From contig NZ_CP145732.1 of the NCBI RefSeq assembly GCF_036884845.1, forward strand, positions 3,534,001-3,598,000: DNA of 64,000 nucleotides, read 5' to 3'. This DNA comes from Pseudomonas sp. MAG733B. GTDB taxonomy: Bacteria > Pseudomonadota > Gammaproteobacteria > Pseudomonadales > Pseudomonadaceae. Position numbers and translations under genes: made by a program. Positions 1 to 64,000 of the stretch are shown here, in pieces (position 1 is the stretch's first letter; each line of letters opens with the position of its first letter). Under the pieces are notes generated by a model. That model did not search any database and was not told the origin of the DNA. It was given only the letters and a program-made list of their open reading frames with translations.

Positions 1-1132
1 GATGATCCTCGAAGTGCTGCGCGGCTTCGGCCGGGCGGTCCTGTTTGAGCAGGTGCAAGCCTTGTTGGTCGGGGCGCAGCCACAGGTCCTGGAATTCGAA
101 GGCATAGCTCGGTTGCGGCAGCGCCAGCAGCAGCGGCAGGCACAGTAACCAGCCGCGACGACCGGCGCAGGCCGCCAGCAACAACAGCGGCAATAGCAGC
201 CAATAACCCTGGTCGGCCCAGGTGTCGAGGCGCAGGGTCTGACCGTCGTTGCGCAGATGGCGCGGGCCGTCGAGCAGGCCGAGGCCGCGCAGATCGCTGT
301 CGGTCAGGCGCGCGTGGCGATAGCGTCCATCCAGATCATTGGCGAAGGCTTTGAGGCCGGGCTCGTCCAGATGCGGCACCAGAATCGCGCCCTGTTCATC
401 CTTGAGGAAGCTGCCGTCCTCCTGAGTGATCGGCGAGCCTTCGGCGGTGCCGATGCCGAGCATCAGGAACTGGGTGGATGTGCTGCTCAGCGCGCGACGA
501 ATGCCCTGGCGTTCCTGGTCCGTCAGCGACGATCCGATCAGCAGGATCCGCCCGTCGCCCAGTGCCGCTTGCTCCAGCAAGGCCAGGGCCTTGATCACCG
601 CCAGATCGGCGCGATGACCGGCTTCGGGCATCAGCGACGGCTTGAGTGCATCGAGCAGATTGCGGCTGGTGGCCAAGTCGTCCGACAGTGGCACCAAGGT
701 GTGGGCGCTGCCGGCATAGACCACGATCGCGGTCTGCGCATCGCTGCGAATTTGCAGCAAGTCGAAGAGTTTGCGTCGGGCCTGTTCCAGTCGATTGGGC
801 TGAACGTCGGTGGCGAGCATTTCCGGGGTCAGCTCCAGAATGACCACCAAAGGGTCGGCTGGCTTCTGGCTGATTTGCTCGACACGCTCCCAACTCGGCC
901 CCAGCAACGCAAATATGGTCAGCAGCCACGCCACACCCAGCGCCACCCAAGGCAGTTTGCTGTCACGACCGCTGCCACCGCGCAGCAGCGTCGCATGAAA
1001 GGCCGGCGGCAGAATCATCTGCCAGCGCCCGGCGCGTTTCTGCCGATGCCAGAGTTGCCACAGCAACCAGCCCAGCAACGGCAACAACAGCAGCCAAAAA
1101 GGGCGGAACCAGAAGGGCCAGAGCTCGCTCAT
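1..1132 (-). CDS. BatB-like VWA/TPR membrane protein (C-terminus beyond window)
   Basis: Read from ATG at 1132, this frame stays open to base 1, so at least 377 codons are present and the 3' end lies outside the window. The N-terminus has two membrane segments (about residues 6-22 and 60-78), followed by a von Willebrand A domain. A further membrane segment comes near residue 315, and the protein then enters a TPR-like stretch (QQGLHLLKQDRPAEAAQHFE). It overlaps the upstream BatA-like gene by ATGA, so translation is probably coupled. The MIDAS position, normally DxSxS, reads ELTPE from residue 100, so metal binding by this copy is doubtful. The family acts at the inner membrane with MoxR ATPases; the substrate is unknown. 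Confidence 0.85.
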   Translation of the reverse strand, partial: MSELWPFWFRPFWLLLLPLLGWLLWQLWHRQKRAGRWQMILPPAFHATLLRGGSGRDSKLPWVALGVAWLLTIFALLGPSWERVEQISQKPADPLVVILELTPEMLATDVQPNRLEQARRKLFDLLQIRSDAQTAIVVYAGSAHTLVPLSDDLATSRNLLDALKPSLMPEAGHRADLAVIKALALLEQAALGDGRILLIGSSLTDQERQGIRRALSSTSTQFLMLGIGTAEGSPITQEDGSFLKDEQGAILVPHLDEPGLKAFANDLDGRYRHARLTDSDLRGLGLLDGPRHLRNDGQTLRLDTWADQGYWLLLPLLLLAACAGRRGWLLCLPLLLALPQPSYAFEFQDLWLRPDQQGLHLLKQDRPAEAAQHFEDH

Positions 1133-2208
1133 CGGCGTCTCCGCAGACGCAGGCGCTTGAGGCGCTCGCGCCAGTCAGGCATTTGCGATTGCAAAAACAG
1201 ATCCTTGGTAAACAGACGCTGCAATGGGTTGTCCGGCCAGAGCACGCGGGCGACCAGCAACATGCTCAGTAATAGCGCCATCGCCAGTGGCCAGTGATAC
1301 AACGCCTGGGCCGGACGGGCCTGGGTCGGTTGCTGAGTCACGGGTTCCAGCTGGTCAAGGGTGTCCTTGATCGCTTGCAGTTCCTTGCCGTCGCGCGCGC
1401 GGAAATACTGGCCGCCAGTGGCGTCAGCGATTGCCTGCAAGGCCGGTTCCTCGAGGTCCAGGCTTGGATTGATGCCAAGAAAACCCAGAGAGCCGGTTTG
1501 CTCCGGATCGGCACCAATGCCGATCGGGTAGATTTTCACGCCTTCCTTGGCCGCCAGGCGCGCGGCGGTCAGCGGGTCGATTTCGCCACCGTTGTTGGCC
1601 CCGTCGGTCACCAGAATCAGCACGCGACTCTGCGCCGGGCGCTGTCGCAGGCGTTTGAGGCCCAGGCCAATAGCGTCGCCAATCGCGGTGTTCTTGCCGG
1701 CGATGCCGATGCGCGCTTCATCGAGCCAGACGCGCACGGTGTGCCGGTCGAAGGTCAGCGGCGCTTGAAGGTAGGCCTGGCTGCCGAACAGGATCAAGCC
1801 GACCCGATCACCCTCGCGGCTTTCGAGGAAATCACCGAGCAGATTCTGCACCAGCGCCAGGCGGCTGACGTCTTCGCCTTGCCACTGCATGTCGGGGAAA
1901 TCCATCGAACCGGACACGTCCACTGCCACCAGCAGATCGCGGCCACTGGCGGCAATCGGCAACGGTTCGCCGAGCCATTGCGGGCGTGCGGCGGCAGTCA
2001 GCAGCATCAGCCACAGCAGCAGGTACGGAGCCTGTTGGCGCCAGGCCGGGAGGTTGGCCCGAGCGCGGCGTCGGGCCAGGCCTTCGAGGTCGCTGAGGAA
2101 ACTGACCTTGAGCGCCGGTTCGCCACTGTCGGCCACCGGCAGCACGAGGCGCATCAGCCACGGCAACGGCAACAAGACGAAGATCCACGGCCAGGCGAAC
2201 TCAAACAT
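1129..2208 (-). CDS. BatA-like VWA domain membrane protein
   Basis: A 359-residue protein with an N-terminal membrane segment (residues 5-22), a second near 62-75, a VWA domain with an intact MIDAS motif DVSGS at 97-101, and a C-terminal membrane anchor (ALYHWPLAMALLLSMLLVA) followed by a basic tail. VWA proteins of this type are inner-membrane partners of MoxR AAA+ ATPases and bind a divalent metal through the MIDAS. The start overlaps the end of the DUF4381 gene by 8 bp and the stop overlaps the next gene by ATGA, so it sits inside a tightly coupled operon. No specific client is known. Confidence 0.88.
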   Translation of the reverse strand: MFEFAWPWIFVLLPLPWLMRLVLPVADSGEPALKVSFLSDLEGLARRRARANLPAWRQQAPYLLLWLMLLTAAARPQWLGEPLPIAASGRDLLVAVDVSGSMDFPDMQWQGEDVSRLALVQNLLGDFLESREGDRVGLILFGSQAYLQAPLTFDRHTVRVWLDEARIGIAGKNTAIGDAIGLGLKRLRQRPAQSRVLILVTDGANNGGEIDPLTAARLAAKEGVKIYPIGIGADPEQTGSLGFLGINPSLDLEEPALQAIADATGGQYFRARDGKELQAIKDTLDQLEPVTQQPTQARPAQALYHWPLAMALLLSMLLVARVLWPDNPLQRLFTKDLFLQSQMPDWRERLKRLRLRRRR

Positions 2209-2695
2209 GTTTGCGAATCCAGGTATCGACTGCCTGGGTCAGGCCGGCAATCGCCTTGTCGTCGAGTTTGCATTCGGGTTTGTAGGCGCCTTCCACCAGC
2301 ACCATCCAGCGCGTCAGGCCGGCTGCCGGGCAGCGGTTGTCGAGGAAGGCCAGCCATTTGCGTCCGTTGAGGGTGTGGCTCTGGCTGTACGGGTAATGGT
2401 TGCGGCACAGGCGCTTGAGCAGGCCGTTGAGTTGCTGCAGCCAGGCGCCGGCGGGGGCGCCGTCGTAGGGCTTGGGCATCAGCGCCAGCTCCGCCAGCGC
2501 AGCGACGCGCGCCGGGTCCAGCGGTTGTTCGGCGCGCACGATACGGTGTTTCTGCGGGATGAAACGCCGCAATTTCCACAGGCCGAAGCCAATGACAGGC
2601 AGTAGCAACAGCAGCAACCACCAGCCCGGCGCCGGTGGCCAGAAGGCGATCGGAGGCGGGGAGATCAGCGGTTGCAATTGCTCGAGGCCGCTCAT
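2201..2695 (-). CDS. DUF4381 domain protein
   Basis: The protein has 164 residues. ATG at 2695 overlaps the stop of the DUF58 gene (ATGA) and is preferred to upstream starts that would read back through DUF58. A single membrane segment (about residues 22-40, WWLLLLLLPVIGFGLWKLRR) is followed by a soluble helical domain containing RKWLAFLDNR, typical of DUF4381. Such proteins lie between DUF58 and VWA genes in MoxR operons and are thought to be part of the membrane complex. Function is inferred from context only. It lacks the REPIN-derived stretch seen in its paralogue at 57686-58276. Confidence 0.82.
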   Translation of the reverse strand: MSGLEQLQPLISPPPIAFWPPAPGWWLLLLLLPVIGFGLWKLRRFIPQKHRIVRAEQPLDPARVAALAELALMPKPYDGAPAGAWLQQLNGLLKRLCRNHYPYSQSHTLNGRKWLAFLDNRCPAAGLTRWMVLVEGAYKPECKLDDKAIAGLTQAVDTWIRKHV

Positions 2696-3636
2696 CGAGC
2701 TTTCCCCGGTTTCTGCGGGTTCAGGTAGTCGCGCAATTGCTCGACCATCTCGCTCTGGGTGCTCAAGGGAATCAGCAACACCCGCAGCTTCTGTGCGAGC
2801 AATTCCCAACGGGCGACCCGAGCTTCAGCCTGGGCGCGATAAGTCTGGCGCAGGTCGTAATTGAGCGTGTCGAGTTCCAGTTGCGCACCGCGCTCGGCGA
2901 AGCGCAGCAAACCGGCAGCGGGCAGGGCGTGATCGAGCGGGTCGGACACCGGCAACAGCAGCAGGTCGCAATGCCGTGACAGCAGGCTCAACTGTTGCTC
3001 GGCACTTTCCGTGAGGGCGCGTTCGTCGCAGATCACAAACACCAGGCTGCCCGGTCGCGACACTTCCCGGGCGCGACGCAGGGCGATACCGAAGGCGTCG
3101 CGGTCCGGCTCGCTTTCGCTGTGCAGCGACTGATTGACCCGCACCAGACGGTTGAGCAATTGCAACAGGCTCTGTTTGCTGCGCCGGGGTTTGATTTCGT
3201 AGTGCTCGTTGTCGCCGAACACCAGCCCGCCGACCCGATCGTTATGCCCGAGCGCAGCCCAACCGATCAGGCTCGCGGCCTGGGCGGCCAGCACCGATTT
3301 GAACATCAGCCCCGAACCGAAAAACAGCCGACGGCTTTGCTCGACCATGATGAAAATCGGTCGTTCGCGTTCTTCATGGAACAGCTTGGTGTGCGGCTCC
3401 TGGGTCCGCGCGGTGACGCGCCAGTCAATGGTGCGCACGTCGTCGCCAGCCTGATAGACCCGCACCTGATCGAAATCCACACCCCGGCCACGCAGTTTGG
3501 AGTGGTGCAGGCCGATCAGCGGGCTGCGCTGGCTCGGTGTGGAAAACAGCTGCACTTCACGCACGCGGTGGCGCATCTCGATCAGCTCGGCGAGCGTGAT
3601 ACGGATACCCGGTTCGGGCGGCAGATTGGCGTTCAT
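2692..3636 (-). CDS. DUF58 domain protein
   Basis: The 314-residue soluble protein carries the DUF58 signature YQAGDDVRTIDWRVTAR and a VWA-like C-terminal fold. ATG at 3636 is chosen; a TTG three codons upstream is possible. It lies 5 bp downstream of moxR and overlaps the DUF4381 gene by ATGA. DUF58 proteins accompany MoxR ATPases almost invariably and are assumed to act as adaptor or substrate-recognition partners. The paralogue at 58273-59208 has the same signature as YQPGDDLRHLDWRASLR. Confidence 0.88.
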   Translation of the reverse strand: MNANLPPEPGIRITLAELIEMRHRVREVQLFSTPSQRSPLIGLHHSKLRGRGVDFDQVRVYQAGDDVRTIDWRVTARTQEPHTKLFHEERERPIFIMVEQSRRLFFGSGLMFKSVLAAQAASLIGWAALGHNDRVGGLVFGDNEHYEIKPRRSKQSLLQLLNRLVRVNQSLHSESEPDRDAFGIALRRAREVSRPGSLVFVICDERALTESAEQQLSLLSRHCDLLLLPVSDPLDHALPAAGLLRFAERGAQLELDTLNYDLRQTYRAQAEARVARWELLAQKLRVLLIPLSTQSEMVEQLRDYLNPQKPGKAR

Positions 3637-3641
3637 CGGAC

Positions 3642-4601
3642 TCAAGCGACGGCTACGACGTCGAGAATCCGCTGGACCACCCGGTCCTGATCGATGCCGG
3701 CGGCTTCGGCTTCAAAGGAAAGAATGATGCGATGGCGCAACACGTCGAACAGCACGGCTTGAATGTCTTCCGGGCTGACGAAGTCGCGCCCGGCGAGCCA
3801 GGCGTGGGCACGGGCGCAGCGGTCGAGGGCAATGGAGCCGCGAGGGCTGGCGCCGTAGGCGATCCACTCGGCCATTTCCGGGTCGAACTTGGCCGGCGTG
3901 CGCGTGGCCATGACCAGTTGCACCAGGTATTCCTCCACGGCATCGGCCATGTACAAACCGAGGATTTCCTTGCGTGCGGCAAAAATCGCCTGTTGGCTGA
4001 CCCGGCGCTCGGGCTTGGTTTCGCCATTCAGCGCTTCGCCACGGGCCTGTTGCAGGATGCGGCGTTCGACAGCGGCGTCGGGGAAACCAATTTTTACGTG
4101 CATCAAAAAGCGGTCGAGCTGCGCTTCTGGCAGCGGATAGGTGCCTTCCTGCTCGATGGGGTTTTGCGTGGCCATCACCAGAAACAGCGGCGACAACTCG
4201 TAGGTGCTACGACCGACGCTGACCTGACGCTCGGCCATGGCTTCAAGCAGTGCTGACTGAACCTTGGCCGGGGCGCGGTTGATTTCGTCCGCCAGCACCA
4301 GGTTGTGGAAGATCGGACCTTGCTGGAACACGAAACTGCCGGTTTCCGGACGATAGATTTCCGTACCGGTGATGTCGGCAGGCAAAAGGTCGGGGGTGAA
4401 CTGGATGCGATGGAACTGGGCTTCGATGCCTTCGGCGAGTTCTTTGATGGCCTTGGTCTTGGCCAGACCAGGAGCGCCCTCGACCAGCATGTGGCCGTCG
4501 GCAAGCAGGGCGATGAGCAAGCGCTCGATGAGTTTTTCCTGGCCGAGAATCTGCGTTGAAAGAAAGGTTCGCAGCGCTAGCAGCGCTTCACGATGTTCCA
4601 T
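3642..4601 (-). CDS. moxR: MoxR family AAA+ ATPase
   Basis: The 319-residue protein has Walker A GAPGLAKT at residues 42-49, Walker B LVLADEINRAP, a sensor-1 region ATQNPIEQEGTYPLPEAQ, and the C-terminal AAA lid. ATG at 4601 is preferred over TTG at 4631 because AGGA sits ten bases upstream of it. MoxR ATPases work as chaperone-like hexamers that activate or assemble client proteins together with VWA partners. It is the first gene of a five-gene minus-strand operon (moxR, DUF58, DUF4381, batA-like, batB-like). In P. aeruginosa the equivalent operon also lies next to gdhB. Confidence 0.92.
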   Translation of the reverse strand: MEHREALLALRTFLSTQILGQEKLIERLLIALLADGHMLVEGAPGLAKTKAIKELAEGIEAQFHRIQFTPDLLPADITGTEIYRPETGSFVFQQGPIFHNLVLADEINRAPAKVQSALLEAMAERQVSVGRSTYELSPLFLVMATQNPIEQEGTYPLPEAQLDRFLMHVKIGFPDAAVERRILQQARGEALNGETKPERRVSQQAIFAARKEILGLYMADAVEEYLVQLVMATRTPAKFDPEMAEWIAYGASPRGSIALDRCARAHAWLAGRDFVSPEDIQAVLFDVLRHRIILSFEAEAAGIDQDRVVQRILDVVAVA

Positions 4602-4782
4602 CGATGACTGTTCCTGCAAAAGGGTGGCCAAGGGCGTGCGTAATACGCCAGGGCTGGGGGCGTTACTTTAATCCATCGCGGGGGGCGGCGACTAACGGCA
4701 TTTTGTGCAAAGTGCGGGAAAGGGTCGGGAGATTGGTCGGATTTTTTGTTGAGCAACAGTCTTGAAGTGACCGCCAGGGCCC

Positions 4783-4875
4783 CATCGCTGGCAGGCCAGC
4801 TCCCACAGGTATTGGCGGTGTACATGATATCTGTGCGACACATCGGTCACTGTGGGAGCTGGCCTGCCAGCGATG
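4783..4875. repeat. REPIN (paired REP palindromes)
   Basis: Two inverted copies of a REP unit (CATCGCTGGCAGGCCAGCTC and its reverse complement) flank a 41-bp loop between moxR and the next gene. This is the GGCCTGCCAGCG subtype, distinct from the GGGCTTGCTCGCG subtype elsewhere in the window. Nothing else is evident in the 290 bp between the two genes. Confidence 0.85.
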
Positions 4876-4893
4876 AGGCCAATTCAGACACCT

Positions 4894-5247
4894 TCAAATC
4901 TGGCTGATGAAGGTCCCGGTACCTTTAAGAATGTTCTGCAAGGTTTCCTCAACTTCCGCCATATCCACCATGTCCGGGTTGAAGGTGATCTCCAGCACAT
5001 CATCCCCATTCAGCGCATCGGCATCCGCCGCTGCAATTTCAATCTTCAACAGGGTAGGGCTCAACGTGACCTTCACGCCGTCCAGCGTCGAAGGCTCGCC
5101 ATCCAGGGTGATCTCCAGCTCGTCTTCGTCCGGATAGCGGCTCATCAGGAACATCTCGCCCTTTTCGCTATGGCAGCAGAGCATGGCCATGTTGTCTTCC
5201 TCGTCGTCGCACGGGTTGACGATCAAGAGGGCGGTGGTCATTTGCAT
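4894..5247 (-). CDS. Conserved acidic hypothetical protein
   Basis: A 117-residue cytosolic protein, strongly acidic, with no signal peptide or membrane segment. ATG at 5247 has AGGA eight bases upstream; ATG at 5241 is an alternative. Visible features are a Cys pair in the N-terminal half (MAMLCCHSEKG), an SRYPDEDELEITLDGEP stretch and a repeated pattern of short beta-like strands. I do not recognise the family with certainty. It resembles small immunity-type or regulatory proteins only in size and charge. Its position between the moxR operon and gdhB matches the hypothetical gene found there in P. aeruginosa. Confidence 0.75.
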   Translation of the reverse strand: MQMTTALLIVNPCDDEEDNMAMLCCHSEKGEMFLMSRYPDEDELEITLDGEPSTLDGVKVTLSPTLLKIEIAAADADALNGDDVLEITFNPDMVDMAEVEETLQNILKGTGTFISQI

Positions 5248-5764
5248 GGGAAATTCCTGGCTCGACGAGCATTGTGAAGACGAACAAAGGGCGATTCTGC
5301 CAGCCCACGCACATTTATGCTCGTCCGAGTGTCAGAGGATGTGTCGTGAACGGCAGAAGTGTTGCTGGTCATTTCTGGTACGGATGTGCCGGAAATTCGG
5401 GCATAAATCGGCCAAAACTGCATACGGCTGCTAGTGTTATCCGATGCGCCGCCGCCACGCTGCGTACCGTTGACCGAATATGTCGCAGCACCGCAAGCAC
5501 GGGCCTTGCCGCACTCGTTAAGCTGCGCAACGGATGAGCACCCGTAAAGACATTGCGCTGCACGCAGCCCAGTCGTTTTTGCAGATGCCCATTCACGGAA
5601 GGTGAATGTGACCCGAGTGTCTCGTCCAGCTTCACCCACCTGTCACCCTGTTTCCTCTGCCCGAGAATCAGGAACCGGGTGACGGGTAGCTTTGAAACAT
5701 AGCCCCGAAAGGGGTGTTTCGCGCGACGCTTCCATCAATAACAAGCCCAAGCGGAGTACCACAG
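5248..5764. other. Intergenic region upstream of gdhB
   Basis: This 517-bp gap between divergent genes holds no credible ORF. It must contain both promoters, but I cannot pick out a convincing -35/-10 pair. The last 130 bp carry a leader inverted repeat (5639-5686) and a short GC-rich hairpin (GCCCCGAAAGGGGT, 5702-5715). Confidence 0.5.
5639..5686 (+). promoter_or_regulatory. Inverted repeat in the gdhB leader
   Basis: CCTGTCACCCTGTTTCCT (5639-5656) can pair, with a few mismatches, with AGGAACCGGGTGACGGG (5670-5686) across a 13-base loop, about 80 bases before the gdhB start. It has no following T-run, so it is not a standard terminator. It could be a leader structure or a protein-binding palindrome. 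Confidence 0.4.
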
Positions 5765-8700
5765 ATGGCGTTCTTCACCGCAGCCAGCAAAGCCGACTTC
5801 CAGCACCAACTGCAAGCGGCACTGGCGCAGCACATCAGTGAACAGGCACTGCCACAAGTGGCGCTGTTCGCTGAACAATTCTTCGGCATCATTTCCCTGG
5901 ATGAACTGACCCAACGTCGGTTGTCCGACCTCGCTGGCTGTACCCTTTCTGCGTGGCGCCTGCTTGAGCGCTTCGATCACGCGCAACCGCAAGTGCGCGT
6001 CTACAACCCCGATTACGAACGCCACGGCTGGCAGTCGACCCACACCGCGGTCGAAGTGCTGCACCACGATCTGCCATTCCTGGTGGACTCGGTGCGCACC
6101 GAGCTGAACCGTCGCGGCTACAGCATCCACACCCTGCAAACCACTGTGCTGAGCGTTCGTCGCGGCAGCAAGGGCGAGTTGCTGGAAATCCTGCCCAAAG
6201 GCACCCAGGCCGACGACGTGCTGCAAGAGTCGTTGATGTACCTGGAAATCGACCGTTGCGCCAACACCGCTGAACTGAACGTACTGACCAAAGAGCTGGA
6301 GCAAGTGCTCGCCGAAGTACGCGTCGCGGTTGGCGATTTCGAACCGATGAAAGCCAAGGTCCAGGAAATCCTGACCAACCTGGACAACAGTCGTTTCGCC
6401 GTCGATGCCGACGAGAAGAACGAAATCAAGAGCTTCCTGGAATGGCTGGTGGGTAACCACTTCACCTTTCTCGGCTACGAAGAGTTCGTGGTCAGCGATG
6501 AAGCCGATGGTGGCCACATCGCCTACGACAAGGATTCCTTCCTTGGCCTGACCAAACTGCTGCGCGCCGGCCTGACCTACGATGACCTGCGCATCGAAGA
6601 CTACGCCGTGAACTACCTGCGCGAACCGACCCTGCTGTCGTTCGCCAAGGCCGCGCACCCAAGCCGTGTACACCGTCCGGCTTACCCGGATTACGTGTCG
6701 ATCCGTGAAATCGATGCCGACGGCAAGGTCATCAAGGAATGCCGTTTCATGGGCCTGTACACCTCGTCGGTGTATGGCGAGAGCGTGCGGGTCATCCCGT
6801 ACATCCGCCGCAAGGTCGCGGAAATCGAGCGGCGCTCCGGCTTCCAGGCCAAGGCTCACCTGGGCAAGGAACTGGCACAGGTACTGGAAGTGCTGCCGCG
6901 CGACGATCTGTTCCAGACTCCGGTGGACGAGCTGTTCAGCACCGTGATGTCGATCGTGCAGATCCAGGAACGCAACAAGATCCGCGTGTTCCTGCGCAAA
7001 GACCCGTACGGCCGTTTCTGCTACTGCCTGGCCTACGTGCCGCGTGACATCTACTCCACCGAAGTGCGCCAGAAGATCCAGCAAGTGCTGATGGATCGCC
7101 TGAAAGCCTCGGACTGCGAGTTCTGGACCTTCTTCTCCGAGTCCGTGCTGGCCCGCGTGCAGTTGATCCTGCGTGTAGACCCGAAAAACCGCCTCGACAT
7201 CGACCCGCAGCAGCTGGAAAAAGAAGTGGTGCAGGCTTGCCGCAGCTGGCAGGACGACTACTCGGCCCTGACCGTCGAAAGCTTCGGCGAAGCCAACGGC
7301 ACCAACGTGCTGGCCGACTTCCCGAAAGGCTTCCCGGCCGGTTACCGCGAGCGTTTTGCAGCGCATTCGGCCGTGGTCGACATGCAGCACCTGCTGAGCC
7401 TCAACGAAAAAAATCCGCTGGTGATGAGCTTCTATCAGCCGCTGGGCCAGGTGTCCGGTCAGCGCGAGTTGCATTGCAAGCTGTACCACGCCGATACCCC
7501 GCTGGCACTGTCCGACGTGCTGCCGATCCTGGAAAACCTCGGCCTGCGCGTGCTGGGTGAGTTCCCGTATCGCCTGCGTCACACCAATGGCCGCGAGTTC
7601 TGGATTCACGACTTCGCGTTCACGGCTGCCGAAGGCCTGGACCTGGACATCCAGCAACTCAACGACACTTTGCAGGACGCGTTCGTCCATATCGTTCGTG
7701 GCGATGCCGAGAACGATGCGTTCAACCGCCTTGTACTGACTGCCGGCCTGCCGTGGCGTGACGTTGCGCTGCTGCGTGCCTACGCCCGTTACCTGAAGCA
7801 GATCCGTCTGGGCTTCGACCTGGGTTACATCGCCAGCACCCTGAACAACCACACCGACATCGCTCGCGAGCTGACCCGGTTGTTCAAGACCCGTTTCTAC
7901 CTGGCGCGCAAGCTGAGCAGCGACGACCTTGAGCAGCGTCTGGAACACGCGATCCTGACCGCTCTGGACGACGTTCAGGTGCTCAACGAAGACCGCATCC
8001 TGCGTCGCTACCTTGATCTGATCAAAGCGACCTTGCGGACCAACTTCTACCAGACCGACGCCAACGGCCAGAACAAGTCGTACTTCAGCTTCAAGTTCAA
8101 TCCGCACTTGATCCCTGAGCTGCCGAAGCCTGTGCCGAAGTTCGAAATCTTCGTGTACTCGCCACGCGTTGAAGGCGTGCATCTGCGCTTCGGTAACGTT
8201 GCTCGTGGCGGCCTGCGCTGGTCCGACCGTGAAGAAGACTTCCGTACCGAAGTCCTGGGCCTGGTAAAAGCCCAGCAAGTGAAGAACTCGGTCATCGTGC
8301 CGGTGGGCGCGAAGGGCGGCTTCCTGCCGCGTCGCCTGCCACTGGGTGGTAGCCGTGACGAGATCGCGGCCGAGGGCATCGCCTGCTACCGCATCTTCAT
8401 TTCGGGCCTGTTGGACATCACCGACAACCTGAAGGACGGCGCCCTGGTGCCACCGACCAACGTCGTGCGTCATGACGACGATGACCCATACCTGGTGGTG
8501 GCGGCGGACAAGGGCACTGCAACCTTCTCCGACATCGCCAACGGCATCGCCATCGACTACGGCTTCTGGCTGGGTGACGCGTTTGCATCCGGTGGTTCGG
8601 CCGGTTACGACCACAAGAAAATGGGCATCACCGCCAAGGGCGCGTGGGTCGGCGTACAACGCCACTTCCGCGAGCGCGGCATCAATGTCCAGGAAGACAG

Positions 8701-10651
8701 CATCACCGTAGTGGGCGTCGGCGACATGGCCGGTGACGTGTTTGGTAACGGCTTGCTGATGTCCGACAAACTGCAACTGGTTGCTGCGTTCAACCACCTG
8801 CACATCTTCATCGACCCGAATCCGAACCCGGCGACCAGTTTCGTCGAGCGTCAGCGCATGTTCGACCTGCCACGTTCGGCGTGGTCGGATTACGACACCA
8901 GCATCATGTCCGAAGGCGGCGGTATCTTCTCGCGCAGCGCGAAGAGCATCGCGATTTCCCCGCAGATGCAGGAACGCTTCGACATCAAGGCCGACAAACT
9001 GACCCCGACCGAACTGCTCAACGCCTTGCTCAAGGCGCCGGTGGATCTGTTGTGGAACGGCGGTATCGGTACTTACGTCAAGGCCAGCAGCGAAAGCCAC
9101 GCCGATGTCGGCGACAAGGCCAACGATGCACTGCGCGTGAACGGCAACGAACTGCGCTGCAAAGTCGTGGGCGAGGGCGGTAACCTCGGCATGACCCAAC
9201 TGGGTCGTGTGGAATTCGGCCTCAATGGCGGCGGTTCCAACACCGACTTCATCGACAATGCCGGTGGTGTGGACTGCTCCGACCACGAAGTGAACATCAA
9301 GATCCTGCTGAACGAAGTGGTTCAGGCCGGTGACATGACCGACAAGCAACGCAACCAGTTGCTGGCGAGCATGACCGACGAAGTCGGCAACCTGGTGCTG
9401 GGCAACAACTACAAGCAGACTCAGGCCCTGTCCCTGGCAGCCCGTCGCGCCTTGGCGCGGATTGCCGAATACAAGCGCCTGATGAACGATCTGGAAGGTC
9501 GCGGCAAGCTGGATCGCGCCATCGAGTTCCTGCCTGCCGAAGACGCACTCAACGAGCGCATCGCCGACGGCCATGGCCTGACCCGTGCCGAGTTGTCGGT
9601 GCTGATCTCCTACAGCAAGATCGACCTTAAGGAGCAGCTGCTGGGCTCCCTGGTGCCGGATGACGACTACCTGACCCGCGACATGGAAACCGCTTTCCCG
9701 CCGACCCTGGTGAGCAAGTTCTCCGAAGCCATGCGCCGTCACCGTCTGAAGCGCGAAATCGTCAGCACCCAGATCGCCAACGACCTGGTCAACCACATGG
9801 GCATCACCTTCGTTCAACGACTCAAAGAGTCGACCGGCATGAGCCCGGCGAATGTTGCGGGTGCATATGTAATTGTTCGGGATATCTTCCACCTCCCGCA
9901 CTGGTTCCGTCAGATTGAAGCCCTGGACTATCAGGTTTCCGCCGACGTGCAACTGGAGCTGATGGACGAGCTGATGCGTCTGGGCCGTCGCGCCACGCGC
10001 TGGTTCCTGCGTGCCCGTCGCAACGAGCAGAACGCTGCCCGTGACGTCGCGCACTTCGGCCCGCATCTGAAAGAGTTGGGTCTCAAACTCGACGAGTTGC
10101 TCAGTGGCGAGATCCGCGAAACCTGGCAGACCCGTTATCAGGCGTATGTCGAAGCCGGTGTGCCGGAGTTGCTGGCGCGCATGGTGGCTGGTACTTCGCA
10201 CCTGTACACCCTGTTGCCGATCATCGAGGCTTCCGACGTGACTGGCCAGGATCCGGCCGAGGTAGCCAAGGCTTACTTCGCCGTGGGCAGCGCGCTGGAC
10301 ATCACCTGGTACATGCAACAGATCAGCGCTCTGCCGGTTGAAAACAACTGGCAGGCCCTGGCCCGTGAAGCGTTCCGTGATGATGTGGACTGGCAGCAAC
10401 GTGCGATCACCATCTCGGTCCTGCAACAGGGCGACGGCACTCAGGACGTGGAAACACGCTTGGCGCTGTGGATCGCGCAGCACGGCAGCATGATCGAACG
10501 CTGGCGTGCCATGCTGGTGGAAATCCGTGCCGCCAGCGGCACTGACTACGCCATGTATGCAGTGGCCAACCGTGAGCTGCTGGACCTGGCGTTGAGCGGG
10601 CAAGCGGTAGTGCCTGCCGCTGTCGCCGTCGAGCTGGAACCGGCGGCCTGA
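5765..10651 (+). CDS. gdhB: NAD-dependent glutamate dehydrogenase, large (180 kDa) type
   Basis: The 1628-residue protein is close to the usual length of the GdhB/L_180 family. It converts glutamate to 2-oxoglutarate and ammonium with NAD+, in the cytosol, feeding glutamate and arginine catabolism. The start is ATG at 5765 with GGAG eight bases upstream. The long N-terminal regulatory region (ACT-like) is followed by the catalytic core, recognisable by VGAKGGFLPRRLPLGG and a Rossmann segment VGVGDMAGDVFGNGLL, and a helical C-terminal part. It is monocistronic, with a strong terminator 15 bases after the stop. In P. aeruginosa this enzyme is arginine-induced and allosterically controlled. Confidence 0.96.
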   Translation: MAFFTAASKADFQHQLQAALAQHISEQALPQVALFAEQFFGIISLDELTQRRLSDLAGCTLSAWRLLERFDHAQPQVRVYNPDYERHGWQSTHTAVEVLHHDLPFLVDSVRTELNRRGYSIHTLQTTVLSVRRGSKGELLEILPKGTQADDVLQESLMYLEIDRCANTAELNVLTKELEQVLAEVRVAVGDFEPMKAKVQEILTNLDNSRFAVDADEKNEIKSFLEWLVGNHFTFLGYEEFVVSDEADGGHIAYDKDSFLGLTKLLRAGLTYDDLRIEDYAVNYLREPTLLSFAKAAHPSRVHRPAYPDYVSIREIDADGKVIKECRFMGLYTSSVYGESVRVIPYIRRKVAEIERRSGFQAKAHLGKELAQVLEVLPRDDLFQTPVDELFSTVMSIVQIQERNKIRVFLRKDPYGRFCYCLAYVPRDIYSTEVRQKIQQVLMDRLKASDCEFWTFFSESVLARVQLILRVDPKNRLDIDPQQLEKEVVQACRSWQDDYSALTVESFGEANGTNVLADFPKGFPAGYRERFAAHSAVVDMQHLLSLNEKNPLVMSFYQPLGQVSGQRELHCKLYHADTPLALSDVLPILENLGLRVLGEFPYRLRHTNGREFWIHDFAFTAAEGLDLDIQQLNDTLQDAFVHIVRGDAENDAFNRLVLTAGLPWRDVALLRAYARYLKQIRLGFDLGYIASTLNNHTDIARELTRLFKTRFYLARKLSSDDLEQRLEHAILTALDDVQVLNEDRILRRYLDLIKATLRTNFYQTDANGQNKSYFSFKFNPHLIPELPKPVPKFEIFVYSPRVEGVHLRFGNVARGGLRWSDREEDFRTEVLGLVKAQQVKNSVIVPVGAKGGFLPRRLPLGGSRDEIAAEGIACYRIFISGLLDITDNLKDGALVPPTNVVRHDDDDPYLVVAADKGTATFSDIANGIAIDYGFWLGDAFASGGSAGYDHKKMGITAKGAWVGVQRHFRERGINVQEDSITVVGVGDMAGDVFGNGLLMSDKLQLVAAFNHLHIFIDPNPNPATSFVERQRMFDLPRSAWSDYDTSIMSEGGGIFSRSAKSIAISPQMQERFDIKADKLTPTELLNALLKAPVDLLWNGGIGTYVKASSESHADVGDKANDALRVNGNELRCKVVGEGGNLGMTQLGRVEFGLNGGGSNTDFIDNAGGVDCSDHEVNIKILLNEVVQAGDMTDKQRNQLLASMTDEVGNLVLGNNYKQTQALSLAARRALARIAEYKRLMNDLEGRGKLDRAIEFLPAEDALNERIADGHGLTRAELSVLISYSKIDLKEQLLGSLVPDDDYLTRDMETAFPPTLVSKFSEAMRRHRLKREIVSTQIANDLVNHMGITFVQRLKESTGMSPANVAGAYVIVRDIFHLPHWFRQIEALDYQVSADVQLELMDELMRLGRRATRWFLRARRNEQNAARDVAHFGPHLKELGLKLDELLSGEIRETWQTRYQAYVEAGVPELLARMVAGTSHLYTLLPIIEASDVTGQDPAEVAKAYFAVGSALDITWYMQQISALPVENNWQALAREAFRDDVDWQQRAITISVLQQGDGTQDVETRLALWIAQHGSMIERWRAMLVEIRAASGTDYAMYAVANRELLDLALSGQAVVPAAVAVELEPAA

Positions 10652-10665
10652 TCAGGCGTTGAATG

Positions 10666-10701
10666 AAAAAGCCCCGCATTGAGAGATGCGGGGCTTTTTT
10701 T
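10666..10701 (+). terminator. Rho-independent terminator of gdhB
   Basis: AAAAAGCCCCGCAT, a short GAGAG loop, ATGCGGGGC and a run of seven T. The flanking A- and T-runs make it potentially bidirectional, though the minus-strand lipoprotein gene ends about 50 bp further on. Confidence 0.93.
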
Positions 10702-10751
10702 GTCTGTGGGATTTGTGGTGTTTGTGCTGGCCCGCGATGGGGCCATTGATT

Positions 10752-11462
10752 TCAATACAACTTCTGACCCGTTGCAGTATCAATCATCGATACATTACTT
10801 GTCGGACTAGTCAGTAAATTACTGAGCGACTGGTCAAACTTCTGCAATGCCCTTACTTGCACATTTTGTTGTTCGTTAATGTCGGCAACAATCTCTTCGC
10901 TACGTTTGAAGTCTGCCCATACCGGGCTGAGCGCTTTGGCGTCATAACCTTGGGCAGTGGCGATGTAGTTGAAGTTGCTGTCATAAAAATCCGCGCTGAC
11001 TTTGGATTCAACGTCCGAACTGCGTGAGGTGATCAACTGGCTGCGGCTGTCGATGATGGCGACGACATCCGGTTTCGCGGCTTTCAGGCTTTGCATGTCC
11101 GGATACACCGTGACCGAACCGAACTGCCGTTGCAGCGAAGCCTTGACCCAGTCTACTGCAAGGTCGGGTTTGGAGGTGGCGACGTAGGCGTCGTGGATGT
11201 CCTGCACCAGCAGGCTCTGACCGAAACCGGTGCCGGCATTGGCCTGGTAATCCTGCAGGTAGGCGCGGTTGGCCTGGGTGTTTTGGCTGTACACCACGCC
11301 CAGGGAAACATTGCTGCCGTTGGAAATGCGGGTCGCGTTGCTGCGGCCTACCGGTTCGGTGAAGATTCCGTCCAGCGAGGAAACCGCCGAAGGCGCCGTG
11401 GGCACCGAGCAGCCAGCCATGAGAGCAGCCAACGATAACGTACTGACAAGTGCAAGTTTCAT
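10752..11462 (-). CDS. Predicted lipoprotein of unknown function
   Basis: The 236-residue protein has a lipoprotein signal peptide; the lipobox LMAGC puts the acylated Cys at residue 18. ATG at 11462 has GGAG seven bases upstream, and the upstream starts of the same frame would precede the signal peptide. The mature part has no membrane segment and contains a stretch suggestive of an alpha/beta domain (VKASLQRQFGSVTVYPDMQ). No +2 Asp follows the Cys (Ser instead), so outer-membrane sorting is expected. I do not recognise the family. An ATTGG direct repeat lies 99-128 bp upstream, linking it to the MocR regulator nearby. Confidence 0.82.
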   Translation of the reverse strand: MKLALVSTLSLAALMAGCSVPTAPSAVSSLDGIFTEPVGRSNATRISNGSNVSLGVVYSQNTQANRAYLQDYQANAGTGFGQSLLVQDIHDAYVATSKPDLAVDWVKASLQRQFGSVTVYPDMQSLKAAKPDVVAIIDSRSQLITSRSSDVESKVSADFYDSNFNYIATAQGYDAKALSPVWADFKRSEEIVADINEQQNVQVRALQKFDQSLSNLLTSPTSNVSMIDTATGQKLY

Positions 11463-11560
11463 TGTGTTTCTCCAGTGAAACAACATCAGTAGGGAAGTTG
11501 AAGTTGCCGGAAGCGGCCGGCAGTGACTTCAGACTAAACCGTGAAGAACGAAATGAAATA

Positions 11561-11590
11561 GCCAATATCGGTAGTTATCAGGTGGCCAAT
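11561..11590 (-). promoter_or_regulatory. Candidate MocR operator A (24-bp-spaced direct repeat)
   Basis: On the minus strand the site reads ATTGGC, 18 bases, then ATTGGC, so the half-site starts are 24 bp apart. It lies 99-128 bp before the lipoprotein start. The same arrangement occurs upstream of the cupin and monooxygenase genes. Sites A and B also share CACCTGA right after the first half-site. Confidence 0.6.
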
Positions 11591-11635
11591 AGTTTTGTTT
11601 GGTTTAAAGACGTCCGGGTAATTGCCCGGAGAAAT

Positions 11636-11671
11636 AAAAACGCCCGATTCATCGATTCGGGCGTATTTATT
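11636..11671 (-). terminator. Rho-independent terminator of the cupin gene
   Basis: On the minus strand, CGCCCGAATCGATGAATCGGGCG followed by TTTTT forms a stable stem just 20-50 bases after the cupin stop codon. Confidence 0.85.
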
Positions 11672-11691
11672 TATGGCTACCGCTTCAGCGA

Positions 11692-12111
11692 TCAGTTTTT
11701 CAAGGGGACCAACACTTTCTCGTCCGGAGACAACACCATGAACACCAGCAATTTGGCCGGCTCGGTGGCGCTGGCGTTTTTCGACACCAGATGTTCGGAA
11801 CCGGCCGCTTCGTACCAGTATTCGCCCGTCTTGTAGGTCACTTCTTTTTCGCCTTTGACCTGGGAAGTAATGGATCCCGAGAGGACGTATGCCATGGCCG
11901 TGCCGTCGTGTTTATGGGCAATGGATGATTGGCCAGGCTTGTAGTCGACCTCGATCATCAGCGCCTTTTTCCCCGGTACGTTTTTCAGCATTTGGTCCTG
12001 CAAGACCGTGACTTTCTCCGAAGGGCCTCCGGCTTCATGGGCGAATGCCGAGGCGGAGATAGATAAGGACAGGGCAACAAGGGGAGCGGCACAGAAGCGC
12101 AAAACGTTCAT
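11692..12111 (-). CDS. Exported cupin-domain protein
   Basis: A 139-residue protein with a Sec signal peptide (residues 1-24, cleavage near AFA-HE) and a single conserved beta-barrel domain. The metal-binding cupin motif 1 is visible as HKHDGTAMAYVLSG, with a further YEAAGSEH in motif 2. The mature protein is therefore a small periplasmic metal-binding or small-molecule-binding protein; catalytic activity cannot be assigned. It is monocistronic, ends in its own terminator, and has an ATTGG direct repeat 68-97 bp upstream of the ATG. Confidence 0.88.
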   Translation of the reverse strand: MNVLRFCAAPLVALSLSISASAFAHEAGGPSEKVTVLQDQMLKNVPGKKALMIEVDYKPGQSSIAHKHDGTAMAYVLSGSITSQVKGEKEVTYKTGEYWYEAAGSEHLVSKNASATEPAKLLVFMVLSPDEKVLVPLKN

Positions 12112-12178
12112 GGTTCATCACCTGCGGTGGGTTAGTGGTGTAGAACCAATCTAGTGCGCGGCGAGTGGCAATCAAACA

Positions 12179-12208
12179 GCCAATATTCGGGAAGGTCAGG
12201 TGACCAAT
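12179..12208 (-). promoter_or_regulatory. Candidate MocR operator B (24-bp-spaced direct repeat)
   Basis: The minus strand reads ATTGGTCACCTGA, then after 11 more bases ATTGGC. Half-site starts are 24 bp apart, as at sites A and C. It lies 68-97 bp upstream of the cupin ATG. Confidence 0.6.
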
Positions 12209-12229
12209 GCGACAGGGGCGGAAAACGAA

Positions 12230-12303
12230 AAAGATCGCAGCCTCCGGTCATTTCCGCAGGGGTACCCATACCCTGCGGAAACGGCCAAAAGGCTGCGATC
12301 TTT
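12230..12303. repeat. Large nested inverted repeat (GATCGCAGCC type)
   Basis: AAAGATCGCAGCC at the left pairs with GGCTGCGATCTTT at the right. Inside, TTTCCGCAGGG pairs with CCCTGCGGAAA. It lies just after the monooxygenase stop codon and may act as its terminator. The same GATCGCAGCC arms recur at 14813-14898, so this is a dispersed palindromic element. Confidence 0.75.
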
Positions 12304-12313
12304 AACTGGTTTT

Positions 12314-12607
12314 CTAACGGATCGGAAAGCTGTTGAAGTCGACGGCATTCGCCAGTTGGCAGTCGATCAGGTCGATGAAGCCTTGCACCTGGGGACTGTT
12401 GAAATGCGACTGCATCGCCGATTCCGATTGCCAGTGGGCGCTGACGGTCCAGCGATTACTGTCCTCAGGGCAGCGGTCGACCATATAGGAGTCACAGCCC
12501 GGTAGTTCGCGCAGGGTGTCGACAATCTTTTGCAGTTGCTTACCCAGTTCTTCCGAGCGGCCGGCGACGGCCTGCACCTTTACGGTATTGATCACTTTGT
12601 AGGACAT
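12314..12607 (-). CDS. Antibiotic-biosynthesis monooxygenase (ABM) family protein
   Basis: The 97-residue protein starts at ATG 12607, which has an ideal AGGAG eight bases upstream. It has the ABM dimeric ferredoxin-like fold pattern: an N-terminal strand (VINTVKVQAVAGR), a helix, GCDSYMVDRCPEDSNRW, WQSESAMQSHF and a final helix. Family members are small cofactor-independent quinol or polyketide monooxygenases such as YgiN. The substrate is unknown. It lies downstream of the MocR gene on the same strand and has operator-like site C 91-120 bp upstream. Confidence 0.85.
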   Translation of the reverse strand: MSYKVINTVKVQAVAGRSEELGKQLQKIVDTLRELPGCDSYMVDRCPEDSNRWTVSAHWQSESAMQSHFNSPQVQGFIDLIDCQLANAVDFNSFPIR

Positions 12608-12697
12608 TGCTAACACTCCTGAATCAGGCCGGACGAATCCTGCTCATTGAGAGATAACGCCTTTGCAGGATAGGCCTGCACCCCCGGACCACCAATA

Positions 12698-12727
12698 GCC
12701 AATCGCCGGATAAAGACGCAGTCCAAT
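12698..12727 (-). promoter_or_regulatory. Candidate MocR operator C (24-bp-spaced direct repeat)
   Basis: The minus strand reads ATTGGACTGC, 14 bases, then ATTGGC, with 24 bp between half-site starts. A third half-site (ATTGGT) abuts at 12691-12696. It lies between the MocR stop codon and the ABM monooxygenase start. Confidence 0.55.
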
Positions 12728-14160
12728 TACGCAAGCTGTTGCAAAATATCTCTCAAACGGTCAAGTGCGGTGTCGATGTCCAGGGTTTCGATGGCGCCAA
12801 ACCCCAGGAAAAACCCGGCTTGCGGCGGTTGCTGATAGAAAAAGCTGTCGATCGCGTAGAGCCCGACTTCCACCTTTTTCGCCAGTTCGATCACCAGCGC
12901 AACATCGATCGGTACCTTGCACAGCACCACCATGTGAAAACCGGCCGTGGTCGGCACCGCCTCAAGCCAAGGTGCGAGATCACCCGACATGCGCGCGAGG
13001 ATCCGGTCACGCCGGCCCGCATAGATCGTATGGCAGCGGCGAATGTGCTTGAGCAGGCAGCCTTCAGCGATGAATTTGGCCAGCGCCCACTGGGGCAGGG
13101 TGGAAGTGTGTAGGTCGGTGAGTTGCTTGGCGCGCACCACCGCTTCAAGGATCGCCGGCGGCAGGATCGCGTAACCCAGGCGCAACTCCGGCAGCAGGGT
13201 TTTCGAGAAAGTGCCGACGTAGGCAACGATGCCGCGCTCATCCATGCTTTGCAGCGAGTCCGTGGGGCGGCCTTCGTAGCGGAATTCGCTGTCGTAGTCG
13301 TCCTCGATGATGATCGCGCCCAGTTCATGGGCCCTGGCCAATAGCGCCACCCGTCGTGCCTGGCTCATCGGCATGCCAAGCGGGAACTGGTGTGAAGGCG
13401 TGACGTAGATCAGCCGTGTGCCGAGGGGAATCTTGTCCACCTGGATACCTTCGGCATCCACCGGTACGCCAATCACCGTGGCGCCGTGGGTGCCAAACAA
13501 TAGGCGCGCCGGCGGATAACCGGGGTCTTCCATGGCGACGATGCTGCCGGGGCGGATCAGTACGCGGGAGATCAGGTCCAGCGCCTGCTGGGCGCCGTTG
13601 CACACCACCACGTCTTCATCCTGGCAATTGACCCCACGGGAAAACGCGATATGCCGCGCGATGGCATTGCGCAGCGCCGGCAGGCCTTCGGGCAGGCTGT
13701 AGAAGCCTTTGGATGCAGCGATCTGGCGCAAGGCGTGGGACGTACAGCGCCGCCAGTCGTCCTGGGGAAACTGGCCTTTGCTGGTGGCGCCGCCAATGAA
13801 GTCATAACGCAGTGAGCCTTCCAGCGTCGGGTGGCGCAAAAACACCGGCAGGTTGCGCCAGGACTCGATCACCTCGAAACCGGCCAACTCCGAATGGCTT
13901 TGTTTGCGCTCGATTTTCGAAGCGCGGGCATTGACGTAAGTGCCCTTGCCGATTACCCCGGTGAGGTAATTTTCGTAGGTCAGTTGCGCGTAGGTATCGG
14001 AAATGGTCTTGCGCGAAATGCCCAGTTGCTCGGCGAGCAAGCGGCTCGGTGGAAGCTGCGTCCCTGCTGTCAGACGACCCGATTCGATGGCGCTGCGCAG
14101 TTGGTTGTACAACTGGCCCGACAGATCCTTGCGGCCGTTAATGACAACATGTAGTTCCAT
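12727..14160 (-). CDS. MocR/GntR-family regulator with aminotransferase-like domain
   Basis: The 477-residue protein starts at ATG 14160 (GGAG ten bases upstream). Residues about 10-75 form a GntR winged helix-turn-helix (LPPSRLLAEQLGISRKT). Residues about 105-470 form a fold-type I aminotransferase domain, with the PLP lysine in GTFSKTLLPELRLGY. MocR proteins bind direct repeats and respond to PLP or amino compounds. The AhpD-like gene is divergent (205 bp between starts), and three genes downstream on the same strand carry ATTGG direct repeats, which suggests a local regulon. The effector cannot be deduced from sequence. Confidence 0.93.
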   Translation of the reverse strand: MELHVVINGRKDLSGQLYNQLRSAIESGRLTAGTQLPPSRLLAEQLGISRKTISDTYAQLTYENYLTGVIGKGTYVNARASKIERKQSHSELAGFEVIESWRNLPVFLRHPTLEGSLRYDFIGGATSKGQFPQDDWRRCTSHALRQIAASKGFYSLPEGLPALRNAIARHIAFSRGVNCQDEDVVVCNGAQQALDLISRVLIRPGSIVAMEDPGYPPARLLFGTHGATVIGVPVDAEGIQVDKIPLGTRLIYVTPSHQFPLGMPMSQARRVALLARAHELGAIIIEDDYDSEFRYEGRPTDSLQSMDERGIVAYVGTFSKTLLPELRLGYAILPPAILEAVVRAKQLTDLHTSTLPQWALAKFIAEGCLLKHIRRCHTIYAGRRDRILARMSGDLAPWLEAVPTTAGFHMVVLCKVPIDVALVIELAKKVEVGLYAIDSFFYQQPPQAGFFLGFGAIETLDIDTALDRLRDILQQLA

Positions 14161-14365
14161 ACCGGCGTAGCTCCGATGCAATTGGGGCGCGTGTGCGTCG
14201 CGCCAGATTACCCGCAACCAGTCGTTGTCAGAAGTTGAGTAGCAGAAAAACCGTCAATTGGTCTGCTTTCGGGTGGTACAGGGTTTTTTCGCAGAATTGG
14301 ATCTGTATCACGGGTGTATCAATGGTTACCTTGAACGACACATCACCGCTGCATGAGGTCACTCC
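14161..14365. promoter_or_regulatory. Divergent MocR / AhpD-like promoter region
   Basis: This 205-bp spacer must hold both promoters. It contains three ATTGG half-sites on the plus strand (14181, 14257, 14296), but none are 24 bp apart. A GTATCA pair 11 bp apart lies at 14305 and 14316. It is a plausible but unproven autoregulatory site for the MocR protein. Confidence 0.4.
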
Positions 14366-14806
14366 ATGAACCCCCGACTGGATTACTACAGCGCTTCGCC
14401 CAAAGCGATGAAAGCGATGATCGCCATGGAGGCCCTGACCAGCAGTCTGAGCATCGAGCCGGCGTTGCTGCATCTGATCAAGATCCGCGCATCGCAGCTC
14501 AACGGCTGTGCGTTCTGCACCGACATGCACTCGGTGGACGCCCGGCGCCTCGGTGAGACCGACCGACGCCTGTATTCCATCGTGGTCTGGCGCGACAGCA
14601 ACTTCTTCAACCCCCGCGAGCGCGCGGCCCTGGCCTGGACTGAAGCGGTGACGCTGCTGTCGCAAAATAATGTGCCGGACGATGTCTATGAGCAGGCCCG
14701 GGCGCAATTCAACGAAGCCGAACTGGTGGACCTGACCATTGCGGTCACCACCATCAACAGCTGGAATCGCCTTGCCGTGAGTTTTCGGCAAACGCCGAGC
14801 ACCTGA
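14366..14806 (+). CDS. AhpD-like / carboxymuconolactone decarboxylase family protein
   Basis: A 146-residue all-helical protein of the AhpD-like superfamily. The active-site motif is CAFCTDMHS (CxxC followed two residues later by His), the redox pair used by AhpD-type alkyl hydroperoxidases. Many such single-domain proteins are peroxidase-like thiol enzymes, but the substrate is unknown. It is transcribed divergently from the MocR regulator, a common pairing, so regulation by that protein is likely. Base composition is like that of its neighbours. Confidence 0.88.
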   Translation: MNPRLDYYSASPKAMKAMIAMEALTSSLSIEPALLHLIKIRASQLNGCAFCTDMHSVDARRLGETDRRLYSIVVWRDSNFFNPRERAALAWTEAVTLLSQNNVPDDVYEQARAQFNEAELVDLTIAVTTINSWNRLAVSFRQTPST

Positions 14807-14812
14807 AGCCCC

Positions 14813-14898
14813 GTAGGAGCTGCCGGAGGCTGCGATCTTTTGATCTGGCTTTTATCAGATCAAAAGATCGCAGCCTCGTTTCACTCGACAGCTCCTAC
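14813..14898. repeat. Long inverted repeat (GTAGGAGCTG / GATCGCAGCC type)
   Basis: GTAGGAGCTG (14813) pairs with CAGCTCCTAC (ending 14898). Inside, AGGCTGCGATCTTTTGATC pairs with GATCAAAAGATCGCAGCCT. It lies between convergent genes and could terminate both. It is a Pseudomonas dispersed palindrome, related to 12230-12303. Confidence 0.8.
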
Positions 14899-14906
14899 AG
14901 GAACCT

Positions 14907-15227
14907 TCAGGGCGCCGGAGCGGGGCGCTGCGGTTTCACCGAGTTGCCGAAGGTATTGCCCATGCGCGTGCTGGTGGCTGCCGGAGTCGCCAAACCCACC
15001 TGGTTTGGCGGGCGTTTGTTGACCGGCACATTCATCGCTTCCAGATTCTTTTGCGCGGCAGCGGCCCCCTCGGGGTTATTGCCCATCTGCTGGCTCAGGC
15101 AGTCGTAGTCCGGCGCCTTGTACCCGGCAACCGACACCTCTACGCAACCCGACGGCTCCACTGCGTGCGCCAGTGACAAAGCACTCATCAGCAATACGCC
15201 CGATGCGATCCTCGATAACGTACTCAT
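14907..15227 (-). CDS. Small exported hypothetical protein
   Basis: A 106-residue protein with a clear Sec signal peptide (residues 1-22, cleavage near AHA-VE). The mature part has two Cys residues that could form a disulphide (SGCVEVSVAGYKAPDYDC) and a low-complexity Pro/Asn-rich C-terminus. No enzyme motif is visible and the family is not recognised. It is divergent from vreA and shares the 124-bp intergenic region with it, so phosphate-linked control is conceivable but not shown. Confidence 0.7.
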   Translation of the reverse strand: MSTLSRIASGVLLMSALSLAHAVEPSGCVEVSVAGYKAPDYDCLSQQMGNNPEGAAAAQKNLEAMNVPVNKRPPNQVGLATPAATSTRMGNTFGNSVKPQRPAPAP

Positions 15228-15319
15228 TCAAGACCTCCTGTCCAGCCCGAACGGGCCATGGATGGGCTTGAGTCTAATCCATAGCGATTTGATATCTCGT
15301 GATGGTTTTTTTGCACGGC

Positions 15320-15347
15320 CCGTCACACCAGAGTCATAAACAGTCAT
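15320..15347 (+). promoter_or_regulatory. PHO-box-like tandem repeats upstream of vreA
   Basis: CCGTCAC-ACCA-GAGTCAT-AAA-CAGTCAT shows three 7-mers resembling the PhoB half-site CTGTCAT, with 11- and 10-bp periodicity. PhoB control is established for the vre locus of P. aeruginosa, which supports the reading. The match is imperfect and lies very close to the annotated ATG. Confidence 0.5.
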
Positions 15348-15351
15348 CAGG

Positions 15352-16101
15352 ATGACGGTTTTCAGGGATAGGTCAGCCGTGCAGCGAGGCAGAGTCAAGG
15401 ATGCGCGCCAGAGATCGTCGACTCCTGTTCGTCAGGGTTGCCTGGCGTTGCTGCTTTGGCTGATCACATCGGTGGCCAACGCCGGGCCGCTCGATACGGC
15501 TGCGCCTCAAATACTGGATATTCCCGCACAGGAACTGGCCGGCGCACTTGAGCAGTTCAGTCGTTCGACCGGCATGGCCGTTTTGGTGGATCGCCAACTG
15601 ACCCGTGGCAGACGCTCACTCGCCGTCAAGGGCAGCATGAGCGCCAGCGATGCCCTGAGTCAGATGCTCAGCGGCAGTGGGCTGATGGCCCGATATGCCA
15701 GGGCGGATGCCTTTACCTTGCAGAAAGCAACGGTTGCGCCGGTGCCAGCCGTTTCGGGGCCTGTGGCGCAGGGTTCGCCCCTCGCAGGCAGTAGTTATGC
15801 GACATCGATTCAAGCGGCGATCGAACGCAGCCTGTGCCGCTCGCCATTGGTCCGGCCTGGCAGTTTTCGCGCCTTGCTCCAGTTGTGGATCGGCCGCGAC
15901 GGTGTGGTTCAGCACAGCAGGCTGGTCAGTTCCACGGGAGATGTGCAGCGCGATGCCGCGCTGGTGGAAAGTTTACGCAACCTGAACATCGAACGGCCGG
16001 CGCCAAGCTCTTTGAGCCAGCCGGTCACGCTGCTTTTGTTACCGGAGTCGTCAGGAAAACGCATGGAATGCCCACAGTGGAAAGGAGTTTCCGGGGGATG
16101 A
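15352..16101 (+). CDS. vreA: VreA-like periplasmic signalling protein (STN domain, no beta-barrel)
   Basis: A 249-residue protein. An N-terminal hydrophobic export signal (about residues 28-44) precedes an STN secretin/TonB short domain (ILDIPAQELAGALEQFSRST onward, about residues 53-122). The C-terminal part resembles the TonB periplasmic fold (LWIGRDGVVQHSRLVSSTGD). There is no TonB-dependent receptor barrel. In P. aeruginosa VreA transmits a surface signal to VreR/VreI. ATG 15352 directly follows the PHO-like repeats with a poor ribosome site, so GTG 15379 (AGG seven bases upstream) may be the true start. The stop overlaps vreI by ATGA. Confidence 0.85.
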   Translation: MTVFRDRSAVQRGRVKDARQRSSTPVRQGCLALLLWLITSVANAGPLDTAAPQILDIPAQELAGALEQFSRSTGMAVLVDRQLTRGRRSLAVKGSMSASDALSQMLSGSGLMARYARADAFTLQKATVAPVPAVSGPVAQGSPLAGSSYATSIQAAIERSLCRSPLVRPGSFRALLQLWIGRDGVVQHSRLVSSTGDVQRDAALVESLRNLNIERPAPSSLSQPVTLLLLPESSGKRMECPQWKGVSGG

Positions 16102-16643
16102 AAGACACCGGGGAAAAATCGATGGTCAGGCTGTTCCTGACATCCTATGACGACTTCAAGGTGCGCTTGCGTCGTCGTCTGGGATCCGAGGATCTGGCCA
16201 ATGATGTATTGCATGAAACCTACCTGCGGGTCGACCGCATGGAGGAAGTGCCGGATATCGCCCAGCCCAATGCCTATCTGTATCGCATGGCGCTGAACAT
16301 CGCCGCCGACCGTCGCCAGTCGGACGCCCGCTTGTTGACGGGCAGTGAAGTGGAAGAGCTGTTGCAGGTATCCGATGAGGCGCTGGATCCGGCCCGTGTA
16401 GTAGGCGGGCAGAAAGAAATCCAGTTGTTGCTAAAAGCTCTGTACGAATTGCCCGCGCGTCGCCGCAAAATCTTTATCGCCGCACGCCTGGAAGAGGCGC
16501 CGCACCTGGAAATCTCACAACGTTTCGGCATTTCGACACGGATGGTCGAGAAGGAAATCAAAGCCGCTTTGGGCCATTGCGCAGGACGGCTGGAAAGAAA
16601 AGTCATTCAGCGGTTCGGTCCCGGCGCGGGAAAACCGTCTTGA
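16098..16643 (+). CDS. vreI: ECF sigma factor, VreI-like
   Basis: The 181-residue protein has sigma-70 region 2 (EDLANDVLHETYLRVDR, then NAYLYRMALNIAADRR) and region 4 (ELPARRRKIFIAARLEE, ISQRFGISTRMVEKEI). It belongs to the iron-starvation/FecI-type ECF group. ATG 16098 overlaps the vreA stop; an AGGAG lies ten bases upstream. It is predicted to redirect RNA polymerase to the surface-signalling regulon, plausibly including pdtA and pdtB. It is followed with overlap by its anti-sigma factor, the usual arrangement for cell-surface signalling. Confidence 0.92.
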   Translation: MKDTGEKSMVRLFLTSYDDFKVRLRRRLGSEDLANDVLHETYLRVDRMEEVPDIAQPNAYLYRMALNIAADRRQSDARLLTGSEVEELLQVSDEALDPARVVGGQKEIQLLLKALYELPARRRKIFIAARLEEAPHLEISQRFGISTRMVEKEIKAALGHCAGRLERKVIQRFGPGAGKPS

Positions 16644-17623
16644 TAGTAGAGTCCCGAATAATCCGTGAGTACCCCCGCGCTTTGAACATCTTTCGAATTT
16701 CGCCACCTGAGGCCGAGCCTCAGGACCGGCTCACTCGCGAAGCCCAGGGTTGGTTGGTCCTGTTGACCTCCGGCCGGGCGACCGTTGCCGATGCCCGTGC
16801 CTTGCGCGAGTGGTGTGCGCAAAGCCCTGAACATGCCCTAGCGTTTGAGCAGGCCAAGGTGTTGTGGCAGCAGTTGCGCCCGGCGGTCGAACAAATGCAG
16901 GCACCGCGGCATCTGGGGCGGCGGGCGTTTCTTGGTGGAGCCATCGCGGCGTCCGTGGCGTTCTTCCTCATTCGCGGGACAGTGCCGGGCGGATTTTCCG
17001 GGCTGGGCGCGGACTACATCACCGAAGTCGGGGAGCAGCGTCGGTTTGATCTGGCCGATGGTGTGAGCCTGGAACTCAATACACAGACGCGTATCAATCG
17101 CCAGCAAAGCGCCGATGGCAGTCAGGCCCTCGAATTGCTCAGCGGTGAAGTCGAAGTCCTGGCACACGCCGATACGCCCCTCAAAGTACAGGCTGGAGGC
17201 GGTTGGCTGAGCGCCAGTCAAGCCCGGTTCAATCTGCGCAATCTCAATCAGAGTGTATGTGTCACTTGCCTGGAAGGGGCGCTGCAAGTGGACGCGCTGG
17301 GCCACAGCATTCGCCTGGAATCCGGCCAGCAACTGACCTATGACGTCCGTCAGGTCGGCACGCCGCAAACAATCGATACGTCGACGGTCATTGCCTGGCG
17401 TCAGCAAGTATTGGTGTTCAACGACGCCACGCTGGCGTCGGTGATCGATGAGATCAACCGCTACCGTCCGGGCATGCTGCTGTTACTCAATAGTGAGCTG
17501 GGCAAGCGCAAGGTACAGGCGCGATTCAGCCTGGATCAATTGGCGGGGGTGGCGTTGTTGATTCGCGATGCGTATGGGGTCAAGTGCACTGAGTTGCCGG
17601 GTGGGGTGGTGGTGCTTAGTTAA
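16640..17623 (+). CDS. vreR: FecR-type anti-sigma factor, VreR-like
   Basis: A protein of about 327 residues. The N-terminal cytoplasmic DUF4880 domain has the usual WLVLLTSGRATVADARAL helix. One membrane segment follows (AFLGGAIAASVAFFLI), then a periplasmic FecR domain and a C-terminal STN-like segment (LASVIDEINRYRPGML). No ATG is present at the expected start. TTG at 16640, overlapping the vreI stop, is the best candidate, with GGGAAAA upstream; TTG 16682 is possible. It holds VreI inactive until VreA signals. A REPIN and a terminator follow. Confidence 0.88.
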   Translation: MIVESRIIREYPRALNIFRISPPEAEPQDRLTREAQGWLVLLTSGRATVADARALREWCAQSPEHALAFEQAKVLWQQLRPAVEQMQAPRHLGRRAFLGGAIAASVAFFLIRGTVPGGFSGLGADYITEVGEQRRFDLADGVSLELNTQTRINRQQSADGSQALELLSGEVEVLAHADTPLKVQAGGGWLSASQARFNLRNLNQSVCVTCLEGALQVDALGHSIRLESGQQLTYDVRQVGTPQTIDTSTVIAWRQQVLVFNDATLASVIDEINRYRPGMLLLLNSELGKRKVQARFSLDQLAGVALLIRDAYGVKCTELPGGVVVLS

Positions 17624-17660
17624 TGCCTGGCTTCAGTTGTGGGTTGAATGTTCTGACGCT

Positions 17661-17725
17661 ATCGCTAGCAGGCTAGCTTCCACATTTGAAATGCGCCCCC
17701 CTGTGGGAGCTAGCCTGCTAGCGAT
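17661..17725. repeat. REPIN
   Basis: ATCGCTAGCAGGCTAGCTTCCAC is paired with an inverted copy ending at 17725, with a 19-bp loop. It lies between vreR and its terminator. Confidence 0.8.
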
Positions 17726-17747
17726 GAACGATGACGCGGTGACTTTG

Positions 17748-17778
17748 AATGGCAGCCCTTTGAGGCTGCCATTTTTTT
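17748..17778 (+). terminator. Rho-independent terminator after vreAIR
   Basis: AATGGCAGCC, loop CTTTGA, GGCTGCCATT and a run of T. It separates vreAIR from the pdtA promoter, so pdtA has its own promoter. Confidence 0.9.
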
Positions 17779-17795
17779 GCGGCTACTCCCCAATC

Positions 17796-17822
17796 ATGAA
17801 GTTTGTGTGACATCCGTTCGGT
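17796..17822 (+). promoter_or_regulatory. 27-bp promoter element shared by pdtA and pdtB (copy 1)
   Basis: ATGAAG-TTTGTG-TGACA-TCC-GTTCGGT aligns without gaps to the element before pdtB (30577-30603), with 20 of 27 identical. GCCTATGT follows 32 bp after TGACA. Its reverse complement contains PHO-like 7-mers 11 bp apart (ATGTCAC, ACTTCAT). It may be a VreI promoter -35 region, a PhoB site, or both. Confidence 0.55.
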
Positions 17823-17906
17823 CCTGCGCCTCGCCAACCGCCTATGTCGTAACAGCAGGTTCTACTCGGCCTGCGGCCTCTTGCGCCAATTGAAAAGGAC
17901 TTAGTA

Positions 17907-20900
17907 GTGATGCTCGTTCGCCAAGCCCGTCGCAATACCCATTCCTTGTCTGCACGCCGTGATGCCGCGCGTTCCGTGGACCCGGCGCTGTGGTTGCTCA
18001 AGCCGCTGGCGCAGGCGATTGCGCTGTGCCTGGTGGCCGGCAGTGCCGAGGCGGCGACGGCGTTCAGTTCCAGCTGGTTTGCCGCCAAGGGCGCGGCGCA
18101 GCAGGCGGCGGCATCGCGGCCGGGCGGTGGTTTGCCAGGCATGACACCGCCCTTGGCGCAACAGCAGCGGGCCAGGCAACAACTGCAACGTTCGGTGCAA
18201 ACGCTGAACAACACCGTGGCCGCCATTGCCGCCCAACAGGCGGCGCAGGCCGCCGGGCGGGCAGCGGCGTTCGCCACCGTACAGTTCGTGCCAGACGGCC
18301 TGGGCGAGGGTGGCTTGAAAGTCGATACCGGCCTGGCCCAAGGTTGGCAGAACGCCAAGGGGCCGCAGCAGACCCAGGCCAATGGCAAGACCACGGTGAA
18401 GATCGAGCAGACCGCCGACAAGGCAATTCTCAACTGGGAAACCTTTAACGTCGGGCGCAATACCACCGTCGAGTTCGCTCAGCAGTCGAACTGGGCGGTG
18501 CTCAACCGCGTCAACGACCCGAGTGCGCGGGCCAGCCAGATCCAGGGCCAGATCAAAGGTGACGGCACGGTGATGCTGATCAACCGCAACGGCATCGTGT
18601 TCAGCGGCACCAGCCAGGTGAATGTACGCAACCTGGTGGCGGCGGCGACGAACATCAGCGATGCCCAGTTCCGCGATCGCGGCCTGTACTACGACAGCAC
18701 CGGCAGCCAGCCGACCTTTACCGATGCCGCCGGCAAAGTGCTGGTGGAGCGCGGGGCGCGGATTGAAACCCACAAGCCGACGCGGTCCACCGACTCCGGT
18801 GGTTACGTTTTGCTGCTGGGCAACGAAGTCGAGAACGCCGGTTCCATCAGCACCGCCAAGGGCCAGACCGTGCTCGGCGCCGGTGACCGCTTTTACATTC
18901 GCAAAGGCTCGGGCACCGAAGGCAATGGCTTTTCCACCACGTTTGGCAGTGAGGTCATTCCGGGATTTAAGGCCGGTGGTTCGGGCAAGGTCAGCAACAC
19001 CGGGCTGATCCAGGCCTCGACCGGCGACATCACCATGACCGGTCATGAAGTAGCGCAAAACGGCGTGTTGCTGGCGAGTACCTCGGTGAATACCCGTGGC
19101 ACGATTCATTTGCTCAACCCCGCTACCGACGCCAGCGGCAGCGTGACCCTCGGCCAGGGCAGTGTCAGCGCGATCATGCTCGACAGCAGCGACCTCACTG
19201 CCTTGGATAGTCAGCACGATGCGGCATTGATCGGGGTGACGCTCAACAACCGTATTCGCAGTGACCAGTCGCGCATCGACATCGGCAGCGGCGGAACCGT
19301 CGAGTTTCAGAACGGTTCGGTGACGCTCGCCACCGGTGGCCAGGTCGCGGTGGCGGCGGGGCAACGCAGCCTGGTGCGCAACGGCGCGCTGATCGATGTG
19401 TCCGGGGCGCTGGGCGTCAAAGTGGCGATGGAAAGCAACAACATCAAGATCAACGTGCAAGGCAACGAGCAGCGCGACTCATCGATCAACCGCGAAAGCG
19501 GCGCACTCAACAGCAATGATGTATGGGTCGATGTGCGCGAGCTGATCTTCGTGCCGGCCGGCACCAACGGCTATGCCACTGACCGTTGGTACACGGCCGG
19601 TGGTCTGCTGGAAGTCGGTGGTTACCTCGGCACGCAGGGGCACAGCATCGGCGAGTGGATGGCCCAGGGTGGCACGGTAAGTTTCACCGGCAATGACGTG
19701 GTGACCGAGAAGGGCTCGGTGATCAATCTGTCCGGCGGCACCCTCGATGTACAGAGCGGTTTCATTCGCCAGAGCTGGTTGCGCGGCGCCGATGGCCGTT
19801 TGTACGAAGTCTCGCGGGCACCGGGCGACATCCTCTACACCGGCCTCTACAAAGGTTATGAAGACCATAGCGAACGCTGGGGCCAGACCCGTTATTTCTT
19901 CAACCCGCTGATCGCGCCGAGACAACGTTTCGAGTCCGGTTACTCGGTTGGACGCGACGCCGGGCAACTGGTGATCGCCACCAACAACGCGGTGCTCGAT
20001 GGCCAGTTGGTGGGCGAAGTGTTCCAGGGCGAACGTCAGAACCAGGCGCCTCGTGCCGGGCTCGACGGCTATGACCAGGCGCAGACTGCCAGGGCGCGCC
20101 GGGCGCAGTTGATCGTCGGTACTTATGATCCAAGTTGGTCGGCCACCACCAACGGCCTGGTGTATCAGCACCTCGCCATGCTCGATCAGGTGCAGATCGG
20201 CGGTGAGCGTCCCGCCGATGGCAGCGACCTGGGGTTGACCGGCGCGGTGTCCGATGACCGCAAAGGCAAGCTGTTCCTTGATACCGACATGCTCAATGGT
20301 TTCCGTCTGGGCGCGTTGAAAGTCGCGGCCAAGGACAAGGTTGAAGTCAATGAAGCCGTGACCGTGGACAGTGGCGGTGACATCACCTTGTACGGTCAGG
20401 ATGTGCGGGTGAACGCGGATCTGACCGCCCGCGCCGGTAGTCTGCGTTTGGGGACCGGTCTGGCGCAAACCAGCAAACCCACGACGGTGACGGTGGCCGA
20501 AGGCGTGCACCTGGACACCCGTGGTCTGTGGGTCAATTCGCGTATCGATCCGACCGATGCCAACAACCTGGCCTATTTGAATGGTGGCCTGGTGTCGATC
20601 CGCAGCACCGGCGATATCACTGTGGCCAGCGGCAGCGTTATCGACGTTTCGTCCGGCGGCGCGGTGTTGAGCAATGGCAAGACCCGGGGCGGCAAGGGCG
20701 GCGACGTCTCCCTTGAATCCAGTGCAGACACCCTGCCGGGCCAATCGCAATTGATCATGGACGGCGAAGTGCGCGGTTACGGCGTCACGGGCGGTGGCAC
20801 ACTGAAGATCCAGGCCAACAAAGTGTTGATCGGCGAGTCTGACGACCCACTGGCCGATCACACCTTGCGACTGGCGGCGGATACGTTCAACAAGGGGTTC

Positions 20901-23900
20901 TCGGCCTACAACATCATCGGCCTGACGACCCTGCAAGTGGCGGACGATGCGGTGGTCGATGTGTCCATGCCGGTCTACCGTTTTTCCGATTCGGCAGCGA
21001 ACCAAGCCGGTGGTGCCGATCCGCTGACGGCATTGGAGCTGTGGACACCAACCCTGTTCCAGGAGAACCCGGCCAAAGGCGTGCTGACCCAACGCGGTGG
21101 CGCGAGTCTGTCACTGCAAGCGGGCGGCAGCCAGATCAATCAGATAGACCCGCTGAACAGTATCTTGACCATCGGCCAAGGCGCGCGCATCAGCGTCGAC
21201 CCAGGCCAGCGTATCAACTTGCGCAGTGCCGGCCAGCTGACCGTTGACGGTGAACTCAACGCCTGGGGCGGCATCCTCGACATTCGTCAGCAGCAGTTCG
21301 GGTCGATCGATGTTGAAACCTCGCAGCAGGAGGCGGATCCGACGGCCCATACTCGTTCGATCTGGATCGGTGACCATGCGGTGCTGGACGTGGCGGGGCG
21401 CGCAACTACGGCGGTCGATGCGCTGGGCCGTGTCTACGGTCAGGTGGGCAAGGGCGGCAGCATCATCATTGGCGGCGAGATCGACGCTAAAAAGGCCACC
21501 GCGACATCGGCGGATGCCTATGTGATCGTTCGGCCGGGCGCTCGTCTGGAGGCGTCCGGTGCCGAGGCCGTGCTGGATATTGCCGGCACTGGCCCGACCC
21601 GGATCGCCACCGACGGCGGGCGAATTGCCTTGAGTTCCTACAACGGGTTGTTCATCGACGGCACCCTGCGTGCCGCCGCTGGCGGGGCTGGTGCAGCCGG
21701 GGGACGTCTGGAGATCGCCCTCGATTCGCCGTTGTATCGCGATACCCAGGGAAGCAACGCTGTTCGGGTTCCAAGGGAGCTGATCATTGGCCAAGGGCCG
21801 GACGACGTGCGGCTACCCGCCGATTTGCGGCCTGGAGAGGTCGCTGCACCGCTGCGTTATGGCTATACCCGACTGAGCGCCGATCAATTGATGAGCGGCG
21901 GCTTCGATAGCCTCAGCCTGTTGAGCAACGGCCTGCTGACGTTCGACGGTGATGTCGATCTGCACATGAACCAGAGTCTGAGTCTGTACGCAGGATCACT
22001 CTCCCTGGCCGAAAGCTCCAAGGATACGGCGCGCATTAATCTGGCTGCGCCTTACGTGCGTCTGTCGGGGTTGGGTGAGTATTACACCCCTCCCAGCGCG
22101 TTAACCCGCCCCCGGGTACTGAACACTCCCACCAACCGGTTATCGGCCGCGCAGTTGAGCGCCACCGCGAATTTGCTTGATCTGGGCAATGCCTTCTCGT
22201 TCGGTAGCGACGGGCTGATCAAATTGCTCAACGGGGCGACCATGGCGGTCAGTCGCCGCAGTTTTGACCTGGTCACCCTCGACAGCAGTGGCGACATACG
22301 TTTGCTCGCAAAACCGGATTTCCAGACGGGTTCCAGGGTGTGGACAGCGGGCGATATGCACTTGCGCGCGGCACAGATCTATCCGGGCACCCGGGTCTGG
22401 TCCGATATACGCGCCGGGTATCAGAGCGAGAGCAGGATAGATCCCGACCGTACGCTGAGCATCAGCGGCAATGGTGCGGCACCGGCCGTGCCACCTTATT
22501 CGGTGTTTGGCAGGCTGAAACTGTACGGGGGGAGTATCGAGCAAGGCGGGGTCATTCGCGCCCCCTTGGGTTTGATCACGTTGGGCAACGATGCGTTTGG
22601 CGATACCCGGACCATTCACTTATTGCCGGGCAGCGTGACCTCGGTCAGTGGCGCCGGATTGGTCATGCCGTATGGCGGCACAACCGATGGCACCGACTAC
22701 CGATACAACGGCCAGTCCGTGGTGCTGCAAGGGATTGCCAACGAGAATACCGGTGTGGTCCTGAGTGGCCAGTACGTCGACGCGCAAACCGGCTCGCTGA
22801 TCGACCTGTCCGGGGGCGGGGATTTGCGCGGTGCCGGATTTGTCTCCGGGCGTGGCGGTTCTACCGATGCGCGTTTCAGCCCCTTGGTTCGCAACGCGGC
22901 TGACGGCACATTCAGCCTGCCGGGCCTGAGCAGTAACCCGGTGTATGCCATCGTGCCGGGCAATCAGAACGCCTATGCACCGATGCTTGGCGAGGCGGGC
23001 GCCAGTGATCCACGCATTGGCCAGCAGATCAGCATCGGTGCCGGTGTTCCAGGCCTGGCAGCGGGTACTTACACCCTGTTGCCATCGACCTTTGCCTTGC
23101 TGCCCGGCGCCTTCCGGGTCGAAGTCAACGGTCAGGCTACGCCGGGCGCAATCAACGGCGCGCTGAAAATGCGCAATGGTTCCTGGGCCAGTTCCGGACA
23201 AATGTCGATTGCCAATACCGGGCTGCGTGACAGTCTTTCCAGCCAGGTCATCCTGACGTCGGCGGAGGTGCTGCGCCGCTATTCCCAATACAACGAAACC
23301 AGCTACAACCAATTCGTTAACAGCGACGCTGCACGTCGTGGGGTGCCGCGCGGGCAAACGACCCTGGACGGCAAATCACTGACGTTTTTGTTCAAATCAA
23401 GTGATCGTGACACAGCCCTGGATTTCAACGGCAAGGCATTGTTCGCTGCCGCCGAGGGCGGTGTGCTTGGCACCGCAGCGGTAAGGGGATCATGGGCTTT
23501 TGAAATTCTTGGCGCTGGTGCCGTCAGCACTCAGGGCTTCGACGGTGTTTCGTTGCATGCCGACGCCCTGAACAATCTTGGGGCCGGGCGTTTGGCCATC
23601 GGTGCAACGCCGTTTGTGCAATACGACACTGCGGGCAACTTCATTCAATTCAGAGGTGATACCAGGAGCATTGCCCTGCGCGAGGGCGCGATGCTCTCGG
23701 CACCTGAAGTCGTCCTGTGGACGACGGGCCTCACTGGCGGCATTACCCTTGAAGCGGGGGCGGGCATTAATACGCTGGGGCGTGGGAACGTACCCTATGA
23801 CTCCACGGCGGGCTTCATCTATCAACCAGGGCAAGCCAGCCTGTTGATGGTGTCCAACGGTTGGACCAATGTGCTGGCGCCGGACGCGGGCACTAACGGA

Positions 23901-26900
23901 GGGGGCGCCGGCAGTATCCGGATCGGTACCTGCCCGGCGCAGGGTTGCCTCAATCCTTCGTTGCTCTATTCCAACGGCAGCATCACCGCCGCCACCGACA
24001 ATCAATTTGAGTTGGGCGAAGCGGTGCGTTTCGGCACGCGTCACCTGGCGCTGGCCGTCGGCGCGGTGAACGCCGGCAGCGCCGAAGCGCTTGCGGCGGC
24101 GAGCGGTCGCTTGCCGGCCGGCCTGACCCTGAACCAGAACGTCCTCGATCGACTGCTGCGCGGCGACACGCAATTCGGTGCGCCAGCTCTGGAAACCCTG
24201 AGCCTGACCACCCGCGATTCATTCAACTTCATCGGCAACGTGACCCTCGACACCCTGGACCCACAAACGGGCAAGAGCCGCCTGGAAAACCTGATACTGG
24301 TGACACCGGCCATTTACGGCCTGGGCGATGCCAGTGATGTGGCGACCATTCGCACCGCCAATCTGATCTGGAACGGCGCGACCCAGGCCCCCGGCACCGT
24401 GGCCAACGGCGGCGCAGGCACTGGCCATGGCACGCTGAATATCGAGGCGCAACGCATCGAGTTCGGCTATGGCCCGAATCCGCAGCCCAATGGCCTGGAC
24501 CAGAACAATCGCCTGGCGCTGGGTTTTGCCAACGTCAACCTCAATGCCAGCGAACGCATCACCGCCAATCACAAGGGCAGCCTGGCCGTTTACGAACAAC
24601 AGGGCGCTTACGACCCGGTCAAGGGTTATGCCTACAGCGGCGGCAACCTCAACCTGCGCACGCCGCTGCTCACCGGTGAAGCCGGCTCGGTCAACCTGCT
24701 CAAGGCGGGCAACAGCCTGACCCTGACGTCGCCAACCGGCGACCGCACTGCCGTCGCCGATGCCTTGGGCGCGGAGCTGAATCTCGAAGCACGCAACGTG
24801 TTGCTGGACGGCCGCATCGTGTTGGCCAGCGGCAAACTGGTGGTCAAGGCTGAAGATGATCTGACCCTGGGCAGTGGCACTTATCTGGACGTGGCCGGAC
24901 GCACGCTGCCGTTCAACGACGTGAAGAAATACAGCTGGGGCGGCGACGTGGCGCTGTACAGCAGCAACGGCAATATTCGCCAGGCTGCTGGTTCACGCAT
25001 CGACCTGTCAGCGGTCAACAATCAGGGTGGCAACCTGAGCGCCGTGGCATTGGCGGCGGGCGCCGGGGTGGTGGATCTACAGGGGGAAATCCTCGGCAGC
25101 AGCAGCGGCTATTACGACGCGGGCGGCACCTGGGTGCCGTACAAAGCAGGCGGTGTGGATATTCGCGCGCAGCGACTGGGCAGCAGCGCTGACCTCAACG
25201 GCGAATTCGCCGCCCTCAACCAGCGTTTGAATGTCGGACAGGTGTTCGGCAGTCGCAGCTTCCAGCTCAAGCAGGGCAATCTGGTGATTGGCGACGGGCT
25301 CAAGGCCGGTGAGGTCAATGTCTCGGTGGACAACGGCAGTCTTACCGTCGTGGGTCTGATTGACGCCAGTGGCGAACGCGTCGGCAGCATTCGCCTGTCG
25401 GGCAAAAATGGCCTGACCGTGGCTGGCAGCGCAGTGCTTGATGCCCATGGCCAGATGTTGCGGGTCGATAGCTACGGCAAGATCATCGACGCACCGAACC
25501 GGGCCATGATCGAGCTGAACTCCGGCGATGGGCTGTTGACGCTGGCCTCCGGTGCGCGGATCGATTTGCGTCACGGCACTGACGTCGCCATCGGCAATTT
25601 GCCGGGACAGCTTGACGGTCGCGCGCGGGGCACTCTGGAACTCAACGCACCGCGCTTGGGTACCGGCGATATCTCCATCGATGCCGGCGGTGCGCTGAAC
25701 ATTCAGGGCGCACGCTCCATTGGGCTCAACGCCACACGGCGCTATATCGATGCCGCCGACGGCACCGACCCGGCCGCCAGCGGTCGTCCGTACCAGGTCA
25801 TCGATCAGGCTTATCTGGACGGCATTCACGTCGACAGCACCGCGTTCATCAACGCAGCCCTGGCCAATACGGATTTGCTGCAACGCAAACTGGCCGGCCT
25901 GAATAACGCCGCCTACGCCGATGCATTCCACCTGCGCCCCGGCGTGGAAATCGCCAGCAAGACCACTGACGGCGATCTGGTGGTGCAAGGCGATCTGGAC
26001 TTGTCCGGCTACCGTTACGCCAGCCTCAACCCGCACACGCAGAAGAAGTCGGTCTACGGTTCCGGCGAGTCCGGCAGCCTGGTGATTCGCGCCGGTGGCA
26101 ATCTGGACATCTACGGCAGCATCAACGATGGCTTCGCCCCACCTCCGGAAACCGTGGACGACGCCGGCTGGAAACTGCTGTCGGGTGTGCAACCATTCGG
26201 CGGTGATCTGATCGTGCCGGGTGCGGGTGTGACTCTTGCTGACGGCACTCAGTATACGGTCGGCGCAACCTTGAACTATGACTTGCCTATTCAGGCAGCG
26301 ACGATGGTCAGTGGAACGCTGTTGCCAACTCAGGGCGTACTGGCCGAAACGTACACGTTCAGCGCCGGCACGGTGTTGGCGGGTGCGGTGCATGACGCGG
26401 CGGGCAATCTGTTGTATGCCGCCGGCACCTTGCTGGGGGCCGACGTCACCCTACCGGCGGGCAGTCGTCTCGGCGCGGGTACACGGCTGAACAAAACCAC
26501 CGCGATGCAAGCCATGCTCTGGCCAAAGGGCGTGCCGCTGCCGGGTACTATTTTCGACAACGCGACGGTTGGCGTAAAACTCAGTGGTTCGCTGGCGTTG
26601 TTGCGCGGTTCGCTGATTCCGTCGATGACGGATGTGAAACTCGCTGATGGCACCGCTTTTATCGAGTTGCGCCCGCTGATTGGTACTCAACAAGGCCGTA
26701 ATTGGGCGGTGGCGAGCATGCTGCCATCAGGTAGCGCGTCCTGGTCGATACGCACGGTGGCGGGGGCGGATCTGGAGGCGGCCGACAGTCGAACGGTGAA
26801 CCCCCTGACTGTCGAAGGCAACTTGAGGCTCGCAGATACTCACTATGGTTTGAACGTGACAAGTGGCGCAGCAAGACTGGTGTGGGCTGAAGGTAATGGT

Positions 26901-29900
26901 TGGGGCATGCCTGCGTTCGAACCTGTTTCTGATGAGTACATGTTGATTTGTGCCGAGTGGGACCCTGGCGCCTGTGCACCGATGGCGCGATGGACCTGGG
27001 CTCCTGGCAACTGGGTAGGTATGCCTGATTACGCACCGGTAAAAGACAATGAGCTTTCGCTTTGCCAGAGCTATCCGGAGGTTTGTGTCGAGACCGTCGT
27101 GGGGCAAACAGCCAAGGCACATACGCAAATGTTCAGCGTGTTGCGCACAGGCACCGGTGATCTTGACTTGATCGCCAGCGGCAATCTGAGCATGGATTCA
27201 CCGTTCGGCGTGTACACCGCCGGCACCCAATCCGACAATGTCGACCCACGTTACAACCTGCCTCGCGGTCGGCTGTCTGACGATGGTTCGGTATTGGGCA
27301 GCGCTGGCAGTGACTATGAAAAATGGATCAATGGTGGCAGCGATAGCCTGTATCAGGCCTGGTTTCCACAGATGGGCGGGAACCTGACAATCAATGCGGG
27401 CGGTTCTGTGTCCGGTGATGTGGTTGGACGCAGGCTGGCGGCTCCTACGCGGGTTCAAAACCCAAGCGTTGCCGTGGGTAACTGGCTGTGGCGCCAAGGC
27501 TCCGGCACCAGCGATGTGCCTGCTGCCTGGTGGATCAATTTCGGTAGCTATGCGACCCAGCCGCTTCTTACATCGGATGCAGACCCCGCACCCTATCTCG
27601 TGGGCTTTACCGGTTTCGGCACGCTCGGTGGTGGCAACATCAGCCTGCGGGCGGGTACTGACAGTGGGATGCTTAGACCGCTGGGGGCATCTACGGGTAC
27701 GAATCAGGCCGCACGCAGCCAAGGACTGATTGTGGCTGTAGGCAGCACCGGGCGCGTAGGTAGCGACGGCAGCCTGCAACTGACCGGTGGCGGTGACATG
27801 GATATCCGCATCGGCGGCACGCTCAACCCGTCACTGCAAGCCAGGGCGGGAGCGACCGGGGTAGGTACACCCAATCATGATCTGCAGGGTGCGCTGATCA
27901 ACCTGCGGGGAGCTGCACAACTGAGCGCTTCGGCGGTGGGTGGAATCCAATTGCAGTACGGTTCATTTTCCGGCAACCAGGACCAGCGCGAGGCTCGCGG
28001 CTACGATCCGTTTACGGCCACCACCAGCAGCGCAACCGGCGGCCTGGTGTTGATTCCGGGGGACTCGGGCATGCAGCTCAATACCCGAGGTGATTTGGTG
28101 TTGGGAGGCGCGGCGGACCCTGGTCGGGTAGTCCTGCAGAACTCCACACAGTTCACTACGCCTGATGGGGTGGTGCATGCGGGCGGTGGTTTGACAGGCT
28201 TCTCGTTATGGACCGATCACACAGCCATCGATCTTTTCTCGGCGGGAGGCAATCTCACGCCAAGTACATTGATGGCAGAAGCGATCAACAATTCAACGAT
28301 CCCTGGCGGTAGCAATACTTCACCCACCGATAATCGATTCGTTATGCCCTCGATCCTGCGTGCAGTCGCCGGGCAAGGTTCAATCTATGCCGGGCCGTCC
28401 GCTGGTTTCTATGGTGGGGGGAGTAACTATCCGGGCATTTCGTACTCCTTGTTGTTGGCACCCTCACAATCCGGGCAGCTTGAATTGTTGGCAGGGGATT
28501 CCATCTATGCCGGTGGCTACGCAATCAATCAATCGGGTGCCAGCCCGCTGTCCATCGCGACGCCATTTACGCCTGCGTTCAATGGTTATGCCAAGGATCG
28601 TCAGCGAGTGATAACGCTGATGTCCAATAGCGGCGCTGATGGCGTCTCGCCCGGACTCAACAGCCGTTATCCATTGTTCGCCTTCGGTGCCGAGAGCTAT
28701 TCAGGCTTGAGTGGGGTTCAGGCCCCTGCGCGGTTCTACGCGCTAACCGGCGATCTGGTTGGCGTTCGCAGTGGCGAAACCTTGAGTTTCAGCAACTCCA
28801 AACGCACCTGGTACGAAGCGGCCGGGCCGGTCTGGATGTTGGCCGGACGCGATATCGTCGCGTCGGGTACAACCGTCGGACAGCCACAGGCCGTGAACCG
28901 CGATGGTATGGGCAACAGCAGTGACACCATCACCGCCACGGGCAACCTGTTCATCCACAACAACGCAAACGACGTCTCCCGCGTCTCCGCCGGGCGCGAC
29001 ATTCTTTACAGCAGTTTCGACATTGCCGGCCCCGGCACGCTGGAAATCAATGCCGGGCGCAATATCCTGATGGAAGATCGCGCGAGCATCACCAGTATCG
29101 GGCCAGTAATGGCGGGTGATAAACGTCCGGGCGCCAGCCTGGTGTTGCAGGCGGGTGCAGGGGCCGATGGCCCGGATTACGGTCGCTTCATCGCCCGTTA
29201 CCTGGACCCGAAAAACGAGGCCGTTAGCGGCACGCCGCTCAACGGTCAGCCTGGCAAAGTGGTCAAGACTTACGATGAAGAACTGCTGTCCTGGCTGACC
29301 CTGGGCTACGGATTCAACGGCAACGCAGATCAGGCACGGGCGTTCTACGCCGCACTGCCGAGCACCGAGCAAGCCGTGTTCGCACGTCAGGTGTACTTCG
29401 CCGAGTTGCGTGCTGGTGGCCTGGAATACGCCGATGAAAACGGTCCGCGCCAGGGCAGTTACCTGCGCGGTCGCAACGCGATTGCGGCGTTGTTCCCGAC
29501 TACCGATGTGGCGGGCAATACCATTCGCTACGACGGCGACATCACGTTGTACGGCGGCGCGGGCGTGAAGACGCTGTTCGGCGGTGACATTCAGATGCTC
29601 ACCCCCGGCGGTGGCCAGGTGTTCGGTGTCGAAGGTGCGGCGCCGCCGTCCACGGCGGGGATCGTCACCCAGGGCGAGGGCAACATTCAGCTGTATTCCC
29701 AAGGCAGCATCCTGCTTGGGCAGAGCCGGGTCATGACCACGTTCGGCGGCGGCATTCTCGGCTGGTCGGCCGAAGGCGACATCAACGCCGGCCGGGGTTC
29801 GAAAACCACCGTGGTGTTCACGCCGCCCAAACGTATCTACGACACCTGGGGCAACGTGACACTGTCGCCGACCGTGCCGAGCACCGGTGCCGGTATCGCC

Positions 29901-30383
29901 ACGCTCAACCCGATTGCCGAAGTGCCGCCGGGCGACATCGACCTGATCGCACCGCTGGGCACCATCGATGCGGGCGAGGCGGGGATTCGGGTGTCGGGCA
30001 ACATCAACATCATCGCTTTGCGGGTAGTCAACGCGGCGAACATCCAGGTGCAGGGCAAGTCGTCGGGCATCCCGGTGACGGCCTCGGTGAACACCGGCGC
30101 AATCACGTCGGCCAGCTCCGCGGCAACATCCGCCACGCAAGCGGCCGAGGACATGTCGCGTCAACAGCAGGCGGCGGCACGCAAAAACCTGCCGTCGATT
30201 GTGACCGTACAGGTGCTGAGCCTGGGTACCGAGCCGCTGACACCGAGCAGTGACGGCGCCAGCAGTGTGCCGACGCCGTCGTACAACCCCAACAGCCCGG
30301 TGCAAGTGCTGGGCGCCGGTGTGCTGGACGAGCGCGCGCGGGGGCAGTTGACGGAGGAGGAGCGGGGCAATCTGACGTTGTAG
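17907..30383 (+). CDS. pdtA: Giant filamentous haemagglutinin-type TpsA exoprotein, PdtA-like
   Basis: A 4158-residue secreted protein. GTG 17907 has AAAAGGA eight bases upstream; ATG 17910 is the alternative. A long signal region ends near GSAEA (about residue 50). The TPS secretion domain spans roughly residues 95-300 (NWETFNVGRNTTVEFAQQSN, INRNGIVFSG at 225-231; the usual NPNGI Pro is Arg). Thousands of beta-helix-like residues follow, and the C-terminus has a DUF3739-type segment (GDIDLIAPLGTIDAGEAGI). Residues about 2993-3062 hold a duplicated Trp/Cys motif (Cys 3015, 3023, 3053, 3060). It is exported by the TpsB protein downstream. In P. aeruginosa PdtA is a phosphate-starvation-induced surface protein of similar size. 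Confidence 0.94.
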   Translation: MMLVRQARRNTHSLSARRDAARSVDPALWLLKPLAQAIALCLVAGSAEAATAFSSSWFAAKGAAQQAAASRPGGGLPGMTPPLAQQQRARQQLQRSVQTLNNTVAAIAAQQAAQAAGRAAAFATVQFVPDGLGEGGLKVDTGLAQGWQNAKGPQQTQANGKTTVKIEQTADKAILNWETFNVGRNTTVEFAQQSNWAVLNRVNDPSARASQIQGQIKGDGTVMLINRNGIVFSGTSQVNVRNLVAAATNISDAQFRDRGLYYDSTGSQPTFTDAAGKVLVERGARIETHKPTRSTDSGGYVLLLGNEVENAGSISTAKGQTVLGAGDRFYIRKGSGTEGNGFSTTFGSEVIPGFKAGGSGKVSNTGLIQASTGDITMTGHEVAQNGVLLASTSVNTRGTIHLLNPATDASGSVTLGQGSVSAIMLDSSDLTALDSQHDAALIGVTLNNRIRSDQSRIDIGSGGTVEFQNGSVTLATGGQVAVAAGQRSLVRNGALIDVSGALGVKVAMESNNIKINVQGNEQRDSSINRESGALNSNDVWVDVRELIFVPAGTNGYATDRWYTAGGLLEVGGYLGTQGHSIGEWMAQGGTVSFTGNDVVTEKGSVINLSGGTLDVQSGFIRQSWLRGADGRLYEVSRAPGDILYTGLYKGYEDHSERWGQTRYFFNPLIAPRQRFESGYSVGRDAGQLVIATNNAVLDGQLVGEVFQGERQNQAPRAGLDGYDQAQTARARRAQLIVGTYDPSWSATTNGLVYQHLAMLDQVQIGGERPADGSDLGLTGAVSDDRKGKLFLDTDMLNGFRLGALKVAAKDKVEVNEAVTVDSGGDITLYGQDVRVNADLTARAGSLRLGTGLAQTSKPTTVTVAEGVHLDTRGLWVNSRIDPTDANNLAYLNGGLVSIRSTGDITVASGSVIDVSSGGAVLSNGKTRGGKGGDVSLESSADTLPGQSQLIMDGEVRGYGVTGGGTLKIQANKVLIGESDDPLADHTLRLAADTFNKGFSAYNIIGLTTLQVADDAVVDVSMPVYRFSDSAANQAGGADPLTALELWTPTLFQENPAKGVLTQRGGASLSLQAGGSQINQIDPLNSILTIGQGARISVDPGQRINLRSAGQLTVDGELNAWGGILDIRQQQFGSIDVETSQQEADPTAHTRSIWIGDHAVLDVAGRATTAVDALGRVYGQVGKGGSIIIGGEIDAKKATATSADAYVIVRPGARLEASGAEAVLDIAGTGPTRIATDGGRIALSSYNGLFIDGTLRAAAGGAGAAGGRLEIALDSPLYRDTQGSNAVRVPRELIIGQGPDDVRLPADLRPGEVAAPLRYGYTRLSADQLMSGGFDSLSLLSNGLLTFDGDVDLHMNQSLSLYAGSLSLAESSKDTARINLAAPYVRLSGLGEYYTPPSALTRPRVLNTPTNRLSAAQLSATANLLDLGNAFSFGSDGLIKLLNGATMAVSRRSFDLVTLDSSGDIRLLAKPDFQTGSRVWTAGDMHLRAAQIYPGTRVWSDIRAGYQSESRIDPDRTLSISGNGAAPAVPPYSVFGRLKLYGGSIEQGGVIRAPLGLITLGNDAFGDTRTIHLLPGSVTSVSGAGLVMPYGGTTDGTDYRYNGQSVVLQGIANENTGVVLSGQYVDAQTGSLIDLSGGGDLRGAGFVSGRGGSTDARFSPLVRNAADGTFSLPGLSSNPVYAIVPGNQNAYAPMLGEAGASDPRIGQQISIGAGVPGLAAGTYTLLPSTFALLPGAFRVEVNGQATPGAINGALKMRNGSWASSGQMSIANTGLRDSLSSQVILTSAEVLRRYSQYNETSYNQFVNSDAARRGVPRGQTTLDGKSLTFLFKSSDRDTALDFNGKALFAAAEGGVLGTAAVRGSWAFEILGAGAVSTQGFDGVSLHADALNNLGAGRLAIGATPFVQYDTAGNFIQFRGDTRSIALREGAMLSAPEVVLWTTGLTGGITLEAGAGINTLGRGNVPYDSTAGFIYQPGQASLLMVSNGWTNVLAPDAGTNGGGAGSIRIGTCPAQGCLNPSLLYSNGSITAATDNQFELGEAVRFGTRHLALAVGAVNAGSAEALAAASGRLPAGLTLNQNVLDRLLRGDTQFGAPALETLSLTTRDSFNFIGNVTLDTLDPQTGKSRLENLILVTPAIYGLGDASDVATIRTANLIWNGATQAPGTVANGGAGTGHGTLNIEAQRIEFGYGPNPQPNGLDQNNRLALGFANVNLNASERITANHKGSLAVYEQQGAYDPVKGYAYSGGNLNLRTPLLTGEAGSVNLLKAGNSLTLTSPTGDRTAVADALGAELNLEARNVLLDGRIVLASGKLVVKAEDDLTLGSGTYLDVAGRTLPFNDVKKYSWGGDVALYSSNGNIRQAAGSRIDLSAVNNQGGNLSAVALAAGAGVVDLQGEILGSSSGYYDAGGTWVPYKAGGVDIRAQRLGSSADLNGEFAALNQRLNVGQVFGSRSFQLKQGNLVIGDGLKAGEVNVSVDNGSLTVVGLIDASGERVGSIRLSGKNGLTVAGSAVLDAHGQMLRVDSYGKIIDAPNRAMIELNSGDGLLTLASGARIDLRHGTDVAIGNLPGQLDGRARGTLELNAPRLGTGDISIDAGGALNIQGARSIGLNATRRYIDAADGTDPAASGRPYQVIDQAYLDGIHVDSTAFINAALANTDLLQRKLAGLNNAAYADAFHLRPGVEIASKTTDGDLVVQGDLDLSGYRYASLNPHTQKKSVYGSGESGSLVIRAGGNLDIYGSINDGFAPPPETVDDAGWKLLSGVQPFGGDLIVPGAGVTLADGTQYTVGATLNYDLPIQAATMVSGTLLPTQGVLAETYTFSAGTVLAGAVHDAAGNLLYAAGTLLGADVTLPAGSRLGAGTRLNKTTAMQAMLWPKGVPLPGTIFDNATVGVKLSGSLALLRGSLIPSMTDVKLADGTAFIELRPLIGTQQGRNWAVASMLPSGSASWSIRTVAGADLEAADSRTVNPLTVEGNLRLADTHYGLNVTSGAARLVWAEGNGWGMPAFEPVSDEYMLICAEWDPGACAPMARWTWAPGNWVGMPDYAPVKDNELSLCQSYPEVCVETVVGQTAKAHTQMFSVLRTGTGDLDLIASGNLSMDSPFGVYTAGTQSDNVDPRYNLPRGRLSDDGSVLGSAGSDYEKWINGGSDSLYQAWFPQMGGNLTINAGGSVSGDVVGRRLAAPTRVQNPSVAVGNWLWRQGSGTSDVPAAWWINFGSYATQPLLTSDADPAPYLVGFTGFGTLGGGNISLRAGTDSGMLRPLGASTGTNQAARSQGLIVAVGSTGRVGSDGSLQLTGGGDMDIRIGGTLNPSLQARAGATGVGTPNHDLQGALINLRGAAQLSASAVGGIQLQYGSFSGNQDQREARGYDPFTATTSSATGGLVLIPGDSGMQLNTRGDLVLGGAADPGRVVLQNSTQFTTPDGVVHAGGGLTGFSLWTDHTAIDLFSAGGNLTPSTLMAEAINNSTIPGGSNTSPTDNRFVMPSILRAVAGQGSIYAGPSAGFYGGGSNYPGISYSLLLAPSQSGQLELLAGDSIYAGGYAINQSGASPLSIATPFTPAFNGYAKDRQRVITLMSNSGADGVSPGLNSRYPLFAFGAESYSGLSGVQAPARFYALTGDLVGVRSGETLSFSNSKRTWYEAAGPVWMLAGRDIVASGTTVGQPQAVNRDGMGNSSDTITATGNLFIHNNANDVSRVSAGRDILYSSFDIAGPGTLEINAGRNILMEDRASITSIGPVMAGDKRPGASLVLQAGAGADGPDYGRFIARYLDPKNEAVSGTPLNGQPGKVVKTYDEELLSWLTLGYGFNGNADQARAFYAALPSTEQAVFARQVYFAELRAGGLEYADENGPRQGSYLRGRNAIAALFPTTDVAGNTIRYDGDITLYGGAGVKTLFGGDIQMLTPGGGQVFGVEGAAPPSTAGIVTQGEGNIQLYSQGSILLGQSRVMTTFGGGILGWSAEGDINAGRGSKTTVVFTPPKRIYDTWGNVTLSPTVPSTGAGIATLNPIAEVPPGDIDLIAPLGTIDAGEAGIRVSGNINIIALRVVNAANIQVQGKSSGIPVTASVNTGAITSASSAATSATQAAEDMSRQQQAAARKNLPSIVTVQVLSLGTEPLTPSSDGASSVPTPSYNPNSPVQVLGAGVLDERARGQLTEEERGNLTL

Positions 30384-30404
30384 CGCGCCATCCAGCAGGA
30401 TCAG

Positions 30405-30429
30405 AGGCGACCTTCGGGTCGCCTTTTTT
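30405..30429 (+). terminator. Rho-independent terminator after pdtA
   Basis: AGGCGACC, TTCG tetraloop, GGTCGCCT and a T-run lie 22 bases after the pdtA stop. pdtB therefore needs its own promoter. Confidence 0.92.
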
Positions 30430-30453
30430 ATGCCTCCAATTTCACACGTCTTT

Positions 30454-30547
30454 CCTGTGGGAGCGGGCTTGCTCGCGAAGAGGCCATCAGCTTCAACATC
30501 AATGTCTACTCACACACCGCTTTCGCGAGCGAGCCCGCTCCCACAGG
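30454..30547. repeat. REPIN
   Basis: CCTGTGGGAGCGGGCTTGCT and its inverted partner, ending CCCACAGG, flank a short loop in the pdtA-pdtB gap. The 370-bp gap otherwise holds the pdtA terminator and the pdtB promoter. Confidence 0.88.
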
Positions 30548-30576
30548 TTTTTTTGTAGTGATCCCAAATCTTTGAA

Positions 30577-30603
30577 ATGAAGCTTTCATGACAAAAGTTC
30601 GGT
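30577..30603 (+). promoter_or_regulatory. 27-bp promoter element shared by pdtA and pdtB (copy 2)
   Basis: ATGAAG-CTTTCA-TGACA-AAA-GTTCGGT, the partner of 17796-17822. GCCTATGT follows 37 bp after TGACA (32 bp in copy 1). On the minus strand TTGTCAT and GCTTCAT are 11 bp apart, as in a PHO box. Confidence 0.55.
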
Positions 30604-30755
30604 AGCACATCGCCCGTCCGGTCATGCCTATGTGACGTGCTTGAGGCGGCCGAGAGGCCACTTTTCCAGCCGATGGCGGGACGCCGGGAGCAGGGCAATC
30701 AAGCCAGCCTGCCGCAGTGCAGACGGTTACCGGTATTTCGAATTCAGGGGGTGAT

Positions 30756-32351
30756 GTGGATCATTTTTTCAAGTCACGGCTGGCGCTGTGGGGCTGGCTG
30801 CTGGTGACGGCGGGCGTGCAGCCGGCGTGGGCGGAGCAGAGCGCTGAACTGCTGGAACCCAAACCGGTGGACGTCAACGAATACTTCGTGCGTGGCAACA
30901 CCGTGCTCGATGCCCGGACGATCGAGGAAGCGGTGTATCCGTTCCTTGGTCCGCAGAAATATCTGGCCGACATCGAAGGCGCCCGCGATGCGTTGCAGAA
31001 GGCTTACCAAGCCAAAGGATATCAATCGGTATTCGTCGAGTTGCCGGAGCAGAAAGTCGAGGACGGCATCGTCTATCTGCAAGTCAGCGAAACCAGGATC
31101 GGTCGGGTGCGTGTGGTCGGCGCCAAGCACTATTCGCCAGTGGAAATTCGCGACGACGTACCGGCGCTGAAAGAAGGCCAGGTGCCGGACTTCGCCCAGG
31201 TGCAGACAGAACTTGCGCAGCTCAACAAGAACCCTGGGCGCCAGGTGATGCCGCTGGTACGCGAAGGCCAGCGCCCCGGAACCATGGATGTCGACCTGGA
31301 AGTTGAGGACCAGGACCCATGGCAGGCCAGTCTCGGTTTGAACAACGACTACAGCGCCGACACCGAAAAACTGCGCAGCGTTGCGAGCCTTGGCTACAAC
31401 AACCTGTGGCAGTTGGGGCACAGTGTATCGCTGACGTTCTTTACCGCCCCTGAAGATACCTCCAACGCCAAGGTCTGGTCGGGCTCCTACTCCGCGCCGC
31501 TCAGCGAGCGCTGGAGCGTGCAGTTTGCCGGTTACCAGTCCGACAGCAACGTCGCGACCATCGGCGGCAGCAACGTGTTGGGCAAGGGCCATTCCTACGG
31601 CGTGTCGGCGATCTACACGCTGCCGTCCAGTGGCAACTGGTCCAATTCGCTGTCGGCCGGCATCGATTTCAAAGACTTCGACGAGCAACTGGACTTCGCC
31701 GGCGACAGCGACAAGGTGCCGCTCAAGTACGCGCCGTTCACTTTCGCCTACAACGGCTTTCGCTACACCGAAAGTTCGCAGCTGGGCCTTGGCCTGAGTC
31801 TGGTGGCCGGTACTCGCAGCTTCCTGGGTTACGGCAGTTCCGACGAAGACTTCGACTACAAACGCTATCGCGCCAGCCCGAGTTTCGCCGTGCTCAAGGG
31901 CGATACCAATTACACCTACACCTTCGGCAACGACTGGCAGACCGCGAGCAAGGCTGCGTTCCAACTCGCCTCTGGGCCGCTGGTATCCAACGAGCAATTT
32001 TCCGCCGGTGGCGCCACGTCGGTACGCGGTTATCTCGCGGCCGAGCGCACTGGTGACGACGGCTACCTGCTGAGCCAGGAACTGCGCACGCCATCGCTCG
32101 CCAAGTACCTCGGCACCTATGTCCAGGAGTGGCGCTTCTACGCCTTCGCCGAAGGCGCCCAGTTGTACCTGCGCGACGAACTTCCCGATCAAGACGCCGA
32201 TTACGCCTTGGCCAGTGTTGGCCTGGGCACCCGCGCGAGCTTGAGCAAATGGCTGTCCGGCAGCCTCGATTGGGGCTACCCGCTGCTCGAAGGGCCGAAT
32301 ACCTCGAAACAGGAATCGCGCCTGCATTTCAACCTGCAAGCGACATTCTGA
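30756..32351 (+). CDS. pdtB: TpsB outer-membrane transporter, PdtB-like
   Basis: A protein of about 531 residues. It has a signal peptide (LALWGWLLVTAGVQPAWA), a first POTRA domain (VNEYFVRGNTVLDARTIEEA onward), a second POTRA, and a C-terminal 16-strand barrel of the FhaC/ShlB type. The conserved VRGY motif of loop L6 is visible as GATSVRGYLAAE. GTG 30756 follows AGGGGG and starts directly before the signal peptide; GTG 30717 would add 13 residues. It secretes and probably anchors the upstream TpsA protein at the outer membrane. exbB starts 18 bp after its stop. Confidence 0.93.
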   Translation: MDHFFKSRLALWGWLLVTAGVQPAWAEQSAELLEPKPVDVNEYFVRGNTVLDARTIEEAVYPFLGPQKYLADIEGARDALQKAYQAKGYQSVFVELPEQKVEDGIVYLQVSETRIGRVRVVGAKHYSPVEIRDDVPALKEGQVPDFAQVQTELAQLNKNPGRQVMPLVREGQRPGTMDVDLEVEDQDPWQASLGLNNDYSADTEKLRSVASLGYNNLWQLGHSVSLTFFTAPEDTSNAKVWSGSYSAPLSERWSVQFAGYQSDSNVATIGGSNVLGKGHSYGVSAIYTLPSSGNWSNSLSAGIDFKDFDEQLDFAGDSDKVPLKYAPFTFAYNGFRYTESSQLGLGLSLVAGTRSFLGYGSSDEDFDYKRYRASPSFAVLKGDTNYTYTFGNDWQTASKAAFQLASGPLVSNEQFSAGGATSVRGYLAAERTGDDGYLLSQELRTPSLAKYLGTYVQEWRFYAFAEGAQLYLRDELPDQDADYALASVGLGTRASLSKWLSGSLDWGYPLLEGPNTSKQESRLHFNLQATF

Positions 32352-32369
32352 ACCTACGGAGACATTTTC

Positions 32370-34184
32370 ATGCAGCGCATATTTCTGGCTTTCCTGATGT
32401 GCCTGAGCTTCGTGCTCCCGGCCACCGCCCAAGCGTGGTGGCAGGACGATTGGCATTACCGCAAACAGGTTTCGGTGGACACCACGCCCCAAGGCGCGGC
32501 GATCAACGAAGCGCTGGGCCGCACTGCGTTGCTGGTGCGCCTGCACACTGGCAACTTCACCTTCGACGGCGTCAAGGAGGACGGCTCCGACCTGCGCTTC
32601 GTCGCCGCCGATGACAAGACCGTGCTCAACCATCAGATCGAAAGCTTCGATGCGCTGATGGGTATGGCGCTGGTGTGGGTCGATGTACCGAAAGTGGAGG
32701 GCGGTCAGCGTCAAGACATCTGGATGTACTACGGCAACCCGAAAGCTCCAGCCACCGGCAACGGCCAACTGACGTTCGATCCGAACTACACCGCGCTCTA
32801 CCATTTCGACGGCGCCACCGGCACCCCGGCCAAAGACACCACCGCCTATGGCAACACCGCGCAAAGCGCCACGGGCGCGAGCATCGACGGCGTGATCGGT
32901 CGTGCCTTGCAGTTCAGCGGCCAGCCGCTGTTGTTGCCGGCCAGTCCATCATTGCAGCACAACGCAGGCAGCGCGTTCACCTTCAGCGCCTGGTTGAAAC
33001 TGGAACAGGCCAATGGCGAGCAACTGATTCTGGCCCGTCGTGAGGGCGAACAAAGCCTGCTGGTTGGTTTGAACCAGGGCATGCCGTTCGTGGAAATCGA
33101 CGGTCAGCGTGCGATGTCGACCCTGCCATTGAACCCCGGTCAATGGCAGCACCTGGCGCTGACTGCTGAAGGCAGCAAAGTCTCGCTGTACATCAACGGC
33201 CGCGAAACCGCGAGCCTGGCGCTGGCAATGCCGGCGTTCAATTCGGTCATGGCGATTGGCGCTGATTTGTCCGCCAGCGCTTACCTGCCGTTTGCGGGTG
33301 CGATTGACGAGCTGCGTCTGTCGAAGGTCGCCCGTCCCGCCGCGCAGTTGCTGGCCGATGCCAATTCCCAGGGCGCTGAATCGAAACTGGTGGCTTACGG
33401 TGTCGATGAAGAGCAATCGGGTTACGGTTTCGGCAGTCTCGGTTTCCTGCTCAACGCCGTGCCGATGGACGCCTGGGTGATCATCGCGGTACTGGTGCTG
33501 ATGATGTTCCAGTCGTGGATCATCATGGTTCGCAAGAACCGCATGGTCAGCCGTGTCACGGCGGCCAACGAAGCGTTCCGCGAGCAATTCGCCAAGGTCG
33601 GCACACGCCTGGAAATGTTCGCCGACGACCAGGACCTCGCCCAGCGTTTGCGGGACTCTTCGCTGTGGCGCCTGTATCAGGTGGCGGTCAAGGAAATCCG
33701 TACCCGCCGTGAGCAGGGCGCTGATACGTCTTCCGTCTCGGCGGCCACCATCGAAGCGATCCGCTGCTCCATGGACGGCGTGCGCACTCGGGAAAACCAG
33801 GCGCTCAGCTCGAAACTCTCGACCCTGTCCAACGCCATCGCCGGCGGCCCTTACATCGGCCTGCTCGGCACGGTGCTGGGGATCATGGTGGTGTTCCTCG
33901 GCACGGCCATGGCCGGCGACGTCAACATCAACGCCATCGCACCGGGTATGGCCGCCGCGTTGCTGGCCACCGCCATGGGCCTGTTCGTCGCGATCCCGGC
34001 ACTGTTTGGCTACAACCGCCTGATCACCCGCAACAAGGAAGTCAGTGCCGACATGCGCGTATTCGTCGACGAGTTCATCACTCGCCTGGCGGAGATGCAC
34101 GGCGAGAGCCAGTTCAGTGAATCGGCCCATCGCCGTGGCAATCACACCATCGCCCAACACACCAATGCCCAAGCACCGGCCTGA
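32370..34184 (+). CDS. exbB2: ExbB/MotA-family proton channel fused to DUF2341 and LamG domains
   Basis: A 604-residue protein, over twice the length of a standard ExbB. A signal peptide (1-22) leads to a DUF2341 domain (about 25-125, WWQDDWHYRKQV) and a LamG/concanavalin-like domain (about 135-320, FTFSAWLKLEQANGEQLILA). The first membrane helix (about 367-388) follows, then a cytoplasmic segment and the MotA/TolQ/ExbB core (IGLLGTVLGIMVVFLGTA and MAAALLATAMGLFVAIPALF). The predicted topology puts a lectin-like module in the periplasm on the energising channel. It lies between pdtB and exbD and matches P. aeruginosa ExbB2 by context. Confidence 0.92.
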   Translation: MQRIFLAFLMCLSFVLPATAQAWWQDDWHYRKQVSVDTTPQGAAINEALGRTALLVRLHTGNFTFDGVKEDGSDLRFVAADDKTVLNHQIESFDALMGMALVWVDVPKVEGGQRQDIWMYYGNPKAPATGNGQLTFDPNYTALYHFDGATGTPAKDTTAYGNTAQSATGASIDGVIGRALQFSGQPLLLPASPSLQHNAGSAFTFSAWLKLEQANGEQLILARREGEQSLLVGLNQGMPFVEIDGQRAMSTLPLNPGQWQHLALTAEGSKVSLYINGRETASLALAMPAFNSVMAIGADLSASAYLPFAGAIDELRLSKVARPAAQLLADANSQGAESKLVAYGVDEEQSGYGFGSLGFLLNAVPMDAWVIIAVLVLMMFQSWIIMVRKNRMVSRVTAANEAFREQFAKVGTRLEMFADDQDLAQRLRDSSLWRLYQVAVKEIRTRREQGADTSSVSAATIEAIRCSMDGVRTRENQALSSKLSTLSNAIAGGPYIGLLGTVLGIMVVFLGTAMAGDVNINAIAPGMAAALLATAMGLFVAIPALFGYNRLITRNKEVSADMRVFVDEFITRLAEMHGESQFSESAHRRGNHTIAQHTNAQAPA

Positions 34185-34195
34185 GGAGCACAGAC

Positions 34196-34621
34196 ATGGC
34201 TTCCGTAAATGCCTCTCACGACGATGACGATGACGCAGCGGTGGACAGCATCAACATCACGCCACTGGTGGACGTGCTGATGGTGGTGCTGGTGATGTTC
34301 ATCCTCACCGCCACCGCGCAGGTCTCGGGTATCCAGATCAACCTGCCCAAGGCCAGTGCCTCGGCGTCGTTGTCCGAAGCCAAGACCAAGGCGATTTCGG
34401 TCAACGACGGCGGCCAGGTGTTCCTCGATGCCTATCCGGTGACGTTGGCCGAACTCGAAGACCGACTGCGTATCGAGAAAGCCCAGAACCCGGACTTCCC
34501 GGTGATCGTGCGCGGCGACGCCACGGTGCAGTACCAGAAAGTCATCGAGGTGCTGGACCTGCTGCGCCGTCTGGAATTGTCACAAGTCGGTCTGGTGACC
34601 GGCAAACCGACACAGGGCTGA
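34196..34621 (+). CDS. exbD2: ExbD/TolR-family protein
   Basis: The 141-residue protein has an acidic N-terminus (DDDDDAAVD), one membrane helix carrying the conserved proton-path Asp (INITPLVDVLMVVLVMF), and a periplasmic ExbD domain. It forms the proton-motive-force transducer with the ExbB fusion upstream and the TonB downstream. Spacing is 11 bp from exbB and 2 bp to tonB, so the three are one operon. ATG 34196 follows GAGGAG. Confidence 0.94.
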   Translation: MASVNASHDDDDDAAVDSINITPLVDVLMVVLVMFILTATAQVSGIQINLPKASASASLSEAKTKAISVNDGGQVFLDAYPVTLAELEDRLRIEKAQNPDFPVIVRGDATVQYQKVIEVLDLLRRLELSQVGLVTGKPTQG

Positions 34622-34623
34622 CC

Positions 34624-35322
34624 ATGACTGCTCAACTTCCCATCAGCCCGTCGCCCGTCAAGAAGTCACCCGTGCGCTTCGTGAAGTGGGGCGCCGGGTT
34701 GCTGATCGCCAGCGTGGCCGCGTGGTTCCTGTGGCAATGGGCCAACGACATGAGCGGTATTCGCCGTGAAGCGCCGAAGGTGCCGACCATCATTCCGTTG
34801 CCACCACCACCGCCTCCACCACCGGAAAAACCGCCGGAGCCGGAGCCTCCTGTGGAAGAGAAAGTCGTCGAGCCGGAACCGACCCCCGAACCAGAAGAGA
34901 TTCAGCCGGAGGAAGAGGCGCCGCCATCGCCGGCCGACGACTTGGCGAAACCGATGGACATGGACGCCAACGCGCAGACCGCCGTAGGCGGCATTCCGGT
35001 TGGCAAGGGCGGCGGCATGGCCGGTTCCGGCGGCGGACGCCTGGGCAACGGTACCTTTAGCCAGTTCATGGCCGTCAGCTTCCAGCGCTTGTTGCGCGAC
35101 AACCCGGACCTGCGCAACCAGGCCTACAAGGCGCAGGTCGACGTGTGGTTGAGCAGTTCGGGCGAGATTTCGCGGGTCGAGTTGGCCCAGTCCAGCGGCA
35201 ACGCCGAGGTCGACGCGCAAATACTCGCGGCCCTTCGTAGCGCGCCGCGCATGAACCAGCGGCCACCGGCTTCTTTCACTGTGCCCATGCGCGTGGCCCT
35301 GCAAGGGCGGCGTCCGGGTTAA
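34624..35322 (+). CDS. tonB4: TonB-family energy transducer
   Basis: The 232-residue protein has one N-terminal membrane anchor (WGAGLLIASVAAWFLWQW), a Pro/Glu-rich periplasmic spacer (residues about 55-110), a Gly-rich hinge (GKGGGMAGSGGGRLG) and a C-terminal TonB-like domain (VDVWLSSSGEISRVELAQSS). It links the ExbB/ExbD pair to an outer-membrane partner. No classical TonB-dependent receptor is encoded here. The likely partners are the STN protein VreA, PdtB or the porin downstream, but this is inference. Confidence 0.9.
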   Translation: MTAQLPISPSPVKKSPVRFVKWGAGLLIASVAAWFLWQWANDMSGIRREAPKVPTIIPLPPPPPPPPEKPPEPEPPVEEKVVEPEPTPEPEEIQPEEEAPPSPADDLAKPMDMDANAQTAVGGIPVGKGGGMAGSGGGRLGNGTFSQFMAVSFQRLLRDNPDLRNQAYKAQVDVWLSSSGEISRVELAQSSGNAEVDAQILAALRSAPRMNQRPPASFTVPMRVALQGRRPG

Positions 35323-35361
35323 CCCAATTATCAAAGTTTTGCCATAAGGAGTTGTGTGCAG

Positions 35362-37065
35362 ATGATTTCCAATGTGAATCGATTGTCCCTGGCGGTCGGC
35401 ATGGTCATTGCGACCCTGGTCGGTCAGGCCGTGGCAGCGCCTGCGCCCTCGGAGAACGCCACGATCAATCTGATCCGCTTGCTGGTGGAGCAAGGCGTGT
35501 TGAAACAGGACAAGGCCGACAAGCTGATTGCCCAGGCCCAGAGTGAAGCGGATCAGGCCCGCAAAGCCGCTTCCGCACCGACCGCCGTTGCCGCCACCGG
35601 CCCGACCGCCGCACCGGGCGATGTGCGTGTGCAGTACGTGCCGGCCGCCGTGCGCGACCAGATCCGCGATCAGGTCAAGGCCGAAGTCATGGCCACCGCC
35701 AAGCAGGAAAACTGGGCACAGCCCAACACGTTTCCGGACTGGGTGTCGCGGGTCAGTTTCGATGGCGATATTCGCCTTCGGGACGAATCGCGCTACTACT
35801 CGGGGACAAACAGCAACGAAATCGTCGACTTCGCCAAGCTCAACAACAACGGCCCGTATGACGTGAACCCCAACAGCAGCACCAGCCTGCCGCCGTTGCT
35901 CAACACCCGCGAAGACCGCGAAAACCTGCTGCGCTTGCGTGCGCGTCTGGGCATGAAAGCAGTGATCGCGCCGGACTGGACCGCGGGTATTCGCATCGGC
36001 ACCGGTTCCGACAACAGCCCTGTATCGACCACCCAAACCCTCGGTGGTGGCTTTGGCAAGAAAGACATCTGGCTCGATCAGGGCTACCTTACCTGGAAAG
36101 CCACCAACGAGCTGACCCTCACCGGTGGCCGCTTCACCAACCCGTTCTTCTCCACCGACATGCTCTATTCCAACGAGTTGAACTTCGACGGTATTGCGGC
36201 GATGTTCGATCACAAGCTCAACCGCGATTGGGGCATGTTCGGCACCGTCGGTGCGTTCCCGATCGAGTACACCAACGACACCAGTTCCAGCAACGGCTTC
36301 GACAAGGAAGAAAGCGACAACAAATGGCTGTTCGGCGCACAAATCGGCGCCAACTGGGCGATCAACTCCAGCAACCGGCTCAAAGGTGCGTTGGCCTACT
36401 ACCGCTTCGATGACATCGAAGGCCAGCGTTCCAGCCCTTGCGAACCCTGGGCCGGAGCGCCGGGCTGCGACAGCGATGGCACCCGTTCGGCCTTCATGCA
36501 GAAGGGCAACACTGTGTTCCTGCTGCGTGACATCACGCCGAACCCGCTCAACCCGGCAACCACGCCGCAACCGCAATTCGTCGGCCTGGCCTCGGAGTTC
36601 AACCTGCTGGACCTGAACTTTGTCTGGGACAGCGACCTGCCGGAAGACTTCAAGCTGCGCAGCCAGGCCAACTACGTACACAACCTGGGCTACGACGAAG
36701 GCGACATGCGCAAGCGTGCGGCGGGGCAGATCGTCAACAACCTCGACAGCGATGGCGACATCGAAAGCGGCGCCAACGCGTGGATGGTGCAGTTCACCCT
36801 CGGCAATGCATTGGATATGCGCAAGCAGGGCGACTGGAACCTGTTCGCCGGCTACAAGTACATCCAGCCGGATGCCTTGCCGGACGGTTTCAACGATTCC
36901 TCGTTCCACCTGGGCGGTACCAACGCCAAGGGTTATTTCCTGGGCGGCAATTACGGTCTGGCCAAGAACGTCTATGCCACCGGTCGCTGGTTGAGCTCAG
37001 AAGCGGTGTACGGCGCGCCGTTTGATATCGACGTCTTGCAGCTTGAGATCAACACGCGCTTCTAA
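35362..37065 (+). CDS. Putative outer-membrane porin with coiled-coil N-terminus
   Basis: A 567-residue protein starting at ATG 35362 (AGGAG ten bases upstream; GTG 35356 adds two residues). It has a Sec signal peptide (cleavage near AVA-APA) and an N-terminal helical segment (LIRLLVEQGVLKQDKADKLI) as in putative_porin (Porin_5) proteins. The long beta-barrel ends in a terminal Phe (LQLEINTRF), the usual signal for Bam insertion. Two Cys (CEPWAGAPGC) may form a loop disulphide. It matches the porin gene PA0696-like in the P. aeruginosa pdt locus. The substrate is unknown. Confidence 0.88.
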   Translation: MISNVNRLSLAVGMVIATLVGQAVAAPAPSENATINLIRLLVEQGVLKQDKADKLIAQAQSEADQARKAASAPTAVAATGPTAAPGDVRVQYVPAAVRDQIRDQVKAEVMATAKQENWAQPNTFPDWVSRVSFDGDIRLRDESRYYSGTNSNEIVDFAKLNNNGPYDVNPNSSTSLPPLLNTREDRENLLRLRARLGMKAVIAPDWTAGIRIGTGSDNSPVSTTQTLGGGFGKKDIWLDQGYLTWKATNELTLTGGRFTNPFFSTDMLYSNELNFDGIAAMFDHKLNRDWGMFGTVGAFPIEYTNDTSSSNGFDKEESDNKWLFGAQIGANWAINSSNRLKGALAYYRFDDIEGQRSSPCEPWAGAPGCDSDGTRSAFMQKGNTVFLLRDITPNPLNPATTPQPQFVGLASEFNLLDLNFVWDSDLPEDFKLRSQANYVHNLGYDEGDMRKRAAGQIVNNLDSDGDIESGANAWMVQFTLGNALDMRKQGDWNLFAGYKYIQPDALPDGFNDSSFHLGGTNAKGYFLGGNYGLAKNVYATGRWLSSEAVYGAPFDIDVLQLEINTRF

Positions 37066-37082
37066 GGCGCAGGGAGAACGTG

Positions 37083-37712
37083 ATGAACAGAAAAATCCTG
37101 TTGTTTGCCCTGGGAGCGCTGGTGGCTCAAGGGGCGAGCGCCGAGGGCATGGAGGAACGCCTGCGTACGCAACTGCGCAGCACCACCCAACAGTTGCAAG
37201 CCTTGCAAAGCCAGCAGGCCCAGGCCAGTGCCGCACAGGTTGCCGCGCAAACCGAAGCCAAAGCCGCCCAGGCGCAGATCAAGCAATTGACCGCCGAGTT
37301 GGCCAGGTACAAGGGCGCGGCCGAGCAACTGGCGAGCCAGCAAGACAGTTTGCAAAGCCAGGCCCAGGCACAGGTGGCGGCCAGTAATGAGCAGATTGGC
37401 AAGTTCAAGAAGGCTTACGACGAACTGCTGGTCATGGCTCGCGGTAAAGAAGCCGAACGGGCGCGACTGGAAGCGCAACTGGCCGAACGTGACACACAAA
37501 TGCAGCAATGTTCGGTCAAGAATCAACAGATGTATGGCGTGGCCAAGGAGATCCTCGCGGCCTACGAAAAAATCGACGTCGCTGAGGTGATGAAGATTCG
37601 CCAACCATTCGCCGGCACAGCGCGGGTCAAGTTCGAAGAACTGGCCCAGGGCTTTGGCGACGAACTCTACAAGACTCAATTCGACGCGCCTCAGGCTGCT
37701 GTCACTCACTGA
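37083..37712 (+). CDS. Periplasmic coiled-coil protein of the pdt locus
   Basis: A 209-residue protein with a signal peptide (residues 1-20, ASA-EG) and a long Gln/Ala-rich coiled coil (about residues 25-150), then a short C-terminal globular tail with one Cys. ATG 37083 is preferred to GTG 37080. The coiled coil suggests a periplasmic scaffold or spacer between inner- and outer-membrane parts of the locus. No enzymatic motif is visible. It is 17 bp after the porin and 19 bp before the YbjN gene, so it is co-transcribed. Confidence 0.85.
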   Translation: MNRKILLFALGALVAQGASAEGMEERLRTQLRSTTQQLQALQSQQAQASAAQVAAQTEAKAAQAQIKQLTAELARYKGAAEQLASQQDSLQSQAQAQVAASNEQIGKFKKAYDELLVMARGKEAERARLEAQLAERDTQMQQCSVKNQQMYGVAKEILAAYEKIDVAEVMKIRQPFAGTARVKFEELAQGFGDELYKTQFDAPQAAVTH

Positions 37713-37731
37713 AAACAGGGAAGAACTTCAC

Positions 37732-38202
37732 ATGACTCAATTGATCGCTCACGTATCGCCTCTATCGCTGACCGAAGTGCTGCAAGCCGCCGGTTATCGC
37801 GTCAACCAGACTGACCAGAACGGCATCGTGCAATTGCTCAGCGCCAGTCAGGGCATCGGCTACGCCGTACGCTTCGGCAACCTGGCGGCGGAGCAGGGCA
37901 CATACGTGGACTTCACTTTCAGTTGCGCCTTGCGCGTGCAGGGCGAATTGCCGGCCGGGCTGGCGGAACTGTGGAATGCCTCGCGACGTTTTGCCCGGTT
38001 GTCGGTGCAGGGTGAATTCCTGGTGATGGAAATGGACGTGGTGGTGGCTGCCGGTGTCAGCGCCGATTACCTGCGCGGCAATCTGGAACTGTGGGATCGC
38101 CTGCTGCAAGAGTTCATCGTTTACCTGCGCGACTACAGCCAGAACGCGGCGCAGTTGCAGACCCAGGCTGAAACTACAGAGCAAGAGGTCGCAGCCCTGT
38201 GA
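37732..38202 (+). CDS. YbjN-domain protein
   Basis: A 156-residue cytosolic protein with the YbjN/TY3-chaperone-like fold (LTEVLQAAGYRVNQTDQNGI, then LWNASRRFARLSVQGEF). ATG 37732 is chosen; a start inside the previous gene would lack a ribosome site. YbjN-type proteins resemble secretion chaperones, and one in a secretion locus is suggestive, but no client is known. The stop overlaps the PpiC gene (GTGA). Confidence 0.83.
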   Translation: MTQLIAHVSPLSLTEVLQAAGYRVNQTDQNGIVQLLSASQGIGYAVRFGNLAAEQGTYVDFTFSCALRVQGELPAGLAELWNASRRFARLSVQGEFLVMEMDVVVAAGVSADYLRGNLELWDRLLQEFIVYLRDYSQNAAQLQTQAETTEQEVAAL

Positions 38203-39152
38203 AAAAACGTACGGTAGTGGCAAGCGCCGGAGCGCTGGCCGTATTGGTGGTTGCGGTGGTTTCGGGTTTGCGACCGGGGAACGACCCGGTTGCGGCGCCG
38301 CAGCCAGCGAAGTCGTTGGCAGTAGCGTCGACAGAGCCAGCCGTGGCGCGATTGGGCAATCAGCAGGTCGCCAGCGAAGAGCTCACGGCATTGCTGGCGT
38401 CCTTGCCAGCGGAGACTCGGGATCAACTACGCGGTAATCGCGCGACGCTGGAAAGCTGGATTCGCTCACGCCTGGCCGAGAAAGCGGTTCTCGAGCAGGC
38501 CGACGCCCAAGGCTGGCGTCAGCGCCCTGATGTCGAGCAGCAAACCCGCGCCGCCACCGAGCAGATCGTCTTTCGAAACTACTTGCAGTCCGTCAGCCAA
38601 GTGCCGACGGATTACCCGAGCGCCGCTGAATTGCAGCAAGCCTATGATTCAGGCAAATCAGAGTGGGTGACCCCGGCACTGTACCGTGTCAGTCAGATCT
38701 TCCTCGGGGCGAGCGATCCGCAGACCCTTGAAAGCGTGCGCAAACAAGCGCAGGAACTGAGTCGAAAAGCTCAGGCCACCCCGGCAGAATTCGCTGCGTT
38801 GGCCGGCCAGTATTCCCAGGATCGCGCCAGCGCCGAGCGCGGTGGTGACACCGGGTTGCAACCGTTGGCGCAACTGGTGCCGGAAGTACGCGGTGCGGTT
38901 TCGCGGCTGAAGGTCGGAGCGGTATCTGAGCCTGTGCAGAGTTCGGCGGGTTTCCATGTGATCAAGCTGACCGAACTGCAACCGGCGCGGGTGGCCACTC
39001 TTGACGAACTGCGTGAGCGCTTGACCCAGGCCTTGCGCGCCCACCGTCAGGAACAGATCGCCAAAGCCTACCTGGAAGGCATGCTCAACACGGCTACGCT
39101 GAGCATCGACGGTGCCGAACTCAACAAAATACTGGAGGCAAAACCCCAGTAA
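38199..39152 (+). CDS. PpiC/parvulin-type peptidyl-prolyl isomerase
   Basis: A 317-residue protein starting at GTG 38199, overlapping the YbjN stop. One N-terminal membrane anchor (residues 8-24), a SurA-like helical region, then a parvulin domain (VSQIFLGASDPQT... ADFGGLQPLAQLVPE-like, with GFHVIKL at its end). It is expected to fold or escort exported proteins in the periplasm, here plausibly the giant TpsA. Context matches PA0699 of P. aeruginosa, annotated as a PpiC-type isomerase. Confidence 0.9.
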   Translation: MKKRTVVASAGALAVLVVAVVSGLRPGNDPVAAPQPAKSLAVASTEPAVARLGNQQVASEELTALLASLPAETRDQLRGNRATLESWIRSRLAEKAVLEQADAQGWRQRPDVEQQTRAATEQIVFRNYLQSVSQVPTDYPSAAELQQAYDSGKSEWVTPALYRVSQIFLGASDPQTLESVRKQAQELSRKAQATPAEFAALAGQYSQDRASAERGGDTGLQPLAQLVPEVRGAVSRLKVGAVSEPVQSSAGFHVIKLTELQPARVATLDELRERLTQALRAHRQEQIAKAYLEGMLNTATLSIDGAELNKILEAKPQ

Positions 39153-39153
39153 C

Positions 39154-39176
39154 TGTAGGAGCGAGCCTGCTCGCAC
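39154..39176. repeat. Single REP unit
   Basis: TGTAGGAGCGAGCCTGCTCGCA, one half of a REPIN without a partner, between the PpiC gene and the LysR-like gene. Confidence 0.65.
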
Positions 39177-39223
39177 ACAGGGATGGAGCAGTTAAATCAA
39201 CAAAGATCGACAGGGAGTCATCG

Positions 39224-40204
39224 ATGTCATTGACCGAATCAACAGGGCCTCAGAGCTTCGCCGATTACCGATCCCGGGATGCCAAATCCGAGTCCTGGCT
39301 GGCGCCGGCAGCCGGGATCGATGTCGAGGTGGTGCAGTATTTTCTGGTCAGCGCCCGCTGTGGCTGTTTCATGCAGGCTGCCCGCAGCCTCAATGTCCGG
39401 CCGACCATCCTGCGCAAGTTCCTCGCTCAACTGGAGGAACAACTGCAACGCACGTTGTTCAAGTTCAAGGACAGTTCACTGACGCTCACTCGTGATGGGC
39501 AGCAGTTGCACGCCCGGTTGATTGCCCTGGCTCACGAACGCACGCTGCCGGCGGTCGAGCAACCCCTGATTCGACTGGCCGTGGCGGAAACCATCCTGCA
39601 CGACATCCTGGGCCGTGATCTGGTTTCGCTGTTGCGCCGCAACGCCAGCGTGCGCCTGGACATCATCTCGATCGACAGCGATTTGTCCCTGCAATCCATC
39701 AGCGCCGATGTGGTGGTGTGGCTGGCCGGGACCGATTCGCCAGTGCCTGGCCCGAGCTTTTCCATCAGCAAGCCCCAACCGTTGGCGCGGCTGGACTACA
39801 AGCCGCATATCGCCAAACGCTACTCACGGGTGACATCCCGCCCCGAAACCCTCGATGACCTCGCCGATTTCCTGCTGGTTCAATGGCAGCATGATCGGCA
39901 GGTCGAGAGTTTTCGGCCGTGGAATGCACTGGTGGATCAGCGCCTTGCCGGGGTTGTGCAGTTGCACTCTTATGAGTTGATGCTGGAGATGATCCGTTGC
40001 AGTGCCTGCATCGGTCTGCTGCCACAGTACATGGGTCGCTTCGATCGCGGCTTGATTGAACTGCCGGGGTTGTTCAGCCAGCCGATGCAGCGTCAGGTGT
40101 GGTTGGCGGTGAATGCCGAGTCTAGGGACGAGGCGCAGGTGCAGATGATTGTGGAGTTGATCCAGAACACCTTCAACGAACGCCGCGAGTGGTTTGAAGG
40201 CTGA
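39224..40204 (+). CDS. LysR-family transcriptional regulator
   Basis: A 326-residue protein with an N-terminal winged helix (VQYFLVSARCGCFMQAARSL, then VRPTILRKFLAQLEEQL) and a LysR substrate-binding domain. About 30 residues precede the HTH, which is longer than usual. It ends the pdt gene block, as in P. aeruginosa (PA0701). A REP unit separates it from the upstream genes, so it may have its own promoter. Target genes are not evident; the adjacent pdt genes are the obvious candidates. Confidence 0.88.
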   Translation: MSLTESTGPQSFADYRSRDAKSESWLAPAAGIDVEVVQYFLVSARCGCFMQAARSLNVRPTILRKFLAQLEEQLQRTLFKFKDSSLTLTRDGQQLHARLIALAHERTLPAVEQPLIRLAVAETILHDILGRDLVSLLRRNASVRLDIISIDSDLSLQSISADVVVWLAGTDSPVPGPSFSISKPQPLARLDYKPHIAKRYSRVTSRPETLDDLADFLLVQWQHDRQVESFRPWNALVDQRLAGVVQLHSYELMLEMIRCSACIGLLPQYMGRFDRGLIELPGLFSQPMQRQVWLAVNAESRDEAQVQMIVELIQNTFNERREWFEG

Positions 40205-40214
40205 CCGGTTCCAA

Positions 40215-40308
40215 AATGTGGGAGCGGGCTTGCTCGCGAAGGCGGCGTGTCAACCTGCTCAAATGTAGCCTGACTCTCCCTCTTCGCGAGCAAGCCCGCT
40301 CCCACATT
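40215..40308. repeat. REPIN
   Basis: AATGTGGGAGCGGGCTTGCT and its inverted partner, ending CCCACATT, between the LysR-like and GNAT genes. Confidence 0.88.
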
Positions 40309-40377
40309 GGTTCTCGTCAAGGCATCAGAAAGCGATATACAGTGATTGGCCATGTCTGCATCAAGGATGAATCACCC

Positions 40378-40890
40378 ATGACGACCACTGATTGCGTCAT
40401 CACCCTCGAACGCTTCAACGAATCCCACATCGAAGGCATCACCGCGCTCTATAACGACCCGCTGATCGGCCGGCAAACCCTGCAAATGCCGTTTCAGTCC
40501 ACCGAACTGTGGCGCAAGCGACTGGCGGTAGACGGCGAACGTCTGGTGAAAGTGGTAGCCCTGCATCAAGGCACGGTCATTGGCAATATCGGCCTGGAGC
40601 AGTACTCGCGTATCCGCCGCAGTCACGCCGGTAGTTTCGGCATGGGCGTCGCGGTCGAGTGGCAGGGCAAGGGAGTGGGTTCGAAACTGTTGTCGGCAGC
40701 GCTGGATATCGCCGACAACTGGATGAACCTGCGCCGGGTCGAGCTTTCGGTGTTTGCCGACAACGAAGCCGCCATCGCGCTGTACCGCAAATTCGGCTTC
40801 GAGACCGAGGGCCTGTTTCGCGACTACGCGGTGCGCGACGGCGTGCTGGTGGACACCTTGAGCATGGCGCGCCTGCGTCACAGGGCCTGA
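40378..40890 (+). CDS. GNAT family N-acetyltransferase, YhhY/AaaT-like
   Basis: A 170-residue protein with the acetyl-CoA motif VEWQGKGVGSKLLSAAL, followed by VELSVFADNEAAIALYRKFGFETEG. The pattern closely resembles E. coli YhhY (AaaT), an amino-acid N-acetyltransferase (RRSH and NTLQMPF-like segments). ATG 40378 has AAGGA ten bases upstream. It looks monocistronic, between a REPIN and an unrelated gene. Confidence 0.9.
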   Translation: MTTTDCVITLERFNESHIEGITALYNDPLIGRQTLQMPFQSTELWRKRLAVDGERLVKVVALHQGTVIGNIGLEQYSRIRRSHAGSFGMGVAVEWQGKGVGSKLLSAALDIADNWMNLRRVELSVFADNEAAIALYRKFGFETEGLFRDYAVRDGVLVDTLSMARLRHRA

Positions 40891-40995
40891 CCCGGTTGAA
40901 TACGGGCGACCTCCCGGCGTTTAGTCGTACGCGACCTGCGGACATCTGCCATGCTCGATGTCCGCAGCACTGGTTTCAGGCAAAGGAACACCGCA

Positions 40996-41490
40996 ATGGA
41001 CGACGTACAGCAACTGGGCGAGATGCTTCGTCACTACGCAGAAAGCGAAGCGCACAAAAAACAGCTGTTCGAGTCGCAATCGGCCGAATGGGCGACGCGC
41101 ATTGGCGACCTGTTCAATCAGATCCAGCAGTGGCTGGAGCCGGTACTGGCACCGCATCTGCTGGAGGTCAGCCGCGAGGCGTATGTCGCGTCGGGGCCAA
41201 GTGTTCCGGTCGAGACCTCGACGTTCAAGACCGAAAAGCTGAGCATCCTGATCGCCGGCAAACCGGTGGATTTCGTGCCGGATGTGATGGGCGTCGGCGG
41301 GCAGATTTCCGTGGCGGTGACAGGGTTCACCGGCGCGCGTGTTGGCAGTGTGTCGCTGGTGTGCCTGCCGCCGGCCACTAGCTGGCAGTGGCGCAAAACC
41401 AATGGCTTGAAAGACCCGGATACCTTTGCGTTTGACGCGAATTTCCTGGCGCAGCAACTGCAGAGCCTGATTCCCCGCGAGCGCAGCTAA
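40996..41490 (+). CDS. Conserved hypothetical protein
   Basis: A 164-residue cytosolic protein with no signal peptide. ATG 40996 has AAAGGA nine bases upstream. A coiled-coil-like N-terminus (MLRHYAESEAHKKQLFESQS) precedes a domain with beta-rich pattern (KLSILIAGKPVDFVPDVMG... CLPPATSWQWRK). I do not recognise the family. Its neighbours suggest no function. Confidence 0.7.
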   Translation: MDDVQQLGEMLRHYAESEAHKKQLFESQSAEWATRIGDLFNQIQQWLEPVLAPHLLEVSREAYVASGPSVPVETSTFKTEKLSILIAGKPVDFVPDVMGVGGQISVAVTGFTGARVGSVSLVCLPPATSWQWRKTNGLKDPDTFAFDANFLAQQLQSLIPRERS

Positions 41491-41501
41491 GACTCGGCCC
41501 C

Positions 41502-41592
41502 TGTGGGAGCGGGCTTGCTCGCGAAGGAGCCATGACAGCCAATATTCTTTTGGCTGACACACCGCTTTCGCGAGCAAGCCCGCTCCCACATT
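41502..41592. repeat. REPIN
   Basis: TGTGGGAGCGGGCTTGCTCG and its inverted partner, ending CGCTCCCACA, between convergent genes. Confidence 0.88.
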
Positions 41593-41606
41593 GGATCGGT
41601 GGCGCC

Positions 41607-41828
41607 TCAGATTTCGAGGTTACCCCAACCCGGTTTCGGCACTTCAGGCGCAACCGCCTTCACCGTCTTGCCCGTCGCCAACTCCACGCGCTTAGCGACT
41701 TCCGGGTCATCGGCAAACGGGATCAGACTCGCGTCGTCCAGGCTTTCGACGGTCTGGTGGCGCAAGCAGTACTCGATGGCGACCCACAAAAATGCCACCC
41801 CCAGAATGTTCAATATGACTTCAGTCAT
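41607..41828 (-). CDS. Small membrane protein after orphan CcoN (CcoQ-like)
   Basis: A 73-residue protein with one N-terminal membrane helix (VILNILGVAFLWVAIEY) and a hydrophilic tail. Its ATG overlaps the ccoN stop. P. aeruginosa has an equivalent small gene (PA4134) after ccoN4. It probably stabilises the oxidase complex. It is too short and diverged for firm CcoQ assignment. Confidence 0.7.
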   Translation of the reverse strand: MTEVILNILGVAFLWVAIEYCLRHQTVESLDDASLIPFADDPEVAKRVELATGKTVKAVAPEVPKPGWGNLEI

Positions 41829-43255
41829 CAGGCTATCTGCGCCTCACGTTCGGCCATCGACACATCCGCAACCCGCACCGTTCGCCACACGTTATACGCC
41901 ATCAGCAACATGCCGCTGAGGAAGAAAACGCCACCGGTAAAACGCACCACGAACCCAGGATGGCTGGCCTGCAAGGCTTCGACGAACGAATAAGTCAGCG
42001 TGCCGTCGTCGTTGATCGCGCGCCACATCAGGCCCTGGGTGATGCCGTTGACCCACATCGAGGCGATGTACAGCACCGTGCCGATGGTCGCCAGCCAGAA
42101 GTGCGCGTTGATCAGCGGCGTGCTGTACATCTGCTCGCGGCCAAAGACTTTCGGCACCATGTGGTACGTCGCGCCGAAGGTGATCATTGCCACCCAACCC
42201 AAAGCACCGGCGTGCACGTGGCCGATGGTCCAGTCGGTGTAGTGGGAGAGGGCGTTGACGGTCTTGATCGCCATCATCGGCCCTTCGAAGGTCGACATGC
42301 CGTAGAACGCCAGCGACAGCACCAGAAAGCGCAGGATCGGATCGGTGCGCAACTTATGCCAGGCACCCGAGAGGGTCATCATGCCGTTGATCATCCCGCC
42401 CCAGCTCGGCGCCAGCAGGATCAGCGACATGGCCATGCCCAGCGACTGCGCCCAGTCCGGAAGCGCGGTGTAATGCAGATGGTGCGGACCGGCCCAGATG
42501 TACAGGGTGATCAACGCCCAGAAGTGCACGATCGACAGACGATAGGAATACACCGGCCGACCCACCTGTTTCGGCACGAAGTAATACATCATCCCGAGGA
42601 ACCCGGTGGTGAGGAAAAAGCCCACGGCGTTGTGCCCGTACCACCACTGCACCATGGCGTCGGTGGCCCCGGAATACACCGGGTAGGACTTGAACCAGTC
42701 CACCGGGATCGACAGGTGATTGACCACGTGCAGCATGGCGATCACCACGATGAACGCGCCGAAGAACCAGTTGCCGACGTAGATGTGCTTGGTCTTGCGC
42801 TGTACCACGGTGGTGAAGAACACGATGGCGTAGGCGACCCAGACCACGGTCATCCACACCGCGCCGGTGAACTCGATCTCGGCGTATTCCTTGGTGGTGG
42901 TGTAACCCAGCGGCAGGCTGATCAGCATGATCACGATGACTGACTGCCAGCCCCAGAAGGTGAACGCGGCCAGCGTGTCCGAGAACAGCCGCACCTGGCA
43001 GGTACGTTGCACCGCGTAGTAACTGGCGGCGAACTGCGCGCTGCCGGCAAAACCGAAAATCACCAGGCTGGTGTGCAGCGGCCGCAAGCGGCCGAAGGTG
43101 GTCCACGGCAGGTCCAGGTTCATCTCGGGCCACACCAGTTGCGAGGCGATCCACACGCCCATCGCCATCCCTACGACGCCCCAGAACACGGTCGCCACGA
43201 TGAATTGGCGGACGACCTTGTAGTTGTAGGCCTGTCCGATAGTTGTTGTGCTCAT
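41828..43255 (-). CDS. ccoN: Orphan cbb3-type cytochrome c oxidase subunit I (CcoN4-like)
   Basis: A 475-residue, 12-helix haem-copper oxidase subunit starting at ATG 43255. Visible landmarks are [17 protein letters not shown] (haem ligand His), [18 protein letters not shown] (copper-site His), and [21 protein letters not shown] segment with the C-terminal haem His. It reduces O2 with CcoO/CcoP, but these genes are absent here, so it must borrow partners encoded elsewhere. In P. aeruginosa the orphan CcoN4 joins heterocomplexes and supports growth with cyanide. It is divergent from a siroheme reductase, as in P. aeruginosa. Confidence 0.93.
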
Positions 43256-43335
43256 GGTCAATGCTTCCACGGTTGCATAGTCGTGCTGCACTGTAAAAAC
43301 CTGACCGGAAACAAAACAGACTCAGGAATATTTCA

Positions 43336-43349
43336 TTTATGCGGATCAG
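43336..43349 (-). promoter_or_regulatory. ANR/FNR-like box upstream of ccoN
   Basis: On the minus strand CTGAT-CCGC-ATAAA matches the TTGAT-N4-ATCAA consensus at eight of ten positions, 81-94 bp before the ccoN start. The match is imperfect. ANR control of such an oxidase would make sense. Confidence 0.4.
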
Positions 43350-43456
43350 ATTCTGCGCATCGCTGCGGCAATCTGACGCGATCTGATACGGTTTTTATCG
43401 ATTCAGGTGAATCTGTAACGCGCTGCACCGCTGGCGCATAGTCGCTGAAAAATCCT

Positions 43457-43547
43457 TGTGGGAGCGAGCTTGCTCGCGATGACGGACTTGCAGTCAATGC
43501 AGATGTTGACGGGACTGACGCCATCGCGAGCAAGCTCGCTCCCACAG
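43457..43547. repeat. REPIN in the ccoN / reductase divergent region
   Basis: TGTGGGAGCGAGCTTGCTCG and its inverted partner, ending CGCTCCCACA, lie only 31 bp before the reductase start. The remaining 320-bp region must hold both promoters. Confidence 0.88.
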
Positions 43548-43578
43548 GTATTGCGATCAACCCTGATGAGGTAGCGAC

Positions 43579-45252
43579 ATGTATCAATACGATGATTACG
43601 ACCGGGCGCTGGTGTTCGAGCGTGTTGCGCAGTTTCGCGATCAGGTCGAGCGCTTCATGGCCGGTGAGCTGAGCGAAGAAGAGTTCCTGCCGCTGCGCCT
43701 GCAAAATGGCCTGTACATGCAAAAGCACGCCTACATGCTGCGGGTGGCAATTCCCTACGGCACCTTGAGTGCCCGGCAGATGCGCACGCTGGCGAGCATC
43801 GCCCGGGACTACGATCGCGGTTACGGCCACTTCACCACCCGGCAGAACATGCAGTTCAACTGGATCGAACTGGCCCAGGTGCCGGACATCCTCGAACGCC
43901 TTGCCCAAGTGGAAATGCACGCGATTCAGACCTCTGGCAACTGCGTGCGCAACATCACCACCGAAGCCTTTGCCGGGGTGGCGGCGGATGAAATGATCGA
44001 CCCGCGACCGCTGGCGGAAATCCTGCGGCAGTGGTCGACCATCAACCCGGAATTCCTGTACCTGCCGCGCAAGTTCAAGATCGCCATCTGCTCGGCCGAG
44101 CAGGATCGCGCGGCGATCATGATGCATGACATCGGCCTCTATCTTTACCCAGGCGACGACGGGCAAATGCTGCTGCGGGTGATCGTCGGTGGTGGTCTCG
44201 GGCGCACGCCGATCCTGGGCCTGCAAATCCGCGAAGGTTTGCCGTGGCAGCATCTGCTGTCCTACGTCGAGGCGGTGCTGCGGGTGTACAACCGTCATGG
44301 CCGGCGGGACAACAAATACAAGGCGCGGATCAAGATTCTGGTCAAGGCGCTCGGTATCGAGGCCTTCGCCCGTGAAGTGGAGGAGGAGTGGCAGTACCTC
44401 AGGGACGGTCCGGCGCAACTGACTGAAGACGAATATGAGCGCGTGGCCAGTGCCTTCGTCGCACCGCCATACCGCGAGCTGTCAGACACCAACCTTGATT
44501 TCGGCACGCACCTGGCCGAGAGCCCGGCGTTCGCCCGCTGGGTGCGGCGCAACGTGCAGCAGCACAAAGTGTCGGGTTATGTCAGCGTGGTGTTGTCGAC
44601 CAAACCGGGCGAATCTGCGCCGCCAGGCGATGTCACCGACGCGCAAATGGACGCGGTGGCGCAGTGGTCCGAGCGCTTTGGCTTCGGTGAAATCCGCATT
44701 GCCCATGAACAGAATATCGTCCTGCCGGACGTGCCCAAGGCCGACCTGTTCGCGCTATGGCGCCTGGCCTGCGAACACAACCTGGGCAGCGCCAACGTCG
44801 GCTTGCTCACCGACATCATCGCCTGCCCCGGTGGTGATTTCTGTGCGCTGGCCAACGCCAAGTCGATCCCAATCGCGCAGGCCATTGCCGCACGCTTCGA
44901 AGATCTCGACTACCTGCATGACCTGGGTGACATCAGCCTGAACATATCCGGCTGCATGAATGCCTGCGGACACCATCACATCGGCAACATCGGCATTCTG
45001 GGGGTCGATAAGAACGGCAGCGAGTGGTACCAGATCACCCTCGGTGGCGCCCAGGGCAAGAACAGCGCGTTGGGCAAGGTTATCGGCCCGTCCTTCAGCG
45101 CCGCCGAAGTACCGGATGTGATCGAGCAGATCGTCGATACGTTTGTGCGCTATCGCGAGAGCGAAGAGCTATTCGTCGATGCCTTCCAGCGAATCGGGCT
45201 GGAGCCGTTCAAGGAAGCGGTCTACCCGAAAGTGCTTGAGGTGTCGGCATGA
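43579..45252 (+). CDS. Nitrite/sulfite reductase, siroheme-[4Fe-4S] hemoprotein (CysI-like)
   Basis: A 557-residue protein with the paired ferredoxin-like and siroheme-binding domains of the family. The Fe-S/siroheme ligands are Cys416-x5-Cys422 (CPGGDFC) and Cys459-x3-Cys463 (CMNAC). It reduces sulfite to sulfide or nitrite to ammonium in the cytosol. Pseudomonas also carries a true cysI elsewhere; the position beside orphan ccoN matches the paralogue PA4130. The stop overlaps the DUF934 gene by ATGA. Confidence 0.93.
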   Translation: MYQYDDYDRALVFERVAQFRDQVERFMAGELSEEEFLPLRLQNGLYMQKHAYMLRVAIPYGTLSARQMRTLASIARDYDRGYGHFTTRQNMQFNWIELAQVPDILERLAQVEMHAIQTSGNCVRNITTEAFAGVAADEMIDPRPLAEILRQWSTINPEFLYLPRKFKIAICSAEQDRAAIMMHDIGLYLYPGDDGQMLLRVIVGGGLGRTPILGLQIREGLPWQHLLSYVEAVLRVYNRHGRRDNKYKARIKILVKALGIEAFAREVEEEWQYLRDGPAQLTEDEYERVASAFVAPPYRELSDTNLDFGTHLAESPAFARWVRRNVQQHKVSGYVSVVLSTKPGESAPPGDVTDAQMDAVAQWSERFGFGEIRIAHEQNIVLPDVPKADLFALWRLACEHNLGSANVGLLTDIIACPGGDFCALANAKSIPIAQAIAARFEDLDYLHDLGDISLNISGCMNACGHHHIGNIGILGVDKNGSEWYQITLGGAQGKNSALGKVIGPSFSAAEVPDVIEQIVDTFVRYRESEELFVDAFQRIGLEPFKEAVYPKVLEVSA

Positions 45253-45728
45253 ACAATCTGTTGCGGCTGGAAGAGGGCGTGGCGGGGATTGTCGCGGATG
45301 ATCCGTGGACGCTCGTGCGTGACCCGCAAGCACCGTTGCCCGAAGGTGCAGTAATACTGCCGCTGAGCCGTTGGCTGGAAAATCCGCAGCAACAGGCTGT
45401 GTGGCTGGGGCCGGATGATGAAGTGGAAAGCCTCAAACCGTGGTTTGCCCAACTGTCCTTGATCGCCCTGGACTTTCCGAGTTTTCGCGATGGTCGCGGC
45501 TATAGCCAGGCGTATCTGCTGCGCACGCGATTGGGCTGGACCGGCGAATTGCGCGCCATCGGCGATGTACTGCGCGATCAGCTCAGCCACATGCGCCAAT
45601 GCGGCTTCGACAGTTTCGCGGTGCGTGAGGACAAATCCGCGGAAGATGCGTTGAAGGGACTGGCGGGGATGAGCGTGTTGTACGGGCGCTCGGTGATTGA
45701 GCCGCGGCCGTTGTTTCGACGGCGGTGA
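45249..45728 (+). CDS. DUF934 protein partnered with the siroheme reductase
   Basis: A 159-residue cytosolic protein with typical DUF934 segments (LIALDFPSFRDGRGYSQAYL, LRTRLGWTGELRAIGDVL). It follows siroheme sulfite/nitrite reductase genes so regularly that it is thought to be an accessory to electron delivery or assembly. The ATGA overlap with the reductase supports coupling. No cofactor motif is visible. Confidence 0.9.
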   Translation: MNNLLRLEEGVAGIVADDPWTLVRDPQAPLPEGAVILPLSRWLENPQQQAVWLGPDDEVESLKPWFAQLSLIALDFPSFRDGRGYSQAYLLRTRLGWTGELRAIGDVLRDQLSHMRQCGFDSFAVREDKSAEDALKGLAGMSVLYGRSVIEPRPLFRRR

Positions 45729-45763
45729 CAGTCACCTCGGAACTTGAGGCGGGCGAATTCTTC

Positions 45764-45896
45764 AGTGGCGAGGGAGCTTGCTCCCGTTCGGCTGCGTAGC
45801 GGCCGTAAACCCCGCCAGCCTGATCTGCCTGAAAGAACGCGGCAGCATGGATTGGGGTCGCTGTGCGACCCAGCGGGAGCAAGCTCCCTCGCCACA
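45764..45896. repeat. Long REP-type palindrome
   Basis: CAGTGGCGAGGGAGCTTGCT near 45763 is inverted relative to GGGAGCAAGCTCCCTCGCCA ending near 45893, with GTAGCGGCC and GGTCGCTGTGCGACC loops. It separates convergent genes. Confidence 0.8.
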
Positions 45897-45917
45897 GGTT
45901 CCATCCTGCCTGCCCGA

Positions 45918-48278
45918 TTATTTCAACGCCGGATCCCCCATGTTCATTTTCTTCCAGCCCTGCAACAGCACCTGAGCCTTGGGCTCCTGTCCGTTATCCA
46001 GGTAGTACTGGATCAGCGACAACCGCGCGTTGCGGTTGGCAGGCTGTACTTTCAACAGCCTTTCCAGCTCTTCACAGGCCTGATCAATCTTGCCGCTGTC
46101 ATGCAGCGCCACCGCCAGAACGTAACCATACTGCGGGCTCTGCGGTTCCAGTTGTGCGGCTTTGCGCAGGTATGGCATGGCCTGATCCGCTTTGCCGGCA
46201 CGTACCAGCGACAAGCCCTGAGTGTGTTGCAGCAGGGATGCGTCCGGATGTTCCTTCAGGCTTTGTGCGAGTAGCGCCTGAGCCTCCGCGCTACGGCCAT
46301 TGGCTTCCAGCCACTGCACCAGCGTCACCAGCGCCGGGTAGAAATCCGGGTCCCGCTGGAGCGAGGTGTGGAGCAGACCTTCGACCTCGCCGCTGCGACC
46401 GCTGGCCTGATACAACATTGCGAGGTTGAGATTGGCTTCGGCACGTTCAGCCAGACTCTTTTGCACCGCTTCGTACTCTCCGATGGCGGCATTCCAGCTG
46501 TCTTGCGCAGTGCCCAAGCCGTTGCGCGCCACGCTGAGCAAGTCCCGGGCCGCCGCAATGCGCACGGCTTTCACCGGGTCGCTTAACAACGGCGTCAACA
46601 GTGGAGCGCGCTCCGGTGGCGGCAGGAACGCGCTGATTGCGCGAATGGCGCTTTCGCGCACTTGCGGCGCGGAGTTGCTCAAGTCCTTGGTGGCCAGTTT
46701 CAGCGCTTGTTCACTTGGGTACATCGGCAACTCGGTCAGCAGGGTCGCCCGTTGAATCGCCGGCAGGTTGCTGCGTTGCAGTTGTTCATACAAGGCTTGC
46801 GCCGCGCCGGGCTGGCCGTTGCGAATCAGCCACAGGCTTTCGTCGTAACGCGGGGCTTGCGCCGTACCTGCGCTGTTCCACAACTTGAACTGCTCGGTGA
46901 CCTTGTCGCCGGCCTTGCCTTGGTGGCAAGTCAGGCAGGCGTCCGGCGTACCGAGTTTCTTCGCCCGTTCGGGGTTGGGAATGCTGAAGCTGTGGTCGTG
47001 GCGGAAATCATTGCCCATGTAAAACTTGCCGGGCATGTGGCAATCGATGCACTGCGAACCCGGTTGGCCCATGGTGTGGCGGGTGTGTTCAACGGAGTCG
47101 TAGTTTTTCGCTAGCAGGCCTTTGCCGTCTACGCCTTCCACCGAAGTCTTGCCCGCCGTGTTGTGGCATTGCAGGCAAACGCCGTTGCCCGGCGCCTTGA
47201 GTTGAGTGCTGTGGGGGTTGTGGCAATTGCTGCAGCGCACACCCTTGTCGAACATTTTGCTTTGGGCGAAGGAGCCGTGTTCGAACACTTCATCCTTGAT
47301 TTTGCCGTCCAGCGCATACAGTTCGCGGGTCAGGGTGCTTGGCAGGTAATCATCCATCAGCCGGTTGCCGACGGTGAAACCATCGCCCAGCGGCGCGCGA
47401 CGGGAATGGCAGCGCGCACAGGTTTCGATCTCGACGGTGGCGTTCTTGTCCTTGAGGTCGACGGCGAAACCGGCGTGGATCAGGTCGGTTTTCTTCGCCG
47501 TCCATTCCAGGTGGTTGGAAGCAGGACCATGGCAGGCCTGACAGCCGACGCCGAGGCTGTTCCACTGGCTGTCGAAGGTATTTTTGACCGCATCGAAATT
47601 GCGCTTGTAACCGGTGGTGTGGCACTCGACGCACATGAAGTTGGCGTTCTGGCTCGGTTTGCTCCAGTGCAGCGGGTCCTTGAAGGTCACGCCCTGGCCC
47701 GGATAGAGATGAAACCAGCGATTCTTTTCTGTATCCCAGGCCACACCGAGGGCTTGCAAGCGGCCCTCGCCAACCTCGATCAGATATTGCTGCAACGGTG
47801 CGATGCCAAAGGTATAGGCGACCTTGAAGTCGGCGTTCTTGCCATCGATGCCGGGCGTATTGACCCAGAAACCGTCGTCCTTGCGCGAGAAACGGGTGGT
47901 TTCGTTTTCCGCCTTGAAGGTGACGTTGTTGAAATCGCCGAGCATGGTTTCGGCGTTGGCTTCCTGCATTGCCAACTGGTGATGAGAACCTTGCCAGTCC
48001 TTGACCTGGGCGCTGTGACAGCCCTGGCATTGTTGCTCGTCGACCATTTTTGCCGGCGCCAGGGCAACCGGTTGGGGTTGCGGTTTGGCCGGTTGAACGG
48101 CGGGCGCAATGGTCGGCGCATAGGTCACGGGAGCCGGTGTGCTGCTGAGCAGGAACCAGCCGATACCGGCGACAGCCAGGAGCAGGGCGCCAATGGTGAC
48201 AGGGAACAGGTAGCGACTAATCAGGTTGGGACGCGAATCAGGGTTTGGGTTTGCTGCTTTATTTTTATGTTTCGGCAT
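45918..48278 (-). CDS. Octaheme cytochrome c with C-terminal TPR repeats
   Basis: A 786-residue protein with one membrane anchor (residues about 22-46) and eight CxxCH haem sites (CQGCH at 84, then CVECH, CQACH, CARCH, CSNCH, CLQCH, CIDCH, CLTCH), spread to about residue 450. The C-terminal part consists of HEAT- or TPR-like repeats (EVEGLLHTSLQRDPDFYPAL, YLRKAAQLEPQSPQYGYVLA). It resembles cytochrome c554-type multihaem proteins of the cytochrome c7 fold, anchored and facing the periplasm. It is the last gene of the minus-strand array, 99 bp after the MFS-spermidine synthase gene. The electron donor and acceptor are unknown. Confidence 0.9.
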   Translation of the reverse strand: MPKHKNKAANPNPDSRPNLISRYLFPVTIGALLLAVAGIGWFLLSSTPAPVTYAPTIAPAVQPAKPQPQPVALAPAKMVDEQQCQGCHSAQVKDWQGSHHQLAMQEANAETMLGDFNNVTFKAENETTRFSRKDDGFWVNTPGIDGKNADFKVAYTFGIAPLQQYLIEVGEGRLQALGVAWDTEKNRWFHLYPGQGVTFKDPLHWSKPSQNANFMCVECHTTGYKRNFDAVKNTFDSQWNSLGVGCQACHGPASNHLEWTAKKTDLIHAGFAVDLKDKNATVEIETCARCHSRRAPLGDGFTVGNRLMDDYLPSTLTRELYALDGKIKDEVFEHGSFAQSKMFDKGVRCSNCHNPHSTQLKAPGNGVCLQCHNTAGKTSVEGVDGKGLLAKNYDSVEHTRHTMGQPGSQCIDCHMPGKFYMGNDFRHDHSFSIPNPERAKKLGTPDACLTCHQGKAGDKVTEQFKLWNSAGTAQAPRYDESLWLIRNGQPGAAQALYEQLQRSNLPAIQRATLLTELPMYPSEQALKLATKDLSNSAPQVRESAIRAISAFLPPPERAPLLTPLLSDPVKAVRIAAARDLLSVARNGLGTAQDSWNAAIGEYEAVQKSLAERAEANLNLAMLYQASGRSGEVEGLLHTSLQRDPDFYPALVTLVQWLEANGRSAEAQALLAQSLKEHPDASLLQHTQGLSLVRAGKADQAMPYLRKAAQLEPQSPQYGYVLAVALHDSGKIDQACEELERLLKVQPANRNARLSLIQYYLDNGQEPKAQVLLQGWKKMNMGDPALK

Positions 48279-48377
48279 TGCGACTTCCGTAGTCCAGGTG
48301 CGTTTGCCGTCAGGCGCGCGTTCATGCTCGTTGCAGCTTTGCCGGATGGGCGACGTGTGTCAAATGATGGCGATCTC

Positions 48378-50891
48378 TCATTCGCCGACAAACCACCGGT
48401 AATACGGATTCCCGCCATCGCCGCGCATCACTTCGCGAATATCCCGCGCCCAGGCATCACGATCGCCGTCATAGGCATGCAGGCTTGCCCGATAAAACTG
48501 CATCAGGCGTTGCCGATGCACGTTAATGCGCTCGTTGAAGCCAGCATCGGCATTCACCAGTGGTGGTTCGATGTGCAAGTCCAGCAGCGCCGGCAGCACA
48601 CGAGTGATTTCCTTGGCCCGGACCCATGGCGCGTACTCGATACGCGGTTGATCGTCGGTTACCGGTTGCGCGTCAGCGGCGAAGCGTTCCAGGCCAGCGC
48701 GGTCAGTCACCCAGGTCGCGAGCAATGCGGCGGCCGAACCGATGCCGACATCCTGCAAGGTGCTGCGTACGCTGTCTTGCTGGAAGCGTTGATTGATTTT
48801 CGCGGCATCCAGTTCAATCGGCTCCATCGAACCCACCAGCAGCATCTCGTGGAACTCGCTGGTCCACAGATTGGCGTACGGGAATACGTCGAGGAAACTG
48901 CGCACCAACGCGCGCGAGTCGTCGATGTTCTGTGTCGGCAGCGGTAGCCACTGAGCCACCAGACCCTCTTTTTGTAGACGGCTGGCGGCCAGTTGATAGA
49001 AATCGCGGCTGTACAGATTCACCACGCCGGCAGCAGAGGGCGGCGGCGGTTCGAGAGTGATCAGGTCATAGCGTTGTGGATTGCGCAGCAGTTCCTGGCG
49101 ACCGTCACGCAAGCGCACATCGACACCGGGATTGGCGGCGGCGTTGAAGTTGCCCTTGAACAGCGGCGCGGCCTTGACCACCGAGGGCAGCAGTTCGGCG
49201 ACGACACGATGTTCAAGGCCTGGGTACTGCGTCAGCGCGCCGGCGGTGATGCCTGTACCAAAGCCGATCACCAGCGCCGAGCGCGGTTCAGCGTTGTGGA
49301 TCAGCAGCGGCAACAGCGCCTGAATGCGCATGTAGCGCAGGGATGGCATGGCGTCACCGGTGTTGGATACGCCCTGGATATACAGGCGCTCGAATGTTTT
49401 TTGCCCCTTGCCCTGGGTGACCACGGCGACGGTTCCGCCGCGTCCTTCTTCATAGAACGTCAACGTGCCGTTGCGTGCGCCGGGCAGCAGGCTGGCCAGT
49501 TTGTTGACCGGGGTAAAGACGGCCAATGCGACGGCCAACAAACCGATTGCGATCACTGCCTGCCGCCGACCTTTCTTGACCCCATGCCCCTTGCGCACTG
49601 CAAAGTAACCGATTCCGGCGGCAATGATCGCCAACAGGCCCAAGGTACGAACCAGTCCCAGCAAAGGGATCAGCACGAACCCGCAGAGCATCACCCCGAC
49701 AATTCCGCCGAGGGTATTGAAAGCCACGACCTCACCGACATTGCGGCCCACATGGTCACGGCCGACGCTCAAGCGCAGGGCCACGGGAAAGGCCGCGCCG
49801 AGCAGCAAGGTCGGTACAAAAACGATGCTCAACGCCGCCACCGCAAAGCGCGCGCTCATGCCCAGCAATTCACTGGCGCCGAACGACAGCACCCACGCTT
49901 CGACGACGCTTTGGGCAACTATCAGCCATCGTCCGAGCAGAGCGATTTCCAGCAACGCGATCAGCCCGGCACCGGCAATCAGCAAACCGAATACGCCCCA
50001 GGGATCGCGCAGGCGATCGACCCGGCGGGCAAGCAGGGCGCTGCCGAGGAACAGTCCGGCGAGATAAGTCGCCAAGACCACGGCAAACGCATAAGTGCGC
50101 GTGCTCATGAACTGCACGATTGATTGCGACCAGACCACTTCGTAGCCCAGCGCCACGCCCCCGGCAATCGAATACAGCCACAGGGCCAGGCGATCCGGTG
50201 CCTTGTCGGCGTGGTGCTTCACCGTTGTTTCGTCAGGTATGGAGCGGTGACGTTGAAACCACAACGCGCCAGCGGCGGCCAGCAGGTTGAGCATCGCGGC
50301 GGCCAGGGCACTGCCGCGCACACCGAGGGTGGCAATCAGCACAAACGCGGCGAGCAAGGTGCCGGCAATGGCGCCGGCGGTATTCGCGGCATACAGGTGC
50401 CCACCGGCCTTGCCCAGTTGTTGCGGGTCAGTCGCAAGAGAACGAACCAGTACGGGCAGGGTGCCGCCCATCAGCAGTGCCGGGACGCCCACCAGCAAAA
50501 ACGGCAACACCCACGCCATGAGGCCGATATGTTGTTCCAGCCAGGCAAACGGGCTGGCCGCCAGACTCAGGGCGAACGTCGCGCCAACACCGAGTATCGC
50601 CACCAACACTTCCAGCCCGGCGTACAACAGAACCGGTTGCTGCAACTTGTCCGCCCAGCGTCCGAACAGCAAGCCACCCAACGCCAGGCCGGCAAAAAAC
50701 GCGCTGATCCCGGTGGTGATGGCGTACACCTCCACACCGACCACCAATGACAGCTGCTTGATCCACAGCACCTGATACACCAGCGCCGCGGCACCGGAGA
50801 CGAACAGCAACAGGGCGGGGATCAACAGCGCCGGGGAGGCGACGTGGGGGGCAGGTATGGCCGACGACTTGCTGGCGACACGTGAGGACAT
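48378..50891 (-). CDS. MFS-type membrane domain fused to a spermidine-synthase-like domain
   Basis: An 837-residue protein from ATG 50891. Twelve or more membrane helices fill about residues 15-510 and include MFS-like loops (GLALGGLLFGRWADKLQ). The C-terminal domain is a Rossmann methyltransferase fold of the spermidine synthase family (SALVIGFGTGITAGALTQYP near residue 540). Such fusions are common in Pseudomonas and other bacteria but of unknown function. The synthase domain lacks an obvious polyamine-binding signature that I could verify. It lies between the sulfatase and the octaheme cytochrome. Confidence 0.88.
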   Translation of the reverse strand: MSSRVASKSSAIPAPHVASPALLIPALLLFVSGAAALVYQVLWIKQLSLVVGVEVYAITTGISAFFAGLALGGLLFGRWADKLQQPVLLYAGLEVLVAILGVGATFALSLAASPFAWLEQHIGLMAWVLPFLLVGVPALLMGGTLPVLVRSLATDPQQLGKAGGHLYAANTAGAIAGTLLAAFVLIATLGVRGSALAAAMLNLLAAAGALWFQRHRSIPDETTVKHHADKAPDRLALWLYSIAGGVALGYEVVWSQSIVQFMSTRTYAFAVVLATYLAGLFLGSALLARRVDRLRDPWGVFGLLIAGAGLIALLEIALLGRWLIVAQSVVEAWVLSFGASELLGMSARFAVAALSIVFVPTLLLGAAFPVALRLSVGRDHVGRNVGEVVAFNTLGGIVGVMLCGFVLIPLLGLVRTLGLLAIIAAGIGYFAVRKGHGVKKGRRQAVIAIGLLAVALAVFTPVNKLASLLPGARNGTLTFYEEGRGGTVAVVTQGKGQKTFERLYIQGVSNTGDAMPSLRYMRIQALLPLLIHNAEPRSALVIGFGTGITAGALTQYPGLEHRVVAELLPSVVKAAPLFKGNFNAAANPGVDVRLRDGRQELLRNPQRYDLITLEPPPPSAAGVVNLYSRDFYQLAASRLQKEGLVAQWLPLPTQNIDDSRALVRSFLDVFPYANLWTSEFHEMLLVGSMEPIELDAAKINQRFQQDSVRSTLQDVGIGSAAALLATWVTDRAGLERFAADAQPVTDDQPRIEYAPWVRAKEITRVLPALLDLHIEPPLVNADAGFNERINVHRQRLMQFYRASLHAYDGDRDAWARDIREVMRGDGGNPYYRWFVGE

Positions 50892-50977
50892 GGATTTGTT
50901 GCCTTGTGCAATGAGCAAAGTAAACATCAATCAATGCAGGAGCTGCCGGGGAATGTGTTTGCACTCCCTGGAATTGG

Positions 50978-51003
50978 GCTGCTCGCCGGTTAAGGCGAGC
51001 AGC
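50978..51003 (-). terminator. Hairpin after the sulfatase gene
   Basis: GCTGCTCGCC-GGTTAA-GGCGAGCAGC, a perfect 10-bp stem 12 bp downstream of the sulfatase stop. It lacks a T-run, so it may be only a partial terminator or an mRNA-stabilising stem. Confidence 0.45.
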
Positions 51004-51015
51004 GGTCAAGCGGTC

Positions 51016-52602
51016 TTACTGTGCAGGTTGATTCTTCATTTTTTCAGCGATTTTGGCATCTACCGCGGCACGCACCTGGTCAATACTGAAGCTGGCCGGT
51101 TTTTGGCTCGGTGGGTACTCGACGAATGTTTCGAGGAACGCGGCGGATTTCATTACCGCGATCTCGGTCAGGTAAACGTTCTTGGTGGTCCAGTCGTAGT
51201 ACTGATCGGAAACCACGTCGGCACGCTCATACGGGTCCATGCGCAGGTTGAAGATTTTCGGCACCCGCAGACACACGAAAGGCTCGCTCCAGACCTTGAA
51301 GCCACCCGGAGCCCGCTGTTCGCAGAACACCGCTTTCCAGTTGCCGTAACGCATCGATACCAGCATGCCGTCGTCGTTGAAGTAGTAGAACTCCTTGCGT
51401 TCGCCTTTCGGCGCCTGGCCGGTCAGGTAAGGCAGTTGGTTGTAACCATCCAGATGCACCTTGAAGTTGTTGCCTCCCGATACCGGGGCCCAACCCTTGA
51501 GCAGTTTGTCCTTCACGCCAGTGTCGCCCGCAGCGGCGAGCAAGGTCGGGAACCAGTCAAGCCCCGAGAACATTTCGTTGGAGACCTCCCCCGGTTTGAT
51601 CTTGCCCGGCCAACGGATCATCGCCGGTACGCGATAAGCACCTTCCCAGTTGGAGTTTTTCTCGTTTCGGAACGGCGTGGTCGCAGCGTCCGGCCAGGAG
51701 AACTGGTTCGGGCCATTGTCGGTGGTGTAGACGACGATGGTGTTGTCGGTGACCTTGAGGTCATCGAGGGTTTTCAGCAGTTTACCGACGTCGCCGTCAT
51801 GCTCAAGCATGCCATCGGCGTAATCGTTGCCGGGCATGCCGCTCTGGCCCTTCATCGATTCACGCACATGGGTGAACAAGTGCATGCGCGTAGTGTTCAT
51901 CCAGACGAAGAACGGTTTGTCCGCCTTGACCTGCTTCTCGATGAACGCCTGCGCTGCCGCCGTGGTTTCGTCGTCGATGGTTTCCATGCGCTTGGTGTTC
52001 AAGGCACCGGTGTCCTCAATCTTGCCGTCGGCAAAACTGTGGATCACACCGCGTGGTGAGGCCGCCTTGACGAATTCCGGGTCATCCTTGGGCCAGTACG
52101 GACGCTCGGGTTCTTCCTCGGCGTTGAGGTGGTAAAGGTTGCCGAAGAACTCGTCGAAGCCGTGATTGGTCGGCAGGTATTCATCCCGGTCGCCCAGATG
52201 GTTCTTGCCGAACTGGCCGGTCGCATAACCCTGGGACTTGAGCGCCTGGGCAATGGTGATGTCGCGTTTCTGCAAGCCCACTGGCGCGCCCGGAATACCG
52301 ACTTTCGACAAGCCGGTACGCAATGGTGTCTGCCCGGTGATGAACGACGACCGCCCAGCGGTGCAACTGTTCTCCGCGTAATAGTCGGTGAACATCATGC
52401 CTTCCTTGGCGATGCGGTCGATGTTCGGCGTCTTGTAGCCGACCACACCCATGGAATAGGCGCTGATATTGGTCTGGCCGATGTCATCGCCGAAGATCAC
52501 CAGAATGTTGGGTTTTTCGGCGGCCCCGGCAGTCGCCGAAATCGCCATGACCGAGGTCGCCACCAAGGCGAGCTTCGGTAGCCACTTGCGTATGCGAGTC
52601 AT
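51016..52602 (-). CDS. Periplasmic Cys-type sulfatase (arylsulfatase family)
   Basis: A 528-residue protein with a Sec signal peptide (cleavage near AGA-AEK) and the alkaline-phosphatase-fold sulfatase domain. Metal-binding ILVIFGDDIGQTN (Asp39, Asp40) precedes the formylglycine site CTAGR at 80-84. This is the Cys type, with Ala instead of the usual Pro (CxAxR). No formylglycine-generating enzyme or AtsB-type maturase is encoded in the window. AAAGGAG lies seven bases upstream of ATG 52602. It ends a string of genes headed by the MoxR/VWA module; aryl or alkyl sulfate ester hydrolysis is likely, but the substrate is unknown. Confidence 0.92.
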   Translation of the reverse strand: MTRIRKWLPKLALVATSVMAISATAGAAEKPNILVIFGDDIGQTNISAYSMGVVGYKTPNIDRIAKEGMMFTDYYAENSCTAGRSSFITGQTPLRTGLSKVGIPGAPVGLQKRDITIAQALKSQGYATGQFGKNHLGDRDEYLPTNHGFDEFFGNLYHLNAEEEPERPYWPKDDPEFVKAASPRGVIHSFADGKIEDTGALNTKRMETIDDETTAAAQAFIEKQVKADKPFFVWMNTTRMHLFTHVRESMKGQSGMPGNDYADGMLEHDGDVGKLLKTLDDLKVTDNTIVVYTTDNGPNQFSWPDAATTPFRNEKNSNWEGAYRVPAMIRWPGKIKPGEVSNEMFSGLDWFPTLLAAAGDTGVKDKLLKGWAPVSGGNNFKVHLDGYNQLPYLTGQAPKGERKEFYYFNDDGMLVSMRYGNWKAVFCEQRAPGGFKVWSEPFVCLRVPKIFNLRMDPYERADVVSDQYYDWTTKNVYLTEIAVMKSAAFLETFVEYPPSQKPASFSIDQVRAAVDAKIAEKMKNQPAQ

Positions 52603-52675
52603 CTGACTTGCTCCTTTTGCTCACTTGCGTCGCCTGATGCGACAAACGTTTATTGCAGTCCTGCGTTACGGTTTT

Positions 52676-53704
52676 TTATTGCACTTGCTCGGTAGCGGGG
52701 GCGTCGAACGGGTAGATCCGCCGCCATTCGGCAGCCATGTCGACGACGGTCCAGCCGCGGGATTTCGCTTCGTCCAGGGCTTTGTCCAGACGACCGATTT
52801 TCGATTCACGGTCATAGGCCCATTCGCGCTTGGCGTCGGTGTGATGCACCAGGCCCATGAAGCGCTTGCCCGTTCCGGCGGCGGTCCACTGCAGCATTTG
52901 CAGGTCGCCGTCGGAGTTGCCGAAGGCGAGAATTGGTCGACGCCCGATCACCGCATCGATGCTGACCGGTTTGCCCGGGCCGTCGTCGTTGTGCGCCAGT
53001 TTCGGCGTGCGCATGATCGACGCCTTGCCATCCTTGTAATCAAACGTCGTGACGAAAGTCGTGCCGATGACTTGCTCGGGCGGAATGCCGTAGACCTTTT
53101 CGGCGAAGGCGCGCATGAACCCAGTGTCGCCGCCGGAAACGATGTAGGTCTTGAAGTCCTGGCTGCGCAGGTAGTCGAGCATTTCCAGCATCGGCTGGAA
53201 GATCATTTCGGTGTAAGGCTTGCCGGTTTTCGGGTGGCGGGCCTGGGAAAGCCAGGTCTTGGCGTAGTCGTCGAAGGCTTCGGTGGTCATGCCGGTGTGA
53301 GTCGCGCCGAAGATCTTCATCAAGCCTTCCATGCCGGTGGCTGCGAGGGCCTGGTGATCGTTTTCCAGCACTGCCTTGAACGGTTGGGTGGTTTTCCATT
53401 CCGGGTGTTGCGGCGCGGTGCGCTTGACCTCTTCGAGGGCGAACAGAAACTCGAAGTACATCGGTTGCTCGCTCCACAAGGTGCCGTCGTTGTCGAACAC
53501 AGCGATGCGGTCCTCGGGTTTGACGAAGTCCTTGCTGCTTTGATCGGTCACGGCCTGGACGAACTCGATGATGTTCTTTTTTGACGGGCCGTCGTTCCAG
53601 GACGGCAATGGCTCGGCGGCCTGAACCAGCAAGGGCAGGCTCAGGGCGAGTGTCAGTAGAAACTTAAACCCGTGAAGTTGGCGTAGCGATATCGGGTTCA
53701 TCAT
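52676..53704 (-). CDS. Exported HAD-family phosphatase
   Basis: A 342-residue protein with a signal peptide (about residues 1-29) and HAD motifs: DNDGT (motif I, catalytic Asp), IVSGGDTGFM (motif II region), and GNSDGDLQML (motif IV). It resembles phosphoserine-phosphatase-like acid phosphatases. The start is ATG 53704 (a second ATG follows at once); AAGGA is six bases upstream, and it overlaps the BatD-like stop. Export to the periplasm together with the sulfatase suggests action on extracellular esters. Confidence 0.88.
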   Translation of the reverse strand: MMNPISLRQLHGFKFLLTLALSLPLLVQAAEPLPSWNDGPSKKNIIEFVQAVTDQSSKDFVKPEDRIAVFDNDGTLWSEQPMYFEFLFALEEVKRTAPQHPEWKTTQPFKAVLENDHQALAATGMEGLMKIFGATHTGMTTEAFDDYAKTWLSQARHPKTGKPYTEMIFQPMLEMLDYLRSQDFKTYIVSGGDTGFMRAFAEKVYGIPPEQVIGTTFVTTFDYKDGKASIMRTPKLAHNDDGPGKPVSIDAVIGRRPILAFGNSDGDLQMLQWTAAGTGKRFMGLVHHTDAKREWAYDRESKIGRLDKALDEAKSRGWTVVDMAAEWRRIYPFDAPATEQVQ

Positions 53705-55014
53705 CGAAATTCCTTCTCGTGAACGGGGTTGAGTGGTCGCAGTGCGGGAGCGACTGATTCTTTGTTGTGTTCGGCCTGACTATGCAGCGTAGTCAAGGAT
53801 TCCTTGAGTTGATGCATTGCCTGATCTTTGGTCGGCTCGCGGCCGTAACAGGCCCGTAACAGTGCTTGCAGACGCGGGCCGAGGCCGGTGAGCTTCAGGC
53901 CTTTGCGTCTGCGGCGGGTCCACAGGTACAAGGCGCTCAACTGCGGCGGATTGCCGTCGAGTTGTGCCGGGATCTGGCGCCAGGCGTATTCGCTGGACTC
54001 CAGCCAGGCCGCGTGCCGTGCACGACGTCGGGCCTGCCAGCGAGAGCGGGCGCGCTGCCACAGCGGGCGGGCAAACCAGTAGAGCCCGGCGATGGCCAAC
54101 AGCAGCACGAACAGCCCCAAGCCATAACCGGAAAGATGCAGGCTGTTTTGCCGGCCGAGTTTTTTCAGGTCTTCGGTGATCGAGAACACCGGTTTGTAGG
54201 CACTGTTGGCCGCTGCGTCGAAATCGATCTCAGGCACTCGCGCGGTACGGGTTTGCCCGGTGCTGGCATCCCACCATTTCACCTCGATCGGCGGGAGTGT
54301 GTAATGACCTTCGGTGTCGACCCGGTAAGTCGCGGTGTCGATGCGCTGCCCGCCGTTGAAGTGGCCGCGGCCGTCATCCAGATTGCTGATCTGCGGGGAT
54401 TTCGCGTAACGACTCAGGCCACGGACATCACCCAGCGGTGGCGTCGGCAATGACATGGCCAGGGCGCCATCTGCCTGGAGTGTCAGTTCACGAGTGATGC
54501 TGTCGCCGACCTTCAACGGCGTGGCCGAATGGATGGTTTTCTGCGTGAATCGCAGCCCTTGAGCCACCAGCACCGGCTCACCGACCCGGAACCCTGGCGG
54601 TTGTGTCGCGGTGAAATGCAAGGGTTGGCTCTGGGCGCTCAGCTCGGTAGTGGCCTGACCGGGAGTGGCGCGCACCGTCAGCGCCGGAATGTCGAAACCC
54701 TGTGCCAGATTCGGGGTGATCAGGTAGCTGTAGCGCATGCCGCTGAAGGATTTGCCGTCGAGATTCTGATTGACGTGTTCGGCGTGGCCGTCGGGCGGCA
54801 TGACCAGTGCGCCAATCAACTTAAGGTCGGGCAGGGTGGGGGCGCTGGTGAACCAGGTGTCGGTGAGGACTTCGAGTTGCAATTCGATGAGGCTGCCGAC
54901 CATGGCCGGTTTGTTGGGTTGCAGGGTGGCCTGGACGCGCAGTTCGGGTTCGGCGGCGAAGGTGTTGAGGCTGGCCAGGGTGATGAGCAAGGCGCCAAAT
55001 ATTCTGGTGACCAT
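53701..55014 (-). CDS. BatD-like protein
   Basis: A 437-residue protein starting at ATG 55014, which directly precedes a signal peptide (FGALLITLASLNTFAAEP). Upstream in-frame codons are REPIN sequence and are not coding. Tandem beta-sandwich domains typical of BatD are followed by a membrane helix (GLGLFVLLLAIAGLYWFARP) and a basic cytoplasmic tail. BatD proteins associate with MoxR/VWA systems at the inner membrane. The stop overlaps the HAD gene by ATGA-type overlap. A 110-bp gap with a REPIN separates it from the VWA-TPR gene. Confidence 0.85.
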   Translation of the reverse strand: MVTRIFGALLITLASLNTFAAEPELRVQATLQPNKPAMVGSLIELQLEVLTDTWFTSAPTLPDLKLIGALVMPPDGHAEHVNQNLDGKSFSGMRYSYLITPNLAQGFDIPALTVRATPGQATTELSAQSQPLHFTATQPPGFRVGEPVLVAQGLRFTQKTIHSATPLKVGDSITRELTLQADGALAMSLPTPPLGDVRGLSRYAKSPQISNLDDGRGHFNGGQRIDTATYRVDTEGHYTLPPIEVKWWDASTGQTRTARVPEIDFDAAANSAYKPVFSITEDLKKLGRQNSLHLSGYGLGLFVLLLAIAGLYWFARPLWQRARSRWQARRRARHAAWLESSEYAWRQIPAQLDGNPPQLSALYLWTRRRRKGLKLTGLGPRLQALLRACYGREPTKDQAMHQLKESLTTLHSQAEHNKESVAPALRPLNPVHEKEFR

Positions 55015-55023
55015 GCGGACGCT

Positions 55024-55098
55024 TTCGCGAGCAAGCCCGCTCCCACACTGGAACTCAGCGCACCACAAATCCCCTGTGGGAGCGGGCTTGCTCGCGAA
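55024..55098. repeat. REPIN inside the second MoxR operon
   Basis: TTCGCGAGCAAGCCCGCTCC and its inverted partner, ending CTCGCGAA, lie in the only gap between the VWA-TPR and BatD-like genes. Confidence 0.88.
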
Positions 55099-55124
55099 CG
55101 GAGCGACGCGGTCTCTACGCTCAG

Positions 55125-56705
55125 TCATGGCTTCGCCCCCGCCTGATCCTGCAAGCTGAACTTCTGTTTCAGGAACTTCGCCGGCGATGTGCTGAGGTTC
55201 TGCAACCACTGTTCATCCGATGCTGCCTGTTCGGTCTCTACGGCTTTGCTCTGGCCTTTGCCCGGTGCCTTGTCCATTTTGATTTCGTCGGGTTTGACCT
55301 CCGGCGCATTCTGCTCGGCGCTTTCGGTGTCTTTCTGCAAGGCGATGGCCAAGGCCAGGTTGGCGGTGGCCTCGGGGAATTGCGGCTGCAATTTCAGCGC
55401 CTGGGTGTAGGCCGCAATGGCCTGATCGAATTTGAAGCGGCGCACGTAAATGTTGCCCAGATAGAAATACGCCTGCGGCGTTTGCAGGCGCGCGAAACTG
55501 GCCAGCGCCAGATCGAAATCGGCGGCGTTGTAGGCGGCGATACCTTTCCAATAGGGGTCGACAAAAAGTGCGGCGGCCTGCGGGAGGTGCTCGTGCTCAA
55601 AGGCCCAGCGACCTTGCTGGTTCCGAGTGAAAAAAGCATCGGTGAGTGCATTGGCCTGCGCTGGAGCCGGTTGCCATCCGAGCCCGACAACCAGCACAAA
55701 GCCCGCCATCCAGTTCAGGCTCCAGCCCTTGCGCACACTGAAGAACGCAATCAGCAACAGCGGCCAGGACAACCAGTAGCCGGCATCTTTCCAGTGCAGT
55801 TCGCGCTGTTCATCACTGGCAGCCTGAAAGTGTTGCTGGGCGTGCAGTTCGACCCAGTCGAGGTCGTCGTTGTTGAGGGTCAGGCTGCCCAGCGGCGCAC
55901 CTACCGCAGAGGCTAATTGCTTGAGTGCACCCTGATCGAAACTGCCCAGTTCAGGCCGTCCATTGCTGTCGGTGCGTGGCTGGCCACTGGCATCGCGGAT
56001 GATGCCGCCGTCCTCGCTACCGACGGCCAGGATCAGCACTTGCAGGGCGCTGCCATCGAGTTTCTTGTCCAGGTCGGACAGCGCTGAAGTGTCTGCGCCG
56101 TCGGTGATCAGCAGAAGGGTGCCGGGTGATTTTTCAGCGGCCAGCAGACGTTTGGTCTGGTCGATAGCGGCGCCGACATCTTTGCCCGGTTTGCCGATCA
56201 GATCGGTGCTCAGCGCCTGGATGAACGTGTCGAGCAAGGCCGGGTCATCGGTCGGTGGCAGCACCAGATGGGCACTGCCCGCGTACGCGATCAGCGCGTT
56301 GCGGGCGCCGGCGCGACGCTGGATCAAGTCGTGCAGCTTGTGTTTTACCGCTTCCAGTCGCGACGGTTGTACATCGCTGGCGTCCATGGAAGGCGACAGG
56401 TCAATGGCGAAGATCAGCGGCGCGCGGTTTTCCAGAAAGTCCGGTCGATCCTGTTCCCAAGTGGGGCCGGCAGCCGCAATCGCACCCAACACCAGCAGTG
56501 CGCAGACCAGATGCACCGGACGCAGCCAGTGCTGATCCTTCGGCGTGATCAGCAGGTGCGGCAGCAGGTGTTCGGCGATGTTGCTGCGCAAGCGCCGCTG
56601 CAGATCCTGGCTACGTCGCCAGAGCAGCGGCAGCACGGCGGCGAAGGGCAGCAGCAACAGCCAGAGTGGACGCAGGAAGTGGAAATCGCTGAGGTTGATC
56701 TCCAT
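55125..56705 (-). CDS. BatB-like VWA/TPR membrane protein
   Basis: A 526-residue protein with membrane segments (about 15-28, 65-80 and 310-345), a VWA domain with intact MIDAS DLSPS at residues 102-106, and C-terminal TPR-like repeats (YFYLGNIYVRRFKFDQAIAA). A Glu/Lys-rich tail follows. It begins one base after the BatA-like stop. This is the intact counterpart of the first gene in the window, which has lost the MIDAS. The TPRs probably bind a client or partner. Confidence 0.9.
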   Translation of the reverse strand: MEINLSDFHFLRPLWLLLLPFAAVLPLLWRRSQDLQRRLRSNIAEHLLPHLLITPKDQHWLRPVHLVCALLVLGAIAAAGPTWEQDRPDFLENRAPLIFAIDLSPSMDASDVQPSRLEAVKHKLHDLIQRRAGARNALIAYAGSAHLVLPPTDDPALLDTFIQALSTDLIGKPGKDVGAAIDQTKRLLAAEKSPGTLLLITDGADTSALSDLDKKLDGSALQVLILAVGSEDGGIIRDASGQPRTDSNGRPELGSFDQGALKQLASAVGAPLGSLTLNNDDLDWVELHAQQHFQAASDEQRELHWKDAGYWLSWPLLLIAFFSVRKGWSLNWMAGFVLVVGLGWQPAPAQANALTDAFFTRNQQGRWAFEHEHLPQAAALFVDPYWKGIAAYNAADFDLALASFARLQTPQAYFYLGNIYVRRFKFDQAIAAYTQALKLQPQFPEATANLALAIALQKDTESAEQNAPEVKPDEIKMDKAPGKGQSKAVETEQAASDEQWLQNLSTSPAKFLKQKFSLQDQAGAKP

Positions 56706-56706
56706 C

Positions 56707-57699
56707 TCAGGCCTCCTGCCGTTGACGGGCGAGGGTCAGGCGCGGACGCAGCAGCGCGCACAGGTGATAGAACGCGAGCAGTGCGATTGCAACGCCAAGC
56801 GGCCACCAGAACAGATCCCGTTTGGGCTGATGGCTGAGGGTTTTCACTTGATGCGGGGTGAGTTGGTCGAGGGTGCTGTAGACCTGATTCAGCGCATTAC
56901 GGTCTTCGGCGCGGAAGAAGCGCCCACCGGTGGTCTTGGCAATGTCCTGCAAGCCTTGCAGATTCACTTTGGCTTCCCCTTCGGCATTCGGGTCGCCAAT
57001 GCCGATGGTGTGAATCACCACGCCCTTGGCCGCCGCCATGGCCGCTGCATGATCCGGCGTGATGGCGCTGCTGGTGTCGTTGCCATCGGTGAGCAGAATC
57101 AGGACCTTTTCCTGTTCATGGGCCTGGTCCAGCAGCTTCAGGCTCAACCCGATCGCATCGCCGATGGCCGTGTTGGGGCCGGCCATGCCGATCCCCGTGT
57201 CGTCCAGCAGCAACGACAGGCTGGCGTGGTCAAGGGTCAGCGGCGCCTGCGGATACGCGCCGCTGCCGAACACGATCAGCCCGAGGCGATCCTCTTTGCG
57301 CTTGTCGATAAAGCCGTGGACCACTTCCTTTACGGCGGCCAGACGATTGATCTTCTGGCCATTGGCGTCGGTGAAGTCGGTGGTCTCCATGGACTGGGAA
57401 AGGTCGATGGCGAGCATCAGGTCGCGCACCGGTTGCTGGCGTTCGATGGGCTTTTCCACGAGCACTGGCCGGGCCGCGGCCAGCAGCAAGAGCCCACACA
57501 CCAACAGGTTCAACAGCAACTGCCAGCGATTGCTGCGGGTGCCGGCCTGGCTCGGTGCCTCACCCACCGCCCGGCTCATGGCATTGAAAAACGGCACGCG
57601 CACGGCACTGCGCGCTTCACGGTAATCGGGCAGGTAGCGATAACCCAGCCACGGCAATGGCAGTAGCAGTAACAGCCAGGGGTAATCAAGCTGCCACAT
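56707..57699 (-). CDS. BatA-like VWA domain membrane protein
   Basis: A 330-residue protein starting at ATG 57699, which overlaps the DUF4381 gene by 14 bp. The upstream in-frame start lies in the DUF4381 gene and its REPIN. It has membrane segments at both ends (LLLLLPLPWLGYRYLP and LGVAIALLAFYHLCALL) and a VWA domain with MIDAS DLSQS. Its layout equals the gene at 1129-2208, which marks it as the paralogue in the second MoxR operon. Confidence 0.9.
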   Translation of the reverse strand: MWQLDYPWLLLLLPLPWLGYRYLPDYREARSAVRVPFFNAMSRAVGEAPSQAGTRSNRWQLLLNLLVCGLLLLAAARPVLVEKPIERQQPVRDLMLAIDLSQSMETTDFTDANGQKINRLAAVKEVVHGFIDKRKEDRLGLIVFGSGAYPQAPLTLDHASLSLLLDDTGIGMAGPNTAIGDAIGLSLKLLDQAHEQEKVLILLTDGNDTSSAITPDHAAAMAAAKGVVIHTIGIGDPNAEGEAKVNLQGLQDIAKTTGGRFFRAEDRNALNQVYSTLDQLTPHQVKTLSHQPKRDLFWWPLGVAIALLAFYHLCALLRPRLTLARQRQEA

Positions 57700-58276
57700 G
57701 ATGACGCTCCACCCAGGTTTTGCAGGTGTCGAACAATTGTTGACGTTGTTCAGTGGGCAGGGCGCGCAGGGTTGCTTCCGGCGCGTATGCCAGCAGGGAC
57801 AGTTGCTGGCCGAAATCCGCGGGGAGCGGCTGCTTGATGTGCTGCTGGAGAAAGGCTTGCCAATCCTCTTTTCCAAGCACAGCAGGACCCTGTGGGAGCG
57901 AGCTTGCTCGCGATGAGGACGGCACATTCAGAGCAGATTTCGACTGACCGGACGCCATCGCGAGCAAGCTCGCTCCCACAGGTTTTGTGGTGTGTCTGGA
58001 GGGCATGGAAAGGGCGACGCGCTTGAGCAATTCCGGCAACTCGCGCAAGGCATTCAGATCACCACTGCGCTGCTGCAACTGCGCCAGCCGCAGCAACGCC
58101 TCGCGCCGATAACGGTCTCGCCGCCATTGCCTATGACGCCGTGCACCCAGCAGCAGCGCCGTTACCACGAGTAATGCCAGCAATACCCACCAACCCCAGG
58201 TCTGCGGCGCATAGCTGACCGGTGCCGGCAGGGCGATTTCATTCAGTTGCTCGATGCTCGGGATATTGGGGTTCAT
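57686..58276 (-). CDS. DUF4381 protein interrupted in frame by a REPIN
   Basis: A 196-residue protein starting at ATG 58276 (overlapping the DUF58 stop by ATGA). The membrane segment (WGWWVLLALLVVTALLLG) and the DUF4381 domain are clear, with KEDWQAFLQQHIKQPL matching RKWLAFLDNR of the paralogue at 2201-2695. Between SMPSRH and VLGKEDW about 35 residues are encoded by a REPIN (57889-57982). They keep the frame and lack any family counterpart. The reading frame is therefore intact but carries a repeat-derived low-complexity loop. It is expected to be soluble or membrane-tethered in the cytoplasm or periplasm like its paralogue. Confidence 0.85.
   Translation of the reverse strand: MNPNIPSIEQLNEIALPAPVSYAPQTWGWWVLLALLVVTALLLGARRHRQWRRDRYRREALLRLAQLQQRSGDLNALRELPELLKRVALSMPSRHTTKPVGASLLAMASGQSKSALNVPSSSRASSLPQGPAVLGKEDWQAFLQQHIKQPLPADFGQQLSLLAYAPEATLRALPTEQRQQLFDTCKTWVERHHVAA
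57889..57982. repeat. REPIN inside a coding sequence
   Basis: CCTGTGGGAGCGAGCTTGCT and its inverted partner, ending CCCACAGG, lie wholly inside the DUF4381 gene. The 94-bp element adds in-frame codons (VGASLLAM...SRASSLPQG). Confidence 0.92.
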
Positions 58277-59208
58277 CGTCGCCCCCCGACAAGTTTGCCC
58301 AGTTCGGCGCGCAGTTGTTCCTGTGCTTCGCTGGCGGTGCTGAACATCATCAATGGCACTTGGCTGCGGCGCAGCAGCGTGGCCACATCCTTGAGCCGTC
58401 CGCTGAGGAAATCGCCCAAAGGCTGGTGCACCTGGCGCCGTTCCACCGCCAGTTCCACCTGCAACTGGCCTTGAGTGATCAGCAGCCGGCCGTTCTTTGG
58501 CAGGTTCAGCGCCAACGGGTCGTAGACCTGCATGGCGATCACATCGTTGTGCGCCGCCAATTGGCGCATCAGCTGCAACGTACGCTCGCCTGCGCCGGCA
58601 AAGTCGCTGACGATGCAGATCAGGTGATCGTGCCCGGCCACGGCCAGGCATTGCTGCAACACCTTGTCGAGCTGGTCTTCGCCTTCGGCGTCCGGATTGG
58701 CCGCGTTCAGTTCCTGGTTCTGCTGGACGATGCGGCTGCACAGCGCTTCGATCCGCTTGCGGCTGCGCAGCGGCGCGACGCTGTCGATGCGTCGGTCGTT
58801 GAACACCATTCCGCCGACGCGGTCACCGGCGCTGAACACCATCCACGCCGCCAGGGCGCCGAGCTCGGCGGCGAGGGCGGATTTGAAGCTGCGTTGCGAG
58901 CCGAAAAACATGCTCATGCGCTGATCGACGAGTACCAACGCCGGGCGATCGCGTTCTTCGGTGAAGGTGCGCACCACCGGTTTACCGGTGCGCAGCGACG
59001 CGCGCCAGTCGAGATGACGCAAATCATCGCCGGGTTGATAGCGGCGCAACTCGTCGAAGTTCAAACCACGGCCGCGCAAGCGCGAAGCGTGGTTGCCGGC
59101 AAGAATGCTGCCTTGCGGCTGACGGGCAACAAAACTCAGGTCACGGGCCTTGAACTCCAGGGCCATCAACTGCGCCAGAGAGACATAGACCAACCCGTCG
59201 GCGTTCAT
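58273..59208 (-). CDS. DUF58 domain protein
   Basis: A 311-residue protein with the DUF58 signature YQPGDDLRHLDWRASLR and a VWA-like remainder (PALVLVDQRMSMFFGSQRS). ATG 59208 overlaps the moxR stop by ATGA, and its own stop overlaps the DUF4381 start by ATGA. It is the paralogue of 2692-3636. Confidence 0.9.
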   Translation of the reverse strand: MNADGLVYVSLAQLMALEFKARDLSFVARQPQGSILAGNHASRLRGRGLNFDELRRYQPGDDLRHLDWRASLRTGKPVVRTFTEERDRPALVLVDQRMSMFFGSQRSFKSALAAELGALAAWMVFSAGDRVGGMVFNDRRIDSVAPLRSRKRIEALCSRIVQQNQELNAANPDAEGEDQLDKVLQQCLAVAGHDHLICIVSDFAGAGERTLQLMRQLAAHNDVIAMQVYDPLALNLPKNGRLLITQGQLQVELAVERRQVHQPLGDFLSGRLKDVATLLRRSQVPLMMFSTASEAQEQLRAELGKLVGGRR

Positions 59209-60185
59209 GCAGGAATCGCCACTTTGTCGAGCAAGCGGTCGAGCACCTGATCGGCACTCACACCATCGGCCACGGCGTCATAGCTCAGTTGCAGGCGATG
59301 GCGCAGCACCGGGTGCACCACGGTGCGCACATTGTCCGGCGAAACGAAATCCTGACCCTGCAACCACGCATCGGCGCGGGCGCAACGGTCCAGGCCGATG
59401 CCGCCGCGCGGGCTGGCGCCGATGTTGATCCAGCGGCCGAGGTCGGCGTCGTAATCGGCGGGATGGCGGGTGGCGTTGATCAGGTCGATCAGATAGCGGT
59501 CGATGGCAGGGGAAACATGCACCGCGCTGACTTCCCGGCGAGCGGCGAAGATCACGTCCTGAGCCAGCGCAAAACCTTGCACCGCCGCGGTCTTCGCACC
59601 GAGGGCCTGTTCTTCTTCGCGCAACAGGCGCAGCACCTGGCTTTCGTTTTCCGCACTCGGGTAATCCAGCAGCACTTTCATCAGGAAGCGGTCCATCTGC
59701 GCTTCCGGCAGTGGGTAGGTGCCTTCCTGCTCAATCGGGTTTTGCGTGGCGACAACGATGAATAGCTCCGGCAACGCATGGCTGTTGCCGGCCACGGTGA
59801 TCTGCCGTTCTTCCATGGCTTCAAGCAGTGCAGCCTGGACCTTGGCCGGGGCGCGGTTGATTTCGTCGGCCAGGATCAGGTTGCCGAACAATGGCCCTGG
59901 CTGAAAACGGATCTCGTTTTTGCCTTCAACCTGATGCAGCACCTCGGCGCCGGTAATGTCCGAGGGCAGCAAATCCGGGGTGAACTGGATGCGGCTCATC
60001 TTTGCGTCCAAGTGTTTGGCCAGCGCCTTGACCGTGCGGGTCTTGGCCAGGCCGGGCAGGCTTTCCAGCAGCAGATGGCCGTTGGCCAACAAGCCCACAA
60101 GAATTTGGCGGATCACCTGATCCTGGCCGAGTACTGCTTCGGTAATACTCGCTTGCAAGGCGTTGAGGTCGTTGAGTGCGCTCAT
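59205..60185 (-). CDS. moxR: MoxR family AAA+ ATPase (second copy)
   Basis: A 326-residue protein with Walker A SLPGLAKT at residues 42-49 and Walker B LILADEINRAP. Its sequence layout equals that of the copy at 3642-4601. ATG 60185 has AGGAG six bases upstream, and the upstream gene's TAG sits in that ribosome site. It starts the core module moxR-DUF58-DUF4381-batA-batB-batD. Confidence 0.93.
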   Translation of the reverse strand: MSALNDLNALQASITEAVLGQDQVIRQILVGLLANGHLLLESLPGLAKTRTVKALAKHLDAKMSRIQFTPDLLPSDITGAEVLHQVEGKNEIRFQPGPLFGNLILADEINRAPAKVQAALLEAMEERQITVAGNSHALPELFIVVATQNPIEQEGTYPLPEAQMDRFLMKVLLDYPSAENESQVLRLLREEEQALGAKTAAVQGFALAQDVIFAARREVSAVHVSPAIDRYLIDLINATRHPADYDADLGRWINIGASPRGGIGLDRCARADAWLQGQDFVSPDNVRTVVHPVLRHRLQLSYDAVADGVSADQVLDRLLDKVAIPA

Positions 60186-60193
60186 GTCAGCTC

Positions 60194-61141
60194 CTAGAAA
60201 AACGCCAGGGTCATGTTGACCGCGATGCCGTTGCCTTCCGGACGGTTTTTGGTGTCGAACTCCGGCACCCAGCGCAGACTCAGGTTGGCCTGGGCGTCGG
60301 CGAACTTGCCGGTCCAGCCCACCACCGGGCCGGCGCCCACCGAGCGCCCGCGAAAACCGCTGGTGGAGCCTGACCCGGAGTCATCGTTGATCTGCTGGAT
60401 GTAGCCCGCCGCAAGACCCGCGGCCCAGCCATTGCCGAAGCCGTGGGTCCAGAGTGCGTCGAGGGTGAAGAGGTCGCCGTTCTGATAATCCGTGGCGTCG
60501 TTTTCGGTGTAGAACTCCAGCCCGCTGGACAGCGTGAGTTCGCCGCCTTTGCCGTCAAGGTGAGTGAAGGCCACGGTGGGCATGAAGGTGTAGGTGTTCT
60601 GTCCGGGGTTGGCCAGGCGATTATCGTTATAGGCACCTGTCGGCACGTAGATCGGCAGGGAAAACGAGATGTGATTGACTTCGTCGAAGTGATATCCCGC
60701 AGCGATCGGCGTCACCAGCATGTCGGCGAATTGAGTGCCGGTATCTTCCGTGCCCAGGGTCCTGCCTCGGGGGCCAGTGATGTTGGCGGTAACGTCGGTG
60801 TACTGCACCGGCACGCCGACCGCCGACGCGTAGTTCCAGCGACCTTTGCCGGTGTCCCAGACGTGGGTGAAGTTGGCCATGGTGTAGGAAACCTTCATGT
60901 CCAGCCCGGTACTCAAGGCACCCACGATCGGTACTTGTGAATTGCCTTTCAGATCGCCGTCATACCAGATACTGGTCAGGGACATCACCCAACCGGGTTC
61001 CGGCGGCACGATCCCGGCATTGGAGAACACTTGCTGGCCGGTGATCGGCCGGCCGACCCCGCCTTCAACCGCCAGCGCCAGCGGGCTGCCGCCGACCATG
61101 CACAGCGCCAGCAACGGGCGCACTACGTAGGGCTTGATCAT
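60194..61141 (-). CDS. SphA/MetA-type outer-membrane protein
   Basis: A 315-residue protein with a signal peptide (cleavage near ALA-VEG) and a beta-barrel pattern typical of the 'MetA-pathway of phenol degradation' (SphA/SalD) family. The C-terminal residue is Phe (MTLAFF). It overlaps the DUF1254 gene by ATGA and lies 8 bp from moxR. Proteins of this family are assumed to take up aromatic or other hydrophobic compounds. The linkage to sulfatase and phosphatase suggests uptake of an esterified compound. Confidence 0.85.
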   Translation of the reverse strand: MIKPYVVRPLLALCMVGGSPLALAVEGGVGRPITGQQVFSNAGIVPPEPGWVMSLTSIWYDGDLKGNSQVPIVGALSTGLDMKVSYTMANFTHVWDTGKGRWNYASAVGVPVQYTDVTANITGPRGRTLGTEDTGTQFADMLVTPIAAGYHFDEVNHISFSLPIYVPTGAYNDNRLANPGQNTYTFMPTVAFTHLDGKGGELTLSSGLEFYTENDATDYQNGDLFTLDALWTHGFGNGWAAGLAAGYIQQINDDSGSGSTSGFRGRSVGAGPVVGWTGKFADAQANLSLRWVPEFDTKNRPEGNGIAVNMTLAFF

Positions 61142-62556
61142 GACTGACTCCGCTTACTGATTTGTTGGGTGACCGGCGTCAGCAACGGCATTTTCCATTG
61201 GCCATTGGTGACTTCCGGTTTGGGCAGGTACAGGCGCAAGATGCCGTAGAACGGGCCGCTCGGCGCAGGCAGCCAGTTGCTTTGCAAGTCCTTGGCCGGC
61301 GCTTTCTTTTGTAAGTAGAGGGTCAGCCCACCGTCAGCGTCGAGCTTGAGGTCGGGCAACATGCGCGAGTTGATCAGGTAGCGATTGAGCGGGTTGGCCA
61401 CCAACAGCTTGTTCTTGCCGTCGTACATGGTCAGCGACCAGAAGGCGTCGGCCGGGGGCAGGGCGCCCTTGTCGAAATGCAGGGTGTAGTCGTGTTTCGA
61501 GGCATCGACCGGTTGGCCGTCCTTGTCGACGAAGTAGCCAATGTAATTGGCCTCTTCGGCGGAGTTGCCGAAGATCCCCATGTTGGCACCGGCGTAGCGG
61601 TACAGGTAATTGCCCTTGAGGTGATCGCGGGTGCCAAAAAAATCGCCGCTGGTGACTTCGTGGGTATCCACCCTGGTTTTCTTGAACCCGGCGAATTCTG
61701 CCTTGGCGTCGCTGATACCGTCCTCCAGCGCCTTGCGTTGATCGGCGCTCAGTTTGGTCAGGTTGAATGGCTTGCCGGCTTCGATACCGATGGTCTTGAA
61801 GCGCGCGAGCAGGTCTTTTTCCACGTCCTGGGCCGGGGCGAAAGTCAGCATGAAATTCAGGTAGCGGAACAAGTCCGGGGTGTCGCTCATGGTTGGCGAG
61901 GGCTTCGGCCAGTCAATTTTCGGTGCGGCGGGCGGCGCCTTGTGTTTGTCGTACTGGCTGAGGGTTTCCACCTGGTAACCCTTCTGGATCTGCTTGACCT
62001 TGGCCAGGTCCTGTTCATCGAACAGCTGCGTGCGGTACAGCGCATAGGCAATGTTGCTTTCACTGCGCAGCAGCCGGTCGATGTTCTGCGGTTGCCGACC
62101 CTTCCAGTTGGGGCCGGCAATCATGAAATGGCCTCCATTGTTGCCGGTGCTGCGGGTGCCCAGGTAAGCGAAGTTCTGTGTGTAGGCGTCGATCAACTGC
62201 ACTGAGTAGTAACGGTGTTCTTCGATGGGCGGCAGGGTCAGCACCAGCGGTTCGGCGCGCAGGTCCATCCAGACGAAAGAGTAGGGCGTGTCGGCATTCG
62301 GCGTGACGAACGCGGTGTCCTTGGCGGTGAAGGCTGTGGCGGTATTGCCGATCTGGTTGAACGGCGCCTTGAAGTTCGAGCTCTTCTTGTCCACGGCCTG
62401 GGTGTAGAGGGTCTTGTACATTTCGACCACCGGGAAGCCATACAAATAGGCTTCCTTGGCAATGCCCCGGGCTTGCTCCGGGGTAGCGGTGAAATCGGCC
62501 CACGCACTGGTGCTCAGGGAAAGCGCGAGTGTAGTGAGCAGCAGGCGGTTACGCAT
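61138..62556 (-). CDS. DUF1254/DUF1214 periplasmic protein
   Basis: A 472-residue protein with a signal peptide (cleavage near AWA-DF). DUF1254 fills the N-terminal half (IAKEAYLYGFPVVEMYKTLY) and DUF1214 the C-terminal part (AFWSLTMYDGKNKLLVANPL). Family members are exported proteins of unknown function, common near sulfatases and outer-membrane proteins. The ATG lies 26 bp after the small upstream gene, and the stop overlaps the next gene. Confidence 0.9.
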   Translation of the reverse strand: MRNRLLLTTLALSLSTSAWADFTATPEQARGIAKEAYLYGFPVVEMYKTLYTQAVDKKSSNFKAPFNQIGNTATAFTAKDTAFVTPNADTPYSFVWMDLRAEPLVLTLPPIEEHRYYSVQLIDAYTQNFAYLGTRSTGNNGGHFMIAGPNWKGRQPQNIDRLLRSESNIAYALYRTQLFDEQDLAKVKQIQKGYQVETLSQYDKHKAPPAAPKIDWPKPSPTMSDTPDLFRYLNFMLTFAPAQDVEKDLLARFKTIGIEAGKPFNLTKLSADQRKALEDGISDAKAEFAGFKKTRVDTHEVTSGDFFGTRDHLKGNYLYRYAGANMGIFGNSAEEANYIGYFVDKDGQPVDASKHDYTLHFDKGALPPADAFWSLTMYDGKNKLLVANPLNRYLINSRMLPDLKLDADGGLTLYLQKKAPAKDLQSNWLPAPSGPFYGILRLYLPKPEVTNGQWKMPLLTPVTQQISKRSQS

Positions 62557-62582
62557 AAAACTTCCTTATTCAACCTTTGGCG

Positions 62583-62723
62583 TCATTGCCCGGCCGTAAT
62601 GCTGACAAGCGTCGAGTGCTGTTCGGTGTGTTGCGGGTGGGTATCCAGGTCATGGGCGCCAACACCGCAACTGACGAACGTGGTCATCAGGCTGAAGATG
62701 GCTGCGCGAATGGCAATCTGCAT
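62583..62723 (-). CDS. 46-residue exported peptide
   Basis: ATG 62723 has AGGA eight bases upstream, giving 46 residues. The N-terminal 20 or so are a signal-like hydrophobic stretch (IRAAIFSLMTTFVSCGVG), possibly a lipoprotein signal with Cys at the lipobox-like FVSCG. The mature part is short and His-rich (AHDLDTHPQHTEQHS), suggestive of metal binding. It sits between the OM-like gene (gap 10 bp) and the DUF1254 gene. Size and context favour a real gene, but no family is recognised. Confidence 0.55.
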   Translation of the reverse strand: MQIAIRAAIFSLMTTFVSCGVGAHDLDTHPQHTEQHSTLVSITAGQ

Positions 62724-62733
62724 GGCAATGTCC

Positions 62734-63525
62734 TCACTTTCCAAACGTGACGTTGAGTCCGGCGTACAGCGTGAACTTCGGCAAGTCATCGCCTTTGTGG
62801 TCCACGGTCCACTGTGGTTCGATAAAGACGTTGAGGACATTGGGCCCGGATTTCCACACCTTGCCGCCACCCAGACCGAGGGGGATGTAATGGGTGTCGT
62901 TCTTCAGGTCGAAGGTCCAGATCCCGGTGGAGCGCAGGTACCAGCCTTTTTCCAGGTTATGGATGATGAAAGGCTGCATGGTTGCGCTTTCGACGTGGGG
63001 CCGGTCATGGTCGCCGGCAAAGGAACTCTGGTACTGCACCAGCGCGCCCAACAGGCCGCGAGGCGAGGAATCGATCGCTACGGCAGCCAGTCCCGCCTGC
63101 CATTTGCCGGTGCCGAGTTCGTCCTGATCGGCGGTGGGCGCAGTAATCATCGGGCCAACGCCCAACTGCACGCCTTCGGTCTTGAGCAGGAAAATATCGA
63201 ACAAGTTCAGATCACCTTCGCCGGTGCTGTAGCCGCTGTTCGGGTCCGGGCGCGTGCTGATCGGCGCCGTGACACGTATCAATTGCGGGACGCCAATGAA
63301 ATCGTTGGGCGCAATCGGCAGCGTGCCGCGCACCAACAGGTCATTGGTATGAATATTGGAATCGTAGAACTTCGGGGTGTAGTAATCCTGCAGGCTCATC
63401 CCCGGCGCGATGTTCAACGGGTTGTTGCTTTTGTTGGCTGTCTCGGCGTCGTCCGCCTGAGCAAAAATGAAAGGCGCAAGCGAACTCACCAGAATAACGG
63501 CGCCCATCCCCATTTTTTTCAACAT
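62734..63525 (-). CDS. Outer-membrane-like hypothetical protein
   Basis: A 263-residue protein starting at ATG 63525 with GGGGGA upstream. It has a signal peptide (cleavage near AQA-DDA) and a repeated beta-strand pattern ending in an aromatic-rich C-terminus (FTLYAGLNVTFGK). This suggests an outer-membrane barrel of the SphA/porin-like type. It is the first gene of the minus-strand array that runs to 45918, so the operon promoter should lie upstream, in the 63526-63852 gap. No substrate is indicated. Confidence 0.8.
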   Translation of the reverse strand: MLKKMGMGAVILVSSLAPFIFAQADDAETANKSNNPLNIAPGMSLQDYYTPKFYDSNIHTNDLLVRGTLPIAPNDFIGVPQLIRVTAPISTRPDPNSGYSTGEGDLNLFDIFLLKTEGVQLGVGPMITAPTADQDELGTGKWQAGLAAVAIDSSPRGLLGALVQYQSSFAGDHDRPHVESATMQPFIIHNLEKGWYLRSTGIWTFDLKNDTHYIPLGLGGGKVWKSGPNVLNVFIEPQWTVDHKGDDLPKFTLYAGLNVTFGK

Positions 63526-63852
63526 GATTCCCCCGGTTCCCTGGTGGCTCATCAGATGACTCGGCACTTGCTGGCCGTTACGACGTAATCTCTTTTGGTA
63601 TCAAGCCTGTAGGACACGTCTGGTTGACGCTAGCAGCTAACCGCGGTTTAGCCAGTCGAAAGGATTAATTCTTTGGTTTTGTGCGCAAAGTCTCACGAGT
63701 TTTGTGTACTAAAAGGTTAACAAAAACCAGATGTCAGGCATGTCAGTGTCTGCAATCCGAAAAAGCGATAAATATCTCAGGCATATAAATATGTACCGCA
63801 CCTGACCTACATCCCATCGACATGCTGTGCCCTACAGACAAGGAGAGACTGT
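63526..63852. other. AT-rich divergent intergenic region
   Basis: This 327-bp region is far more AT-rich than the rest of the window. It contains a CATATAAATATG palindrome (63781-63792) and runs of A and T. It must carry the promoters of the array and of the divergent glycine-rich gene. No known operator could be assigned. Confidence 0.45.
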
Positions 63853-64000
63853 ATGGCACAAAACACATTGAACGATGGATCAACAGGTGACGTAGTGATC
63901 AGGCCTGGACCGCCGGCCTCCGGCGGTGGTTCGGGTGGTGGACATGGTGGTGGTGGGGGGAATCGGGTCGGTGCTTCGGGCAATTTCGGTGGCCCGAGTG
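63853..64000 (+). CDS. Glycine-rich N-terminus of a large protein (bacteriocin-like?), 3' end beyond window
   Basis: ATG 63853 has AAGGAGAG seven bases upstream. The 49 visible codons encode a short hydrophilic start (MAQNTLNDGSTGD) followed by a Gly/Ser/His-rich stretch (GGGSGGGHGGGGGNRVG). This resembles the translocation-domain start of colicin/S-type pyocin-like toxins. The gene is truncated at the right edge, so the type of toxin, or whether it is one at all, cannot be seen. Confidence 0.5.
   Translation, partial: MAQNTLNDGSTGDVVIRPGPPASGGGSGGGHGGGGGNRVGASGNFGGPS

Follow-up and report, generated by a model that had tools for sequence, protein, structure and literature searches.

The 14-gene array at positions 45918-63525 of the window, a stretch of 64,000 nucleotides from Pseudomonas sp. 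MAG733B, consists of several separable parts around a core formed by a six-gene MoxR-Bat machine and a Cys-type sulfatase (Table 1). By analogy with the MoxR/VWA pairs that activate enzymes (PMC9976466, in an excerpt), the machine may be a unit dedicated to activating the adjoining sulfatase, a reading to which we give about even chances and for which we infer client, export, topology and chemistry. Its basis is the linkage of machine and sulfatase, their joint absence from decayed loci, a separate MoxR group and the lack of any recognisable formylglycine maturase. Here a single Bat machine is linked with a single enzyme that can be assayed, in genomes where neither known maturase was found, and the locus bears on two questions, namely the function of Bat proteins and the maturation of sulfatases without FGE or anSME.

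The reading-frame list of the window gives 14 frames in this interval, all on the minus strand, and their families were assigned by Pfam and NCBIfam profile matches. From the coordinates, the junctions comprise four overlaps of 4 bases, one overlap of 14 bases, short gaps (1, 8, 10 and 26 bases) and four larger ones (73, 99, 110 and 124 bases); the closely packed minus-strand array described in the initial annotation is thus real, with spacing of at most 124 bases. Of the parts named there, the sulfatase, the HAD and DUF1254 proteins, the MFS-spermidine-synthase fusion and a cytochrome with eight haem motifs were recovered by profiles and motifs, one of the two outer-membrane-like proteins (OM2) found a matching family and the other (OM1) did not, and the small His-rich peptide turned out to be a gene remnant.

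Table 1. Features of the array, with coordinates in the window and the matches on which each assignment is based.
Feature	Position	Strand	Matches and motifs
Octaheme c-type cytochrome	45918..48278	-	8 CXXCH; PF14522, PF13435, PF14559; hydrophobic N-terminal stretch 19-47
Fused MFS/spermidine-synthase-like membrane protein	48378..50891	-	NF037959 131.9 bits, cut-off 40
Cys-type sulfatase, proposed client	51016..52602	-	PF00884 7e-52; signature SCTAGRSSFITGQ; signal-like N-terminus
HAD-type phosphatase	52676..53704	-	PF12710 2e-14; 4ovy E 4e-109; signal-like N-terminus
BatD	53701..55014	-	PF13584 2.5e-05, 25.3 bits, cut-off 24.1; signal-like N-terminus
VWA-TPR membrane protein (BatB/BatC-like)	55125..56705	-	PF13519 7e-17 and TPR families; MIDAS DLSPS
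VWA membrane protein (BatA-like)	56707..57699	-	PF00092 8e-19; MIDAS DLSQS; start MWQLDYP
DUF4381 membrane protein	57686..58276	-	PF14316 2e-28; one hydrophobic stretch 25-47
DUF58 protein	58273..59208	-	PF01882 5e-36
MoxR AAA+ ATPase	59205..60185	-	PF07726 5e-62, 208 bits, cut-off 27; LPGLAKT and DEINRA motifs
Outer-membrane-like protein OM2	60194..61141	-	PF13557 (Phenol_MetA_deg) 1.5e-52
DUF1254/DUF1214 protein	61138..62556	-	PF06863, PF06742; 3u07 E 1e-53; signal-like N-terminus
46-residue remnant ("His-rich peptide")	62583..62723	-	N-terminal stub of lost second DUF1254-like gene
Outer-membrane-like protein OM1	62734..63525	-	no Pfam match

The MoxR-VWA-BatD machine, which had been called complete, does match all six families, with a MoxR-type AAA_3 ATPase carrying Walker motifs and, adjoining it, DUF58, two VWA proteins with MIDAS motifs, TPR repeats and a BatD that scores barely above the cut-off. 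It has the same six-gene set as the MoxR-Bat operons of the Bacteroides aerotolerance type (MoxR, DUF58, BatA/BatB/BatC, BatD). BatD shows a single hydrophobic stretch by hydropathy (291-319 of 437), and the DUF4381 gene contains an in-frame insert (~57887-58000) that we take to be REP-like. The 80 named loci used for comparison were collected with a single DUF1254 query, and every one of them is from Pseudomonas; 45 of the 80 hold the complete machine, an arrangement beyond chance, and its gene order is the same in 45/45. Elsewhere in the array's own genome there are two more strong AAA_3 MoxR matches, one of which (L236) is followed by relatives of DUF4381, VWA, VWA-TPR and BatD. In the tree, the array MoxR clusters with MoxRs that are linked to the sulfatase or the cytochrome in four other families, separately from a second MoxR clade of the same eight genomes, and at a support of 94/89, below 95, the linked MoxRs appear to be a group of their own. 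Unlike the MoxR-Bat operons, this MoxR group accompanies the sulfatase in four families and, in a fifth, the cytochrome at a distance of 18 kb from the sulfatase.

The sulfatase is in view in 43 of the 45 complete-machine loci, and in the other two the stretch ends before its place; in the relatives sample, all 8 Pseudomonas genomes that encode this sulfatase at 82% identity or above have the machine adjoining it. Three further families of the order (G025, G027 and G033) likewise combine machine, sulfatase and cytochrome at one locus. Gene orders differ among the families that share linked MoxR, sulfatase and cytochrome, and in G034 five recognised machine genes and the cytochrome, which comes after BatD, lie ~18 kb from the sulfatase. 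That the machine stays with one sulfatase suggests that it switches this enzyme on. It is possible, if rather unlikely, that the array holds a general cell-envelope MoxR-Bat machine placed inside a gene cluster for breaking down sulfated or phosphorylated compounds, with which it would share promoter and fate and not mechanism. The six genes are the usual MoxR-Bat set, Bat proteins are described without an elucidated function in an excerpt of PMC3557215, as would suit such a machine, and the sulfatase type occurs without a linked machine in many genomes of the class, where "no machine" in G042, G201, G301 and G322 refers to the fetched neighbourhoods, some of them short contigs. However, an ordinary neighbourhood fits poorly with a separate group of linked MoxRs that, in several families, stays with this sulfatase and this cytochrome while gene orders change.

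The decayed loci also argue against an ordinary neighbourhood. In six of them (L051, L059, L063, L078, L081 and L331, all Pseudomonas) the machine is broken or gone, and the stretches covered show no sulfatase; the search for a second sulfatase took in the whole genome in G005 (L331) alone. Joint loss of machine and sulfatase can amount to one deletion, and only L051 and L331 speak otherwise: in both, the HAD gene that lies between machine and sulfatase is kept, and two losses are therefore needed.

The octaheme cytochrome, which carries TPR repeats and weak HEAT matches in Pfam, could itself be the machine's client, for assembly or haem loading, with the sulfatase as a bystander. Its position after BatD in G034, far from the sulfatase, and next to the machine in G025, G033 and G015 would agree with this; we nevertheless hold it to be very improbable, since the cytochrome outlasts the machine as an open, full-length frame in L051, L059, L078, L081 and L331 (8 haem motifs each, except for 7 in L081), and no machine genes were found in the loci fetched around other cytochrome matches of the class sample, several of which are short contigs. 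In 369 genomes of the class, own genome included, the sulfatase was found in 15, the cytochrome in 29 and both in 9 (Fisher p 1.2e-7, uncorrected for kinship). The cytochrome often accompanies this sulfatase type but is probably not the client of the machine.

The array sulfatase should cleave sulfate esters and is predicted to be exported. Its closest solved structure is 7aj0 (E 3.5e-55), which is PsFucS1 of subfamily S1_13, any placement of the array sulfatase in that subfamily being based on this nearest solved structure. The two proteins align at the cysteine and the arginine of the signature and at the Asp-Asn pair. The signature SCTAGR, also present in the inspected relatives of the array sulfatase, agrees with the wording (C/S)-x-(P/A)-x-R given for S1 formylglycine sulfatases in an excerpt of PMC6189696, and differs from that of PsFucS1 in reading CTAGR against CxPxR. 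A second sulfatase, 87% identical, is encoded elsewhere in the own genome with no machine beside it, and this copy, together with the genomes in which the sulfatase type has neither system, counts against activation by the machine.

A third route of sulfatase maturation has been suspected since 2007, and we know of no enzyme identified as maturing sulfatases where both FGE and anSME are missing. No known maturase was found in the own genome: its PF03781 match is PvdO, which is without the cysteine pair, the FGE query gave no match, and an anSME-like match was rejected (107.8 bits vs a cut-off of 349), surrounded by what we take to be quinohemoprotein amine dehydrogenase genes. None of the array proteins matches PF03781 or a radical SAM family in Pfam or NCBIfam, which distinguishes the array from FGE and anSME. 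Among the 12 machine genomes, none encodes an FGE with the Cu-binding cysteine pair, as judged in the class genomes by aligning the best PF03781 matches, and none an anSME over the cut-off (21 genomes searched).

The machine resembles FGE (SUMF1) in adjoining a Cys-type sulfatase, as FGE does in G235 (gene row OM1-sulfatase-HAD-FGE) and G202 (sulfatase-FGE-OM2). Neither genome has a linked MoxR, and FGE can take the place of the machine where the latter is missing. FGE and machine occur together in 0/28 genomes, a table that includes G005, whose sulfatase at 48% is above the same threshold; with FGE as rare as it is, the pattern falls short of significance (Fisher p 0.24). The idea that the machine replaces FGE everywhere was rejected, as FGE is absent from most sulfatase genomes whatever else they carry and genomes with neither exist. 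Sulfatase and cytochrome are present in G081 and G405, where searches for MoxR (E 1e-40), for an FGE with the cysteine pair and for an anSME over the cut-off all came back empty, and the sulfatase genomes G048, G124, G158 and G201 gave no FGE, anSME or cytochrome at the thresholds used. Considering that sulfatase genomes with neither system exist, this sulfatase type can exist without the machine.

Machine and cytochrome together might make formylglycine by oxidising the signature cysteine of the sulfatase, and would then be a third sulfatase maturation system. We find this improbable. The cysteine signature in the relatives, the 12 machine genomes lacking both maturases at the thresholds above, the FGE genes that adjoin this type of sulfatase in G235 and G202 and the presence of a redox protein as the other steady neighbour of the sulfatase all point towards it, but the machine is without a known oxidase family in Pfam or NCBIfam, sulfatase genomes with neither system exist, the cytochrome persists after loss of the sulfatase, and a general enzyme could serve here, such as the unknown system credited to E. 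coli, in excerpts of PMC6189696 and PMC8379841, for modifying cysteines of this kind. There is likewise a slim chance that the machine, with or without the cytochrome, remodels or presents the exported sulfatase for formylglycine formation at the membrane in bacteria without FGE or anSME.

If the machine activates the sulfatase in the wider sense that we favour, the MoxR ring would spend ATP to drive the VWA proteins, as in NorQ/NorD and CbbQ/CbbO, and the membrane-anchored VWA and BatD proteins would relay this action to the exported enzyme, which might thereby gain a cofactor or an active-site modification, either by being loaded with Ca2+ or by having its signature cysteine turned into formylglycine. 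The array shares a MoxR ATPase, MIDAS VWA partners and an adjoining presumed client with NorQ/NorD, CbbQ/CbbO and RavA/ViaA (PMC9976466, in an excerpt), and such a client is encoded beside MoxR/VWA genes in the 8 Pseudomonas genomes and in G025, G027 and G033. NorQ and NorD are most likely cytosolic according to that excerpt, whereas the VWA, VWA-TPR, DUF4381 and BatD proteins of the array have hydrophobic stretches and the presumed client looks exported, the signal-like N-termini behind the predicted export of the enzymes having been judged by eye. The MoxR-vWA "ternary" conflict systems, as outlined in an excerpt of PMC7159879, have the same MoxR and VWA core, but no VMAP or effector domains were seen in the array. 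The initial annotation knew of no described system with this composition, and no description of a MoxR-sulfatase system was found in the open-access literature searched.

The coupling of all 14 genes into one system acting on several enzymes, as first proposed, had to be given up, and what remains of it is the association, by linkage and joint absence, of the machine with an apparently exported sulfatase. Each of DUF1254, OM1, OM2, HAD, MFS fusion and cytochrome is separable from the machine, and parts come and go; a single 14-part system was rejected because these parts occur away from the machine or are missing where it is present. Separation of the parts in other genomes, which the original proposal had itself named as counting against it, is seen for the accessory genes and the cytochrome. 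HAD, DUF1254, OM1, OM2 and the MFS fusion are accessory to the core. OM1 is present in 40/45 complete-machine loci, and a relative of 35% identity lies beside a sulfatase in L153.

The His-rich peptide has 46 residues with 4 histidines and, far from being a distinct kind of gene, is the stub of a lost DUF1254 gene. A second DUF1254-like gene lies upstream of the first in 21/45 complete-machine loci, with 483-487 residues in the four that were read through (L038, L040, L050 and L072), and the match to the peptide covers its first ~28 residues, with at least 50% identity in 16/21. The stub is free in 5/45 machine loci; in 10/45 the match sits at the beginning of the DUF1254 gene that is left, and in 9/45 neither stub nor second gene was detected. 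A functional micro-protein was rejected in favour of such a stub.

A defence system was set aside, the six proteins scanned giving two weak PADLOC matches (PrimPol, 4e-4, on the cytochrome and DolB, 6e-4, on MoxR). Besides the parts already named, the neighbours that recur around sulfatase and cytochrome genes, among 46 locus groups, include a group of ABC-type ATPases (9 genomes) and smaller groups (3-5 genomes).

The genome is a single contig of 6.65 Mb in which the window covers bases 3534001-3598000. The minus-strand array of 14 genes with overlaps or short gaps that had been described by eye was borne out, adjacent frames overlapping or lying 1-124 bases apart, and two opposite-strand frames, presumably cysI and a DUF934 gene, converge on its downstream end. 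A consensus scan gave no excess over shuffled sequence of promoter-like (1 vs 3.9) or terminator-like sites (21 vs 20.2). Hydropathy scanning flagged the N-termini of the HAD phosphatase and of the outer-membrane-like proteins OM1 and OM2, and left unflagged those of the sulfatase, the DUF1254 protein and BatD, which, read by eye, are predicted to be exported. The DUF4381 gene carries an in-frame insert of ~38 codons, which we take to be a REP-like element, present also in L036 and L046 and absent from L038, L033, G027 and G033 (L, fetched loci; G, sampled genomes).

Positions of the features discussed, in window coordinates unless a locus or genome is named
Feature	Position	Strand	Content
Array	63525 to 45918	minus	OM1, 46-residue frame, DUF1254/DUF1214, OM2 (Phenol_MetA_deg); MoxR, DUF58, DUF4381, VWA, VWA-TPR, BatD; HAD phosphatase, sulfatase, MFS-spermidine-synthase fusion, octaheme cytochrome with TPR repeats
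Converging frames	43579-45728	opposite
DUF4381 insert	57887-58000	minus	REP-like
MoxR of second MoxR-Bat operon	3648-4583
DUF4381 and VWA relatives, same operon	1288-2722
Replacement DNA in G005	L331:6091-9629		~3.5 kb, between HAD and cytochrome
Further outer-membrane-type gene (example)	L037:12300-13440
Second sulfatase	L016:18067-19632
FGE of G235	L153:6746-8002
Cytochrome HEAT/TPR-half paralogue	G000:C1:3744374-3745300

Using the window's DUF1254 protein as query, we fetched the loci of the best 80 of 150 relatives; all 80 are named as Pseudomonas. The six genes from MoxR to BatD (hereafter the machine) are complete in 45 of these 80 loci, with identical order in 45/45, and the sulfatase is in view in 43, L070 and L088 stopping inside the HAD gene. 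Four loci hold a partial machine (L063, L067, L080 and L081, with L067 and L080 cut by contig ends), and 31, many representing a different DUF1254 copy, show no machine gene above half length. The six decayed loci (L051, L059, L063, L078, L081 and L331 from genome G005) contain neither a complete machine nor a sulfatase match within the stretches fetched; in L051 the first moxR codons, read by eye, run into the end of batD. The cytochrome is matched at full length in L051, L059, L078, L081 and L331, in open frames with 8, 8, 8, 7 and 8 haem motifs, and because it outlives the window-type sulfatase it would be a partner at most. Mere scraps of the MFS gene or the cytochrome are left in L075 and L085, where the sulfatase is absent too. 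No sulfatase in the whole G005 genome exceeds 48% identity, and its MoxR genes are only the two other copies; other DNA replaces its sulfatase and MFS gene. The machine adjoins the sulfatase in 8/8 Pseudomonas genomes of the relatives sample with a sulfatase of at least 82% identity (G000, G002, G009, G011, G015, G017, G021 and G023), the stretch fetched from G023 holding machine, sulfatase and cytochrome without the HAD gene or MFS fusion. The window's genome also encodes, ~490 kb away in L016, another sulfatase that shares 87% identity with that of the array; it lies without a machine and ~6 kb from a CTPGR-type sulfatase. A further outer-membrane-type protein, ~30% like OM1 and absent from the window, is encoded between DUF1254/OM2 and moxR in 15/45 loci.

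The small His-rich peptide of the initial annotation did not hold up: the start matching this 46-residue frame opens a DUF1254-like protein of 483-487 residues in L038, L040, L050 and L072, and stubs of 37-84 residues with differing ends in L036, L037, L041, L073 and L331. Since this start opens an intact second DUF1254 gene elsewhere, the window is a partly decayed version of the locus. Among the 45 full-machine loci, the second gene is kept in 21 (peptide match of at least 50% in 16 of them), remains as a free stub in five (L036, L037, L041, L073 and L074) and neither it nor a peptide match is detected in nine; in ten the match heads the single DUF1254 gene left, as if a tandem pair had fused. 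The signal-like start of the second gene heads the remaining one in L044, L047, L055, L056, L060, L062, L064, L066, L068 and L069.

Outside the genus, G025, G027 and G033, from three other families of the order, each keep the machine with the sulfatase and the cytochrome, in three different arrangements. G034 has recognisable MoxR, DUF58, VWA, VWA-TPR and BatD genes and, in the position of DUF4381, a small frame; the set adjoins the cytochrome, with the sulfatase ~18 kb off. The stretches fetched from these four genomes gave no HAD, MFS, DUF1254, OM1 or OM2 match, and a single 14-part system, as first proposed, is not supported. The machine is absent from the cytochrome loci of G031 and G032 (other families of the order) and from all sulfatase or cytochrome neighbourhoods fetched outside the order. 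Across the class-wide sample, own genome included, the sulfatase (E 1e-120) occurs in 15/369 genomes, the cytochrome (E 1e-45) in 29/369 and both in 9/369 (Fisher p 1.2e-7, uncorrected for kinship).

A tree of 31 of the 46 MoxR matches, those with a fetched locus, places the eight MoxRs standing with the sulfatase or cytochrome (four from Pseudomonas and those of G025, G027, G033 and G034) in one group, for which support (94/89) is good but not decisive. The neighbouring clade of 15, putatively housekeeping, holds a further MoxR of every one of these eight genomes. Because a second MoxR-Bat operon sits at the window's left end, the two operons of this genome are ~55 kb apart; the VWA-TPR gene of the second crosses the edge and its BatD lies outside the window (L236).

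Type I sulfatases require formylglycine, produced by FGE or anSME, and a third, unidentified route is thought present in E. coli, according to passages of PMC6189696, PMC8379841 and PMC3920027. The window's genome encodes at least four Cys-signature sulfatases, and its sole PF03781 protein is PvdO (5hha, E 3e-146), which lacks the FGE cysteine pair in the alignment. An FGE query matched 3/30 genomes (G202, G235 and G251), all with this pair, found in no other aligned PF03781 protein (every listed match in the 12 machine genomes, G033 having none; best matches only in class genomes). No anSME rose above the cut-off in 21 genomes, including the 12 with the machine, or in 12 others; the search control did so in 2/14. 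The 28 sulfatase genomes divide into 12 with the machine and no FGE, three with FGE and no machine, none with both and 13 with neither (p 0.24); for G042, G201, G301 and G322 the absence of the machine refers to the neighbourhoods fetched. Nine of these 13 have the cytochrome (G005, G036, G042, G081, G190, G233, G301, G322 and G405) and four do not (G048, G124, G158 and G201).

G235 holds one run of OM1, a sulfatase 43% identical to the window's, HAD and FGE, and G202 a run of sulfatase, FGE (with the cysteine pair) and OM2; both combine accessory genes of the window with an FGE in the machine's place. Their other MoxR genes include none of the linked group, two of G202's four being absent from the tree. 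With two cases, this positional swap is suggestive only. The G235 FGE has the cysteine pair and, by eye, a lipoprotein-like start (LTAC), which hints at formylglycine formation outside the cytosol.

NorQ/NorD-type MoxR/VWA pairs drive ATP-dependent cofactor insertion into a client, for which the VWA MIDAS is the presumed binding site, as passages of PMC9976466 describe. Considering that MIDAS is kept in both VWA proteins (DLSQS and DLSPS) and that VWA, VWA-TPR, DUF4381 and BatD show hydrophobic stretches in the hydropathy scan, an ATP-driven step by the machine could reach the periplasm. We regard the sulfatase as its likeliest client, a reading we hold at about even chances. The machine might act by Ca2+ loading, folding or formylglycine formation, the last of which we consider improbable.

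Each single part is already known, and the function of Bat proteins is described as not elucidated in a passage of PMC3557215. The open-access literature searched yielded no description of a Bat machine whose MoxR forms a separate group and which accompanies one sulfatase, a pairing seen here in four families and, more loosely, in another. The cytochrome is frequently found close to sulfatases, other kinds included (G277, G379 and G383). A stand-alone paralogue of its HEAT/TPR half (39%) is encoded in G000, and 19 of the 24 remaining Pseudomonas genomes in the relatives sample have a similar match.
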